In this document: positions 1 to 64,000 of the stretch, in pieces
Numbering within the stretch: the stretch's first letter is position 1
Layout: the number at the start of each line of letters is the position of its first letter
Assembly: GCA_019054805.1 (NCBI GenBank)
Contig: JAHQIY010000041.1
Coordinates: 268,200 to 332,199 of the forward strand
Direction of reading: 5' to 3'
DNA: 64,000 nt
DNA from: Brachionus manjavacas
Lineage: Eukaryota; Rotifera; Eurotatoria; Ploima; Brachionidae
Position numbers and translations under genes: made by a program
Notes under the pieces: model-generated
Told to the model about the DNA's origin: nothing
Databases searched by the model: none
The model's input: only the letters and a program-made list of their open reading frames with translations

Positions 1-938
1 CTTTGGTAGCATGCGTCCCAGTCTATGGGCTTGCAATCGATCTGAGCCGCCACTGGGTGGCTTATGACCGGCGGAAACTCGGTCAAGTACTCATCCAGTT
101 TGGTATTTATTTTATTCCTTATTGTTCTAGCAGCGTATTCGAGCTTGTCAGAAGCTATCCAACATGGCACAACATTATGGGCATCGACCTGAGCAAATGG
201 AACATTGTTGGGCAAATTTTTTCTCATCTCTTCGAGCCAGTTTTTGTGGGTTCTCAGAGGAGAAAAGTCGCATATCAATCCGCCTATTTTGTTCTCAGCA
301 GCAAACCTAGGCACTTGATCTTTGGCCAGACCAATTAGCAGATGAAATTGAATATTGAGATCAGTGAGCTCTTTTTGAACTTCTTTTAAGCCCTCTAGCA
401 TGAAATGGTACTGACGGATAGTGGCGTTCAAAAATGTCGGGACTAGACAAAAGCACACATAGAGTGGCAAATTTTGTTTAAGAGCAAGTTTCTGGGCGTA
501 AAGAAGCGCCCAATTGTCTTGAACACGTTGATCACGTGACATCCAATAAAGAATGCCCTGGGAATCTTCCGGAAACTCTCGGGCTTCTGTTAGAACTTGG
601 ACTCTTTTTTTATTAAAGCGAAATGCATTTACAGACTCAAATAGTTCATGGCGCTTGTTTTTTATCTCTTCAGCTAGTTGACAAGGTGACTTGTTGTCGT
701 CAAGTTTGGGAGCTGCGATGCCAGATTGAAACACGGGGAATGCTTGCTTGGTTTCTTTTTTTTTAGCTTCCACTTCATCTTCGCTGTTCAATTGAGAGTT
801 GGGTTTTTTTCGCGGAGGGCCTTGGTCAGGTGATTTGGACCGAGTTCGGGCCGTTTTACCAGGGGACTGTATCACTAACTTTTCTAATTTTAATTGTTTT
901 GTTGATGCTTTTTTGACATTTGTAGGCAATTTGCTCAT
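1..938 (-). CDS. Class II CPD photolyase, N-terminal part (cut by window edge)
   Basis: An uninterrupted minus-strand frame runs from an ATG at 938-936 to the window edge, about 312 codons with no stop. Residues 1-90 are basic and low-complexity, as in the variable N-termini of eukaryotic photolyases. After that comes the class II core: YWMSRDQRVQDNWALLYAQ, then CLVPTFLNATIRQYHFMLEGL, then IGGLICDFSPLRTHKNW. These are hallmarks of class II deoxyribodipyrimidine photolyases, which use light and FAD to split cyclobutane pyrimidine dimers in DNA. Only the Rossmann-like antenna domain and the linker are visible; the FAD-binding helical domain lies outside the window. No intron is seen in the visible part. 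The plus-strand ORF at 3-338 is its shadow. The family is confident; which paralogue it is remains open. Confidence 0.87.
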   Translation of the reverse strand, partial: MSKLPTNVKKASTKQLKLEKLVIQSPGKTARTRSKSPDQGPPRKKPNSQLNSEDEVEAKKKETKQAFPVFQSGIAAPKLDDNKSPCQLAEEIKNKRHELFESVNAFRFNKKRVQVLTEAREFPEDSQGILYWMSRDQRVQDNWALLYAQKLALKQNLPLYVCFCLVPTFLNATIRQYHFMLEGLKEVQKELTDLNIQFHLLIGLAKDQVPRFAAENKIGGLICDFSPLRTHKNWLEEMRKNLPNNVPFAQVDAHNVVPCWIASDKLEYAARTIRNKINTKLDEYLTEFPPVISHPVAAQIDCKPIDWDACYQ

Positions 939-2040
939 TTTTTTTTTGAATTTTATTTTTTTGAATTTTATTTTAATTTACATAGTGAATAAACAGTTTG
1001 ATTGTTGAAATTGAAGATTTATTTTAACAAAAGTTTTTAATCACGATACTTAGACTGATGATGGTTACATAAGTTTTTTATTTACAATGCTGCTACGATA
1101 ATATAAAATTAGCTGAATTTTATGAAAACAAGGTTTACTCTTTGCTCTACTGCTGGAATAATGAAAATAAAAAAAGAGACATTTTTTTTGATTATTAAAT
1201 TAAATTAATTTAAATAAATTGAAAAATTATTATGAAAAATTGATAAAAAAAAATTTAAATTATTAAATTAAATGTCTGTAAAAGCAACGTTTCTTGAATG
1301 ATTGAACTTGGATGAATTTGAATTTTTTTTTCTTTTCTTCAATTTTTTTATGATGATTTTTATATCAATTTTAATTTTTAGTTGTTAAAAAATTTACACT
1401 AATTATATAATTATTGTAGTAACAATTTTATTTAGAGAAACAAAAAAGTAGTAAATATTATATCAAAAAGGAGCAAAAACATTTTTTTAATAGAATAAAA
1501 AATAATAAAAAGAGTGTGAAAATATGGAATAACTATCAATTAATCAGCCTTTTTCGCGCTGACTCTTTTTTTAACTAATTGAGATGATTTTAAAGAAAGT
1601 CATGATTATTCAAATACGAACGACAACTCTTTTTTTTGAAGCCTCGAAATTAAATTTTTTTGACAAAACTATCCATTACCATATATTCTTCTTCTTTTAT
1701 TTTAACAATTCGTTTCTTTGTTTTACAACATTTAAAATCAAGAGTTCATTCATTTATTCAAAACTCTCATAAAATCTCTCAATGGTAGTGGATCTCTTAT
1801 TGTTTCTTTTTTATGATATTATTGTTCAATCAATTAATATTTTCCTTAACAGAACTCATGTGAACTCATGTTTTAATTAATCATATATTAAATTGTTTAT
1901 TGTGAATCACAAGACAAAAATTCTAATGTTTTGTCTTGATTTTAAGGATAATTGTTTTTCTAATCTTAAAATAAAAAACAAGAAAATTTTATAATATTTT
2001 AGTCACTTGGATGCCTTTTGAAGATAGGCTTGCGGAATTC
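939..2040. other. AT-rich intergenic stretch
   Basis: Very AT-rich sequence with long T and A runs upstream of the photolyase start. No coding segment, tRNA or repeat was recognised. The photolyase promoter presumably lies at its left end, but no specific element can be supported. Short open frames here have no recognisable similarity. Confidence 0.5.
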
Positions 2041-3320
2041 AAAGGCTCCGTTTCTATGCAATAAAGTTAACTAGAATATTTCTAATGAAATAGTCTAGAA
2101 TTTTTGGTGACTGGAACTGTGATATTAAAAGAGGAAAACGCTTTAATAAATTATTTAAAGATTTCTTGTCTAACAATGAACTTCTTAGCGTGCCTACAGA
2201 CAGCAGAGAAGAGAAGTTTTTTACTTTTGGGTTGAGGGTTAGAATTACTAAATATAGAACAAAAAGGATCAAATTAAATTCCAAATTTGATTTCAAATGG
2301 TAAGGAATTAAAAGCATATGATCAAAATGCTTCGGAGAACTCTTATCTTCAATATTTAGTCATAATTTTGATTAAATGATACCGAGAAAGATTTCGAAAT
2401 TGTTAATTCTAACTCTGAATTCTTTAGAAATTATGATCAGTGTAATTTTAATGATCCAATTTGCTTAAATGAATTAATTATGGCTTTAAAAAGATTGAAA
2501 AATGAAGCGGCATCAGGACCTGACCAAATTCGTTAAGAATGCCTTAGTCTAATAGCCGAAAAAGATGAAGCTGATACATCCAATAATTCTATGAGGCGAT
2601 ATTTAGTGATAATTCATGTTCAATTATTTATCAGTGTATCAGCTCTTAACAAAAGACGTTATTTAAATAATTGGATTGCTTATAATGTTCTTTGATTTAA
2701 AATTTACTCAAGCTAATTTTTGTCTAGTTAAAGGGCTATTAAGTAATTTTAAAATTAATAAGCAACTTATTGAATAAGAAATTAAAGTCTTTCTATTTAA
2801 AAAAAAGTGAATTAATGTTCGCCTTAATCAAGCGTCAAAATTAATTTTCAGTTAAAAATCAGTTGAAAAACTTATTAAATTTTTGCTTATTGTTAACTTA
2901 AAAATTATTTGAAAAATTAAAAAACTATCATTTAATAATTAAATAAAATATGATGTATTAAAAAAAAATTAAATATGCTTATTTTCATCGATTAATCATC
3001 GTTTTCTTTGTGACTGGGTAGAATTCCGAAAGCGTGGAAAACTTCGAACATTACTATGATTCCAAAAAAGGCCTCTACTTCACAAGATCCTTTAAATTAC
3101 AGACCAATTAGTATAACGAGTTGTTTAGGAAAGTAATTGGAACGTATAGTCTTTTCAAGATTTATACAAATTTTAGAAAAAAATTCACTTTTTATCCGGT
3201 AGCAATCTGGATTTAGGAAACACCGGCGAACATCAGAGTTTGTTGCCTTTTTTTGATACTTTCGAAGCCTTTGATAGGGTTTGGCATGAAGGTTTACTTT
3301 ATAAATCAATAATAATTCTA
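2041..3320 (+). pseudogene. Decayed LINE: endonuclease tail and reverse transcriptase remnants
   Basis: Plus-strand translation in several frames gives pieces of a LINE ORF2. At about 2107-2230 is GDWNCDIKRGKRFNKLFKDF, the C-terminal GDxN-type segment of an AP-like endonuclease. At about 2490-2560 is LKNEAASGPDQIR, the start of the reverse transcriptase palm. At about 3020-3240 come IPKAWKTSNITMIPKK, LNYRPISITSCLGK, QSGFRKHRRTSEF and FDRVWHEGLL, which are RT motifs. Stops interrupt every piece, and the frame changes at least twice. The gap between the first two RT motifs is several hundred bases longer than the family normally allows (2570-3005), so something was inserted there. The YxDD region and the 3' end are not recognisable. 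This is an old, inactive copy of a jockey/CR1-like type; the exact clade is unclear. Confidence 0.75.
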
Positions 3321-3699
3321 TTAAAAAATTAAATTAAAAAAAATAATCTAATTCAAATAGAAAATTCATGATTTAAACTTTTTGACCAACTCTGGTATAA
3401 GGTTGTAAAAAATTTTTTTGAGACTGATATATTAATAAAATAATGGGACTTATTGAAACTTTCAAAAGAAAACAATTATTATTTAAAATTAAAAAAAAAT
3501 TGATCAAACTTAATGCTACTCATCATATTAAATTACCAAGACAAAAATATCAATAATTTATTTATTTTTGTAATCACATTTTTTTTCAAAAAAAATAATC
3601 AACAAAAAATAAAACAATACATTAGGGTTCATAGTAGGCCCATAGTAAATTTTTTTTAACCACTTTCCCATTTATTTTATATACATTTTTTTGATGTGA
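3321..3699. other. Intergenic, nothing recognised
   Basis: AT-rich sequence between the LINE remnant and the stop codon of the ZCCHC8 gene. It would hold the 3' UTR and polyadenylation region of that gene. No other feature is supported. Confidence 0.4.
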
Positions 3700-5819
3700 T
3701 CATTGAGAATTCAAATTAGTCTTGAATTCTCGGGTTATTTTTACAATATTTTGATAAGAACCACTGGGAACAACATTTTCCATATCGAAAGGCTTGTGTT
3801 CACAAATATTCTCGCAAAACTTTTGCCACTCAGGCACCTGTTTAATGCCAGTCATGCTCTCGACTACCGGAGTTCCTGGTATAGCGATGACAGCCTGTCC
3901 GTAGTCTTGATCATATTTTTGCTTTTTTCTTTCCCCATTATTCTCTCCATCCATGTTCTCTTCAATTGACTCATTGGAAAGCTCAGTTTCTGTTTCTTCG
4001 CCATCTGACCCATTCAAATTAGGCTCACTCTTCACCAGTGTTCGTCTAAAAGATCTTTTTTTTCTTAAATTGAGAGTTTTTAGAAAAGAGTTCTTTGACA
4101 ATCTGGGCCCATATCTTTCGACCCCGTACCGATCACTCTCATCAATGATGTACGAGGGAACTTCTTCATTAAATCCAGGATAACTAATTATCTTTTCCTC
4201 GTCATACTCTACTTGATCTCCCTGGGGCAGCTCTTCTTTCATCGAATCATTTACCAATTCAAGATCTGACTTTGTGACTTTGGCCTCCAGCAGCCATCCA
4301 GCCGGGTAGCCTAGTTCTCTCATCAAGTAAATATATGGTGGCAATTGATTGCTCTTGACACCCAAAGCTTCTTTCAGCGCATCACTTATCTTGCCTGGTT
4401 TAAATCCTCGGTTGTCCTTTGAATCACTAGTGTATCTTGTTGAAAATAGTTCTGATTGCTCTTGGGCCTGAACCGACTGACTTGTGAATATCTTGCGATG
4501 GATTTTGATCCGTTCATCGTCTCTTCTTACCGGACACTCATCTACCCGGTGGTTGGTTGCCAAACAATTGAAGCATTCCAAGCGAGGTCGCTTTATGCGA
4601 AGCGTTTCGGCAAGCGCGTTGTCTTCATGGAACGGCAGGCCTAGCAAATTCTGAAATTCGTTCTCATAGCTTTTAAATTTTAATTTTTTTTTTTACATTT
4701 CAAATAAATATTAAAATTAAAAAAAAAAAAATTTTTCCTCAGCTCTACATCATGCAGAGACTAAACTTTTGGATCGAGTTTAGAAACCATAAAAAAATTT
4801 TTTTTAAATTTAAATTTTTTTAAGCCTTAAAATTCGTAATAGACCATGATTGTTTGCAGATTAATTGAAGCGACTTAATTTTTAGAAATAGTTAAATAGC
4901 CTTGAAAAAATAATTTAATCTCAAATTTAAATTATTTTTATTCTGCGCAAACTATAACATTTATTCAAAATATTTTTTAAAGGCTCTCAAACTCGTTCTA
5001 CAAATTTAGTCACTTCAATTAATCTGCAAAAAAAAAACAATGTTCCATTACGAGTGTTTTAGGCTAAGAAATTTTAATCTGAAAAAATTTTAATTTAAAT
5101 ATATCTTTGTGTTTCAAAATTTAAATTAATTGTATCTTTTTTTTATTTAAAAATTTGATCTCTGCCTAAATTATATCCAAATTTATTTTCTGCATCATGA
5201 TTTTGTATGCAGAGTTTTTGCGGAGAACAAGTCAAATAGCCCATGAAAAAATTATTAAAATTAAAATTTTTTGTTCAAAAATGTACACTTAAGTCTATTA
5301 CATTGGAACATTCCAGCCTTCGGCAATTCCAGTCTCTCCTTGGGAAACAGGTTTTCCAACTTTGTCTATTGAATAGTTTTTGTAATAAAATACAAATCTC
5401 TTTAAAGGATTTAAAAAAATAGAAATGAAAAATTTAAATTGATTGGGTTTACTTGGCAATGTTCAGGTTTTTCTAAATTATCTAGCTTCTTACACTTGCG
5501 TATCAGAGCATCTTCGATGACATTTTTAATAAGTCTATATTATTAAACCTTTAAATTTTTTGCTTAAGGGTTAAATATTTGTTTACCGTAATTCGTTTAG
5601 AGCAAAACTTGAAAGTTTGATAAGGCAATTCTCTTCGCTTCTAAATGATTAAAGAATTAGAAAGGAAAAGTCAAATTGGTCTAAGTTTAAATGATAATTT
5701 TACTGGAACTCAAAATTTTCGTCATCTGACGAACTACCCTCATCGTTTGGCTGAATTTCGTTTGTGCTCGAAAATGGCAGATCAGTGTTAATCTCTATTT
5801 GATTTTTTTCAGAGTCCAT
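3700..5819 (-). CDS. ZCCHC8: ZCCHC8 homologue, NEXT-complex scaffold (five exons)
   Basis: Spliced minus-strand gene. Exons are 5819-5704, 5640-5587, 5534-5453, 5399-5302 and 4669-3700; all introns are GT-AG and phases agree, giving about 439 residues. Introns are 63, 52, 53 and 632 bp. Exons 3-4 match the segment before the zinc knuckle of animal ZCCHC8 (SIDKVGKPVSQGETGIAEGW). Exon 5 has a CX2CX4HX4C knuckle (C149, C152, H157, C162), a PSP domain at about 205-244 (LPPYIYLMRELGYPAGWL), the PGFN motif, an acidic/basic low-complexity middle, and a C-terminal segment with KPFDMEN like the MTR4-stimulating end of the vertebrate protein. In animals ZCCHC8 bridges MTR4 and RBM7 in the nuclear exosome targeting complex, which degrades promoter-upstream and enhancer RNAs. 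The first two exons are weakly conserved, so the start is less certain than the rest. Confidence 0.85.
4842..5045. repeat. Inverted repeat in the last ZCCHC8 intron (MITE-like)
   Basis: Two arms of about 28-40 bases face each other: around 4856-4882 (GCAGATTAATTGAAGCGACT) and around 5004-5030, whose reverse complement reads GCAGATTAATTGAAGTGACT. The 120-bp spacer is AT-rich and non-coding. This could be a small foldback element or MITE and may explain why this intron is ten times longer than the others. A target duplication was not identified. Confidence 0.5.
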
Positions 5820-7290
5820 TTAATCAAATTTTTTGTTTAAAATTATTAAGTTTATTTTTTTTTAAATTTTTTTTGATTTATTTAACGTATAAACTTTAAA
5901 GTTATACATTTTACTTTTATTTTTTTAATGTGTTTACACTTTTTTTGTCCTAATTTTGAATTCATTTTTTTAAATTTAAATAAATAACTTGACATTTAGT
6001 ACAAGAGAAAATATTGATCAAATACGCTTAGAATTTTTATATCGGTAATATTTCCTGGCTCTCATTAAACTTATCCACAAATTTAATAAAAGTTAGAACA
6101 AAATCAATTCATGACACACTATTATGATAAAATAAATGATTTTTTTGTAGCAAATTTATTTGTTTTTTTTTGTAATTGATTAGAAATGAAATCGATTTGT
6201 CACATTTAACACTGAATATAGATACATATGAAAAAATTGCTGAAAACATTTTATAGATATATGTGACATCAGTATTATCGAAATTAAAAAAAACTTATTA
6301 TTTTTGGTTGAAAAACTATTATTGTGCTCACATTTTTGAATGGTCATTCAGACTTAAGCTCATTGAATTCAGTGGTATTGGTATGAACATTCCTTTTATA
6401 GTAAAAGGAAGAGGCGCACAATAAAAAACTAAATCAGTACTTCATAAACAGCCATCAGATGTTTCGCAAAACTTGGCAATTGGTATTGAATCAGATGAAG
6501 ATGTCAATTCAAGTTAGAGACAAGTCATAGTTTCATTCAAATTTAAGAAGAAAGTCAAGTTTTATTGAATAAATTACATTTAGTTTAAATTAGATATTTT
6601 TATATTAACTTTGTTATTTTTTTTTTTTATCTGTGGCAGCTTTTATTAAAGAATTAAAATGCTGGATTTTTATTTGCATGGCATTGATCAAAAAATTTTC
6701 ACTGAAGAAGCGCAAGCATTTTTTGCGAAAAGAAAATGATGAATATTATTTTGGTTGACGCATCGAATTTGGCAAAATGAAAGATGGCTTAATAAATTAT
6801 GTCGAAGCAAAGCTTTGTGCAAAATGCATCGACACTTTAAGACAATTATGTGCTGTGAGCAGCACAACTATTTCCTAGTGCTTCGTAGACTATACCACAA
6901 AAAAATTTGTAAATCATTGACAGACGGCCGGGAAACAATTGTTGATGTTTATTCTGCAAGTTTTTGAAGGAACTGATGCAACACAGTACAAGTTAGGGTA
7001 AAACTTTTTTCGCAATAACTGTACATATTTAATTTGTAGTTTTTTTTTAAAAAGCTATTTGAAACTAATAGCAACATGATAATAAAAAAATTTTGATCAG
7101 TTTCCCATTTTAGAAGATAGAATTTATTTATTTAAAAATCTCAAATTAAATCTCGTTTGATTTAAATTTAAATTGATTTAAATTAGATAAAAAATTATTA
7201 TTTTATTTAAGAAATATTTTAATTATCCCGTATATTTTGTTTTTAATTAAATTTAATTGAAATAAATTATTAAAGATAAAAATGTACTAT
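5820..7290. other. Non-coding or decayed stretch upstream of ZCCHC8
   Basis: AT-rich sequence without a convincing gene. Around 6380-6980 the base composition rises and short plus-strand frames appear in different registers (for example near 6770-6870), interrupted by stops and frame changes. They look like the remains of a coding sequence, but I do not recognise the family. The open frame at 6755-6967 is not supported by anything else. Confidence 0.35.
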
Positions 7291-7309
7291 TATTATTGTT
7301 TATTTATTT

Positions 7310-7345
7310 GTTTTATCTGTGCCGAGCTAAAGCTCCTTCAGATTA
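7310..7345 (-). repeat. LINE 3'-end hairpin and A-rich tail
   Basis: On the minus strand the sequence reads CTGAAGG followed by the stem-loop GAGC-TTTA-GCTC (7324-7335), then an A-rich tail of AAATAAATAAAC type. A second copy of the same design, CTGAAGG then GGGC-GAAA-GCCC then poly(A), lies at 16150-16215. A shared terminal hairpin of this kind is expected for the recognition site of a LINE reverse transcriptase. Confidence 0.5.
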
Positions 7346-7421
7346 AAAAAAAAAATAAAAATAAAAATTAACCCAAAATAATATACAAATATAAGAAAAA
7401 TTAAAATAAGTTAAAATATAT

Positions 7422-7558
7422 TCATTTGAAAAATTGAGTCAAAAAAATTCCTAAGAGACTGATCTTGCTGGGGAGATGAGAGCAATTCCAATGTGTAATT
7501 ACTAACCTTGTTTTATTAAGAGGTTTTGTTCTTAAAATTGATTTATTTGTCTTCTTGT
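7422..7558 (-). pseudogene. Start of LINE ORF2 (endonuclease N-terminus), deleted after it
   Basis: The minus-strand frame contains RLVITHWNCSHLPSKISLLG, which fits the first strand of a LINE AP-like endonuclease (WNC, then a conserved Lys and hydrophobics). The frame ends within about 30 codons and the 3' hairpin follows 80 bp later, so almost all of ORF2 is missing. The segment overlaps the end of the ORF1 frame, as is usual at LINE ORF1/ORF2 boundaries. Confidence 0.5.
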
Positions 7559-8373
7559 TCATTCTAAATTTTCTTCTAAGCTGTTCTGACTGGAAGTTTG
7601 CTGAACAACTTCGTTGGATGATTGATTTACTTGGTTTGAACATTCAGTTATTGAACTTTTCGATTCACACTCGAAAAAATTGTCGTTTTCGTTTTCAAAT
7701 AATGATTTCTTTGATTCTTTTTCGGTGAGCTCTTTTTTATTTGGATCAGATTTGGGAAATCTCTTGATTTGATTTTTGGTTTGGAAAAAAGTTTCAGTCT
7801 CATTTTGATCATTTGAGCGTACATTGACCGGTGACTGACATAGTGGTAGAAAATCGTTTAAACGACTTACCAAAGCGTCTTCTAAAACTGGAGTTTTAAG
7901 GTCTTGTGAGCTATTTTGGGATATAACATCATTGAAATTTGTTGGCTGATATCCAGATATTTTTTTCATCACATTTTCATCATTATTGTTTCTTCTTGTT
8001 CAATGTAAAGATCATTTTAGTCAATCTTTTTCCTCTGAAGCGATTTAAGCTTGTCGGCAATGGAGAATTTTTGTGTCAAGTGTCCTTTCTGATGACACTT
8101 TTCGCATACTGTTTCTTTGACAAGGCATTTCGCTATGTTGTGTCCTTCATCATCACAAAAATAGAATTTTTGCTTTTGTCCAACAATTGACACATCAAAC
8201 TTTAAACCATACATAATTGTTGGGTCTGACAAGCTTCCAATAATGTTCTCAACTTCTTTTGAAAATGATATTCTTAATCTTTTGACACCATCTTTCCTCT
8301 CGGGTCTATCTTTATATTTTTCTGCAGTAATGTGTTCAATATTAAGTCCATTGATTCGAACAGCTTAAAAAAG
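7559..8373 (-). pseudogene. LINE ORF1 (Gag-like), 3' part with zinc knuckles
   Basis: Minus-strand translation from the LTR insertion point gives RINGLNIEHITAEKYKDRPE, then two knuckle-like units: FCDDEGHNIAKC (first Cys lost) and VCEKCHQKGH with the last Cys replaced. A Ser/Asn/Glu-rich tail then runs to a stop at 7559. There is a frame change near 7975-8017. This layout is typical of jockey/CR1-class ORF1 nucleic-acid-binding proteins. The 5' part is found at 15663-16010, on the far side of the Ty3/gypsy insertion. Confidence 0.6.
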
Positions 8374-8657
8374 TGTAGACGTCTCAAAAAAGAAGTTTGT
8401 TTTACACAACTTGAAGCTTGCATAGGAACGCACAATTTACTATATATTAGTTTTTTTTTTAGTTTAAGTAATTGTTAGTTTTTTAGTTTAGTTATAATTT
8501 AAATTTTGTTTTGTTTTTTGTTTTGGATTTGGACCTCGTGTCCTAATAAAGTTGTAAAAAAACCTTATTGTGATTGATCCGAAACCCTCGAGTCTAGAAT
8601 AGGACTTGAGAAGTCTGACTGGGAAATAAAAGCCCACCAGCAGACATAAATATTACA
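8374..8657 (+). repeat. 5' LTR
   Basis: 284 bp starting TGTAGACGTCTC and ending ATATTACA. The same sequence recurs at 15379-15662 with no difference I can see. It contains an AATAAA at 8545-8550. Confidence 0.92.
8545..8550 (+). promoter_or_regulatory. Polyadenylation signal in the LTR
   Basis: AATAAA followed by a T/A-rich stretch within the LTR (repeated at the same place in the 3' LTR). This is the expected site for 3'-end formation of the element transcript. Assigned from motif and position only. Confidence 0.4.
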
Positions 8658-8676
8658 GTGGTGCCCAATTTGCTGA
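8658..8676 (+). other. Candidate tRNA primer-binding site
   Basis: Directly after the 5' LTR, one base in, the sequence begins TGGTGCCCAATTTGCTG. TGG is the complement of the CCA tail of a tRNA, and the position is right for a minus-strand primer site. Which tRNA it would pair with cannot be told from this window. Confidence 0.5.
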
Positions 8677-8972
8677 ACAGTTTACAAACAGTAAACGTTC
8701 GGAACGAACTCACGAGAAGGAAAGAATTTTTGTGGTAGTGTAGGTTAGTTTGCTGAAGCAGCGAGTGGATTTGTGTAGACTAGGGACGCAGCGACGAGAC
8801 GTCTAACAATCAAAGAAGTTGTGCAATACTGAATACACGTGTAGAAACCACATTAGGGAAATTTTATTTGGCGAATCGACTATAGATTTAGTGATTCACG
8901 TGGAGGAAAGAAATTAAAAATCCTTTTTAATCAGCGCATATAAAAAGAAAACTCTAGGAAATAGCCATTCCA

Positions 8973-9485
8973 ATGCACGAAACATTGGAACTCCTGTCGA
9001 TCATAGCAACAGCTTTGTTCGGAACACGGAGTGAAACAAAGAAAGTGGCTGAAGACGTCGTGGTACCAAAAGCGTGGTTCGAACACTATTTGGAGATAGT
9101 GGAAACCACGTGGACCGATTATTACATCGGGTTCATAGCGACACTATTCAGCATCATAGTGATAAGCACGTGGTATAGAACAAGGCGTCGGAACAAAACT
9201 TTAGACGATAAGTTCAACAGAATCGACGCGAGATTCGATCAATTGATGGGAAATATCAATAATAGACCCCAAGACTTCATATGCTCAAATGTTAACACGA
9301 ACAGGTTGGACATTAAAAAAGCAATGGAGACTACAAGGACATCATCCATGGAAGCAAAGAAGCAAACATCGCCGGAAATTTCAGATAGCATATTAACAAC
9401 CCAGACGTCTGATATTGGACCACCCAAAAGCTGTAGCACACCGACCACAAAACAAACAAGGGAATGGTACAATGACCATAACTAG
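8973..9485 (+). CDS. Small membrane-anchored ORF upstream of gag
   Basis: 170 codons beginning with ATG, 315 bp after the LTR. The N-terminus is hydrophobic (LELLSIIATALFG). Residues about 50-68 form one clear membrane helix (IGFIATLFSIIVIS), followed directly by RTRRRNK, which predicts a cytoplasmic side by the positive-inside rule. The rest is polar and Ser/Thr-rich. No retroviral matrix or envelope signature is visible. It ends at a UAG (9483-9485) that lies in exactly the same frame as gag-pol, so read-through would give a membrane-anchored Gag-Pol. Ty3/gypsy elements normally have no such ORF. The role is unknown; anchoring Gag to a membrane is an inference. Confidence 0.7.
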   Translation: MHETLELLSIIATALFGTRSETKKVAEDVVVPKAWFEHYLEIVETTWTDYYIGFIATLFSIIVISTWYRTRRRNKTLDDKFNRIDARFDQLMGNINNRPQDFICSNVNTNRLDIKKAMETTRTSSMEAKKQTSPEISDSILTTQTSDIGPPKSCSTPTTKQTREWYNDHN

Positions 9486-12400
9486 ATCGAAGGTCAACCA
9501 AAAAAAGTACTTAGCGAAGAAGTGAACCCCACCGCACCGAGAGCGGACAACACTTTTGTCGACCCGAGTAGACAAGTGCGATTTAAAATACCCAACACAT
9601 TGAACCAGCACAACTCCGGACAAAAGATTGAGACAATCAATCCATACCCGATATTATTTGTTTCACCACCAGACAAATTTGACCCCAAAAGAACAGACGT
9701 CAGACAGTGGATTAAAGACTTCGATATGTTCATCGAAACAAACAACATCAACTCACACAAATTGAACATTGTCATTGCACATTTGGACCATGAAACAAGA
9801 AAGATCATTGAAAACAGCCAGTTCAGTCTAAATGAAGAAACTGCTTATGCGGAATTGAAAACACTTTTAAGCCAACTCTACGGAAGAAAAACTACTCCGA
9901 ATCTGGAACTTAAAAGGCAGTTCACGGAAAGAGTTCAAAGTTTCCACGAAAACGTCTACCTATACGCTTCACAACTTAAAGTAATGTCCAAACAGTCTCA
10001 TTATGAACTTTTACCATATCAAAGGGACAATCTGGTGAAAGAACAGTTCATACGTGGACTAAGAGACAAATTTCTGCGCACACGACTACAGATCATAAGA
10101 GAAGAAATGTCATTAAAAGACATTATAGAGGAGGCGGCCAGATATGAAAGAGCGGTTGAAGACGTCCAAGAGTTCCCAGAAAGAACAAAAAAAGTGGATT
10201 TCGAAGAGAAAATTGAAAAACATTTTTACAAACCACAACCAACACATAATCTTCAAACAACACAACAACAAAACACGCCAGGGTCCGATCAAATTATTTG
10301 CTACAACTGCAAACAAGAAGGACACTATAGCAGGAGTTGCCCGCAAAAACCGAAATACACAGTAAACAACATTGAAACGACACCAATGCACGGATTTTGC
10401 AAAATTAACAATATTGGCGTAAGATTTTTGGTAGACACAGGTTCTAAGCATTCAATTCTGAGCGCAAAAACATGTCGAAAGCTAAGATTAAAGCCACAAA
10501 AGAGCTCAATTGAACTGCATAACGCTGATGGGAATAAAATAGGAATAATCGGTCGGGCCGATGTAGACGTCAGAATAAACAATGAGTCATACAAGATTGG
10601 AATGATTATAGTTGAGAATTTAGTCAACGAAATGATTTTGGGTGTAGATGATCTAAACAAATTTAGAAACCCAAGACGTCTTGTAAATGCGTTAAAACAG
10701 TGGACCTCTAGCACATTGCGTAAACTCAAACCAGGAAAATTTAGAAACCCGGCTAAAAAGCTGACCCAAATGAAGAACAAAATCGAAACTACACAAAAGG
10801 AAACCAATGACATTTTAAAAGCAAACGATGCTTCCAAAATTACGGGAAAAGTATGTAAAACAACTGCGTTAGCGGTTATAAACAAAATTCGAGAAAAAAC
10901 ATCTATCAAACAAGAATTTAGCGAAGAACAACTCGAGAACGCGAGAGAAAAGATAGACGAAAGGGTTACCGAAATTTCAGCCACTAACCTGACAGATCTT
11001 ACACCAACAGACAAAACACAGCACACCATCGAAGTAACCGATAAAACACCGTTTCATATCAAAACGAGACCGGTACCATACGCCAAGAAAGAGGAATTCA
11101 AGGCATTAATCGAAGAAATGCTCGAAGCCAACCTTATCAGACGTTCAAAATCCCCTTACTCCTCACCTGTCCATCTAGTAAAAAAGCCAGAGGGCGGAAT
11201 TCGCATGACAATTGATTACAGGAAATTGAACAAAAGAACGGTCAAAGACAATTACCCTCTGCCAAGAATAGACGTCACCCTGTACAGCCTTAAAAATTCA
11301 AATATTTTCTCAAAGATAGACTTTCATTCAGGGTACTTCCAAATACTTATGAATCCTGAAAGCAGACCACACACAGCATTCAGTTGCGAGTACGGATTGT
11401 TCGAATTCAACGTCATGCCAATGGGATTAACCAATTCCGGAGCAACTTTCCAGAGGCATATGGATAATGTTTTTAAGGACTTAATTGATAAGTTCCTTAT
11501 GGTCTACATCGACGACATTATTGTATATTCAGAAACAATAGAAGAACACTTCGAACACCTAAAGCAAGTATTTGATATTATAAAAGAACAAAATTTAAAG
11601 ATCAAACCGAAAAAATGCAAGTTTTTTCAAACGTCTATTGATTTCTTAGGACACACAGTTAGCAACGGTGAAATCAGACCATCAGCCGAAAAAGTAGAAG
11701 CCATTAACAACCAAAAGAAACCCGAAAACGTTGAGAACATTCAATCGTTCATCGGTATGGCTACACACTATAGAAAGTTCATCAAGGATTTCGGTAAAAC
11801 CGCATGCCCTCTACATGAACTCTGCGCCAAAGACGTCCCTTTCGTCTGGAATGACGAATGCCAGGCCGCTTTCGACAAGCTAAAGGAAGCGCTTACCAAT
11901 GAACCAGTCTTGACAATACCAGACTTCAAAAAGCGTTTTTATTTGGAAACAGACGCCTCGAATAAAGGAATTGGCGCCGTGCTTTCACAAATGGACTCAG
12001 AAAACAGACTAAAACCTATAGCTTATTATTCGAGAAAGTTAAATAAAGCAGAGCAGAATTACTCCACAGCTGAACGAGAGATGCTCGCCATTGTCAATGC
12101 GGTAGAACATTTTAAAGAATTCCTTTACGGTACGAAATTCACTATAATTACAGACCATCAACCGCTTAAATGGATAAACAGTGTAAAAAACCCTGCACCT
12201 CGCCTCGTCCGATGGATAATCAGACTCGAAAATTACGAGTTCGACATCGAGTACAGGCCGGGGAAAAGTAATCAAGTGGCGGATGGACTCTCGAGATGGC
12301 CAATAGACAAACTAACAGAGACGTCCCAAGACGATAAAGAAACATTCATCATAAATAATTTAATAGGAAGGAACTCGATCAACACAATAATGTTCAAAAA

Positions 12401-14087
12401 CATAAAAGGCGATCTGAGTAACCTAAAAAGTGATGAAAACATCGAATGGGTAAAAAGGGTGATATTAGGCGAGATAATCCCGGAAAAAGATCTAAACAGC
12501 GAACAAGCCGATCTCGTTAAACAGTTGAGGTATCTGAAAGTGAGCGAGGGTCACCTATGGAAGATAGAAGAAAACGGAGGATACGCAATACCTCAATTGG
12601 TTGTTCCAAAAGCAGACCGGAAGAAAATAATGGAGCTCAACCATTCCTCTATAATGAGCGGACACTTAAAATTCGAAAAAACTATTGATAGAATTAAGAG
12701 AAAATTTTATTGGCCTGGAATGAACAAAGACGTCTCAAAGTTCATCGAAGAGTGCACCGAGTGCCAGAAAACATCCAACACTAAAAACAAACCTCGAATA
12801 CCATTAAATCCACTAAGGCCAAGTCACCCCTTAGAAATAGTGACCACCGATATCCTGGGACCGCTAAAGACCAGTAAAAACGGTTATAAATATATATTAG
12901 TGATTGTGGATCATTTCACAAAATGGGTTGTTCTCTTTGCTCTAAAAAGGATCGATGCCAAAACAACAGCACAATACTTATTTAGATTTATTTGTCTGTT
13001 CGGTATACCAGACGCCCTTTTATCTGACCAAGGCAAGAACTATCAAGCTCAACTGGTACAAGAGCTCTGGGAGTTGTTGGACGTAAGACGTCTACGAACC
13101 AGCCCATTCCACCCGCAATGCGATGGCTTATCCGAAAGGTTTAACAGGACTTTAAAGCGCATGATTACGTGTTTCATCAACAAGGATCACGACAATTGGG
13201 ATGAGATATTACCCTCCTTGAGTATGGCCTATAACACAGCAGTACACTCAACTACAAAATATACACCTTATGAACTCATGTTCGGAAGAAAACCAAAATT
13301 ACCAATCGACCTGGTTTACGAGGTACCAACATTGAGTCTTAAATTTGACCCGGAGAGTTTCGCACAGTCAACAAAAGATAGTTTAAGAGAGGTTTTTGGT
13401 TTAGTCCGCAAAAACAGGGATGTCAGAGTTCAAAGAAACAAATTGATCTACGATCGATATGTCATGGCAGCTAAGTTCAAAAAGGGGGACACGGTCTGGT
13501 TAAAAAACGAACAAATTAAAAAAGGCGAGTGTAAAAAGTTTATATTTAGTTGGAAAGGCCCATACATTGTTATCAAAAATATTAAAAATATCAACTATTT
13601 AGTAAAACCGCTGTACAAAAACAAAGGACGTCCCATAATAGTAAACCGAGTAAGAATCAAAAAGCATTTCGGTAGCCACGACCAATCCATAAACGAAGAA
13701 AACAAAGAAAACGTTCACACACGGGAAAAGAGAGTTGGAACTTGGCAATCGAAAAGAGCCAAAAAAATAGTAGAAAAAGCAAAGAAAACAAGGAAAAACA
13801 AGTCGATCGGGAACGATCGGAAATCGAAAGAAGGTGAAAATGGAAAGGGGCTTCTGCAGCCAGAACTAGCACCTGTAATCGACCTTCAAAATCTGACATC
13901 GAATGGACAAACTGCCCAGGATGAGAATATCAAGGTCAAGTACAGAACTACCCAAAAGACCAAACAGAGTGAAGAAGAGAAAGAGGATCCAACCTTTAAG
14001 AATAAAAAAATAGATGACACCTTCGCACCAGATAGACCGGTAAGAAACAGGAAGAAGCCCGATTGGTTCGGGCAAAAAGAAAAATAA
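9486..14087 (+). CDS. Gag-Pol polyprotein of the Ty3/gypsy element
   Basis: One uninterrupted frame. Numbering residues from the GTG at 9522: Gag-like region about 30-250 (FDPKRTDVRQWIKDFDMF); CCHC knuckle from C260 (CYNCKQEGHYSRSC); aspartic protease active site D305 (DTGS); reverse transcriptase with YIDD at 662-665; RNase H from D811 (ETDAS); integrase zinc domain H1041 to C1078/C1081; integrase catalytic triad D1110, D1169, E1205 (DDX35E); then a GPY/F-like module (WKGPY) and a long basic/acidic tail. All key residues are present. There is no ATG between the preceding UAG and codon 69, which already lies within Gag, so initiation must come from upstream read-through or a non-AUG codon. 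Gag and Pol share a frame with no shift. Confidence 0.92.
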   Translation: MEGQPKKVLSEEVNPTAPRADNTFVDPSRQVRFKIPNTLNQHNSGQKIETINPYPILFVSPPDKFDPKRTDVRQWIKDFDMFIETNNINSHKLNIVIAHLDHETRKIIENSQFSLNEETAYAELKTLLSQLYGRKTTPNLELKRQFTERVQSFHENVYLYASQLKVMSKQSHYELLPYQRDNLVKEQFIRGLRDKFLRTRLQIIREEMSLKDIIEEAARYERAVEDVQEFPERTKKVDFEEKIEKHFYKPQPTHNLQTTQQQNTPGSDQIICYNCKQEGHYSRSCPQKPKYTVNNIETTPMHGFCKINNIGVRFLVDTGSKHSILSAKTCRKLRLKPQKSSIELHNADGNKIGIIGRADVDVRINNESYKIGMIIVENLVNEMILGVDDLNKFRNPRRLVNALKQWTSSTLRKLKPGKFRNPAKKLTQMKNKIETTQKETNDILKANDASKITGKVCKTTALAVINKIREKTSIKQEFSEEQLENAREKIDERVTEISATNLTDLTPTDKTQHTIEVTDKTPFHIKTRPVPYAKKEEFKALIEEMLEANLIRRSKSPYSSPVHLVKKPEGGIRMTIDYRKLNKRTVKDNYPLPRIDVTLYSLKNSNIFSKIDFHSGYFQILMNPESRPHTAFSCEYGLFEFNVMPMGLTNSGATFQRHMDNVFKDLIDKFLMVYIDDIIVYSETIEEHFEHLKQVFDIIKEQNLKIKPKKCKFFQTSIDFLGHTVSNGEIRPSAEKVEAINNQKKPENVENIQSFIGMATHYRKFIKDFGKTACPLHELCAKDVPFVWNDECQAAFDKLKEALTNEPVLTIPDFKKRFYLETDASNKGIGAVLSQMDSENRLKPIAYYSRKLNKAEQNYSTAEREMLAIVNAVEHFKEFLYGTKFTIITDHQPLKWINSVKNPAPRLVRWIIRLENYEFDIEYRPGKSNQVADGLSRWPIDKLTETSQDDKETFIINNLIGRNSINTIMFKNIKGDLSNLKSDENIEWVKRVILGEIIPEKDLNSEQADLVKQLRYLKVSEGHLWKIEENGGYAIPQLVVPKADRKKIMELNHSSIMSGHLKFEKTIDRIKRKFYWPGMNKDVSKFIEECTECQKTSNTKNKPRIPLNPLRPSHPLEIVTTDILGPLKTSKNGYKYILVIVDHFTKWVVLFALKRIDAKTTAQYLFRFICLFGIPDALLSDQGKNYQAQLVQELWELLDVRRLRTSPFHPQCDGLSERFNRTLKRMITCFINKDHDNWDEILPSLSMAYNTAVHSTTKYTPYELMFGRKPKLPIDLVYEVPTLSLKFDPESFAQSTKDSLREVFGLVRKNRDVRVQRNKLIYDRYVMAAKFKKGDTVWLKNEQIKKGECKKFIFSWKGPYIVIKNIKNINYLVKPLYKNKGRPIIVNRVRIKKHFGSHDQSINEENKENVHTREKRVGTWQSKRAKKIVEKAKKTRKNKSIGNDRKSKEGENGKGLLQPELAPVIDLQNLTSNGQTAQDENIKVKYRTTQKTKQSEEEKEDPTFKNKKIDDTFAPDRPVRNRKKPDWFGQKEK

Positions 14088-14297
14088 GACGCCTTGTTAT
14101 TATAAATATAGTATACTTAAACAACCATATTGTAAATAATATATTGTGAATATTAGTCAAATGTTTCGTAAGTCAAATATAATCCCACATCATTAAATAA
14201 AAAACTCATACACAATTTTCATAATTTTGCAAATTGATAATAACATTTTCTATAATTATTCATAAAATTTATTTTCAAAAAAAAAAAAAAAACAAGA
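14088..14297 (+). other. Short non-coding gap between pol and ORF3
   Basis: About 210 bp, AT-rich, ending in a run of 15 A just before the ATG of ORF3. No splice site or internal promoter can be supported from the sequence alone. Confidence 0.4.
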
Positions 14298-15353
14298 ATG
14301 CAAGCTGAAGCCAATCAAGTAATGGTACGATGCTATCCAGCATCGCTCAACTTAAAAACAATCCGCGAATTTTTGGACATCCTCAGGACAAGAATCGGAC
14401 CCATACGATATGCTCGATTCTTGGCAGAACACGACAGGGTCGATACCGTCGCCTTCATATCATTTTACGACAAAAACAACATCAAGAAATGCGTGAAGGA
14501 AATGTACGGACGTCTGAAAAACCCGGACGATCCAGCTCACCGAATCCAATTCAAGACCAACCGGAACAATCATTTGGATGCCGAGTTTGAGTTCCCCCAC
14601 ACGGAGGTAAGAATATACGACCTACAAAGAGAGAACGGGCTGGTCCACCGAGAGGAGTATAGAGACTCAAACATCTATGAAAAAAGAATTGAGACACCCC
14701 TCGTGGAAACCATCGAACCTAAAGATAAAAGCCATTCACGCATGAAATTCTTAGACGACTTTTACGCCAAGTACACGGCCAAGACGTCCAAAGAAAAAAT
14801 CGACCGAATATGGGAGCGAGTGCAAATCAAAAACAATCGGATGGGACTGGGTTTCGAGCAGAAGGAGGCCGAAATAGGACAGACCAAAAGAGTAATGATG
14901 GAAATTATTACCGATCTGGATCCAACCTTCAAAAACCACACTGGTCAAATGACAGACTGGCCCCTCAAAAGAATGGATAAAGAAATGGAGAAGGCCCATG
15001 AAAGATGGATGGAGCACAACATCGACAACCAAAAAGAAGCAAGAGCAATGTGGAGAATGGAAAAGATTGAGTGGGAGGAAAGCCTATTAAACGGACCAAC
15101 AATAAACACGGTTCAGGGCACCAACACTAACGAGGAAGACGTCTTCAATCACGGCAAGAGGGAAAAACTTGGCGCTTGGCAGTCAAGGAAGGACGCACTC
15201 GAAGATCTCTGTGAGCTCGACCCAAGTCGAAAGAGGTTCGGTATGGAGATACACATGATGGATTGGCCATTGAAGAAAATCCAAGAGGAGATTGAGAAGA
15301 GTAGGAAGCGGTTGGCATTCAGATTGGACAGTGACGAAGACACCCCACCATAA
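14298..15353 (+). CDS. Third ORF of the LTR element, RRM-like N-terminus, unknown function
   Basis: 351 codons from an ATG downstream of pol, where envelope genes sit in some elements. It has no signal peptide or membrane helix, so it is not an envelope protein. Residues 7-70 fit a beta-alpha-beta-beta-alpha pattern (VMVRCYPA, LKTIREFLDILR, TVAFISFY, KKCVKEMYG) reminiscent of an RNA-recognition motif. The remainder is highly charged and helical. Two segments are related: 207-237 and 307-339, sharing LDP, then MxDWPLK, then an ExEK(x3)R helix. The frame is intact in an element with matching LTRs, which suggests it is kept by selection. I do not recognise the family. Confidence 0.72.
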   Translation: MQAEANQVMVRCYPASLNLKTIREFLDILRTRIGPIRYARFLAEHDRVDTVAFISFYDKNNIKKCVKEMYGRLKNPDDPAHRIQFKTNRNNHLDAEFEFPHTEVRIYDLQRENGLVHREEYRDSNIYEKRIETPLVETIEPKDKSHSRMKFLDDFYAKYTAKTSKEKIDRIWERVQIKNNRMGLGFEQKEAEIGQTKRVMMEIITDLDPTFKNHTGQMTDWPLKRMDKEMEKAHERWMEHNIDNQKEARAMWRMEKIEWEESLLNGPTINTVQGTNTNEEDVFNHGKREKLGAWQSRKDALEDLCELDPSRKRFGMEIHMMDWPLKKIQEEIEKSRKRLAFRLDSDEDTPP

Positions 15354-15378
15354 ATTTTGTTTTTTTAAGGGTAAGTTG

Positions 15379-15662
15379 TGTAGACGTCTCAAAAAAGAAG
15401 TTTGTTTTACACAACTTGAAGCTTGCATAGGAACGCACAATTTACTATATATTAGTTTTTTTTTTAGTTTAAGTAATTGTTAGTTTTTTAGTTTAGTTAT
15501 AATTTAAATTTTGTTTTGTTTTTTGTTTTGGATTTGGACCTCGTGTCCTAATAAAGTTGTAAAAAAACCTTATTGTGATTGATCCGAAACCCTCGAGTCT
15601 AGAATAGGACTTGAGAAGTCTGACTGGGAAATAAAAGCCCACCAGCAGACATAAATATTACA
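15379..15662 (+). repeat. 3' LTR
   Basis: 284-bp direct repeat of 8374-8657, TG to CA, followed by the duplicated AAAG at 15663-15666. Confidence 0.92.
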
Positions 15663-16010
15663 AAAGGTTTCAAGTCTATGATTCTTGAAATCAGAGGGCC
15701 AGAAGTGAAAACGAAAAGTAAAATACCTTCTGAGATCCGGGAGTTAATTTGCATCTTCAAGTCTGAAAATGGTTGCATTAATATTGATTTCACGATCGAA
15801 AATTTTGGCAACATAAAAAGCAGCATTAAACTTAATTATCCAAACTTTGTTTGAAGAGAAATTGTAGATACTTGTGATCGCATCATTTTCCACTTGATTT
15901 TGAAATATATCTAGTGCACTAAATAATACATTATGGCTAATAGTTTGTCTAAACTCTTCAAAACAAGATTGACAAAATTTTTAAATATCCACCGTCGGAT
16001 TTGGTTTGTT
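15663..16010 (-). pseudogene. LINE ORF1 (Gag-like), 5' part
   Basis: Minus-strand translation gives CFEEFRQTISHNVLFSALDI, then VWIIKFNAAFYVAKIFDREI and, after one stop, RRYFTFRFHFWPSDFKNH, ending at the LTR insertion point. It continues the ORF1 fragment at 7559-8373 in the same orientation. The order fits a jockey/CR1-like ORF1, with the conserved region ahead of the zinc knuckles. One in-frame stop and a frame offset at the junction show the LINE was already dead. Confidence 0.55.
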
Positions 16011-16149
16011 TTGTTGAGCGACATTGCCAACACACAACTTTCAACGGTTTTTTAAATCACGTGATGACGATATTAATTAAATTTTGTTTTTTTTCAAATT
16101 TACTAAGCCATATGACAATTTTCGTATTTTCGATATTTAAAATAATTAC

Positions 16150-16215
16150 TAACTTTTTTTTTTTTTTTTTATTGTTAAAACCTTTGGGCTTTCGCCCCTT
16201 CAGGGTTATGTTTAT
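16150..16215 (-). repeat. LINE or SINE 3' tail: hairpin plus poly(A)
   Basis: On the minus strand: CCTGAAGG, stem-loop GGGC-GAAA-GCCC (16186-16197), a short AT stretch and a run of 17 A (16154-16170). It matches the design of the tail at 7310-7345. It marks the end of another retroposed copy lying between the WD40 gene and the ORF1 fragment. Confidence 0.5.
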
Positions 16216-16326
16216 TAAAATAAAAGAAATAAAATTAAAAATTAAAAAAAGAAAAAAAATAAGGTAATTATTACAAGTAAATTAAAGAAAATTTAATAAC
16301 TTTGAGAAACTTATACTAGTTTGAAT

Positions 16327-17352
16327 TTATTTCCAAATCATGACTGTATTATCGTCACTTCCGCTAACTATTGTATTTTGATCTATTAATAGAAGACAAT
16401 TTACGCAATCAGAATGACCAGTCAGAATTTTGATGCATACTGAGTTGTGAATATTCCAAATCCTAATTGTATTATCGTGACTTCCGCTAGCAATTGTATA
16501 TTGATCTATTAATAGAAGACTCCCAACGAAAGCTGTGTGACCTTTCAGTGTTTTGATGCATTCTGAATTGTGAATGTTCCATATCTTGACTGTATTATCG
16601 CTACTTCCGCTTGAAATTGTATTTTGATCTACCGAAAGAAGACAACTAACCCAATCAGTATGACTTGTCAGTGTTTTGATGCATTCAGAATTGTCAATGT
16701 TCCAAATCTTAATTGTATTATCGCAACTTCCGCTAGCTATAGTATTTTCATCTATTAAGAGAAAACAAAAAACTGAGTTAGAATGGCCTGTGAGTGTTTT
16801 GATGCTTTCTGAATTGTGAATGTTCCAAATCTTGATTTTTTTGTCGTCACTTCCGCTAGCTATTTGATTTTGATCTATTGTAAGAAGACACCTTACCGGA
16901 TTTTTATGACCTTTCAGCGTTTTGATGCATTCAGAATTGTCAATATTCCAAATCTTAATTGTATTATCGCAACTTCCGCTAGCTATAGTATTTTCATCTA
17001 TTAAAAGAAAACAAAAAACAGATTTAGAATGGCCTGTCAGTGTTTTGATGCTTTCTGAATAGTCAATGTTCCAAATCTTGATTGTACCATCGCAACTTCC
17101 GCTTGCTATTTTATTTTGATCTATTGATAGAAGACTCACAACGAAAGTTGTGTGACCTTTCAGTGTTTTGATGCATTCTGAATTATGAATGTTCCAAATC
17201 TTGATAGTATTATCATGACTTCCGCTAGCTATTGTATTTTGATCTATCTTAAGAAGACAACTTACCCAATAAGTATGACCTGTAAATATTTTGACGCAAC
17301 TGTAGTTATTAAAAAATGACACATATGAAGATTTTGAAGACATATTTAACAT
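16327..17352 (-). CDS. Stand-alone WD40 protein, eight near-identical repeats
   Basis: 341 codons. The start is fixed by a TGA directly in front of the ATG in the same frame; a second Met follows three codons later. After about 20 residues, eight WD40 units of 41 residues follow, each of the form GHxxxVxxLLxIDQNTIASGS then DNTIKIWNI. Eight blades are enough for one closed propeller. There is no kinase, NACHT, F-box or other domain. Units 3 and 5 are nearly identical and the DNA repeats with a period of 123 bp, so the repeats have been recently duplicated or homogenised. WD40 propellers usually serve as protein-binding platforms; the partner is unknown. A mirror copy with frame breaks lies at 55073-56112. 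Confidence 0.85.
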   Translation of the reverse strand: MLNMSSKSSYVSFFNNYSCVKIFTGHTYWVSCLLKIDQNTIASGSHDNTIKIWNIHNSECIKTLKGHTTFVVSLLSIDQNKIASGSCDGTIKIWNIDYSESIKTLTGHSKSVFCFLLIDENTIASGSCDNTIKIWNIDNSECIKTLKGHKNPVRCLLTIDQNQIASGSDDKKIKIWNIHNSESIKTLTGHSNSVFCFLLIDENTIASGSCDNTIKIWNIDNSECIKTLTSHTDWVSCLLSVDQNTISSGSSDNTVKIWNIHNSECIKTLKGHTAFVGSLLLIDQYTIASGSHDNTIRIWNIHNSVCIKILTGHSDCVNCLLLIDQNTIVSGSDDNTVMIWK

Positions 17353-18485
17353 TCAATTATATGTTTGTTGATTAACTTTATAAAAAATGAATGTCAGTTT
17401 TAATTGGTAACTTAACACGCTTGTACATGAGAAATTTCAATCATTTGATAAATTAAGCTTTGTACTTATTTACATTATTTTTAAACTTTTTTCAGCAAGC
17501 TATTAGTTTCCGTTGCTATTGGATTTCATTGACTTTTGAAAAAAAATAATTTTCGAAAATATGATGGAAACAAAATGAAATATAATAATTATTAAGTTTT
17601 AATTCTATATTTTAATATGCACTCGCGTAATCACTCTTGGCTGTTATATCCATCTAATAATTGTCCCTATTCTATCCTAGTGGTTTTGAATCCTCGATCC
17701 TCTGCTTGCATGACTAACACGCAAACCATTCGGCTATACGGGTTTCATACCCATCTAGCTTACTTTTATTTCATCGGCGCAAAAAAATTCATGAATTAAA
17801 TTTTTTCAATTTTACCTATGAATTTTAAGTTAAGAATAAAATAGACAAGTTTCCTTTGAAAGTCATGAAAAAAGAACACAATTCCAGCTTGGATGAATGA
17901 TTTTTACGTGAGCCAAAATCATACATCACCATTGCATTATCAGCACTTAACCTTGATTTAAGAAGGTTTGAAAATAAACTGGAATTCCGATAAAATATAA
18001 ATATACGCTTTTATATTTTATATTATAAAATAAAAAAACTCATGAATAAAAAGAATTTGAAATTTAAAAAAATGCTGTTTTTTAATTTGGCAAAAATATT
18101 TTATTCTTGTATAATTTTTATCAATTATCAAATTGATATTTTTTTATGAAGTTACATTCTAATATTTTATTTTAAACTGTCATACATCTTTTGAAATTTT
18201 AAATTTAAAATCTCAAATAATTGAAACATTAACTAGATCAGATTTTTTTTAAAATTGAATATCAAATCATTATGTCATTATTTAATTATTCGTCACGGCT
18301 GATCGTTTCACGAAATAACAAAAATAAAAAAAATTTCTTCATTTTTAGACATTTGATATTTAAATACAAAATTTTAAAATGATAAAAAGAATTTTATTTT
18401 TAAAATTTACATTCTACCTTTAAAAATTGCTAAATTTTCAATCTTTTAAGCTGATTTCAATTTTACTTGAAAGAATAAAATCAAT
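17353..18485. other. Intergenic, AT-rich
   Basis: Between the WD40 and TMEM272-like genes, which diverge from here, so both promoters should lie in it. Apart from the tRNA-like segment at 17675-17745, nothing was recognised. Confidence 0.4.
17675..17745 (-). repeat. tRNA-like segment, possible SINE head or tRNA pseudogene
   Basis: The minus strand has TAGCCGAATGG (box A-like) followed 35-40 bases later by GAGGATTCAAAACC (box B-like), the spacing of an RNA polymerase III promoter. The acceptor stem does not pair and the anticodon stem is imperfect, so it is not a functional tRNA. No body or tail of a SINE was delimited. Confidence 0.35.
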
Positions 18486-19214
18486 ATGGAATTTACACAA
18501 TCAAAATTTAATATCGGTATTATCATTTTTAGTGTTAAAAAAATAGTGTAAGAATTTTTTTTTTAAGTTTTGTTGATTTACCAATTTAGTTTTCAAATAG
18601 TATTTACATCAATTGCAATTTCTATGATTGTAATAGGAGCTAAATATATCGATGAATGTCCAATCCAGCCAATGATTCCGATTTGGCTCATAGTCCATGG
18701 CTCAGTCTCAATAACAATTTCACTATTCTTATTTATAAACTTTGCTTTAAATTACTTTCTTGCTTATTTACATTCGGTTGATGGAAATTGTGAAGATGGT
18801 GATGATGATAATGATGATGAAACCGCCTCATCTTTGTAAAACTAACTATTCTTTTAATTACATTTCTTTAGAAATCTAAAATTTTTAAGGCTAAAAAAGG
18901 CCTTGTGGGTGACATTGATAGTTTTAGTGATTTTGACAGTGTTTTTGGGATTATTTCAATTTGCATGGTTTATTACTGGTATTGATTTCTAAAATATTCA
19001 CTTAAAAATTAAGATATTAAATTTTTTTAAAGGAAACGTATTGGTTTATTCCAAACATAAAAAAGTTGTTTATAATGATCCGAACTCGAGTTTTTACTGT
19101 GACAAAACCCTGTTTTTGTTCTCGTTTTGGATGATTACTTCTTCATACATAATGATGGTAGTTTGGTGTATTCTTAAGACTTGTTTTAAATTTTGTTATA
19201 TTTTAATTAATTAA
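18486..19214 (+). CDS. TMEM272-like multi-pass membrane protein (four exons)
   Basis: Exons 18486-18547, 18590-18835, 18872-18978 and 19033-19214; all introns are GT-AG (42, 36 and 54 bp) and phases agree, giving 198 residues. Four hydrophobic segments are visible: FTSIAISMIVIGA, IWLIVHGSVSITISLFLF, LWVTLIVLVILTVFLGLFQF and FLFSFWMITSSYIMMVVW. Conserved family features are GAKYIDECPIQPMIPIWLI after the first segment, WFITGNVLVYS after the third and YCDKTLFLFSFW before the fourth. An acidic cytoplasmic or luminal loop follows segment two. The TMEM272 family has no well-established function. A disrupted inverted copy lies at 53185-53933. Confidence 0.75.
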
Positions 19215-19481
19215 AAATTAAAAAGTGAAATTTAAAAATTAACTTTTAATTATTATATATAATATGCATATTTTTTTGATTATAAAAAGCAATTTTATGT
19301 CAAATAAATCGACAATTTTGCTTTTAAATTACACATTTTTTTAGTTTATTTGTTCTTTAAATTTCTAGATTTAAATTTCAATAAAAAATACAAAATTCTC
19401 AAAATTTTGTCCGTCCCTAAGATCGGGATTAAATTATATAAAACAATGTTTTGCCCATTAATCCACTTCCGGAAAAATAAA
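19215..19481. other. Non-coding flank of the MULE
   Basis: AT-rich sequence between the TMEM272-like stop codon and the transposon end. The last nine bases, AAAAATAAA, differ at one position from the nine bases after the other end (AATAATAAA), a likely target-site duplication. Confidence 0.45.
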
Positions 19482-19585
19482 GGGGTTGTGAAGTTTGTTT
19501 CAATTCGATCTTTTCAATTCAGAAAAAATTAAATAACTATTTTACTAAAAGAGATAACTTAGTTCTGTAAAATGCTTAAGGCTTG
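19482..19585 (+). repeat. MULE left terminal inverted repeat
   Basis: About 104 bp. It pairs with 22156-22258 reversed; shared blocks include TTCAATTCGATCTTTTCAAT and AGTTCTGTAAAATGCT, separated by a few mismatches. Confidence 0.8.
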
Positions 19586-19589
19586 TATT

Positions 19590-19800
19590 TAACTGAGCAT
19601 TAATTTTTTAGGGTATTAGCAGTAAATTAAAATCATTAATAAATCTCTAATTGAGCATTAATTTATCATTTATTTAGCATTTAATTAAATATAAACAAGC
19701 ATTAATAAATTTAAACATTAACAATGAGAAAATTTTTTTTAGCATTATAAAACCAGTAAATGAGCATTAAATTTTTAACAAAGGAACATTAATAAAACCA
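19590..19800 (+). repeat. Subterminal repeats, left end (GAGCATTAAT type)
   Basis: About eight copies of a motif close to GAGCATTAAT in the plus orientation, spaced roughly 20-30 bp, between the terminal repeat and the transposase stop codon. The right end has the same motif in the opposite orientation. Confidence 0.65.
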
Positions 19801-21360
19801 TTATTGTACTAATAAAGCACCTTTAGCTTTTGCAGGTCTGCCTCTTTTACGTTTGCTACCAATTTCGACATTTTTAGCCTCCGAAGGTGGTTTGCAATAT
19901 TTCAATCTTATTGACACCCCGATGATATGTTTGCACATGTAATTTTTCAAAAACTCCGGACAGCTGCAAGTACTTTTTTTCCAATCGTCGTTTCTTGGAA
20001 TACAAACACACCATATACCAAATTGAACATTTTTGAATGTGTCAAATGAATTGAATTTCGCATTGTCATATCGATGTAATTCTTTATCAGAAATCTTAAT
20101 TACATCTTTAGCTGGTAAATAATACATTATTTCATTGTCAGTTTCTTTTTCAATCACTTGTTTATTTAACTTTGCCCAATTGTAACCATTTGTCCAATCA
20201 GAAAGTTTTATTGTCGTATTTTGCTGAAAAACTTTTGCATTAACTGTGGATGGGTTTCGTTCAATTGACCATTTTTTTACAATCGAAAGTGCAACAACAG
20301 TGAATCTAGAAAGCAATAAACGATCACGGAGTGTATCTTCATCTTTAATTACACGATTTGTTGCTTCAAGTGAATTATTTGTGCTTGGAGTAAATAGTTG
20401 CAATCCTTCGTACCAACCATCTTTTGTCATCAACCATTCACTTTGAAAGTATTGAATAAAACTTGTTTCATTTTTCCACTTCTTCAAAAATAGCTGTGTT
20501 GCTGTTTGGAAAATAGTCTCATTTCTGGAAATTTGAAGTGTTTCAATATCTTCCATCATTTCACGTTGAGAATCCTTGTCTTCCACAAATGAAAGTTTTT
20601 TATCAACACATCCTTTCATATGAGCCCAACACATCACCATATTTTTGTCATCGCCAAACACATTCGTAAAAGCATTTCTAATAGCTTCAGAGCCATCTGC
20701 AATCAAAATCAAGTTTTCTGTCTGAATTTCGAATCCACTCGAACTGGCACCTTGTTGAATACTTTTAAAAACAAATTCAAAATCTTTTTGTTTCTCATTA
20801 GAGCACACTGCGAAACCATAAGGATGAAAATGTTTATCCATATCTGTTGTACCAACGATTAGACATGGAAAGCCTTGCCATATCAACTTATAAGTTGCAT
20901 CTGCATGAAGTCTGTTTGAAATTGTTGTATTTGATAAAAGTCTTTTTGTTGTGATAAAAAATCTGAATTTTCTGCCTTCTTCATCTATATCTTCATCATC
21001 ATCAATTTCATAGTCATATATGATTTCATAATTTGATACCCATGCTGTGTCATCATCATCTGGTATTGAATTGTATTGTTGACACCAAGCTTCAAGTCCC
21101 CCTAAACTTATAGTTGACGTACCATATTCTTTGCTTTTTAATAACGATAAATAATTCGCTAATTGCTGTTTTGTTGGTACTGGTAATGATTTTTCAGCTA
21201 AAATTTCCAGTATGCGCTTGGGTTTAATTTTCAATTTAAATAATTCACAGATCTCTTTTTTTGTCTCTTCTTTAATTCCTGTTGTTCGTCGATCTTCGTG
21301 GACATGATCATCATTTGTTGTAAACATACTAACATCATCACTATCGTTGTGATATAACAA
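19801..21360 (-). CDS. MULE transposase (DDE and SWIM domains)
   Basis: 519 codons counted from a TTG that is only the first base of the uninterrupted frame; the real protein should begin upstream. Catalytic motifs: D154 (LHADATYKL), D222 (LIADGSEAIRNAF) with CWAHMK after it, and E332 (NNSLEATNRVIK). A SWIM zinc finger follows (C465, C467, C476, H478), then an AT-hook-like RGRP at 506-509. This is the standard order for MULE transposases, which cut and paste DNA with the DDE triad. Residues 1-25 carry the His-x-His end of a FLYWCH-type zinc finger whose first half lies upstream (21361-21480), interrupted by one in-frame TGA. The catalytic core looks intact. Confidence 0.85.
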   Translation of the reverse strand: MLYHNDSDDVSMFTTNDDHVHEDRRTTGIKEETKKEICELFKLKIKPKRILEILAEKSLPVPTKQQLANYLSLLKSKEYGTSTISLGGLEAWCQQYNSIPDDDDTAWVSNYEIIYDYEIDDDEDIDEEGRKFRFFITTKRLLSNTTISNRLHADATYKLIWQGFPCLIVGTTDMDKHFHPYGFAVCSNEKQKDFEFVFKSIQQGASSSGFEIQTENLILIADGSEAIRNAFTNVFGDDKNMVMCWAHMKGCVDKKLSFVEDKDSQREMMEDIETLQISRNETIFQTATQLFLKKWKNETSFIQYFQSEWLMTKDGWYEGLQLFTPSTNNSLEATNRVIKDEDTLRDRLLLSRFTVVALSIVKKWSIERNPSTVNAKVFQQNTTIKLSDWTNGYNWAKLNKQVIEKETDNEIMYYLPAKDVIKISDKELHRYDNAKFNSFDTFKNVQFGIWCVCIPRNDDWKKSTCSCPEFLKNYMCKHIIGVSIRLKYCKPPSEAKNVEIGSKRKRGRPAKAKGALLVQ

Positions 21361-21635
21361 ATGTATTGTTGCTGGACATTGTTTTGCACGTCATTTCACT
21401 TGATTGCATCTATAATACACGCGTTTCCCTTCACTTGTATTGTTTGTCATCGAAATACTCCAAATGCCATCACTTTTGATTTTTTCCATTGCTTCGTTCT
21501 TGTTGTTAAATGTACATTATGGGTCCATTTTCTTCTTGTTTGTTTGGATCTTTTTTTGACAATTTCTGTTTCCACATTATCTGTATCATCAGTATCTGTA
21601 TCGCTTTCATATTGTGCTACTCGTTGACTTGCCAT
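21361..21635 (-). pseudogene. N-terminal part of the MULE protein, FLYWCH-like, broken
   Basis: An ATG at 21635 opens a 62-codon frame (basic, Asp/Thr-rich start, then RRKWTHNVHL). Near 21480, in a run of A, the similarity moves to another frame that reads GIWSI, VYYRC and CPATI directly into the transposase. With the downstream HVH this makes a FLYWCH-type zinc finger (C, C, H, H). The frame change and an in-frame TGA near 21392 separate it from the catalytic part. An intron or a sequencing error could also explain this; no good GT-AG pair was evident. Confidence 0.5.
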
Positions 21636-21709
21636 TTTATGTATGACGTAAGTTTTTTCATCGTATTTGTATTATACAAAATGTACCGATTCATAGTAAA
21701 AAGTACTTA

Positions 21710-22015
21710 ATGGTAGCACTGTTAAGCAATTAATGTTGTTTTTTTTTAAATTAATGTAAATTTTTTTAAATTAATGTTAACTTCAAATTTATAATGTTCA
21801 AAAAATTTAATTAATGCAAGTTTGATAAAATAAATGCACACTTAAAATAATAAATGCACGTTTAAAATAATTATTGCTTGTCCAATATTATTAATGTTCT
21901 TTCAAAGAAATTAATGCTAAATATTATTATTGTTCAAATCAATTAAATTAATGCTCAAATCAACAAAATTAATGCTCATTTAAATATAAGTCAATGCTTA
22001 ATTATAAGCTAATTT
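21710..22015 (-). repeat. Subterminal repeats, right end (ATTAATGCTC type)
   Basis: At least twelve copies of a motif close to ATTAATGCTC or ATTAATGTT, about 20-24 bp apart, in the opposite orientation to those at 19590-19800. Arrays like this are where transposases of some families bind. Confidence 0.65.
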
Positions 22016-22033
22016 GCTTAATGCAGTAAAATA

Positions 22034-22128
22034 AGTCTGCAAAATACTCTGCAATTTTCTGTATTTTGCACGCCATTTGAAGTATTCCAATCAAGTGTGT
22101 AATTACATTGCAGAGTTTTTGCAGACAT
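22034..22128. repeat. Short inverted repeat inside the right MULE end
   Basis: GTCTGCAAAATACTCTGCAA at 22034 and, about 75 bp on, its reverse complement with one mismatch (TTGCAGAGTTTTTGCAGAC). It would form a 20-bp stem. It lies between the subterminal repeats and the terminal repeat and is present in the mirror copy too. Confidence 0.5.
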
Positions 22129-22155
22129 AAAGTTTTGGATTGAGCAAAGTTGCTT

Positions 22156-22258
22156 AACCATTGAGCATTTTACAGAACTAAATTATCACTTTTAGTAATA
22201 AAGTTATTTAACTTTTTTTGAATTGAAAAGATCGAATTGAAATGAACTTCACAGCCCC
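22156..22258 (-). repeat. MULE right terminal inverted repeat
   Basis: About 103 bp, reverse complement of 19482-19585 with scattered mismatches; ends at AGCCCC. Confidence 0.8.
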
Positions 22259-22915
22259 AATAATAAATATAATAAGAAGAGAAATTTTGATTATTTAATT
22301 AATTGATAGATTTTATTTATTGTATTGAAATATATTTGTGAAAAATTGTTGTTAAAAATTGAAAATTCAATTTGGAATTTGTTCATATATAAAGACTAGA
22401 TGATTAAATAATTTTTTTGGTAAAAACAAAATTTAGAAATAATTATATTTAAAAATGGTTCAATTTTTTGTTTTTAAATTACAAAATGTATCCAATATTG
22501 AAATAACATTAAAAAAGTGGGATGTTTCAAATATTTTTTTCAGCTTCAAATAAAAAATAATTTTAAGTTAATATTGCAAAAATGAAAAACTAAAAATCTG
22601 AAAAACTCAAAAATTTTTTTTTAAAAAGACTATGGTAAAGATTGGTTCGCCTGTTAAAGGAACAATACTTGTTCTTAGGTTTTATGAACTATTAGTCCAC
22701 CTAATCTAAAAATTGATCACCAAATTAAAATAAGCTAATGTAAAGATAAAAAATAAGACAGGAAAAAAAATTTCATAAAAAGTTTAAAATCGAGCGGAGA
22801 AGGTAAATTTTGCGAAACAGATGAATCTAAAATCCCCTCAAGTAAAACACTTGAAGTGTGAAAAATTGATTTAAATTTTTCTTTAATTTTTATTATTTAT
22901 ACTAAAAGGCAAAGA
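22259..22915. other. Unique AT-rich spacer between MULE and satellite
   Basis: No gene or repeat recognised. It is useful as a unique anchor: the same sequence, reversed and noisy, lies at 49390-50049 beyond the other end of the satellite. Confidence 0.5.
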
Positions 22916-23355
22916 ATAAAGTAAGGAGCGCATAAGCTAGAAAAATTCCCATTCTGCAGGAGGTTGAAAACTAAGTGACTGGTATTCATTTGAAAATCCA
23001 CTTGTGCATTACTTTTCGAATCACTGAATTTCGAATTTCGAAATTTCGAATAGTCAAAAAATGGCTTTTGTGCTCCCTTTCGAAGTCGCCTAATTTTTTG
23101 TTCTTTTGACTTTTTGGACTCTTGTGAAATTTTATCATGTAGAACTTTTTGCGTTCTTGAATTTGAGTTATTAATCATTATCGTAGCTAGAAAATTGACC
23201 ATTCTGCAGTGACTTGAAAACTGAGTCCTTGGCAAACACTTGTAAGTTTCCCATGTGCATAACTTTTCGAATCTTTGACCTTTTTTTGATCTGTAAAAGC
23301 CAAAGTCAAGAAAATATCAAGATCTATCTAGTGGTAACTTTGGTTTTGCATAATT

Positions 23356-23420
23356 CGAAAAATTTATTGCAAAAAACCCATTTGAAAAACGTCAAAAAAT
23401 GGGTTTTTTGCTCTTTTTCG
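23356..23420 (+). repeat. Hairpin present in every satellite monomer (first full example)
   Basis: GCAAAAAACCCATTT (23369-23383) pairs perfectly with AAATGGGTTTTTTGC (23397-23411) around a 13-base loop. An outer pair, CGAAAAA (from 23356) with TTTTTCG (to 23420), adds seven base pairs after a small internal loop. The element recurs once per monomer through both arrays. Confidence 0.85.
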
Positions 23421-26400
23421 AAGTCGCCTATTTTTTTGTTCTTTTGACTTTTTGGACTCTTGTGAAATTTTATCATGTAGAACTTTTTGCGTTCTTGAAT
23501 ATGAGTTATTAATCATTATCGTAGCTAGAAAATTGACCATTCTGCAGTGACTTGAAAACTGAGTCCTTGGCAAACACTTGTTAGTTTCCCATGTGCATTA
23601 CTTTTCGAATCTTTGACCTTTTTTTGATCTGTAAAAGCCAAAGTCAAGAAAATATCAAGATCTTTCTAGTGGTAATTTTGGTTTTGCATTTTTCGAAAAA
23701 TTTATTGCAAAAAACCCATTTGAAAAACGTCAAAAAATGGGTTTTTTGCTCTTTTTCGAAGTCGCCTATTTTTTTGTTCTTTTACTTTTTTGGACTCCTG
23801 TAAATTGTATCATGCAGAACTTTTTGCGTTCTTGAATTTGAGTTATTAATCATTATCGTAGCTAAAAAATTGACCATTCTGCAGTTACTTGAAAACTGAG
23901 TCCTTGGCAAACACTTGTTAGTTTCCCATGTGCATTACTTTTCGAATCTCTGACCTTTTTTTGATCTGTAAAAGCCAAAGTCAAGAAAATATCAAGAACA
24001 ATCTAGTGGTAATTTTGGTTTTGCATAATTCGAAAAATTTATTGCAAAAAACCCATTTGAAAAACGTCAAAAAATGGGTTTTTTGCTCTTTTTCGAAGTC
24101 GCCTAATTTCTTGTCCTTTTACTTTTTGGACTCCTGTAAATTGTATCATGTAGAACTTTTTGCGTTCTTGAATTTGAGTTATTAATCATTATCGTAGCTA
24201 GAAAATTGACCATTCTGCAGTGACTTGAAAACTGAGTCCTTGGCAAACACTTGTAAGTTTCCCATGTGCATAACTTTTCGAATCTTTGACCTTTTTTTGA
24301 TCTGTAAAAGCCAAAGTCAAGAAAATTTCAAGATCTATCTAGTGGTAACTTCGGTTTTGCATAATTCGAAAAAATTCATTGCAAAAAACCCATTTGAAAA
24401 ACGTCAAAAAATGGGTTTTTTGCTCTTTTTCGAAGTCGCCTAATTTCTTGTCCTTTAAACTTTTTGGACTCCTGTAAATTGTATCATGTAGAACTTTTTG
24501 CGTTCTTGAATTTGAGTTATTAATCATTATCGTAGCTAAAAAATTGACCATTCTGCAGTGACTTGAAAACTGAGTCCTTGGCAAACACTTGTAAGTTTCC
24601 CATGTGCATAACTTTTCGAATCTTTGACATTTTTTTGATCTGTAAAAGCCAAAGTCAAGAAAATTTCAAGATCTATCAAATGGTATTTTCGGTTTTGCAT
24701 AATTCGAAAAATTTATTGCAAAAAACCCATTTGAAAAACGTCAAAAAATGGGTTTTTTGCTCTTTTTCGAAGTCGCCCAATTTTTGTTCCTTTACCTTTA
24801 TGATCTCCTGTAAATTGTATCATGTAGAACTTTTTGCGTTCTTGAATTTGAGCTATTAATCATTATCGTAGCTAAAAAATTGACCATTCTGCAGTTACTT
24901 GAAAACTGAGTCCTTGGCAAACACTTGTAAGTTTCCCATGTGCATAACTTTTCGAATCTTTGACCTTTTTTTGATCTGTAAAAGCCAAAGTCAAGAAAAT
25001 TTCAAGTTCTATCTAGTGGTAACTTTGGTTTTGCATAATTCGAAAAATTCATTGCAAAAAACCCATTTGAAAAACGTCAAAAAATGGGTTTTTTGCTCTT
25101 TTTCGAAGTCGCCTAATTTTTTGTTCTTTTACCTTTTTGGACTCCTGTAAATTGTATCATGTAGAACTTTTTGCGTTCTTGAATTTGAGTTATTAATCAT
25201 TATCGTAGCTAAAAAATTGACCATTCTGCAGTTACTTGAAAACTGAGTCCTTGGCAAACACTTGTAAGTTTCCCATGTGCATAACTTTTCGAATCGTTGA
25301 CCTTTTTTTGATCTGTAAAAGCCAAAGTCAAGAAAATTTCAAGATCTATCTAGTGGTAATTTTGGTTTTGCATAATTCGAAAAATTTATTGCAAAAAACC
25401 CATTTGAAAAACGTCAAAAAATGGGTTTTTTGCTCTTTTTCGAAGTCGCCCAATTTTTGTTCCTTTACCTTTTGTGACTCCTGTAAATTGTATCATGTAG
25501 AACTTTTTGCGTTCTTGAATTTGAGCTATTAATCATTATCGTAGCTAGAAAATTGACCATTCTGCAGTGACTTGAAAACTGAGTCCTTGGCAAACACTTG
25601 TAAGTTTCCCATGTGCATAACTATTCGAATCGTTGACCTTTTTTTGATCTGTAAAAGCCAAAGTCAAGAAAATTTCAAGATCTATCTAGTGGTAACTTCG
25701 GTTTTGCATAATTCGAAAAATTCATTGCAAAAAACCAATTTGAAAAACGTCAAAAAATGGGTTTTTTTGCTCTTTTTCGAAGTCGCCTAATTTTTTGTTC
25801 TTTTACCTTTTTGGACTCCTGTAAATTGTATCATGTAGAACTTTTTGCGTTCTTGAATTTGAGCTATTAGTCATTATCGTAGCTAGAAAATTGACCATTC
25901 TGCAGTGACTTGAAAACTGAGTCCTTGGCAAACACTTGTAAGTTTCCCATGTGCATAACTTTTCGAATCTTTGACCTTTTTTGATCTGTAAAAGCCAAAG
26001 TCAAGAAAATTTCAAGATCTATCTAGTGGTAATTTTGGTTTTGCATAATTCGAAAAATTCATTGCAAAAAACCCATTTGAAAAACGTCAAAAAATGGGTT
26101 TTTTGCTCTTTTTCGAAGTCGCCTATTTTTTTGTTCTTTTACTTTTTTGGACTCCTGTAAATTGTATCATGCAGAACTTTTTGCGTTCTTGAATTTGAGT
26201 TATTAGTCATTATCGTAGCTAGAAAATTGACCATTCTGCAGTGACTTGAAAACTGAGTCCTTGGCAAACACTTGTAAGTTTCCCATGTGCATAACTTTTC
26301 GAATCTTTGACCTTTTTTTGATCTGTAAAAGCTAAAGTAAAGAAAATTTCAAGATCTATCTAGTGGTAATTTTGGTTTGCATAATTCGAAAAATTCATTG

Positions 26401-26469
26401 CAAAAAACCCATTTGAAAAACGTCAAAAAATGGGTTTTTTGCTCTTTTTCGAAGTCGCCTATTTTTTTG

Positions 26470-29400
26470 TTCTTTTACTTTTTGTGACTCCTGTGAAATT
26501 TTATCATGTAGAACTTTTTGCGTTCTTGAATTTGAGTTATTAATCATTATCGTAGCTAAAAAATTGACCATTCTGCAGTTACTTGAAAACTGAGTCCTTG
26601 GCAAACACTTGTAAGTTTCCCATGTGCATAACTTTTCGAATCGTTGACCTTTTTTTGATCTGTAAAAGCCAAAGTCAAGAAAATTTCAAGATCTATCTAG
26701 TGGTAACTTCGGTTTTGCATAATTCGAATAATTTATTGCAAAAAACCCATTTGAAAAACGTCAAAAAGGGGTTTTTTGCTCTTTTTCGAAGTCGCCTTAT
26801 TTCTTTTTCTTTTACTTTTTGGACTCCTGTAAATTGTATCATGGAGAACTTTTTGCGTTCTTGAATTTGAGCTATTAATTATTATCGTAGCTAGAAAATT
26901 GACCATTCTGCAGTGACTTGAAAACTGAGTCCTTGGCAAACACTTGTAAGTTTCCCATGTGCATAACTTTTCGAATCTTTGACCTTTTTTTGATCTGTAA
27001 AAGCTAAAGTAAAGAAAATTTCAAGATCTATCTAGTGGTAATTTTGGTTTTGCATAATTCGAAAAATTCATTGCAAAAAACCCATTTGAAAAACGTCAAA
27101 AAATGGGTTTTTTGCTCTTTTTCGAAGTCGCCTATTTTTTTGTTCTTTTACTTTTTTGGACTCCTGTAAATTGTATCATGCAGAACTTTTGCGTTCTTGA
27201 ATTTGAGTTATTAGTCATTATCGTAGCTAGAAAATTGACCATTCTGCAGTGACTTGAAAACTGAGTCCTTGGCAAACACTTGTAAGTTTCCCATGTGCAT
27301 AACTTTTCGAATCTTTGACCTTTTTTTGATCTGTAAAAGCTAAAGTAAAGAAAATTTCAAGATCTATCTAGTGGTAATTTTGGTTTGCATAATTCGAAAA
27401 ATTCATTGCAAAAAACCCATTTGAAAAACGTCAAAAAATGGGTTTTTTGCTCTTTTTCGAAGTCGCCTATTTTTTGTTCTTTTACTTTTTTGGACTCCTG
27501 TAAATTGTATCATGCAGAACTTTTTGCGTTCTTGAATTTGAGTTATTAGTCATTATCGTAGCTAGAAAATTGACCATTCTGCAGTGACTTGAAAACTGAG
27601 TCCTTGGCAAACACTTGTAAGTTTCCCATGTGCATAACTTTTCGAATCTTTGACCTTTTTTTGATCTGTAAAAGCTAAAGTAAAGAAAATTTCAAGATCT
27701 ATCTAGTGGTAATTTTGGTTTGCATAATTCGAAAAATTCATTGCAAAACCCATTTGAAAAACGTCAAAAAATGGGTTTTTTGCTCTTTTTCGAAGTCGCC
27801 TATTTTTTTGTTCTTTTACTTTTTTGTGACTCCTGTGAAATTTTATCATGTAGAACTTTTTGCGTTCTTGAATTTGAGTTATTAATCATTATCGTAGCTA
27901 AAAAATTGACCATTCTGCAGTTACTTGAAAACTGAGTCCTTGGCAAACACTTGTAAGTTTCCCATGTGCATAACTTTTCGAATCGTTGACCTTTTTTTGA
28001 TCTGTAAAAGCCAAAGTCAAGAAAATTTCAAGATCTATCTAGTGGTAATTTTGGTTTTGCATAATTCGAAAAATTCATTGCAAAAAACCCATTTGAAAAA
28101 CGTCAAAAAATGGGTTTTTTGCTCTTTTTCGAAGTCGCCTATTTTTTGTTCTTTTACTTTTTTGGACTCCTGTAAATTGTATCATGCAGAACTTTTTGCG
28201 TTCTTGAATTTGAGTTATTAATCATTATCGTAGCTAAAAAATTGACCATTCTGCAGTGACTTGAAAACTGAGTCCTTGGCAAACACTTGTAAGTTTCCCA
28301 TGTGCATTACTTTTCGAATCTTTGACCTTTTTTTGATCTGTAAAAGCTAAAGTAAAGAAAATTTCAAGATCTATCTAGTGGTAATTTTGGTTTGCATAAT
28401 TCGAAAAATTCATTGCAAAAAACCCATTTGAAAAACGTCAAAAAATGGGTTTTTTGCTCTTTTTCGAAGTCGCCTATTTTTTTGTTCTTTTACTTTTTGG
28501 ACTCCTGTAAATTGTATCATGCAGAACTTTTTGCTTTCTTGAATTTGAGCTATTAGTCATTATCGTAGCTAGAAAATTGACCATTCTGCAGTGACTTGAA
28601 AACTGAGTCCTTGGCAAACACTTGTAAGTTTCCCATGTGCATAACTTTTCGAATCTTTGACCTTTTTTTGATCTGTAAAAGATAAAGTCAAGAAAATTTC
28701 AAGATCTATCTAGTGGTAACTTCGGTTTTGCATAATTCGAAAAATTCATTGCAAAAAACCCATTTGAAAAACGTCAAAAAATGGGTTTTTTGCTCTTTTT
28801 CGAAGTCGCCTATTTTTTTGTTCTTTTACTTTTTTGGACTCCTGTAAATTGTATCATGCAGAACTTTTTGCGTTCTTGAATTTGAGTTATTAGTCATTAT
28901 CGTAGCTAGAAAATTGACCATTCTGCAGTGACTTGAAAACTGAGTCCTTGGCAAACACTTGTAAGTTTCCCATGTGCATAACTTTTCGAATCTTTGACCT
29001 TTTTTTGATCTGTAAAAGATAAAGTCAAGAAAATTTCAAGATCTATCTAGTGGTAATTTTGGTTTGCATAATTCGAAAAATTCATTGCAAAAAACCCATT
29101 TGAAAAACGTCAAAAAATGGGTTTTTTGCTCTTTTTCGAAGTCGCCTATTTTTTTGTTCTTTTACTTTTTTGTGACTCCTGTGAAATTTTATCATGTAGA
29201 ACTTTTTGCGTTCTTGAATTTGAGTTATTAATCATTATCGTAGCTAAAAAATTGACCATTCTGCAGTTACTTGAAAACTGAGTCCTTGGCAAACACTTGT
29301 AAGTTTCCCATGTGCATAACTTTTCGAATCGTTGACCTTTTTTTGATCTGTAAAAGCCAAAGTCAAGAAAATTTCAAGATCTATCTAGTGGTAATTTTGG

Positions 29401-30620
29401 TTTTGCATAATTCGAAAAATTCATTGCAAAAAACCCATTTGAAAAACGTCAAAAAATGGGTTTTTTGCTCTTTTTCGAAGTCCCCTAATTTCTTTTTCTT
29501 TTACTTTTTGGACTCCTGTAAATTGTATCATGGAGAACTTTTTGCGTTCTTGAATCTGAGCTATTAATTATTATCGTAGCTAGAAAATTGACCATTCTGC
29601 AGTGACTTGAAAACTGAGTCCTTGGCAAACACTTGTAAGTTTCCCATGTGCATTACTTTTCGAATCTTTGACCTTTTTTTGATCTGTAAAAGCCAAAGTA
29701 AAGAAAATTTCAAGATCTATCTAGTGGTAATTTTGGTTTGCATAATTCGAAAAATTCATTGCAAAAACCCATTTGAAAAACGTCAAAAAATGGGTTTTTT
29801 GCTCTTTTTCGAAGTCGCCTATTTTTTTGTTCTTTTACTTTTTTGGACTCCTGTAAATTGTATCATGCAGAACTTTTTGCGTTCTTGAATTTGAGTTATT
29901 AGTCATTATCGTAGCTAGAAAATTGACCATTCTGCAGTGACTTGAAAACTGAGTCCTTGGCAAACACTTGTAAGTTTCCCATGTGCATAACTTTTCGAAT
30001 CTTTGACCTTTTTTTGATCTGTAAAAGCTAAAGTAAAGAAAATTTCAAGATCTATCTAGTGGTAACTTCGGTTTTGCATAATTCGAAAAATTCATTGCAA
30101 AAAACCCATTTAAAAAACGTCAAAAAATGGGTTTTTTGCCCTTTTTTCGAAGTCGCCTAATTTCTTGTCCTTTTGACTTTTTGGACTCCTGTAAATTGTA
30201 TCATGTAGAACTTTTTGCGTTCTTGAATTTGAGCTATTAATCATTATCGTAGCTAGAAAATTGACCATTCTGCAGTTACTTGAAAACTGAGTCCTTGGCA
30301 AACACTTGTAAGTTTCCCATGTGCATAACTTTTCGAATCTTTGACCTTTTTTTGATCTGTAAAAGCCAAAGTCAAGAAAATATCAAGATCTTTCTAGTGG
30401 TAATTTTGGTTTTGCATAATTCGAAAAATTTATTGCAAAAAACCCATTTGAAAAACGTCAAAAAATGGGTTTTTTGCTCTTTTTCGAAGTCGCCTAATTT
30501 TTTGTTCTTTTGCCTTTTGTGACTCCTGTGAAATTTTATCATGTAGAACTTTTTGCGTTCTTGAATTTGAGTTATTAATCATTATCGTAGCTAAAAAATT
30601 GACCATTCTGCAGTTACTTG
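26470..30620 (+). repeat. Four-monomer higher-order repeat inside the array
   Basis: The marker variant GTGACTCCTGTGAAATTTT occurs at about 26485, 27828, 29172 and 30519, every 1343-1347 bp (four monomers), each time followed by the same GCTAAAAAATTGACC and CAGTTACTTG variants in the next monomer. Between these, three monomers of the other type intervene. Confidence 0.7.
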
Positions 30621-33600
30621 AAAACTGAGTCCTTGGCAAACACTTGTAAGTTTCCCATGTGCATAACTTTTCGAATCGTTGACCTTTTTTGATCTGTAAA
30701 AGCCAAAGTCAAGAAAATATCAAGATCTATCTAGTGGTAACTTTGGTTTTGCATAATTCGAAAAATTCATTGCAAAAAACCCATTTGAAAAACGTCAAAA
30801 AATGGGTTTTTTGCTCTTTTTCGAAGTCGCCTAATTTTTTGTTCTTTTACCTTTTTGGACTCCTGTAAATTGCATCATGCAGAACTTTTTGCGTCCTTGA
30901 ATTTGAGCTATTAATTATTTTCGTAGCAAGAAAATTGCCATTCTGCAGTGACTTGAAAACTGAGTCCTTGGCAAACACTTGTAAGTTTCCCATGTGCATA
31001 ACTTTTCGAATCTTTGACCTTTTTTTGATCTGTAAAAGCCAAAGTAAAGAAAATTTCAAGATCTATCTAGTGGTAATTTTGGTTTTGCATAATTCGAAAA
31101 ATTCATTGCAAAAAACCCATTTGAAAAACGTCAAAAAATGGGTTTTTTGCTCTTTTTCGAAGTCGCCTAATTTTTTGTTCTTTTACCTTTTTGGACTCCT
31201 GTAAATTGTATCATGTAGAACTTTTTGCTTTCTTGAATTTGAGCTATTAGTCATTATCGTAGCTAGAAAATTGACCATTCTGCAGTGACTTGAAAACTGA
31301 GTCCTTGGCAAACACTTGTAAGTTTCCCATGTGCATAACTTTTCGAATCTTAGACCTTTTTTTAATCTGGAAAAGCCAAAGTCAAGAAAATATCAAGATC
31401 TATCTAGTGGTAACTTCGGTTTTGCATAATTCGAAAAATTCATTGCAAAAAACCAATTTGAAAAACGTCAAAAAATGGGTTTTTTGCTCTTTTTCGAAGT
31501 CGCCTAATTTTTTGTTCTTTTACCTTTTGTGACTCCTGTGAAATTTTATCATGAAGAACTTTTTGCGTTCTTGAATTTGAGTTATTAATCATTATCGTAG
31601 CTAGAAAATTGACCATTCTGCAGTGACTTGAAAACTGAGTCCTTGGCAAACACTTGTAAGTTTCCCATGTGCATAACTTTTCGAATCTTTGACCTTTTTT
31701 TGATCTGTAAAAGCCAAAGTCAAGAAAATATCAAGATCTATCTAGTGGTAACTTCGGTTTTGCATAATTCGTAAAATTCATTGCAAAAAACCCATTTGAA
31801 AAACGTCAAAAAATGGGTTTTTTGCTCTTTTTCGAAGTCCCCTAATTTTTTGTTCTTTTACCTTTTTGGACTCCTGTAAATTGTATCATGTAGAACTTTT
31901 TGCTTTCTTGAATTTGAGCTATTAGTCATTATCGTAGCTAGAAAATTGACCATTCTGCAGTGACTTGAAAACTGAGTCCTTGGCAAACACTTGTAAGTTT
32001 CCCATGTGCATAACTTTTCGAATCTTAGACCTTTTTTTAATCTGTAAAAGCCAAAGTCAAGAAAATATCAAGATCTTTCTAGTGGTAATTTTGGTTTTGC
32101 ATAATTCGAAAAATTCATTGCAAAAAACCCATTTGAAAAACGTCAAAAAATGGGTTTTTTGCTCTTTTTCGAAGTCCCCTAATTTTTTGTTCTTTTACTT
32201 TTTTGGACTCCTGTAAATTGTATCATGCAGAACTTTTTGCGTTCTTGAATTTGAGTTATTAATCATTATCGTAGCTAAAAAATTGACCATTCTGCAGTGA
32301 CTTGAAAACTGAGTCCTTGGCAAACACTTGTAAGTTTCCCATGTGCATTACTTTTCGAATCTTTGACCTTTTTTTGATCTGTAAAAGCCAAAGTCAAGTA
32401 AATTTCAAGATCTATCTAGTGGTAACTTCGGTTTTGCATAATTCGAAAAATTCATTGCAAAAAACCCATTTGAAAAACGTCAAAAAATGGGTTTTTTGCT
32501 CTTTTTCGAAGTCGCCTAATTTCTTGTCCTTTAGACTTTTTGGACTCCTGTAAATTGTATCATGCAGAACTTTTTGCGTTCTTGAATTTGAGTTATTAAT
32601 CATTATCGTAGCTAGAAAATTGACCATTCTGCAGTGACTTGAAAACTGAGTCCTTGGCAAACACTTGTTAGTTTCCCATGTGCATAACTTTTCGAATCTT
32701 TGACCTTTTTTTGATCTGTAAAAGCCAAAGTCAAGAAAATTTCAAGATCTATCTAGTGGTAATTTCGGTTTTGCATAAATCGAAAAATTCATTGCAAAAA
32801 ACCCATTTGAAAAACGTCAAAAAATGGGTTTTTTGCTCTTTTTCGAAGTCCCCTAATTTTTTGTTCTTTTACCTTTTGTGACTCCTGTGAAATTTTATCA
32901 TGCAGAACTTTTTGCGTTCTTGAATTTGAGTTATTAATCATTATCGTAGCTAAAAAATTGACCATTCTGCAGTGACTTGAAAACTGAGTCCTTGGCAAAC
33001 ACTTGTAAGTTTCCCATGTGCATAACTTTTCGAATCTTTGACCTTTTTTTGATCTGTAAAAGCCAAAGTAAAGAAAATTTCAAGATCTATCTAGTGGTAA
33101 TTTTGGTTTGCATAATTCGAAAAATTCATTGCAAAAAACCCATTTGAAAAACGTCAAAAAATGGGTTTTTTGCTCTTTTTCGAAGTCGCCTAATTTCTTG
33201 TCCTTTTGACTTTTTGGACTCCTGTAAATTGCATCATGCAGAACTTTTTGCGTCCTTGAATTTGAGATTTTAATCATTATCGGAACTAGAAAATTGACCA
33301 TTATGCAGTGACTTGAAAACTGAGTCCTTGGCAAACACTTGTAAGTTTCCCATGTGCATAACTTTTCGAATCTTTGACCTTTTTTTGATCTGTAAAAGCC
33401 AAAGTCAAGAAAATATCAAGATCTTTCTAGTGGTAACTTCGGTTTTGCATAATTCGAAAAATTCATTGCAAAAAACCCATTTGAAAAACGTCAAAAAATG
33501 GGTTTTTTGCTCTTTTTCGAAGTCGCCTAATTTTTTGTTCTTTTACCTTTTTGGACTCCTGTGAAATTTTATCATGTAGAACTTTTTGCGTTCTTGAATT

Positions 33601-36600
33601 TGAGTTATTAATCATTATCGTAGCTAAAAAATTGACCATTCTGCAGTTACTTGAAAACTGAGTCCTTGGCAAACACTTGTAAGTTTCCCATGTGCATAAG
33701 AATCTTTGACCTTTTTTGATCTGTAAAAGCCAAAGTCAAGAAAATTTCAAGATCTATCTAGTGGTAACTTCGGTTTTGCATAATTCGAAAAATTCATTGC
33801 AAAAAACCCATTTGAAAAACGTCAAAAAATGGGTTTTTTGCTCTTTTTCGAAGTCGCCTAATTTTTTGTTCTTTTGCCTTTTGTGACTCCTGTGAAATTT
33901 TATCATGTAGAACTTTTTGCGTTCTTGAATTTGAGTTATTAATCATTATCGTAGCTAAAAAATTGACCATTCTGCAGTTACTTGAAAACTGAGTCCTTGG
34001 CAAACACTTGTAAGTTTCCCATGTGCATAACTTTTCGAATCTTTGACCTTTTTTTGATCTGTAAAAGCCAAAGTCAAGAAAATTTCAAGATCTTTCTAGT
34101 GGTAACTTCGGTTTTGCATAAATCGAAAAATTCATTGCAAAAAACCCATTTGAAAAACGTCAAAAAATGGGTTTTTTGCTCTTTTTCGAAGTCGCCTAAT
34201 TTCTTGTCCTTTTACTTTTTGGACTCCTGTGAAATTTTATCATGTAGAACTTTTTGCGTTCTTGAATTTGAGTTATTAATCATTATCGTAGCTAAAAAAT
34301 TGACCATTCTGCAGTTACTTGAAAACTGAGTCCTTGGCAAACACTTGTAAGTTTCCCATGTGAGAATCTTTGACCTTTTTTTGATCTGTAAAAGCCAAAG
34401 TCAAGAAAAATTTCAAGATCTATCTAGTGGTAACTTCGGTTTTGCATAATTCGAAAAATTCATTGCAAAAAACCCATTTGAAAAACGTCAAAAAATGGGT
34501 TTTTTGCACTTTTCGAAGTCGCCTAATTTTTTGTTCTTTTGCCTTTTGTGACTCCTGTGAAATTTTATCATGTAGAACTTTTTGCGTTCTTGAATTTGAG
34601 TTATTAATCATTATCGTAGCTAAAAAATTGACCATTCTGCAGTTACTTGAAAACTGAGTCCTTGGCAAACACTTGTAAGTTTCCCATGTGCATAACTTTT
34701 CGAATCTTTGACATTTTTTTGATCTGTAAAAGCCAAAGTCAAGAAAATTTCAAGATCTATCTAGTGGTAACTTCGGTTTTGCATAATTCGAAAAATTTAT
34801 TGCAAAAAACCCATTTGAAAAACGTCAAAAAATGGGTTTTTTGCTCTTTTTCGAAGTCGCCTAATTTTTTGTTCTTTTACCTTTTTGGACTCCTGTGAAA
34901 TTTTATCATGTAGAACTTTTTGCGTTCTTGAATTTGAGTTATTAATCATTATCGTAGCTAAAAATTGACCATTCTGCAGTTACTTGAAATTTGAGTCCTT
35001 GGCAAACACTTGTAAGTTTCCCATGTGCGAATCTTTGACCTTTTTTTGATCTGTAAAAGCCAAAGTCAAGAAAATATCAAGATCTTTCTAGTGGTAACTT
35101 CGGTTTTGCATAATTCGAAAAATTCATTGCAAAAAACCCATTTGAAAAACGTCAAAAAATGGGTTTTTTGCCCTTTTTACGAAGTCGCCTAATTTCTTGT
35201 TCATTTACCTTTTTGGACTCCTGTAAATTGTATCATGTAGAACTTTTTGCGTTCTTGAATTTGAGTTATTAATCATTATCGTAGCTAAAAAATTGACCAT
35301 TCTGCAGTTACTTGAAAACTGAGTCCTTGGCAAACACTTGTAAGTTTCCCATGTGAGAATCTTTGACCTTTTTTTGATCTGTAAAAGCCAAAGTCAAGAA
35401 AATTTCAAGATCTATCTAGTGGTAACTTCGGTTTTGCATAATTCGAAAAATTCATTGCAAAAAACCCATTTGAAAAACGTCAAAAAATGGGTTTTTTGCT
35501 CTTTTTCGAAGTCGCCTAATTTTTTGTTCTTTTACCTTTTTGGACTCCTGTAAATTGTATCATGTAGAACTTTTTGCGTCCTTGGATTTGAGATTTTAAT
35601 CATTATCGGAGCTAGAAAATTGACCATTCTGCAGTGACTTGAAAACTGAGTCCTTGGCAAACACTTGTAAGTTTCCCATGTGCATAACTTTTCGAATCTT
35701 TGACCTTTTTTTGATCTGTAAAAGCCAAAGTCAAGAAAATTTCAAGATCTTTCTAGTGGTAACTTTGGTTTTGCATAATTCGAAAAATTCATTGCAAAAA
35801 ACCCATTTGAAAAACGTCAAAAAATGGGTTTTTTGCTTCTTTTCGAAGTCGCCTAATTTTTTGTTCTTTTACCTTTTTGGACTCCTGTGAAATTTTATCA
35901 TGTAGAACTTTTTGCGTTCTTGAATTTGAGTTATTAATCATTATCGTAGCTAAAAAATTGACCATTCTGCAGTTACTTGAAATTTGAGTCCTTGGCAAAC
36001 ACTTGTAAGTTTCCCATGTGCATAACTTTTCGAATCTTTGACCTTTTTTTGATCTGTAAAAGCCAAAGTCAAGAAAATTTCAAGATCTATCTAGTGGTAA
36101 CTTCGGTTTTGCATAATTCGAAAAATTTATTGCAAAAAACCCATTTGAAAAACGTCAAAAAATGGGTTTTTTGCTCTTTTTCGAAGTCGCCTAATTTTTT
36201 GTTCTTTTACCTTTTTGGACTCCTGTGAAATTTTATCATGTAGAACTTTTTGCGTTCTTGAATTTGAGTTATTAATCATTATCGTAGCTAAAAATTGACC
36301 ATTCTGCAGTTACTTGAAATTTGAGTCCTTGGCAAACACTTGTAAGTTTCCCATGTGCGAATCTTTGACCTTTTTTTGATCTGTAAAAGCCAAAGTCAAG
36401 AAAATTTCAAGATCTATCTAGTGGTAACTTCGGTTTTGCATAATTCGAAAAATTTATTGCAAAAAACCCATTTGAAAAACGTCAAAAAATGGGTTTTTTG
36501 CTCTTTTTCGAAGTCGCCTAATTTTTTGTTCTTTTACCTTTTTGGACTCCTGTGAAATTTTATCATGTAGAACTTTTTGCGTTCTTGAATTTGAGCTATT

Positions 36601-38144
36601 AATCATTATCGTAGCTAGAAAATTGACCATTCTGCAGTGACTTGAAAACTGAGTCCTTGGCAAACACTTGTAAGTTTCCCATGTGCATAACTATTCGAAT
36701 CGTTGACCTTTTTTTGATCTGTAAAAGCCAAAGTCAAGAAAATTTCAAGATCTATCTAGTGGTAACTTCGGTTTTGCATAATTCGAAAAAATTCATTGCA
36801 AAAAACCCATTTGAAAAACGTCAAAAAATGGGTTTTTTGCTCTTTTTCGAAGTCGCCTAATTTTTTGTTCTTTTACCTTTTTGGACTCCTGTGAAATTTT
36901 ATCATGTAGAACTTTTTGCGTTCTTGAATTTGAGTTATTAATCATTATCGTAGCTAAAAAATTGACCATTCTGCAGTTACTTGAAATTTGAGTCCTTGGC
37001 AAACACTTGTAAGTTTCCCATGTGCGAATCTTTGGCCCTTTTGATCTGTAAAAGCCAAAGTCAAGAAAATTTCAAGATCTATCTAGTGGTAACTTCGGTT
37101 TTGCATAATTCGAAAAATTTATTGCAAAAAACCCATTTGAAAAACGTCAAAAAATGGGTTTTTTGCTCTTTTTCGAAGTCGCCTAATTTTTTGTTCTTTT
37201 ACCTTTTTGGACTCCTGTGAAATTTTATCATGTAGAACTTTTTGCGTTCTTGAATTTGAGTTATTAATCATTATCGTAGCTAAAAATTGACCATTCTGCA
37301 GTTACTTGAAATTTGAGTCCTTGGCAAACACTTGTAAGTTTCCCATGTGCGAATCTTTGACCTTTTTTTGATCTGTAAAAGCCAAAGTCAAGAAAATTTC
37401 AAGATCTATCTAGTGGTAACTTTGGTTTTGCATAATTCGAAAAATTCATAGCAAACCAATTTGAAAAACGTCAAAAAATGGGTTTTTTGCTCTTTTTCGA
37501 AGTCGCCTAATTTTTTGTTCTTTTACCTTTTTGGACTCCTGTAAATTGTATCATGTAGAACTTTTTGCGTTCTTGAATTTGAGATACTAATCATTATCGT
37601 AGCTAGAAAATTGACCATTCTGCAGTGACTTGAAAACTGAGTCCTTGGCAAACACTTGTAAGTTTCCCATGTGCATAACTTTTCGAATCTTTGACCTTTT
37701 TTTGATCTGTAAAAGCCAAAGTCAAGAAAATATCAAGATCTATCTAGTGGTAACTTTGGTTTTGCATAATTCGAAAAATTCATTGCAAAAAACCCATTTG
37801 AAAAACGTCAAAAAATGGGTTTTTTGCTCTTTTTCGAAGTCGCCTAATTTTTTGTTCTTTTACCTTTTGTGACTCCTGTGAAATTTTATCATGTAGAACT
37901 TTTTGCGTTCTTGAATTTGAGTTATTAATCATTATCGTAGCTAAAAAATTGACCATTCTGCAGTTACTTGAAAACTGAGTCCTTGGCAAACACTTGTAAG
38001 TTTCCCATGTGCATAACTTTTCGAATCTTTGACCTTTTTTTGATCTGTAAAAGCCAAAGTCAAGAAAATTTCAAGATCTATCTAGTGGTAACTTCGGTTT
38101 TGCATAATTCGAAAAATTCATTGCAAAAAACCCATTTGAAAAAG

Positions 38145-38421
38145 TTCAAAAAATGGGTTTACCTTTAAGGACTCAGATTTTCAATTGTAATCATGCAGAA
38201 CTTTTTGCGTTCTTGAATTTTTTAGATACGATAATGATTTATCGTAACTAGAAAATTATTGACCATTCTGCAGTGATTTGAAAACTGAGTTCTTGGCAAG
38301 AACTGCAAAAAGTTCTACATTGTGCATAAAATTTCACTAAGAAATCTTTGACCTTTTTTTGATCTATAAAGCCAAAGTCAAGAAAATATCAAAATCTATC
38401 TAGTGGTAACTTTAGTTTTGC
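38145..38421. other. End of clean forward sequence and strand switch
   Basis: Up to about 38145 monomers are regular. From there a forward-oriented monomer continues with many indels to about 38420 (TTTAGTTTTG), and then the sequence reads CGACTTCGAAAATTTTAGAG, which is the reverse strand of a monomer. The switch falls at the base of the monomer hairpin. Confidence 0.8.
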
Positions 38422-41400
38422 GACTTCGAAAATTTTAGAGCAAAAAAACCCATTTTTTGACGTTTTTCAAAAAATAGGGTTTTTTGCAATGAAATTTTTG
38501 AATTATGCAAAACCCAAAATTTACCACTAGAAAGATCTTGATATTTTGACTTTAGCTTTTACAAGATCAAAAAAAAGGTCTAAGAATTCAGAAAAGGTTA
38601 TGCACATGGGAAGACTTACGAAACTGTTCTGCCAAGGACTCGGTTTTCAAGTAACTGCAGAATGGTCAATTTTCTAGCTACGATAATGATTAATAACTCA
38701 ATATCAAGAACGCAAAAAAAGTTCTACATGATACAATTTCACGGGAGGAGTCCAAAAAGGTAAAAGAACAAAAAATTAGGCGACTTCGAAAAAGAGCAAA
38801 AAACCACATTTTTTGAACGTTTTTCAAATGGAGTTTTTGCAATAAATTTTTCGAGAATTATGCAAACCGAAGTTACCACTAGACTAGATCTTGAAATTTT
38901 CTTGACTTTTGGCTTTTACAGATCAAAAAAAAGGTCAAAAGATTCGAAAAGTAATGCACATAGGAAACTTACAAGTGTTTGCCAAAGACTGAGTTTTCAA
39001 GTCACTGCAGAATGGGTCAATTTTTTAGCTACGATAATGATTAGTAGCTCAAATTCAAGAAAGCAAAAAGTTCTACATGATACAATTTACAGAAGTCCAA
39101 AAAGTCAAAAGGACAAGAAATTAGGCGACTTCGAAAAGAAGCAAAAAACCCATTTTTTGACCTTTTCAAATTGGTTTTTTGCAACGAATTTTTCGAATTA
39201 TGGAAAACCAAAGTTACCACTAGATAGATCTTGAAATTTTCTTGACTTTGGCGATTACAGATCAAAAAAAAGGTAAAAGATTCGAAAAGTTATGCACATG
39301 GAAAACTTACAAGTGCTTGCCAAGGACTCAAATTTCAAGTGGCTGCAGAATGGTCAATTTTAAGCTACGGCATAATGATTAATAACTCAAATTCAAGAAC
39401 GCAAAAAGTTCTACCATGATCAAAATTTCACAGGAAATGTCCATAAAGGTTAAAGAACAAGAAATTAGAGCGACTTCCGAAAAAGAGCAAAAAACCCATT
39501 TTTTTTGACGTTTTCAAATGGGTTTTTTGCTATGAATTTTTCGAATTATGCAAAACCGAAATTACCACTAGAATAAGATCTTGAAATCTTTCTTGACTTT
39601 GAAAGCTTTTACAGAATCAAAAAAGGTCAAAGATTCGAAAAGTTATGCACATGGGAAACCTACAAGTGTTTGCCAAGGAACTCAGTTTCAAGTAACTGCA
39701 GAATGGTCAATTTTCTAGCTACGATAATGATTAATAACTCAATATCAAGAACGCAAAAAGTTCTGCATGATAAAATTTCACAGGAGTCCAAAGAGGTAAA
39801 AGAACAAAAAATTAGAGCGACTTCGAAAAGAGCAAAAACCCATTTTTTGACGTTTTTCAAATGGGTTTTTTGCAGTAAATTTTCGAATTTATGCAGAAAC
39901 CAAAGTTACCACTAGATGTCAGATCTTGAAATTTTCTTGACTTTGGCTTTACAGATCAAAAAAAGGTCGAAAAGTTATTCGAAAAGTTATGCACATGGGA
40001 AACTTACAAGTGTTTGCCAAGGACTCAGTTTTCAAGTCACTGCAGAAGTGGTCAATTTTCTAGCTACGATAATGATTAGTAACTCAAATTCAAGAACGCA
40101 AAAGTTCTGCGCATGATACAATTTACAGGAGTCCATAAAGGTAAAAGAACAAAAAATTGGGCGACTTCGAAAAAGGCATAAAAACCCCATTTTTTGACGT
40201 TTTTCAAATGGGTTTTTTTGAAATAAATTTTTCGAATTATGCAAAACCAAAGTTACCACTAGATAGATCTTGAAATTTTCTTGACTTTGGCTTCTACAGA
40301 TCAAAAAAAGGCCAAAGATTCGAAAAGTTATGCACATGGGAAACTTACAAGTGTTTGCCAAGGATCGAAATTTCGAAGTCACTTGCGGGAGAATGGGTCA
40401 ATTTTCTGGCTACGATAATGATTAAATAACTCAAATTCAAGAACGCAAAAAAGTTCTACATGAAATGCTTCACAGGAGTCCAAAAAAGGTAAAGAGAACA
40501 AAAAATTAGGCGACTTCTGAAAAAGAGCAAAAAACCCATTATTTTGACGTTTTTTCAAATGGGTTTTTTGCAATAAATTTTTTTCGAATTATGCAAAACC
40601 AAAATTACCACTAGAAAGATCTTGAAATTTTCTTGACTTTTTGGCTCTTACAGATCAAAAAAAGGTCAAAGATTCGAAAAGTTATGCACATGGGAAACTT
40701 ACAAGTGTTTGCCAATGACTCAGTGAGTTTTCAAGTCACTGCAGAATGGTCAATTTTCCCGAAGCTCCGATAATGATTAAAATCTCAAATTCAAAAGACG
40801 CAAGAAAGTTCTACATGATACAATTTACAGGAGTCCAAAAATGAGGACAGAAAAATTAGGCGACTTCGAAATAGAGCCAAAAAAACACATTTTTTGACGA
40901 TTTTTCAAATGGAGTTTTTTGCAATGAATTTTTCGAGATTTTGCAAAACCAAAGTTACCACTAGACCTAGATGTTGAAATTTTCTTGACTTTGGTTTTTA
41001 CAGATCAAAAAAAGGTCAAAGATTCGAAAAGTTATGCACATGGGAAACTTACAGAGTGTTTGCCAAGGACTCAGTTTTTCAGTCACTGCAGAGAGATGGT
41101 CAATTTTCTAGCTACGATAATGATGCTCAAATTCAAGAACGCAAAAAGTTCTACATATTGATAAAATTCTCACAGGAGTCCAAAAAGTTAAAAGGACAAA
41201 AAATTAGAGCGACTTCGAAAAGATCAAAAAACCCATTTTTTGACGTTTTTCAAATGGGTTTTTTACGTAAAATTTTTCGAGATTATACAAGAGCAAAATT
41301 ACCACCTAGATAGATCTTGATATTTTCTTGACTTTGGCCTTTACAGATCAAAAAAAAGGTCAAAGATTCGCAAAATTATGTTTGCATGGGAAACTTACTG

Positions 41401-44400
41401 AAGTGCTTGCCAAAGACTCAAATTTCAAGTCACTGCAAAATGGTCAATTTTTAGCTTTTACGATAATGATTAATGAACTCAAATTCAAGAACGCAAAAAG
41501 TTCTACATGATTCAAAATTTCACAGGAGTCCAAAAAGTAAAAGGACAAAAAATTAGAGGCGACTTCAGAAAAAGAGCAAAAAACCCATATTTTGACATTT
41601 TTCAAATAGGTTTTTTGCAACGAATTTTTCGAATTATGGAAAACCAAAGTTACCACTAGATAGATCTTGAAATTTTCTTGACTTTGGCGATTACAGATCA
41701 AAAAAAAGGTAAAAGATTCGAAAAGTTATGCACATGGGAAACATACAAGTGTTTGACAAAGACTCAGATTTCAAGTAACTGCAGAATCAGGTCAATTTTC
41801 TAGCTACGATAATGATTAATAACTCAAATTCAAGAACGCAAAAAGTTCTACATGATACAATTTCACAGGAGTCCACATAAAGGTAAGAACAACTAAAAAA
41901 TAGGCGAACTTCGAAAAGAGCAAAAAAGGCCCACATTTTTTTTGACACGTTTTTCAAATGGGTTTTTTGCAATGAAATTTTTCCGAATTATGCAAAACCG
42001 AAGTTACCACTAGATAGATCTTGAAATTTTCTTGACTTTGGCTTTTACAAGATCAAAAAGAAGGAATTCAAAGATTCGAAAAGTTATGCACATGGGAAAC
42101 TTACAAGTGTTTGCCAAGGACTCAGTTTTCAAGTCACTGCAGAATGGTCAATTTTCTAGCTACGATAATGATTAATAGCTCAAATTCAAGAACGCAAAAA
42201 GTTCTACATAATACAATTTATAGGAGTCCAAAAAGTTTAAAGGACAAAAAATTAGGCGACTTCGAAAAAAAGCAAACAACCCATTTTCTGACGTTTTTCA
42301 AATGGGTTTTTTGCGATGAATTTTTTCGAATTATGCAAAACCGAAGTTACCACTAGATAGATCTTGAAATTTTCTTGACTTTGGCTTTTACAGATCAAAA
42401 AAAGGTCAGAGATTCGAAAAGTTATGCACATGGGAAACTTACAAGTGTTTGCCAAGGACTCAGTATTCAAGTAACTGCCGAGATGGTCAATGGTTTTTAG
42501 CTTCCACGATAATGATTAATAACTCAAATTCAAGAACGCAAAGTTCTACATGTTACAATTTCACAGGAGTCACAAAAGGCAAAAGAACAAAAAATTAGGC
42601 GACTTCGAAAAAACAAAAAACCCGATTTTTTGGCCCGTTTTTTCAAAATGGGTTTTGTTGCAATGAATTTTTCGAATTATGCAAAACCGCAGTTACCACT
42701 AGATAGATCTTATAGAAATTTTCTTGACTTTGGCTTTTACAGATCAAAAAAAGGTCAAAGATTCGAAAAGTTATGCACATGGGAAACTTACAAGTGTTTG
42801 CCAAGGACTCAGTTTTCAAGTAAACTGCAGAGATGAGTCAATTTTCTAGCTACGATAATGATTAATAACTCAAATTCAAGAACGCAAAGAAGTTCTACAT
42901 GATAAAATTTCACAGGAGTCGCAAAAAAGTAAAGAACAAAAAAATTAGGCGACTTCGAAAAAAAACATAAAAACCCATTTTTTTGACGTTTTTCAAATGG
43001 GTTTTTGCAGTGTAATTTCGAAATTATGCAAAACCAAAGTTACCACTAGAATAGATCTTGAAATTTTCTTTGACTTTGGCTCTTACAGATCAAAAAAAGG
43101 TCAAAAGATTCGAAAAAGTTATGCACATGGGAAACTTACAAGTGTTTGCCAAGGACTCGAGTTTTCAAGTCACTGCAGAATGGTCCAATTTTCTAGCTAC
43201 GATAATGATTAATATCTCAAATTCAAGAACGCAAAAAAGTTCTGCATGATACAATTTACAGGAAGTCCAAAAAGTCTAAAGGACAAGAAATTAGGCGACT
43301 TCGAAAAAGAGCAAAAAAGCCACATTTTTTGACGTTTTTTCAAATGGAGTTTTTTGCAATGAATTTTTCGAATTATGCAAAACCAAAAGTTACCACTTTA
43401 GATAGATCTTGAAAATTTTCTTTACTTTGAAAACTTTTACAGATCCAAAAAAGGTCAAAGATTCGAAAAGTTATGCACATGGGAAACTTTTACAAGTGTT
43501 TGCCAAGGACTCAGTTTTCAAGTCACTGCAGAATGGTCAATTTTTTAGCTACGATAATGATTAATAACTCAAATTCAAGAACATACAAAAAGTTCTGCAT
43601 GATAAAATTTCACAGGAGTCACAAAAGTTAAAAGAACAAAAGATTAGGCGACTTCGAAAAAGAGCAAAAAACCCATTTTTGACGTTTTTTCCAAATGGGT
43701 TTTTTGCAATGAATTTTTCGAATTGCCAAATGCAAAGTTAAAACTAGATAGATCTTGAAATTTTGCTGTTACTTTTTGGCTTTTACGGATCAAAAAAAGG
43801 TCAAAGATTCGAAAAGTTCAATGCACATGGGAAACTAACAAGTGTTTGCCAAAGACTCGAGTTTTCAAGTCCACTGCAGGGAATGGTCAATTTTCTAGCT
43901 ACGATAATGATTAATAACTCAAAATTCAAGAACCGCAAAAAGTTCTGCATAATACAATTCTACAGGAAGTCCAAAAATCTAAAGGACAAGAAATTAGGCG
44001 ACTTCGAAAAAGAGCAAAAAACCAAATTTTTTGACGTTTTTCAAATTGGATTTTTTTACAATGAATTTTTTCGAATCTATGCAAAACCAAAAGTTACCAC
44101 CAGATAGATCTTGAAATTTTCTTGACTTTGGCTCTTACAGATCAAAAAAAGGTCAAAGATTCGAAAAGTTATGCACATTGGAAACTTACAAGTGTTTGCC
44201 AAGGACTCAGTTTTCAAGTCACTGCAGAATGGTCAATTTTCTAGCTACGATGAATGATTAGTATAACTTTCAAATTCAGAACTCTGCAAAAAGTATTCTG
44301 CATGATACAATTTACAGGAGTCCAAAAAAGTTAAAAGAACAAAAAAAATAAGGCTACTTCAAAAGAGAGAAAAAAACCCATTTTTTGACGTTTTTCAAAT

Positions 44401-47400
44401 GGGTTTTTTGCAGTGAATTTTTCGATTTATGCAAAAACCAAAATTTACCACTATAGAAAAAGATCTTCCAATCATTTTCTTTACTTTGGCTTTTTACAGA
44501 TTAAAAAAAGGTCAAAGATTCGAAAAGTTATGCACATGAAACTAACAAGTGTTTGCCAAAGACTCAGTTTTTCAAGTCACTGCAAGAATGGTCAATTTTC
44601 TAGCTACGATAATGACTAATAGCTCAAAATTCAAGAAAGCAAAAAGTTCTACATGATACAATTTACAGGGAGTCCATAAAGGTAAATGAGAACAAAAAAT
44701 TAGAGGGACTTCGAAAAAGAGCAAAAAACCCATTTTTTGACGTTTTTCAAATAGGGTTTTTTGCTATGAATTTTACGAATTATGCAAAACCGAAGTTACC
44801 ACTAGAAAGATCTTGATATTTTCTTGACTTTGGTTTTTACAGATCAAAAAAAGGTCAAAGATTCGAAGAGTTATGCACATGGGAAACTTACAAGTGTTTG
44901 CCAAGGACTCAGTTTTTCAAGTCACTTTTGCAGAATGGTCAATTTCTAGCCACGATAATGATTAATAACTCAAATTCAAGAACGCAAAAGTTCTTCATGA
45001 TAAAATTTCACAGGAGTCACAAAAGTTAAAAGAACAAAGAGAATTAGGCGACTTCGAAAAAGAGCAAAAAACCCATTTTTTGACGTTTTTCAAATGGGTT
45101 TTTGCAATGAATTTTTTCGAGATTATGCAAAACCAAAATTACCACTAGATAGATCTTGATATTTTCTTGACTTTGGCTTTTACAGATTAAAAAAGAGTCT
45201 AAGATTCGAAAAGTTATGCACATGGGAAACTAACAGAGACCTGTTTGCCAAGAACTCAGTTTTCAGAGTCACTGCAAGAATGAGTCCGAATTTTCTAGCA
45301 ACGATAATGACTAATAGCTCAAATTCAAGAGAAAAAAAAGTTCTACATGATACAATTTACAGGAGTCCAAAAAAATAAAAGGACAAGAAAATAGGCGACT
45401 TCGAAAAAGAGCAAAAAACCCATTTTTTGACGTTTTTCAAATGGGTTTTTTGCTATGAATTTTTCGAATTATGCAAAACCAAAGTTACCACTAGATAGAT
45501 CTTGAAATTTTCTTGACTTTGGCTTTTACAGATCAAAAAAAGGTCAAAGATTCGAAAAGTTATGCACATGGGAAACTTACAAGTGCTTGCCAAGAACTCA
45601 GTTTTCAAATCACTGCAGAATGGTCAATTTTCTAGCTACGATAATGATTAGTATCTCAAATTCAAGAACACAAAGATTCTGCATGATACAATGTTACAGG
45701 AGCTCCAAAAAAGTAAAAGCTAACAAAAATTAGGCGACTTCGAAAAAGATCAATAAACCCATTTTTTGACGTTTTTCAAATGGAGTTTTTTTGCAATGAA
45801 TTTTTCCGAATTATGCAAAACCAAAATTACCACTAGATAGATCCTTGAAATTTTCTTGACTTTGGCTTTTACAGATCAAAAAAGGTCAACGATTCGAAAA
45901 AGTTATGCACATGGGAAACTTAAGTGTTTGCCAAGGACTCGGTTTTCAAAGTCACTGCAAGAATTGGTCAATTTTTTAGCTACGATAATGATTAATAACT
46001 TCAAATTCAAGAACTTGGAGGGGGGGAACAAAGTTCTACATGATAAAATTTCACAGGAGTCACAAAAGCAAAAGGACAAGAAATTAGGCGACTTCGAAAA
46101 AGAGCAAAAAACCCATTTTTTGACGTTTTTCAAATTGGTTTTTTTGAAATAAATTTTTCGAATTATGCAAAACCAAAGTTACCACTAGATAGATCTTGAT
46201 ATTTTCTTGACTTTGGCCTTTACAGATCAAAAAAAGGTCAAAGATTCGAAAAGTTATGCACATGGGAAACCTACAAGTGCTTGCCAAAGACTCAGTTTTC
46301 AAGTCACTGCAAAATGGTCAATTTTCTAGCTTCACGATAATGATTAATAGCTTAAATTCAAGAACGCAAAAAGTTCTACATGATACAATTTACAGGACTC
46401 AAAAAGTCAAAAGGACAAGAAATTATCCGACTTCGAAAAAGAGCAAAAAACCCATTTTTTGAACATTTTCAAATGGGTTTTTTGCAATGAATTTATCGAA
46501 TTAATGCAAAACCAAAATTGCACCACTAGATAGTTGTTGTTATTTTATTTGCTTTGTCTTTTACAGATCAAAAAAAGGTCAAAGATTCGAAAAGTTATGC
46601 ACATGGGAAACTTACAAGTGTTTGCCAAATACTCAGTTTTCAAGTCACTGCAGAATGGTCAATCTCTAGCTACGATAATGATTAATAGCTTAAATTCAAG
46701 AACTTACAAAAAGTTCTGCATGATACAATTTACAGGAGTCCAAAAATGTAAAAGAACAAAAAATTAGGCGACTTCCGAAAAAGATCAAAAAACCCATTTT
46801 TTGAGGCCGTTTTTCAAATGGGTTTTTGCAGTGAATTTTTCGAATTATGCAAATCCAAAGTTACCACTAGATAGATCTTGAAATTTTCTTTACTTTAGCT
46901 TTTACAGATCAAAAAAGGTCAAAAGATTCGAAAAGTAATGCACATGGGAGAACTTACAAAATTACTTGCCAAGGACTCAATTTCAGAGTCACTGCAGAAT
47001 GGACTCAATTTTTTAGCTGCGATAATGATTAATAACTCAAATTCAAGAACGCAAAAAGTTCTGCATGATACAATTTACAGGAGTCCAAAAAAGTAAAAGA
47101 ACAAAAAAAATAGGCGACTTCGAAAAAGAGCAAAAAACCCATTTTTTGACGTTTTTCAAATGGGTTTATTGCAATGAATTTTTCGATTTATGCAAAACCG
47201 AAATTACCACTAGATAGATCTTGAAATTTTCTTGACTTTGGCTTTTTACAGATCAAAAAAGGTCAACGATTCGAAAAGTTATGCACATGGAAACTTACAG
47301 GGAGTGTTTGCCAAGGACTCTCAGTTTTTCAAAGTAACTGCAAAAAAAAAAGAATGGGCATCAATTTTTTAGCTACGATAATGATTAATAACTCAAATTC

Positions 47401-49389
47401 AAGAACGCACAAAAGTTCTACATGATTTCTGAAAATTTCACAGGAGTCACAAAAAAGTTAAAGAACAAAAAAATTAGGCGACTTCAAAAGAGAGCAAAAA
47501 ACCCATTTTTTGACGTTTTTCAAATGGGTTTTTTGCAATAAATTTTTCGAATTATGCAAAACCGAAAATACCATTTGATAGATCTTGAAATTTTCTTGAC
47601 TTTGGCTTTTACAGATCAAAAAAATGTTAAAGATTCGAAAAGTTATGCACATGGGAAACTCACAAGTGTTTGCCAAGGACTCAGTTTTCAAGTCACTGCA
47701 GAATGGTCAATTTTCTAGCTACGATAATGATTAATAGCTCAAATTCAAGAACGCAAAAAGTGCATCCGATACAATTTACAGGAGTCCAAAAAAGTCTAAA
47801 AGAACAAAAAAATAGGCGACTTCGAAAAACAAAATTGTTTTTTGACGTTTTTCAAATGGAGTTTTTGCAATGAGATTTTTTTCGAGATTATGCCACAAAC
47901 CAAAATTAGGCCACTGAGATAGATCTTGAAATTTTCTTTACTTTAGCTTTACAGATCAAAAAAGGTCGGAGATTCGAGAAAGTTATGCTGCATGAAACTT
48001 ACAGGTGTTGCCAAGGACTCCGTTTTCAAGTACACTGCGGGAATGAGTCAATTTTCTAAATACGATAATGACTCAATAACTCAAATTCAAGAACGCAAAA
48101 GAAGTTCTGCATTGACTACAATTTACAGGGGTCCAAAAAAGTAAAAAGAACAAAAAAATAGGCGACTTCAAGAGCAAAAAACCCATTTTTTGACGTTTTT
48201 CAAATGGGTTTTTTACCCAATAAATTTTCGGGGTATACAAACCAAAATTACCACTAGATAGATTCTTGAAATTTTCTTTGCTGAAACTTTTACAGATCAA
48301 AAAAAGATCAAAGATTCGAAAAGTAATGCACATGGGAAACTTACGAGTGTTTGCCAAGGACTCAGTTTTCAAGTCACTGCAGGAATGGTCAATTTTTAGC
48401 TACGATAATGATTAATAAATTTCGAAATTTCAAGAGCGCAAAAAGTTCTGCATGATACAATTTACAGGAGTCCAAAAAAGTAAAGGAACAAAAAATAAGG
48501 CGACTTCGAAAAAAAACAAAAAACCCATTTTTTGGCGTTTTTTCAAATGGGTTTTTGTGAAATTTTCGAATTATGCACAAACCAAAATTACCACTAGAAT
48601 AGATCTTGAGATTTTCTTGACTTTGGCTTTTACAGATCAAAAAAAGGTCAAAAATTCGAAAAGTAATGTATGAAAAACTTTTAACAAGTGTTTGCCAAGG
48701 TTTCAGTTTTCAGGTCACTTGCAGAATAGTCAATTTTCTAGCTCTACAATAATAATTAATAACTCATATTCAAGAACGCAAAAAGTTCTGCATGATAAAA
48801 TTTTGCAAAAGTCCAAAAAGTCAAAGGAACAAAAAAATAGGCGACTTCCGAAAAAGAGCAAAAAACCCATTTTTTGACGTTTTTCAAATGAATTTTTTTG
48901 GTATAAATTTTTCGAATTATGCAAAACCCAAAATTTACCACTAGATAGATCTTGATATTTTCTTGACTTTGAAAAGCTTTTACAGATCAAAAAAAGGTCA
49001 AAGATTTTCGAAAAGTTCTGCACATGGGAAACTTACGAAGTGTTTGCCAAGGTTTCACGGTTTCAAGTCACTGCAGAATGTCCAATTTTTCAACTACGAT
49101 AATGATTAATAACTCATGTTCAGGAACGCAAAGGGTCTACACGTATAAAATTTTTCACAAGAGTCCAAAAAGTCAAAAGAACAAAAAATTAGGCGACTTC
49201 GAAAGGGAGCACAATTTTTTTAAATCATTTTTTTATTTATTCCGAAATTTCGAAATTCAAAATTCAGTGATTCGAAAAGTAATGCGCAAATGGATTTTCA
49301 AATGAATACCAGTCGCTTAATTTCAACCTCCCTGCAGAAATAGAAAATTTTCTAGCCTGCGCTTCTTACTTTATTCTTTGCCTTTTAGT
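38421..49389 (-). repeat. Satellite array, inverted block (about 31-32 monomers)
   Basis: Reverse-complement monomers of the same satellite, about 3 percent longer each because of scattered extra bases. The order of variants mirrors the forward block: the marker CACAGGAGTCAC lies at 43612, 45007, 46055 and 47441 (4-3-4 monomers apart), as the forward marker does at 32878, 31529, 30519 and 29172. The divergent edge monomer reappears at 49190-49389. Odd insertions such as GGAGGGGGGG near 46018 occur. Confidence 0.93.
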
Positions 49390-50049
49390 ATAAATAATAA
49401 AGAAATTAAAGAAGAAAATTTAAAATCAATTTTTCACACTTCAAGTGTTTTACTTGAGGGGTTTTTAGATTTAAATCTATTTCACCAAAAATTTACCTTC
49501 TCCTTCGATTTTAAACTTTTTTATGAAATTTTTTTCCTATGCTTATTTTTTATGCTACATTTAGCTATTTTTAATTTGGTGATCAATTTTTAGATTAGGT
49601 GGACTAATAGTTCATAAAACCAAGGAGAGCAAGTATTGTTCCTTTTAACAGGCGAACCAATCTTTACCATAATCTTTTTAAAAAAAAATTTTTGAGTTTT
49701 TCAGATTTTTAATTTTTCATTTTTTTGCAATATTAACTTAAAAAGTATTTTTTGAAAGCTGAAAAAAATATTTGAAACATCCCACTTTTTTAATGTTGGC
49801 TTTCAATATTAGACCATTTTGTAATTTAAAAACAAAAAATTGAATTATTTTTAAATATAATTATTTTCTAGAATTTTGTTTTTACTAAAAAAATTATTTA
49901 ATCATCTAGTCTTGCTATATGAACAAATTTAAAATTGAAAATTTTCAATTTTTCTTTGTAATTTTTCACAAAATATATTTCAATACAATAAATAAAATCT
50001 ATCAATTAATTAAATAATCAAAATTTCTCTTCTTATTATATTTATTATT
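49390..50049 (-). repeat. Mirror copy of the unique spacer 22259-22915
   Basis: Recognisable by GGTGGACTAATAGTTCATAA and AAAACACTTGAAGTG-type blocks in reverse; contains small indels relative to the first copy. No gene. Confidence 0.8.
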
Positions 50050-52906
50050 GGGGCTGTGAAGTTCATTTCAATTCTGATCTCTTTCAATTCAAAAAAAGTT
50101 AAACAACTTTATTACTAAAAGTGATAATTGGATTCTGTAAAATGCTCAATGGACCAAACAACTTTGCTCGTCAAAACACTATTATGTCTGCAAAAACTCT
50201 GCAATGTAATTACACACTTGATTGGAATACTTCAATGAAATAGCGTCGCAAAATACAGAAAATTGCAAAGTATTTTGCAGACGGCTTTTACTGCATTAAG
50301 CAAGAATTAACTTATAATTAAGCATTGACTTATATTTAAATGAGCATTAATTTTGTTGATTTGAGCATTGAACTAATTGATTTGAACAATAATAATATTT
50401 ACAGCATTAATTTCTTTTGAAAGAGACATTAATAATATTGAACCAAAGCTTAATAATTATTTTAAACGTGCATTTAATATTTTTAAGTGTGCATTTATTT
50501 TATCAAACTTGCATTAATTAAATTTTTTGAACATTATAAATTTGAAGTTAACATTAATTTAAAAAAGGGCACATTAATTAAAAAAAAAACAACATTAATT
50601 ACTTAACAATGCTACCATTAAATACTTTTTACTATGAATCGGTACATTTTGTATAATACAAATACGACAAAAAAACCCGTCGCATAAAATGGCGAGTCAA
50701 ACAGTAACTGAAAAATATGAAAGCGATATTATTGCAGATACAGAATAATGTGGTAACAGAAATTGTCAAAAAATGTTAAATAAACAAAGAGAAAATGGAC
50801 CTATAATGTACATTTAACAACAAGAACGAAGCAATGGAAAAAACCAAAAGTAATTAACATTTCGGAAGTATTTCGATGACAAGTAACGCAAAGTGAAGAG
50901 GGGAAACGCGTGTATTATAGATGCGTCAAGTGAAATTGACATTATAAAACAATGTCCAGCAACAATACATTTGTTATATCGCAACGATAGTGATGATATT
51001 AGTATATTTACAACGAATGATGATCATGTCCACGAAGATCGACGAAGCAACAGGAATTAAAGAAGAGACAAAAAAAGAGATCTGTGAATTATTTAAAGTG
51101 AAAATTAAACCCAAGCGCATACTAGAGCTAGCTGAAAAAATCATTACCGGTACCAACAAAACAGCAATTAGCGAATTATTTATCATTATTAAAAAGCAAA
51201 GAATATATTACATCAACTTAAAGTTCGAAGTGAAAACTTTGTATCAACAATACAATTCAATACCAGATGATGATGGCAGCATAAGTAGTAAATTATGAAA
51301 TCATATATGGCTATAAGGAATTGATGATGATATGAAGATATAGATGAAAGAAACAGAAATTATTCAGATTTTTTATCGCAACAAAAAAGACTTTTTTATC
51401 AAATACAACAATTTCAAACAGACTTCATGCAGATGCAACTTATAAGTTGATATGGCAAGGCTTTCCATGTCTAATCGTTGGTACAACAGATATGGATAAA
51501 CATTTTTCATCCTTGTAGTTTTCGCAATTATTAATACAATGAGAAACAAAAAGATTTTGAATTTGTTTTTAAAAGTATTCAACAAGGTGCCGGACCGGGG
51601 TGAGTCGGAATTCAGACAGAAAACTTGATTTTGATTGCAGAATTAACTCTGAAAATATTAAAAATGCTTTTACAGATAATGGATTTGGCGATGACAAAAA
51701 TATGGTGATGTGTTGGGCTCATATGAAAGGATGTGTTGATAAAAAACTTTTCATTTGTGGGAGACAAGGATTCTCAACGTGAAATGATTGGAGATATTGA
51801 AACACTTCAGATTTCCAGAAATGAGACTATTTTCCAAGGCAGCAATGCACAGCTTATTTTGAAGAAGTGGAAAAGTGAGGCAAGTTTTGTGTACTTTCAA
51901 AATTAGTAGTTTGATGATAAAAGATGGAACGAACGAAGGATTGCAACTATTTACTCCAAGCGCAAATAATTCACTTGAAGCAACAAATCGTGTAATTAAA
52001 GATGAAGATACACTCCGTGATCGTTTATTGCATTCTAGATTCACTGTTGTTGCACTTTCGATTGTAAAAAAATGGTCAATTGAACGTCAATCCACGAGAT
52101 TAATCACAAAAGTTTTTCAGCAAAATACGACAATAAAACTTTCTGATTGGACAAATAATTTTTGTGCAAAGTTAAACAAACAATTGATTGAAAAAGAAAG
52201 CGGTAATGAAAACAATATGTTATTTACCAGCTAAAAGATGTAATTAAAATTTCTGATAAAGAATTACATCGATATGACAATGCGAAAATTCAATTCATTT
52301 GACACGATTCAAAAATGTTCAATTTGGTATATGGTGTGTTTGTATTCCAAGAAACGACGATTGGAAAAAGTACTTGCGAAAGCTGTCCAGAGTTTTTGAA
52401 AAAAATTACATGTGCAAATATAAGCCTGCTCATCAGGGTATCAATCAGAAGATCAGAACGAAATAATTGCATTCATTCCCCGACAGGCAGAGGAGGCATA
52501 AAAAAATCGAAAGAATTGTGTAAAAATAAACATAAAAAAAGCAGAACTACAAAAGCTAAAGGTGCTTTATTAGTACAATAATGAGACATTAATGTTCCTA
52601 TGTAAAAAATTTAATGCTCGACCTGGTTTTATAATGCTAAAAAAATTTTCTCATTGTTAATGTTTAAATTTAATAATGCTTGTTTATATTTAATTAAAAT
52701 GCTAAATAAATGATGGAAATTAATGCTCAATTAGAGATTTATTGTGATTTTAATTTACTGCTAATGCCCTAAAAAATTAATGCTCCAGTTAAATACAAGC
52801 CTTAAGCATTTTTACAGAACTAAGTTATCTCTTTTTAGAAACAAAATGAGATTATTTAATTTTTTCTGAATTGAAAAGATCGAATTGAAACAAACTTCAC
52901 AACCCC
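50050..52906 (+). pseudogene. Mirror copy of the MULE, transposase frame destroyed
   Basis: Begins GGGGCTGTGAAGTT and ends AACTTCACAACCCC, so both terminal repeats are kept. The subterminal motif copies are also present. The transposase reads in pieces from about 50690 to 52581 on the plus strand (for example MVMCWAHMKGCVDKK and NNSLEATNRVIKDEDTLRDR), with many frame changes. The final residues KAKGALLVQ are intact. Confidence 0.85.
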
Positions 52907-53184
52907 TTTATTTTTCCGGAAATTAGTTAATGGGCAAAACATTGTTTTATATAATTTAATCCCGATCTTAAGGGACGGATTGAAATTTTGAGGAATTTTG
53001 TATTTTTTATTGAAATTTAAATCTAGAAATTTAAAGAACAAATAAACTAAAAAAAAATGTAATTTAAAAAGCAGAATTATCGATTTATTTGACATAAAAA
53101 AATTTGCTTTTTATAATCAAAAAAATATGCATATTATATATAATAATTAAAAGTTAATTTTGAAATTTCACTTTTTAATTTTTG

Positions 53185-53933
53185 AGTAATTAAAATATAA
53201 CAAAATTTAAAACAAGTCTTAAGAATACACCAAACTACCATCATTATGTATGAAGAAGTAATCTCATCCAAAACGAGAACAAAAACAGGGTTTTGTCACG
53301 GTAAAAACTCGAGTTCGGATCATTATAAACAACTTTTTTATGTTTGGAATAAACCAATACGTTTCCTTTAAAAGATTTAATATCTTAATTTTTAAGTGAA
53401 TATTTTAGAAATCAATACCAGTAATAAACCATGCCAGAGTGAAATAATCCCAAAAGTACTGTCAAAATCACTAAAAATATCAGTGTCACCCGCAAGAATT
53501 TTTAACCTTTAAAAAAAATTACGAGATTTCTAAAGAAATGTAATTAAAAAGAATAGTTAGTTTTACAAGAGATGAGGCGGTTTCATCATCGTTATCATCA
53601 TCGCCATGTTCACTGTTTCCATCCAGCCGAATGTAAATAAGCAAGAAAGTAATTTAAAGCAAAGTTTATAAATAAGAATAGTGAAAGGTGATTGTGACTG
53701 AGCCATGGACTATGAGCCAAATCGGAAGTCATTAACAGGATTGGACATTCATCACATATATACAACTCCTATTACAATCATAAGAATTGCAATTGATCTT
53801 AAATACTATTTTGAAAACTAAATTGGTAAATCAACAAAACTAAAAAAAAATTAGCTACACTATTTTTTGCACACTAAAAATGATAAATACCGATATTAAA
53901 TTTTGATTATTAATAAATTCCATATTGATTTTA
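53185..53933 (-). pseudogene. Mirror copy of the TMEM272-like gene, disrupted
   Basis: Start codon context at 53933, the segment coding for the acidic loop near 53590, and the YCDKTLFLF region near 53290 are all recognisable on the minus strand. Indels and clustered changes (for example around 53490-53520) break the frame and some splice sites. Confidence 0.8.
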
Positions 53934-54669
53934 TTCTTTAAATTAAAATTGAAATCAACTAAAAAAATTGAAAATTTAGCAATTTTTAAAGGTAGAATCG
54001 CAAATTTTAAAAATAAAATTCTTTTTATCATTTTAAAAATTTTGTGTTTAAATATCAAATGTCTAAAAATGAAGAAATTTTTTTTATTTTTGGTATTTCG
54101 TAGAAGCGATCAGCCGTGACGAATAATTAAATCAATGACATAATGATTTGATATTGAATTTTAAAAAATCTGATCTAGTTAATGTTTCAATTATTTGAGA
54201 TTTTAAATTTAAAATTTCAAAAGATGTATGACAGTTTAAAATAAAATATTAGAATGTAACTTCATAAAAAAATGTCAATTTGATAATTGATAAAAATTAT
54301 ACAAGAATAAAATATTTTTGCCAAATTAAAAAACAGCATTTTTTTAAATTTCAAATTCTTTTTATTCATGAGTTTTTTTATTTTATAATATAAAATATAA
54401 AAGCGTATATTTATATTTTATCGGAATTCCAGTTTATTTTCAAACCTTCTTTAAATCAAAAGGTTAAGTGCTGATAATGCTGTGAGTAATGTATGATTTT
54501 GGCTCACGTAAAAATCATTCATCCAAGCTGGAAATTGTGTTCTTTTTTCATGACTTTCAAAGGAAACTTGTCTATTTTATTCTTGGCTTACCCCAAAATT
54601 CATAGGAAATTAAAATTGAAAAAATTTAATTCATGAATTTTTTTGCGCCGATGAAGTAAAAGTAAGCTA

Positions 54670-54745
54670 GATAGTATGAAACCCGTATATCCGAATAGTT
54701 TGCGTGCGTCATGCAAGCAGATGATCGAGGATTCAAAACCACTAG
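54670..54745 (+). repeat. Mirror copy of the tRNA-like segment
   Basis: The box A-like part is altered (TATATCCGAATAG), while GAGGATTCAAAACCAC is kept. Same reading as 17675-17745, opposite strand. Confidence 0.4.
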
Positions 54746-55072
54746 GATAGAATAGGGACAATTATTAGATGGATATAATAGCCAAGAGTGATTACGCGAG
54801 TGCATATTAAAATATAGAATTAAAACTTAATAGTAATCATTTTACATTTTGTTTCCATCATATTTTCGAAAATTATTTTTTTCAAAAGTCAGTGAAATCC
54901 AATAGCAGCGGAAGGTAATAGCTTGCTGAAAAAAGTTTAAAAATAATGTAAATAAGTACAAAGCTTTAATTTATCAAATGATTGAAATTTCTCATGTACA
55001 GAAGCGTGTCAAGTTACCAATTAAAACTGACATTCATTTTTTATAAAAGTTAATCAACAAACATATAATTGA

Positions 55073-56112
55073 ATGTTAAATATGTCTTCAAAAATCTTCA
55101 TATGTGTCATTTTGCTACAGTTGCGTCAAAATATTTACAGGTCATACTTATTGGAGTAAGTTGTCTTCTTGGAATAGATCAAAAGCCAATAATAGCGGAA
55201 GTCATGATAATACTATCAAGATTTTTAAAGGAACATTCAAAAAAATTCAGAATGCATCAAAACACTGAAAAGATCACACAACTTTCGTTGTGAGTCTTCT
55301 ATCAATAGATCAAAATAAAATAGCAAGCCGGAAGTTGCGATGGAACAATCAAAAGATTTGGAACATTGACCTTCAGAAAGCATCAAAACACTGACTAGCC
55401 ATTCTAAATCTGTTTTTTGTTTTTCTTTTAATAGATGAAATTACTATAGCTAGCGGAGGTTCTCGATAACTAATTAAAAATTTGGAACCAATTCTGAATG
55501 CATCAAAACACTGAAAAATCATAGAAATCCGGTAAGGAATCTTCTTACAATAGATCAAAATCAAATAGCTAGCGGTAGTGACGATAGAAAAAAATCAAGA
55601 TTTGGAACATTCACAATTCAGAAAGCATCAAAACGCTCACTGTTGATTCTAACTCAGTTTTTTATTTTTTTCTCTTAATAGATGAGAAATACCCATAGCT
55701 AGCGGAAAATTCTGATAATACAATTAAAGATTTGGAACATTGACAATTCTGAATGGTAGAAACACTGACAAGAGTGTCTGATTGGGTTAGTTATCTTCTT
55801 TCGGTAGATCCAAATACAATTTCAAGCGGAAGTAGCGATAATACAGTCAAGATATGGAACATTCACAATTCAGAATGCATCAAAACGCTGAAAGGTCACA
55901 CAGCTTTCGTTGGGAGTCTTCTATTAATAGATCAATATACAATTGCTAGCGGAAATTACGGCTAATACAATTAGAATTTGGAATATTCACAACTCAGTAT
56001 GCATCCAAAGTCTGGCTAGTCGATACTGATTGCGTAAATTGTCTTCTATTAATAGATCAAAATGCAATAGTTAGCGGAAGTGACGATAATGCAGTCATGA
56101 TTCGGAAATAAA
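55073..56112 (+). pseudogene. Mirror copy of the WD40 gene, multiple frameshifts
   Basis: Starts ATGTTAAATATG like the first copy and ends with the same last repeat. Only one stretch of about 70 codons (55753-55965) stays open, covering parts of repeats 6 and 7. Elsewhere single-base insertions and deletions change frame every few dozen bases, often between long identical stretches. Confidence 0.85.
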
Positions 56113-56224
56113 TTCAAAAACTAGAAAGCGTTTCTCAAAGTTATTAAATTTTCTTTAATTTACTTGTAATAATTACCTTATTTTTTTCTTTTTTTAATTT
56201 TTAATTTTATTTCTTTTATTTTAA

Positions 56225-56780
56225 TAAACATAACCCCGCGAGAGGGTGAAAGCCCAAAGGTTTTAACAATAAAAAAAAAAAAAGTTAGTGAGTATTTTAA
56301 ATATCGAAAATACGAAAGGCATGTCATAACTTAGTAAATTTGAAAAAAAACGGAAATTTAATTAATATCGTCGTCACGTGATTTAAAAAAAACCGTTGAA
56401 AGTTGTGTGTTGGCAATATCCTTCAACAAAACAAACCAAATCCGGCAAGTGAATGACCCAAAAATTTTGTCAATCTTATTTTGAAGAATTTAGACAAACT
56501 ATTAATATAATGTATTATTTAATTGCACTAGATGTATTTCAAAATCCAAGTGGAAAATGATGCGATCACAAATATCTACAATTTCTCTTCAAACAAAGTT
56601 TGAATAATTAAGTTTAATGCTACTTTTTAGCCTGTTGTAAAATTTTTCGATCATTAGTCAATATTAATGCAACCATTTTCAGGCTTGAAGATGCAAAGTA
56701 ACTCCCGAGATCTCAGAAGGTATTTTACTTTTCGTTTTTCACTTCTGGCCCTCTGATTTCAAGAATCGCCAGACTTGAGA
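56225..56780 (+). pseudogene. Mirror copy of LINE tail and LINE ORF1 5' part
   Basis: The hairpin plus poly(A) tail (56235-56285) and the ORF1 5' segment (about 56430-56780, reading FEEF, QTI and similar pieces) follow in reverse order and end at the LTR copy. Further small indels disrupt the frame. Confidence 0.6.
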
Positions 56781-56785
56781 GCCTT

Positions 56786-57075
56786 TGTAATATTTATACT
56801 TAACAGATAGACTTTATTTCCCAGTCAGGCCACTTCTGCAGAATCTATTCTAGACTCGAGGGTTTCGGATCAATCACAATAAGGTTTTTTACAACTTTAT
56901 TAGGACACTATTGCAGATCCAAAACAAAAAACAAAACAAAATTTAAGAAGTATAACTAAACTAAAAAACTAACAATTACTTAAACTAAAAAAAACTAATA
57001 TATAATAAATTGTGCGATCCTATGCAAGCTTCCAAGTTATGTAACAAAACAAACTTCTTTTTTGAGACGTCTACA
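56786..57075 (-). repeat. LTR of the mirror copy
   Basis: About 290 bp, reverse complement of the 284-bp LTR with several insertions and substitutions; the TGTAGACGTCTC end is intact. Confidence 0.85.
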
Positions 57076-57099
57076 CAACTTACCCTTAAAAAAACAAGG

Positions 57100-58147
57100 T
57101 ACATGGTGGGGTGTCTTCGTCACTGTCCAATCTGAATGCCAACCAACTTCCTACTCTTCTGTAGATTTTCTTCAATAACAATCCATCATGTGTATCTCCA
57201 TACCGAGCCTCTTTCGACTTAGGTCGAGCTTCACAGAGATCTTCGAGTGCATCCTTCCTTGACTGCCAAGCGCCAGGTGCACCTGCTACGCGGTGGCACG
57301 TCTTCCTCGTCAGTGTTGGTGCCCTGAGACCGTATTTATATTTGGTCCGTTTAATAGGCTTTCCTCCCACTCAATCTTTCCCATTCTCCACATTGCTCTT
57401 GCTTCTTTTTGGTTGTCGATGTTATGCTCCATCCATCTTTCATGGAGCGCTACTCGGAATTTCTTTATCCGTCTTTTGAGAGGCCAGTCTGTCATTTGAC
57501 CGGTGTGGTTTTTGAAGGTTGGATCCAGATCGGCTAATTTCCGTCATTATACTATTTTGGTCTGTCCTATTTCGGCCTCATGCACTCGAAACCCAGTCCC
57601 ATCCGATTGTTTACGATTTTCACTCGCTCCCATATTCGATCGATTTTTTCTTTGAACGACTTGACCATGCCTTTGTAAAAAGTCGTCCTACTAAGTGCGT
57701 GAATGGCTTTTAACATGCGGATTCTGATGGTTTCCCGCGAGGAGTGTCTCAATTCTTTTTCATAGATGCTTGAGTCTCTATACTCCTCTCGGTGGACCAA
57801 CCCGTGCCCTCTTTGTAGGTCGGAATAAATGCTCTTGTCCGTGTGGGAGGAACTCAAACTCGGCGGCTCAAATGATTGTTCCGGTTGGTCTTGAATCTTG
57901 GGTGAGCTGGAACGTCCGGGGTTTCAGACGTCCGTACATTTCCTTCACGCATTTCTTGACTCTTTGATATTTTGTCGTAAAATGATGTGAAGGCGACATT
58001 ATCGATATGTCGTGTTCTACCAAGAATCGAGCATATCATGTAGATTCGATTCTTGTCCTGAGGATGTCCAAAAATTCGCGGATCAGTTATTAAGTTAAAC
58101 GATGCTGAGATAATATCATATTGTGCTTGATTGGCTTCAGCTTGCAT
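57100..58147 (-). pseudogene. Mirror copy of the LTR element's third ORF
   Basis: Start context at 58147 is kept (ATGCAAGCTGAAGCC). Frames of 60-120 codons with REEYRDS, WMEHNIDNQKEARAMW and WQSRKDALEDLCE are spread over all three frames. Both internal repeats can still be found. Confidence 0.75.
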
Positions 58148-58366
58148 TCTTGTTTTTTTTATTTTTTTTTTTTTGAAAATAAGAATTTTATGAATAATTA
58201 TAGAAAATGTTATTATCAATTTGCAAAAATTATAGTATAATTGTGTATGAATTTTTTATTTAATGATGTGGGATTATATTTGACTTACGAAACATTTGAC
58301 TAATATTCACGTATATTATTTACAGTATGGTTGTTTAAGTATACTATATTTATAATAACAAGGCGT

Positions 58367-61300
58367 CTTAATTTTCTTTTGCCCGAGGCCAATCGAGCTT
58401 CTTCCTGACTCTTTACCGGTCACATCTGAGGTACTGGGTAGAATAAATCTATTTTTTTTTATTCTTAAAGGTTAGATCCTACTCTCTTCTTCACTCTGTT
58501 TGGTCTTTTGAGTAGTTCTAATACTTGACCTTGATATTCTCATCCTGGGCAGTTCTTCCATTCGATGTCAGATTTTGCGAGGTCGATTACAGGTGCTAGT
58601 TCTGGCTGCATTAGCCCCTTTCCATTTTCACCTTCTTTCGATTTTCGATCGTTCCCGATCCTTGTTTTTCCTGTTTTTTCTTTTGCTTTTTCTACTATTT
58701 TTTTGGCTCTTTTCGATTGCCAAGTTCCAACTCTCTTTTCCCGTGTGTGGGCATTTTCTTTATTTTCTTCGTTTATGGATTGGTCGTGGCTACCGAAATG
58801 CTTTTTGAATTCTTCCACTCGGTTTACTATTACAGGACGTCCTTTGTTTTTGTACAGCGGTTTTACTAGATAGTTGATATTGTTAATGTTTTGTGATAAC
58901 AATGTATGGGCCTTTCCAACTAGATATAGGCTTTTTTGCACTCGCCCTTAATTTGTTCGTTTTTTAATCAAACCGTGTCCCCCTTTTTGAGCTTAGCTGC
59001 CATGACATATCGATCGTAGATCAATTTGTTTCTTTGAACTCTGACATCCCTGTTTTTGCGGATAAAACCAAAGACATACTCTTAAACTATCTTTTGTTGA
59101 CTGTGCTAAACTCTCCGGGTCAAAATTTAAGGCTCAGTATTGGTACATAAAATAAGGCAGGTCGGTGTGGTAATTTTGGTTTTCTTCGGGACATCAGTTC
59201 ATAAGGTGGCGCTATTTTGTAGTTGAAGATGTACTGCTGTGTTATAGGCCGACTCAAGGAGGGTAATATCTCATCCCCCGAGTAATCGTGATCCTTGTTG
59301 ATGAAACACGTAATCATGCGCTTTAAGATCCTGTTAAACCTTTCGGATAAACAAATCCGCATTGCGGGTGGAATGAAGACAGTTCGTAAACGTCTTGCGT
59401 CCAACTTAACTCCGATAGCTCTTGTAGCCAGTTGAACTTGATGATTCTTGCGGGGAGTCAGATAGAAAGGGCGTAAATAATGCTGAACAGACAAATAAAT
59501 CTAATTAAATTATTTAATAGCTGTTATTTTGGCATCGATCCTTTTTAGAGCAAAGAGAACAGCCCCATTTTGTGAAGTGATCCACAATCACTTATATGTA
59601 TTTATAGCCGTTTTTTGCTGGTCTTTAGCCGTCCCCGAGATATCGGTGGTCACTATTTCTAAGGGAGTGACTTAACTGCCTTAGTGTGTTTAATGTTATT
59701 CGAGCGATTTTAGTGTTAGATCCATTTTCTGGCACTCGGTGCACTCTTCGATGAACTTTGAGACGTCTTTGTTCATTCCAGGCCAACAAATTTTCTCTTA
59801 ATTCTATCAATAGATTTTTCGAATTTTAAGTGTCCGCTCATTATAGAGGAATGGTTGAGCTCCATTAATTTCTTCCGGTCTACTTTTGGGCAATTGAGGT
59901 ATTGCGTATCCTCCGATTTTGCTCTATCTTCCATAGGTGACCCTCGCTCACTTTCAGATGCCTCAACATTTAACGAGATCGGCGTGTTCGCTGTTTAGAT
60001 CTATTTCCGGGATTATCTCGCCTAATATCACCCTTTTTACCCATTCGATATTTTCATCACTTTTTAGGTTACTCAGATCGCCTTTTATGTTTTTTAATTT
60101 TGATATTATTGTTGATCGAAGTTCCTTCCTAATAAATTATTTATGATGAATGTTTCTTTATCGTCTTTTGGTTTGTCTCTGTTAGTTTCTCTATTGGCCA
60201 TCTCAAGAGTCCATCCGCCACTTGCTACTTTGCCACGTACCCACTCGATGTCGAAATAAATTTTCGAGTCTGATTATCCATCGGATTTTTAGTAAGATAC
60301 AGGAATTTTTACACTGTTTATCCATTTAAGCGGTTGATGGTCTGTAATTATAGTGAATTTCATTATAAATAAAAGAATTCTTTAAAATGTTCTACCGCAT
60401 TGACAATGGCGTGTATCTCTCGTTCAGCTGTGGAGCAATTGCAACTCTTAGCTTTATTTAACTTTCTCGAAATAATAAGCTATAGGTTTTTAGTCTCTTT
60501 TCTGAGTCCATTTGTGAATGGCTTACGGCCCGCGAATTCCCTTTATTCGGGCCGTCTATTCCAAACAAAAACGCTTTTTGAAGTCTGGTATTGTCAAGAC
60601 AATTCCGATGTGAAAGCGCTTCCTCTAACTTGTCGAAAGCGGCCTGTCATTCGTCATTCCAGACGAAAGGGACGTCTTTGGCGCAGAGTTCATGTAGAGA
60701 GCGTACGGTTTCACCGAAATCCTTGATGAACTTTCTATAGTGTGTAGCCATACCGATGAACGATTGAATGTTCTCAACGTTTTCGGGGTTTCTTTTGGAT
60801 GTTAATAGCTTCTACCACTTTTCGGCTGATGGTCTGATTTCACCGTTGCTAACTGTGTGTCCTAAGAATCCAATAGACGTTTGAAAAAGGCTTGCATTTT
60901 TCGGTTTGATCTTTAAATTTTGTTCTTTTATAATATCAGATACTTGCTTTAGGTGTTCGAAGTATTCTTCTATTGATCTGAATATACAATAATGTCGTCA
61001 GTCATAGATATAAGGAACTTATCAAATTAAGTCCTTAAAAACATTATCCATATGCCTCTGGAAAGTTGCTCAGGAATTGGATTGTCCCCATTGAAACGAC
61101 GTACCCAATTCGAACAATCCGTACTCGCGGCGGAATGCTGTGTGTGGTCTACTTTCAGGATTCATAAATGGCTAGAAGTACCCTGAATGTAAGTCTTATC
61201 TTTGAGAAAATAACTGAATTTTTAAAAAGCTGAGCGCGAGGCTGACGTCTATTCTTGGCAGAGAGTAATTGTAACGACCATTCTTTTGTTCGAATTTTTC

Positions 61301-63045
61301 CTGTAATCAATTATCATGAAATTCCCGCCACTGCAGCTTTTTTACTAGATGGACAGGAATGAGTAATGAGATTTTGAGACATCTGACAGGTTGGCTTCGA
61401 AGCATGTCGATTAATGCCTTGAATTCCTCTTTCTTGGCGTATGGAGCCTGATCTTTCATTTGATAATGAAACGGTGTTTTATCGGTTTAAAAGCCGATGG
61501 TGATGCTGTGTTTTATCTGTTGGTGTAAGATCTGTCAGGTTAGTGGCTGAAATTTCATTAACCCTTTAATCTATCTTTTCTCTCGCGTTCATGAGTTGTT
61601 CTTCGCCCAAATTCTTGTTTTGATAGATGTTTTTCTCTCATTTTGTTTATAACCGCTAGCGCACACATGCTTTTCCCGTAATTTTGGAAGCATAATTTAC
61701 TTTTAAAAATGTGTTGGTTTCCTTTTGTGTAGTTTCGATTTTTATTCTTCATTTGAATAAACTTTTTAGCCGGGTTTCTAAATTTTCCTGGTTTGAGTTT
61801 ACGCAATGTGCTAGAGGTCCACTGTTTTAACTTGCATTTACAAGGGTCTTGGATTTCTAAATTTGTTTGGGTCATCTACATAAAATCATTTCGTTGACTA
61901 AATTTATGGCTATAATCATTCGATGCTAACATGACTCATTGTTTATTCTGACGTCTACATCGGCCCGACCGGTATTTTATTCCCATCAGCGTTATGCGGT
62001 TCAATTGAGCTCTTTATTGGCACTTTGTAAGCTTAGCTTTCGACATCTTTATGCGCTCAGAATTGAATGCTTAGAACACTATGTCTACCAAAAATCTTAC
62101 ATAATAATGATCAATTTTGCAAAAATCCATTGCATTGATGTCGTTTCAATGTTGATTTACTGCGTAATTCGGATTTTGCACATCTCCTGCTAGAGTGTCG
62201 CTTCTTCTTTGCGGTGCTTAACAAATAATTTGATCGGACCCTGGCGTGTTTTGTTGTTGTATTATTTGGAGCCATAATGTGTTGAGTTGTAATGATTCTA
62301 TAAATATTTTCAATTTTCTCTTCGAAATCCACTTTTGTTTAACAAACCAGAACTCTTTGGACGTCTTCAACAACTATTTCATATTTGGCCGCCTCCTCTA
62401 TAATGTCTTTTAATGACATTTCTTCTCTTATGATCTGTAGTCATGTGCATATAGAAATTTGTCTCTTAGTCCACGTATGAACTGTTCCTTCACCAGATTA
62501 TCCCTTTGTCATGGTAAAAGTTCATAATGAGACTATTTGGAACATTACACAAATTGTAAAACGCTATAGGTCAAACAGACATTTTCGTGGAAACTTTGAA
62601 CTCTTTCCGTGAATTTTTTTAAATTTTCAGATTCAAGTGAATTTTCTTCCCGTAGAGTTGGCTTAAAAATATTTTCAATTCCACATAAGCAATTTCTTCA
62701 TTTAGACTGAACTGGCTATTTTCAACAAATCATATCCCAATGTGCAATGACAATGTTTCAATTTGTGTGAGTTATTGTTGTTTGTTTCGATGAACATATC
62801 GAAATCTTTAATCCGCTGTCTGACGTCTATTCTTTTGGGGTCAAATTTATCAGTGGTGAAACAAATGTATCGAGGTATGGATTGGTTGTATCAATCTTTT
62901 GTCCGGAGTTGTGCTGAGTTCAATGTGATTTAATTATTTTTAAATCGCGCTTATACACTCGAAGTCGACAAAGGTGTTGTCCGCACTCGGTGCAAATTCA
63001 CTTGCTCGCTAAATGCACTTTTTTTGGTTGATAACTCGATCCAGA
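58367..63045 (-). pseudogene. Mirror copy of gag-pol
   Basis: The pol tail (REKRVGTWQSKRAKK, about 58690-58760) and an integrase piece (LSERFNRILKRMITCFINKD, about 59290-59350) are readable. RNase H, RT, knuckle and Gag pieces follow with numerous frame changes. Confidence 0.8.
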
Positions 63046-63049
63046 TTAT

Positions 63050-63554
63050 GAGTCATTACTACCATTCCCTTGTTTGTTTTGTGGTCATTATGCTACGAAA
63101 GATTTTGGGTCTCCAAGTCAGACGTCTGGAGTTGTTAATATGCCTCCTGGAATTTCCGGCGATCTTTGCTTCTTCTTTCCATGGATGATGTCACTGTAGT
63201 CTCCATTGCTTTTTTAATGTCCAACTATATTCATGTGTATTTGAGCATGAATGAAGTCTTGGGAGTCTAATATATTATTTCCCCATCAATTGATCGAATC
63301 TCGCGTCGATTCTGTTGAGCTTATCGTCTAAAGTTTTGTTTATTTTGTTCTATACCACGTGCTTATCACGGATGATGCTGAATAAGCTATGGCCCGATGT
63401 AATAATCGGTCCACGTGGTTTCCGCTATCTCCAAATGAGTGTTCGAACCACGCTTTTGGTACCACGACGTCTTCGACCACTTTTCTTTGTTTGCTTGCAT
63501 GTTCCGAACAAAGCTGTACGCTATGATCGACAGGAATTCCAATGTTTCGTGCAT
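63050..63554 (-). pseudogene. Mirror copy of the membrane ORF
   Basis: ATG context at 63554 is preserved. The membrane-helix region near 63340-63420 and the RTRRRNK region are recognisable, with single-base gaps. The triplet corresponding to the UAG reads differently in this noisy copy. Confidence 0.65.
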
Positions 63555-63868
63555 TGGAATGGCTATTTCCTAGAGTTTTCTTTTTATATGCGCTGATTAA
63601 AAAGGATTTTTAATTTCTTTCCTCCGCGTGAGTCACTAAATCTATAGTCGATTCGCCAAATAAAATTTCTACAATATGATTTCTACACGTGTGTGCAGTA
63701 TTGCCCAACTTCTTTGATTGTTAGACGTCTCGTCGCTGCGTCCCTAGTCTACGCAAATCCACTCGCTGCTTCGACAAACTAGCGCTACCGCAAAATTCTT
63801 TCCTTCTCTCATGAGTTGCGTTCCGAACGTTTTACTGTTTGTAAACTGTTCAGCAAATTAGGCACCAC

Positions 63869-64000
63869 TCATGTGTTTATGTCTGCTGGTGGGCTGTTCC
63901 CAGTCAGACTTCTCAAGTCCTATTCTAAACTCGAGGAGTTTCAGATCAATCACAATAAGGTTTTTTTACAACTTTATTAGGACACGAGGTCCAAATCCAA
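63869..64000 (-). repeat. Partial 5' LTR of the mirror copy at the window end
   Basis: Reverse complement of roughly 8522-8650. The last 60 bases are identical to the first arm, with a four-base gap and a few changes further in. Confidence 0.8.

What the first reader, a model, noticed from the sequence alone, without database searches (positions are those of the whole stretch)
8522..64000. Giant inverted repeat: two arms of about 25-30 kb around 38.4 kb
Seen directly: all landmarks of 8.5-38.4 kb return in mirror order on the other strand up to the window end. Position plus mirror position is about 72,520 at the LTR, 72,450 at the second LTR, 72,380 at the MULE stop, 72,290 at the array edge, and about 76,500 within the array near the fold. 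A palindrome of this size is either a real chromosome-scale rearrangement (isochromosome-like or fold-back duplication, for which satellite hairpins are plausible seeds) or an assembly artefact.
Basis: seen in the sequence. Interest (0 to 1): 0.9.

Follow-up and report, generated by a model that had tools for sequence, protein, structure and literature searches.

The report
Fold-back read at a contig end
The giant palindrome is really in the assembled sequence, but its second half looks like an uncorrected, folded-back sequencing read stuck on the end of a contig that broke off inside satellite DNA, so it is most likely an artefact and not a chromosome rearrangement.

Summary
Observation confirmed: 8523-33526 matches 64000-38420 in reverse at 89% identity with 721 gap openings. 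The strand switches at 38419-38436, inside a 337-bp satellite array.

The window's last base is the last base of contig C41. Outside the array the arms differ by 639 substitutions and 652 indel events. These look like raw-read errors: three other genomic copies of the LTR element side with the left arm at 390/401, 392/401 and 384/394 arm differences; the left element's LTRs are identical over 285 bp; substitutions are even over codon positions (146/156/141) and strand-asymmetric (334:85). Noise starts at 38144-38160, before the switch.

The assembly breaks in this satellite: 38 of 122 contig ends lie in it. Contig C15 ends alike: clean array, strand flip, noise to the end. C23 and C35 start noisy without a flip.

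Best reading: unpolished fold-back read tail. Main loose end: the right array differs from the left by whole units and variants, more than simulated noise allows, so another haplotype or a real second copy is needed. Without reads, a real palindrome is not excluded.

The parts
8523..23052 (+). Left arm outside the array, with long open frames
8373..15662 (+). LTR retrotransposon with LTRs 8373-8657 and 15378-15662, 285/285 identical; gag-pol-like frame 9486-14087. Its mirror copy in the right arm is cut off by the contig end
16327..17352 (-). WD40-repeat open frame (341 aa) in the left arm; no frame over 135 aa in the right arm
19801..21390 (-). MULE transposase open frame (529 aa, MULE + SWIM domains) in the left arm; no frame over 135 aa in the right arm
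23053..38143 (+). Left satellite array, 45 units of 337 bp (inserted 0.3%, deleted 0.8% of bases against its consensus)
38144..38419 (+). Noisy partial 46th unit, still on the + strand: read-like errors begin here, before the fold
38419..38436 (.). Strand switch (fold); incoming strand reaches unit position 295-316, outgoing starts at 38-25, at the unit-boundary hairpin
38437..49214 (-). Right satellite array, 31 noisy units, insertion-rich (4.4% inserted, 1.5% deleted bases), with whole-unit and variant differences from the left array
49215..64000 (-). Right arm outside the array: noisy mirror copy of 8523-23052, ending at the contig end

Best explanation
The right part (about 38144-64000) is the tail of a raw, fold-back long read, or a draft built on it, left uncorrected at the end of contig C41. 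The contig ran into a 337-bp satellite array and should have ended there, as many contigs of this assembly do. A DNA molecule whose two strands were read one after the other, joined at or near a hairpin in a satellite unit, supplied the forward strand and then its complement. The assembler appended the complement as new sequence. Correction never reached it, because clean reads of this locus align better to the left arm. The molecule probably came from another haplotype than the left-arm consensus, because its array has other units. Shown: noise signature, contig end, polarity of the differences, noise onset before the flip, and a second flip into noise at C15. Inferred: single-read origin, strand-after-strand reading, failure of polishing, other haplotype, and the hairpin as the joining point.
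For: Contig ends at window 64000. Arm differences: 639 substitutions, 420 extra-base and 232 missing-base events, mostly 1-2 bases. G<->A 334 against C<->T 85 on one strand, p 6e-36. Codon positions 146/156/141 over five frames, and no lower substitution rate in frames (4.1-5.3%) than elsewhere (3.4%). Third copies agree with the left arm at 390 of 401, 392 of 401 and 384 of 394 difference columns, while 19, 37 and 38 columns show both arms sharing bases that the third copy lacks (2.5 kb of the arm). Left LTRs 285/285 identical although the insertion is in both arms: arms that had truly diverged by 4% substitutions should have left a trace in the LTR pair. Noise starts at 38144-38160 on the + strand, about 260-290 bp before the flip. 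The 2.2-kb flank 17400-19600 has two full-length matches in the assembly, both on C41 (40 of 1,362 candidates scored). 38 of 122 contig ends lie in the satellite. C15 end: 15 minus-strand units (one with a 34-base gap), then 11 noisy plus-strand units to the contig end; its tail has 10.6% deleted and 4.4% inserted bases (10 units) against 0.11% and 0.05% in 13 clean units kept by length. C23 and C35 starts: noisy, all units on one strand. Nanopore reads drop in quality after an inverted-duplication junction (PMC7229812, text parts 1-2 of 4 read).
Against: The right array is not a plain noisy copy of the left one. About 13 units near its outer edge are missing (one block, or 9 + 4, depending on the jump cost), and about 4 near the fold. 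Only 14-19 of 31 right units have their best left partner on the path, whereas under simulated noise 217 and 218 of 225 units find theirs. No right unit has a deletion over 7 bases, while left units 34, 36, 37, 40, 42 and 43 share one of about 10 bp. These are real differences, which a fold-back of the same molecule does not explain; another haplotype is my guess, untested. The extra-base bias of this arm is opposite to the missed-base bias that PMC7229812 reports, and the platform is unknown. No adapter match in the window (patterns recalled). Noise after the fold would also be expected from a real palindrome read by nanopore. The noisy ends do not share one error spectrum.
Confidence: 0.86

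Rival explanations
1. A real inverted duplication exists (germline, or in some cells or one haplotype): the satellite array folded back at a unit hairpin and copied its flank, and the right arm was assembled from few reads and never polished, so it only looks diverged.
For: The arms share bases that other copies lack, the fold on C41 lies at the unit's hairpin, a second flip occurs in the same satellite at C15, and the two arrays differ by whole units and variants as two separate arrays would. Nanopore noise after a real inverted-duplication junction is documented (PMC7229812).
Against: The contig never leaves the palindrome. Noise begins before the fold. Noisy contig ends also occur without any flip (C23, C35). 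Both flips sit where contigs of this assembly often end.
Confidence: 0.11
2. An old real palindrome whose right arm decayed by mutation to 88% identity.
For: Long frames are broken in the right arm, as in decayed copies.
Against: Differences are almost all private to the right arm where tested, left LTRs are identical, indel events are as frequent as substitutions, the substitutions are strand-asymmetric on non-array DNA, and the noise starts before the fold.
Confidence: 0.01
3. Mis-join of two haplotypes or two loci in opposite orientation within the satellite, without any fold-back molecule.
For: Satellite arrays invite mis-joins; the right array differs in unit content.
Against: No third full-length match of the flank was found (capped scoring), and a mis-join of two good contigs would not make the right side noisy.
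Confidence: 0.02

Closest known systems
Fold-back (template plus complement) long-read artefacts carried into assemblies at contig ends
   Same: Second arm is the reverse complement of the first, error-rich, begins abruptly and ends with the contig; a second flip into noise at C15. That such artefacts are a known class is recalled: four paper searches aimed at it failed with errors.
   Different: Raw reads are not available, so the molecule itself was not seen; the array differs by whole units.
Nanopore quality loss after inverted duplications (Spealman, Burrell, Gresham 2020, PMC7229812; text parts 1-2 of 4 read)
   Same: Quality collapses close to the inversion junction and the following arm is full of errors.
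   Different: They report missed bases and a shorter second stretch; here the right arm outside the array is longer (14,786 against 14,530 bases). C15 does show the missed-base bias. Platform unknown.
Satellite-seeded palindromes or fold-back inversions in chromosomes (recalled)
   Same: Fold inside a satellite with a hairpin in the unit.
   Different: No polished second arm and no exit from the palindrome.

Membership tests
Fold-back read / unpolished contig-end artefact | Second arm is the reverse complement of the first and runs to the contig end | tested here: met
Fold-back read / unpolished contig-end artefact | Differences have raw-read character and are private to the second arm | tested here: met
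   polarity tested over 2.5 kb only
Fold-back read / unpolished contig-end artefact | Both arms carry the same array order, as expected for one molecule | tested here: not met
   whole-unit blocks and variants differ; could be met only if the left-arm consensus comes from another haplotype
Fold-back read / unpolished contig-end artefact | A single or very few raw reads support the fold | not testable with these tools
   no reads available
Real chromosomal palindrome | Twofold read depth over the arm and spanning reads that exit into unique sequence | not testable with these tools
   no reads available; the contig does not exit the palindrome
Real chromosomal palindrome, diverged | Arm divergence shaped by evolution (clock, codon positions, no strand bias) | tested here: not met
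PacBio missed-adapter read | Adapter remnant at the fold | tested here: inconclusive
   0 matches with up to 3 mismatches in the window (pattern recalled); noise could hide it

The most novel reading that the evidence does not exclude
The 337-bp satellite, which carries a 15-bp-stem hairpin at its unit boundary, folds back in living cells and makes inverted duplications of its flanks; C41 and C15 would then be two captured events, each seen by few reads and therefore never polished, with the two arrays of C41 already different in unit content.
Probability: 0.08. Interest if true: 0.7.

Novelty: not a real feature. Interest (0 to 1): 0.13.

Why it matters
Anyone annotating this genome should treat contig C41 beyond about window 38143, and contig C15 beyond about 2,293,700, as suspect. 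Otherwise the duplicated transposons, the WD40 gene and the satellite inversions will be counted as real. If the folds were real, they would be fresh examples of satellite-seeded palindrome formation.

Tried and rejected
Old, decayed palindrome: rejected. Mis-join of two loci: disfavoured because no third full-length match of the flank was found (only 40 of 1,362 candidates were scored, a piece of about 100 bp is a dispersed repeat, and C11 has two partial matches of 71-79%). Shared error fingerprint across noisy contig ends: not found. The C15 tail is deletion-biased without strand asymmetry (19:17), the C23 start has about equal inserted and deleted bases and the C35 start more inserted, both with a C<->T excess; the ends are alike in being noisy, not in their spectrum. 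Strand asymmetry inside the array was dropped as evidence, because the clean left array already shows it (130:38). Homopolymer contraction as a platform test: runs of 3-7 are mostly kept and only the few longer ones tend to shrink, so no platform is named. Hairpin at the C15 flip: the junction there is complex (incoming strand reaches unit position 113-88, outgoing starts at 307-329), so I do not claim it. Fixed-offset register of the arrays: offset 13 is the best single offset, but jumps are needed and many units still fit poorly. Naming the organism: a photolyase search found 3,134 relatives; among the 120 listed, those with an organism name are animals, and the highest identity is 76%, to an unnamed 191-aa protein. 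One paper search aimed at a rotifer assembly found nothing and one by assembly size failed. Not identified. After the filing check I reran the array simulation at higher noise; it strengthened the array misfit, so I moved the odds slightly (artefact 0.88 to 0.86, real palindrome 0.09 to 0.11, novel case 0.07 to 0.08).
Full report
WHAT IS THERE. The inverted repeat is in the sequence as described. One minus-strand alignment joins 8523-33526 with 64000-38420 (25,884 columns, 89.0% identity, 1,661 mismatches, 721 gap openings). The first 8.5 kb are not mirrored because the window, and the contig, stop: the window is C41:268200-332199 and C41 has 332,199 bases. The left arm holds an LTR retrotransposon (LTRs 8373-8657 and 15378-15662; reverse transcriptase, RNase H, integrase and protease domains), a WD40 frame, a MULE transposase frame and 45 units of a 337-bp satellite. 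The right arm holds the same in reverse, but its longest open frame outside the array is 135 aa against 1533 aa on the left; frames of at least 100 aa number 12 and 10.

THE DIFFERENCES ARE READ-LIKE. Outside the array, 15,272 aligned columns have 639 substitutions, 420 events with extra bases in the right arm and 232 with missing bases, mostly of 1-2 bases. Codon positions of five frames together are hit evenly (146, 156, 141; one frame alone, at 14256, has 15, 27, 16), and frames are hit no less than other sequence (substitutions 4.1-5.3% against 3.4%). Substitutions are strand-asymmetric: read on the + strand of the right arm, 334 are G<->A and 85 are C<->T, and 8.4% of G read A while 1.5% of C read T. 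This is not expected of mutation in double-stranded DNA and is easier to get from a base-caller (inference). Differences are clustered (variance 43 at mean 12 per 100 columns).

THEY BELONG TO THE RIGHT ARM. Three other copies of the LTR element (C1, C31, C31) were aligned with both arms over about 2.5 kb. At columns where the arms differ, the third copy agrees with the left arm at 390 of 401, 392 of 401 and 384 of 394, with the right arm at 3, 3 and 4, and with neither at 8, 6 and 6. At 19, 37 and 38 columns both arms agree against the third copy, so the right arm is this same insertion. The rest of the arm could not be polarised in this way. The two left LTRs are identical over 285 bp, so the insertion, and any duplication after it, is recent; real divergence of 4% substitutions plus as many indels in one arm only is not credible.

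THE NOISE STARTS BEFORE THE FOLD. The 45th unit ends cleanly at 38143. The next, partial unit is still on the + strand and departs from the consensus at 38144-38160 onwards, with many gaps and mismatches. The strand switch is best placed at 38419-38436. A noisy appended tail explains a quality break that does not coincide with the fold.

THE ASSEMBLY BREAKS IN THIS SATELLITE. A 31-base satellite pattern (up to 3 mismatches) has 1,955 forward and 1,672 reverse matches in the 114-Mb assembly. Of 122 contig ends (400 bases each; some starts are withheld N), 38 match the satellite over at least 137 bases; the end of C41 itself is not one of them. I looked further at the three of these 38 with more than 10 gap bases (C15 end, C35 start, C23 start) and at the C39 end. 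C39 is clean to its end. C15 has 15 minus-strand units, clean but for one with a 34-base gap, then a flip, then 11 noisy plus-strand units to its end: deleted bases 10.6% and inserted 4.4% in 10 tail units, against 0.11% and 0.05% in 13 clean units kept by length. C23 and C35 start noisy with all units on one strand (inserted 3.8% and 3.4%, against 0.5% and 0.3% in their clean units). So noisy contig ends exist in this assembly with and without inversion. This sample was chosen for gaps and says nothing about frequency, and the error spectra of the ends differ from one another.

THE FLANK WAS NOT FOUND ELSEWHERE. A 2.2-kb stretch of the arm (17400-19600) has two full-length matches in the assembly: itself (100%) and the right arm (93%), both on C41. 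The other listed matches are partial: a dispersed repeat of about 100 bp and two pieces on C11 (40 of 1,362 candidates were scored).

WHAT DOES NOT FIT. The right array has 31 units, not 45. Unit matching gives R1-2 = L1-2, R9-20 = L22-33, R25-26 = L38-39 and R27-28 = L44-45 at jump costs of 12, 20 and 30. R4-8 fit L13-17 at costs 12 and 20 and L17-21 at 30; R3, R21-24 and R29-31 are unclear. Only 19, 14 and 14 of 31 right units have their best left partner on the path, while in simulations with noise at or above the measured rates 218 and 217 of 225 units find their true partner and the path is right for all 45 units in each of 5 runs at each of two noise levels (97.8% at a lower noise level). 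Six left units carry a deletion of about 10 bp; the largest deletion in any right unit is 7 bases. Read errors do not do this. I suggest that the fold-back molecule came from another haplotype of a length-variable array while the left arm is the consensus of the first; a real second array would explain it too. The extra-base bias of this arm also differs from the missed-base bias that PMC7229812 describes for nanopore reads of inverted duplications (text parts 1-2 of 4 read), and that paper shows that real inverted duplications also read badly, so noise alone does not prove an artefact.

MECHANISM, STEP BY STEP. Shown: contig end, noise, polarity, onset before the fold, a second flip at C15. 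Inferred: a library molecule ending in the satellite was read strand after strand. The unit has a hairpin with a perfect 15-bp stem (positions 317-331 and 8-22), and the C41 junction falls at it (incoming strand to 295-316, outgoing from 38-25), so a snapped-back end sealed during library preparation is a plausible joiner. The assembler took the complement as new sequence, and polishing could not repair it because clean reads align to the left arm.

VERDICT. A real palindrome in some molecules or one haplotype stays possible (0.11) and needs the raw reads.

Noticed in passing
L143 (C15:2288658-2297657), local about 5000-9000: A second contig end with similar anatomy: clean minus-strand satellite, flip to plus strand, noise to the contig end. 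The flip itself looks complex.
   Followed up: partly
L145 (C23:1-9000) and L144 (C35:1-9000): Noisy satellite at the contig start (about the first 4.8 kb of C23, parts of the first 2.5 kb of C35) with no strand flip: probably unpolished raw tails.
   Followed up: partly
window 23053-38143 and the genome G000: A 337-bp satellite with a hairpin at the unit boundary; 3,627 pattern hits in 114 Mb; 38 of 122 contig ends lie in it. Possibly centromeric or heterochromatic.
   Followed up: partly
L053 (C30:1-400) and L133 (C52:120001-120400): Telomere-like CCCTAA/TTAGGG repeats, with variants, at a contig start and a contig end.
   Followed up: no
C58 and C59: Two contigs of exactly the same length, 56,391 bases; the 1.5-kb stretches compared share no long similarity.
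   Followed up: partly
contig ends of C42-C45, C55 and C61: The end sequences of several small contigs look more G+C-rich and bacterial to the eye, perhaps contaminants; not tested.
   Followed up: no
window 34158-37468, left units 34, 36, 37, 40, 42, 43: A deletion of about 10 bp shared by six nearby left-array units and absent from the 31 right-array units: local homogenisation or a haplotype difference.
   Followed up: partly
window 3-977 and 3700-4692: Left of the arm lie a photolyase exon and a PSP-domain frame; the organism looks like a small-genome animal but was not identified.
   Followed up: partly
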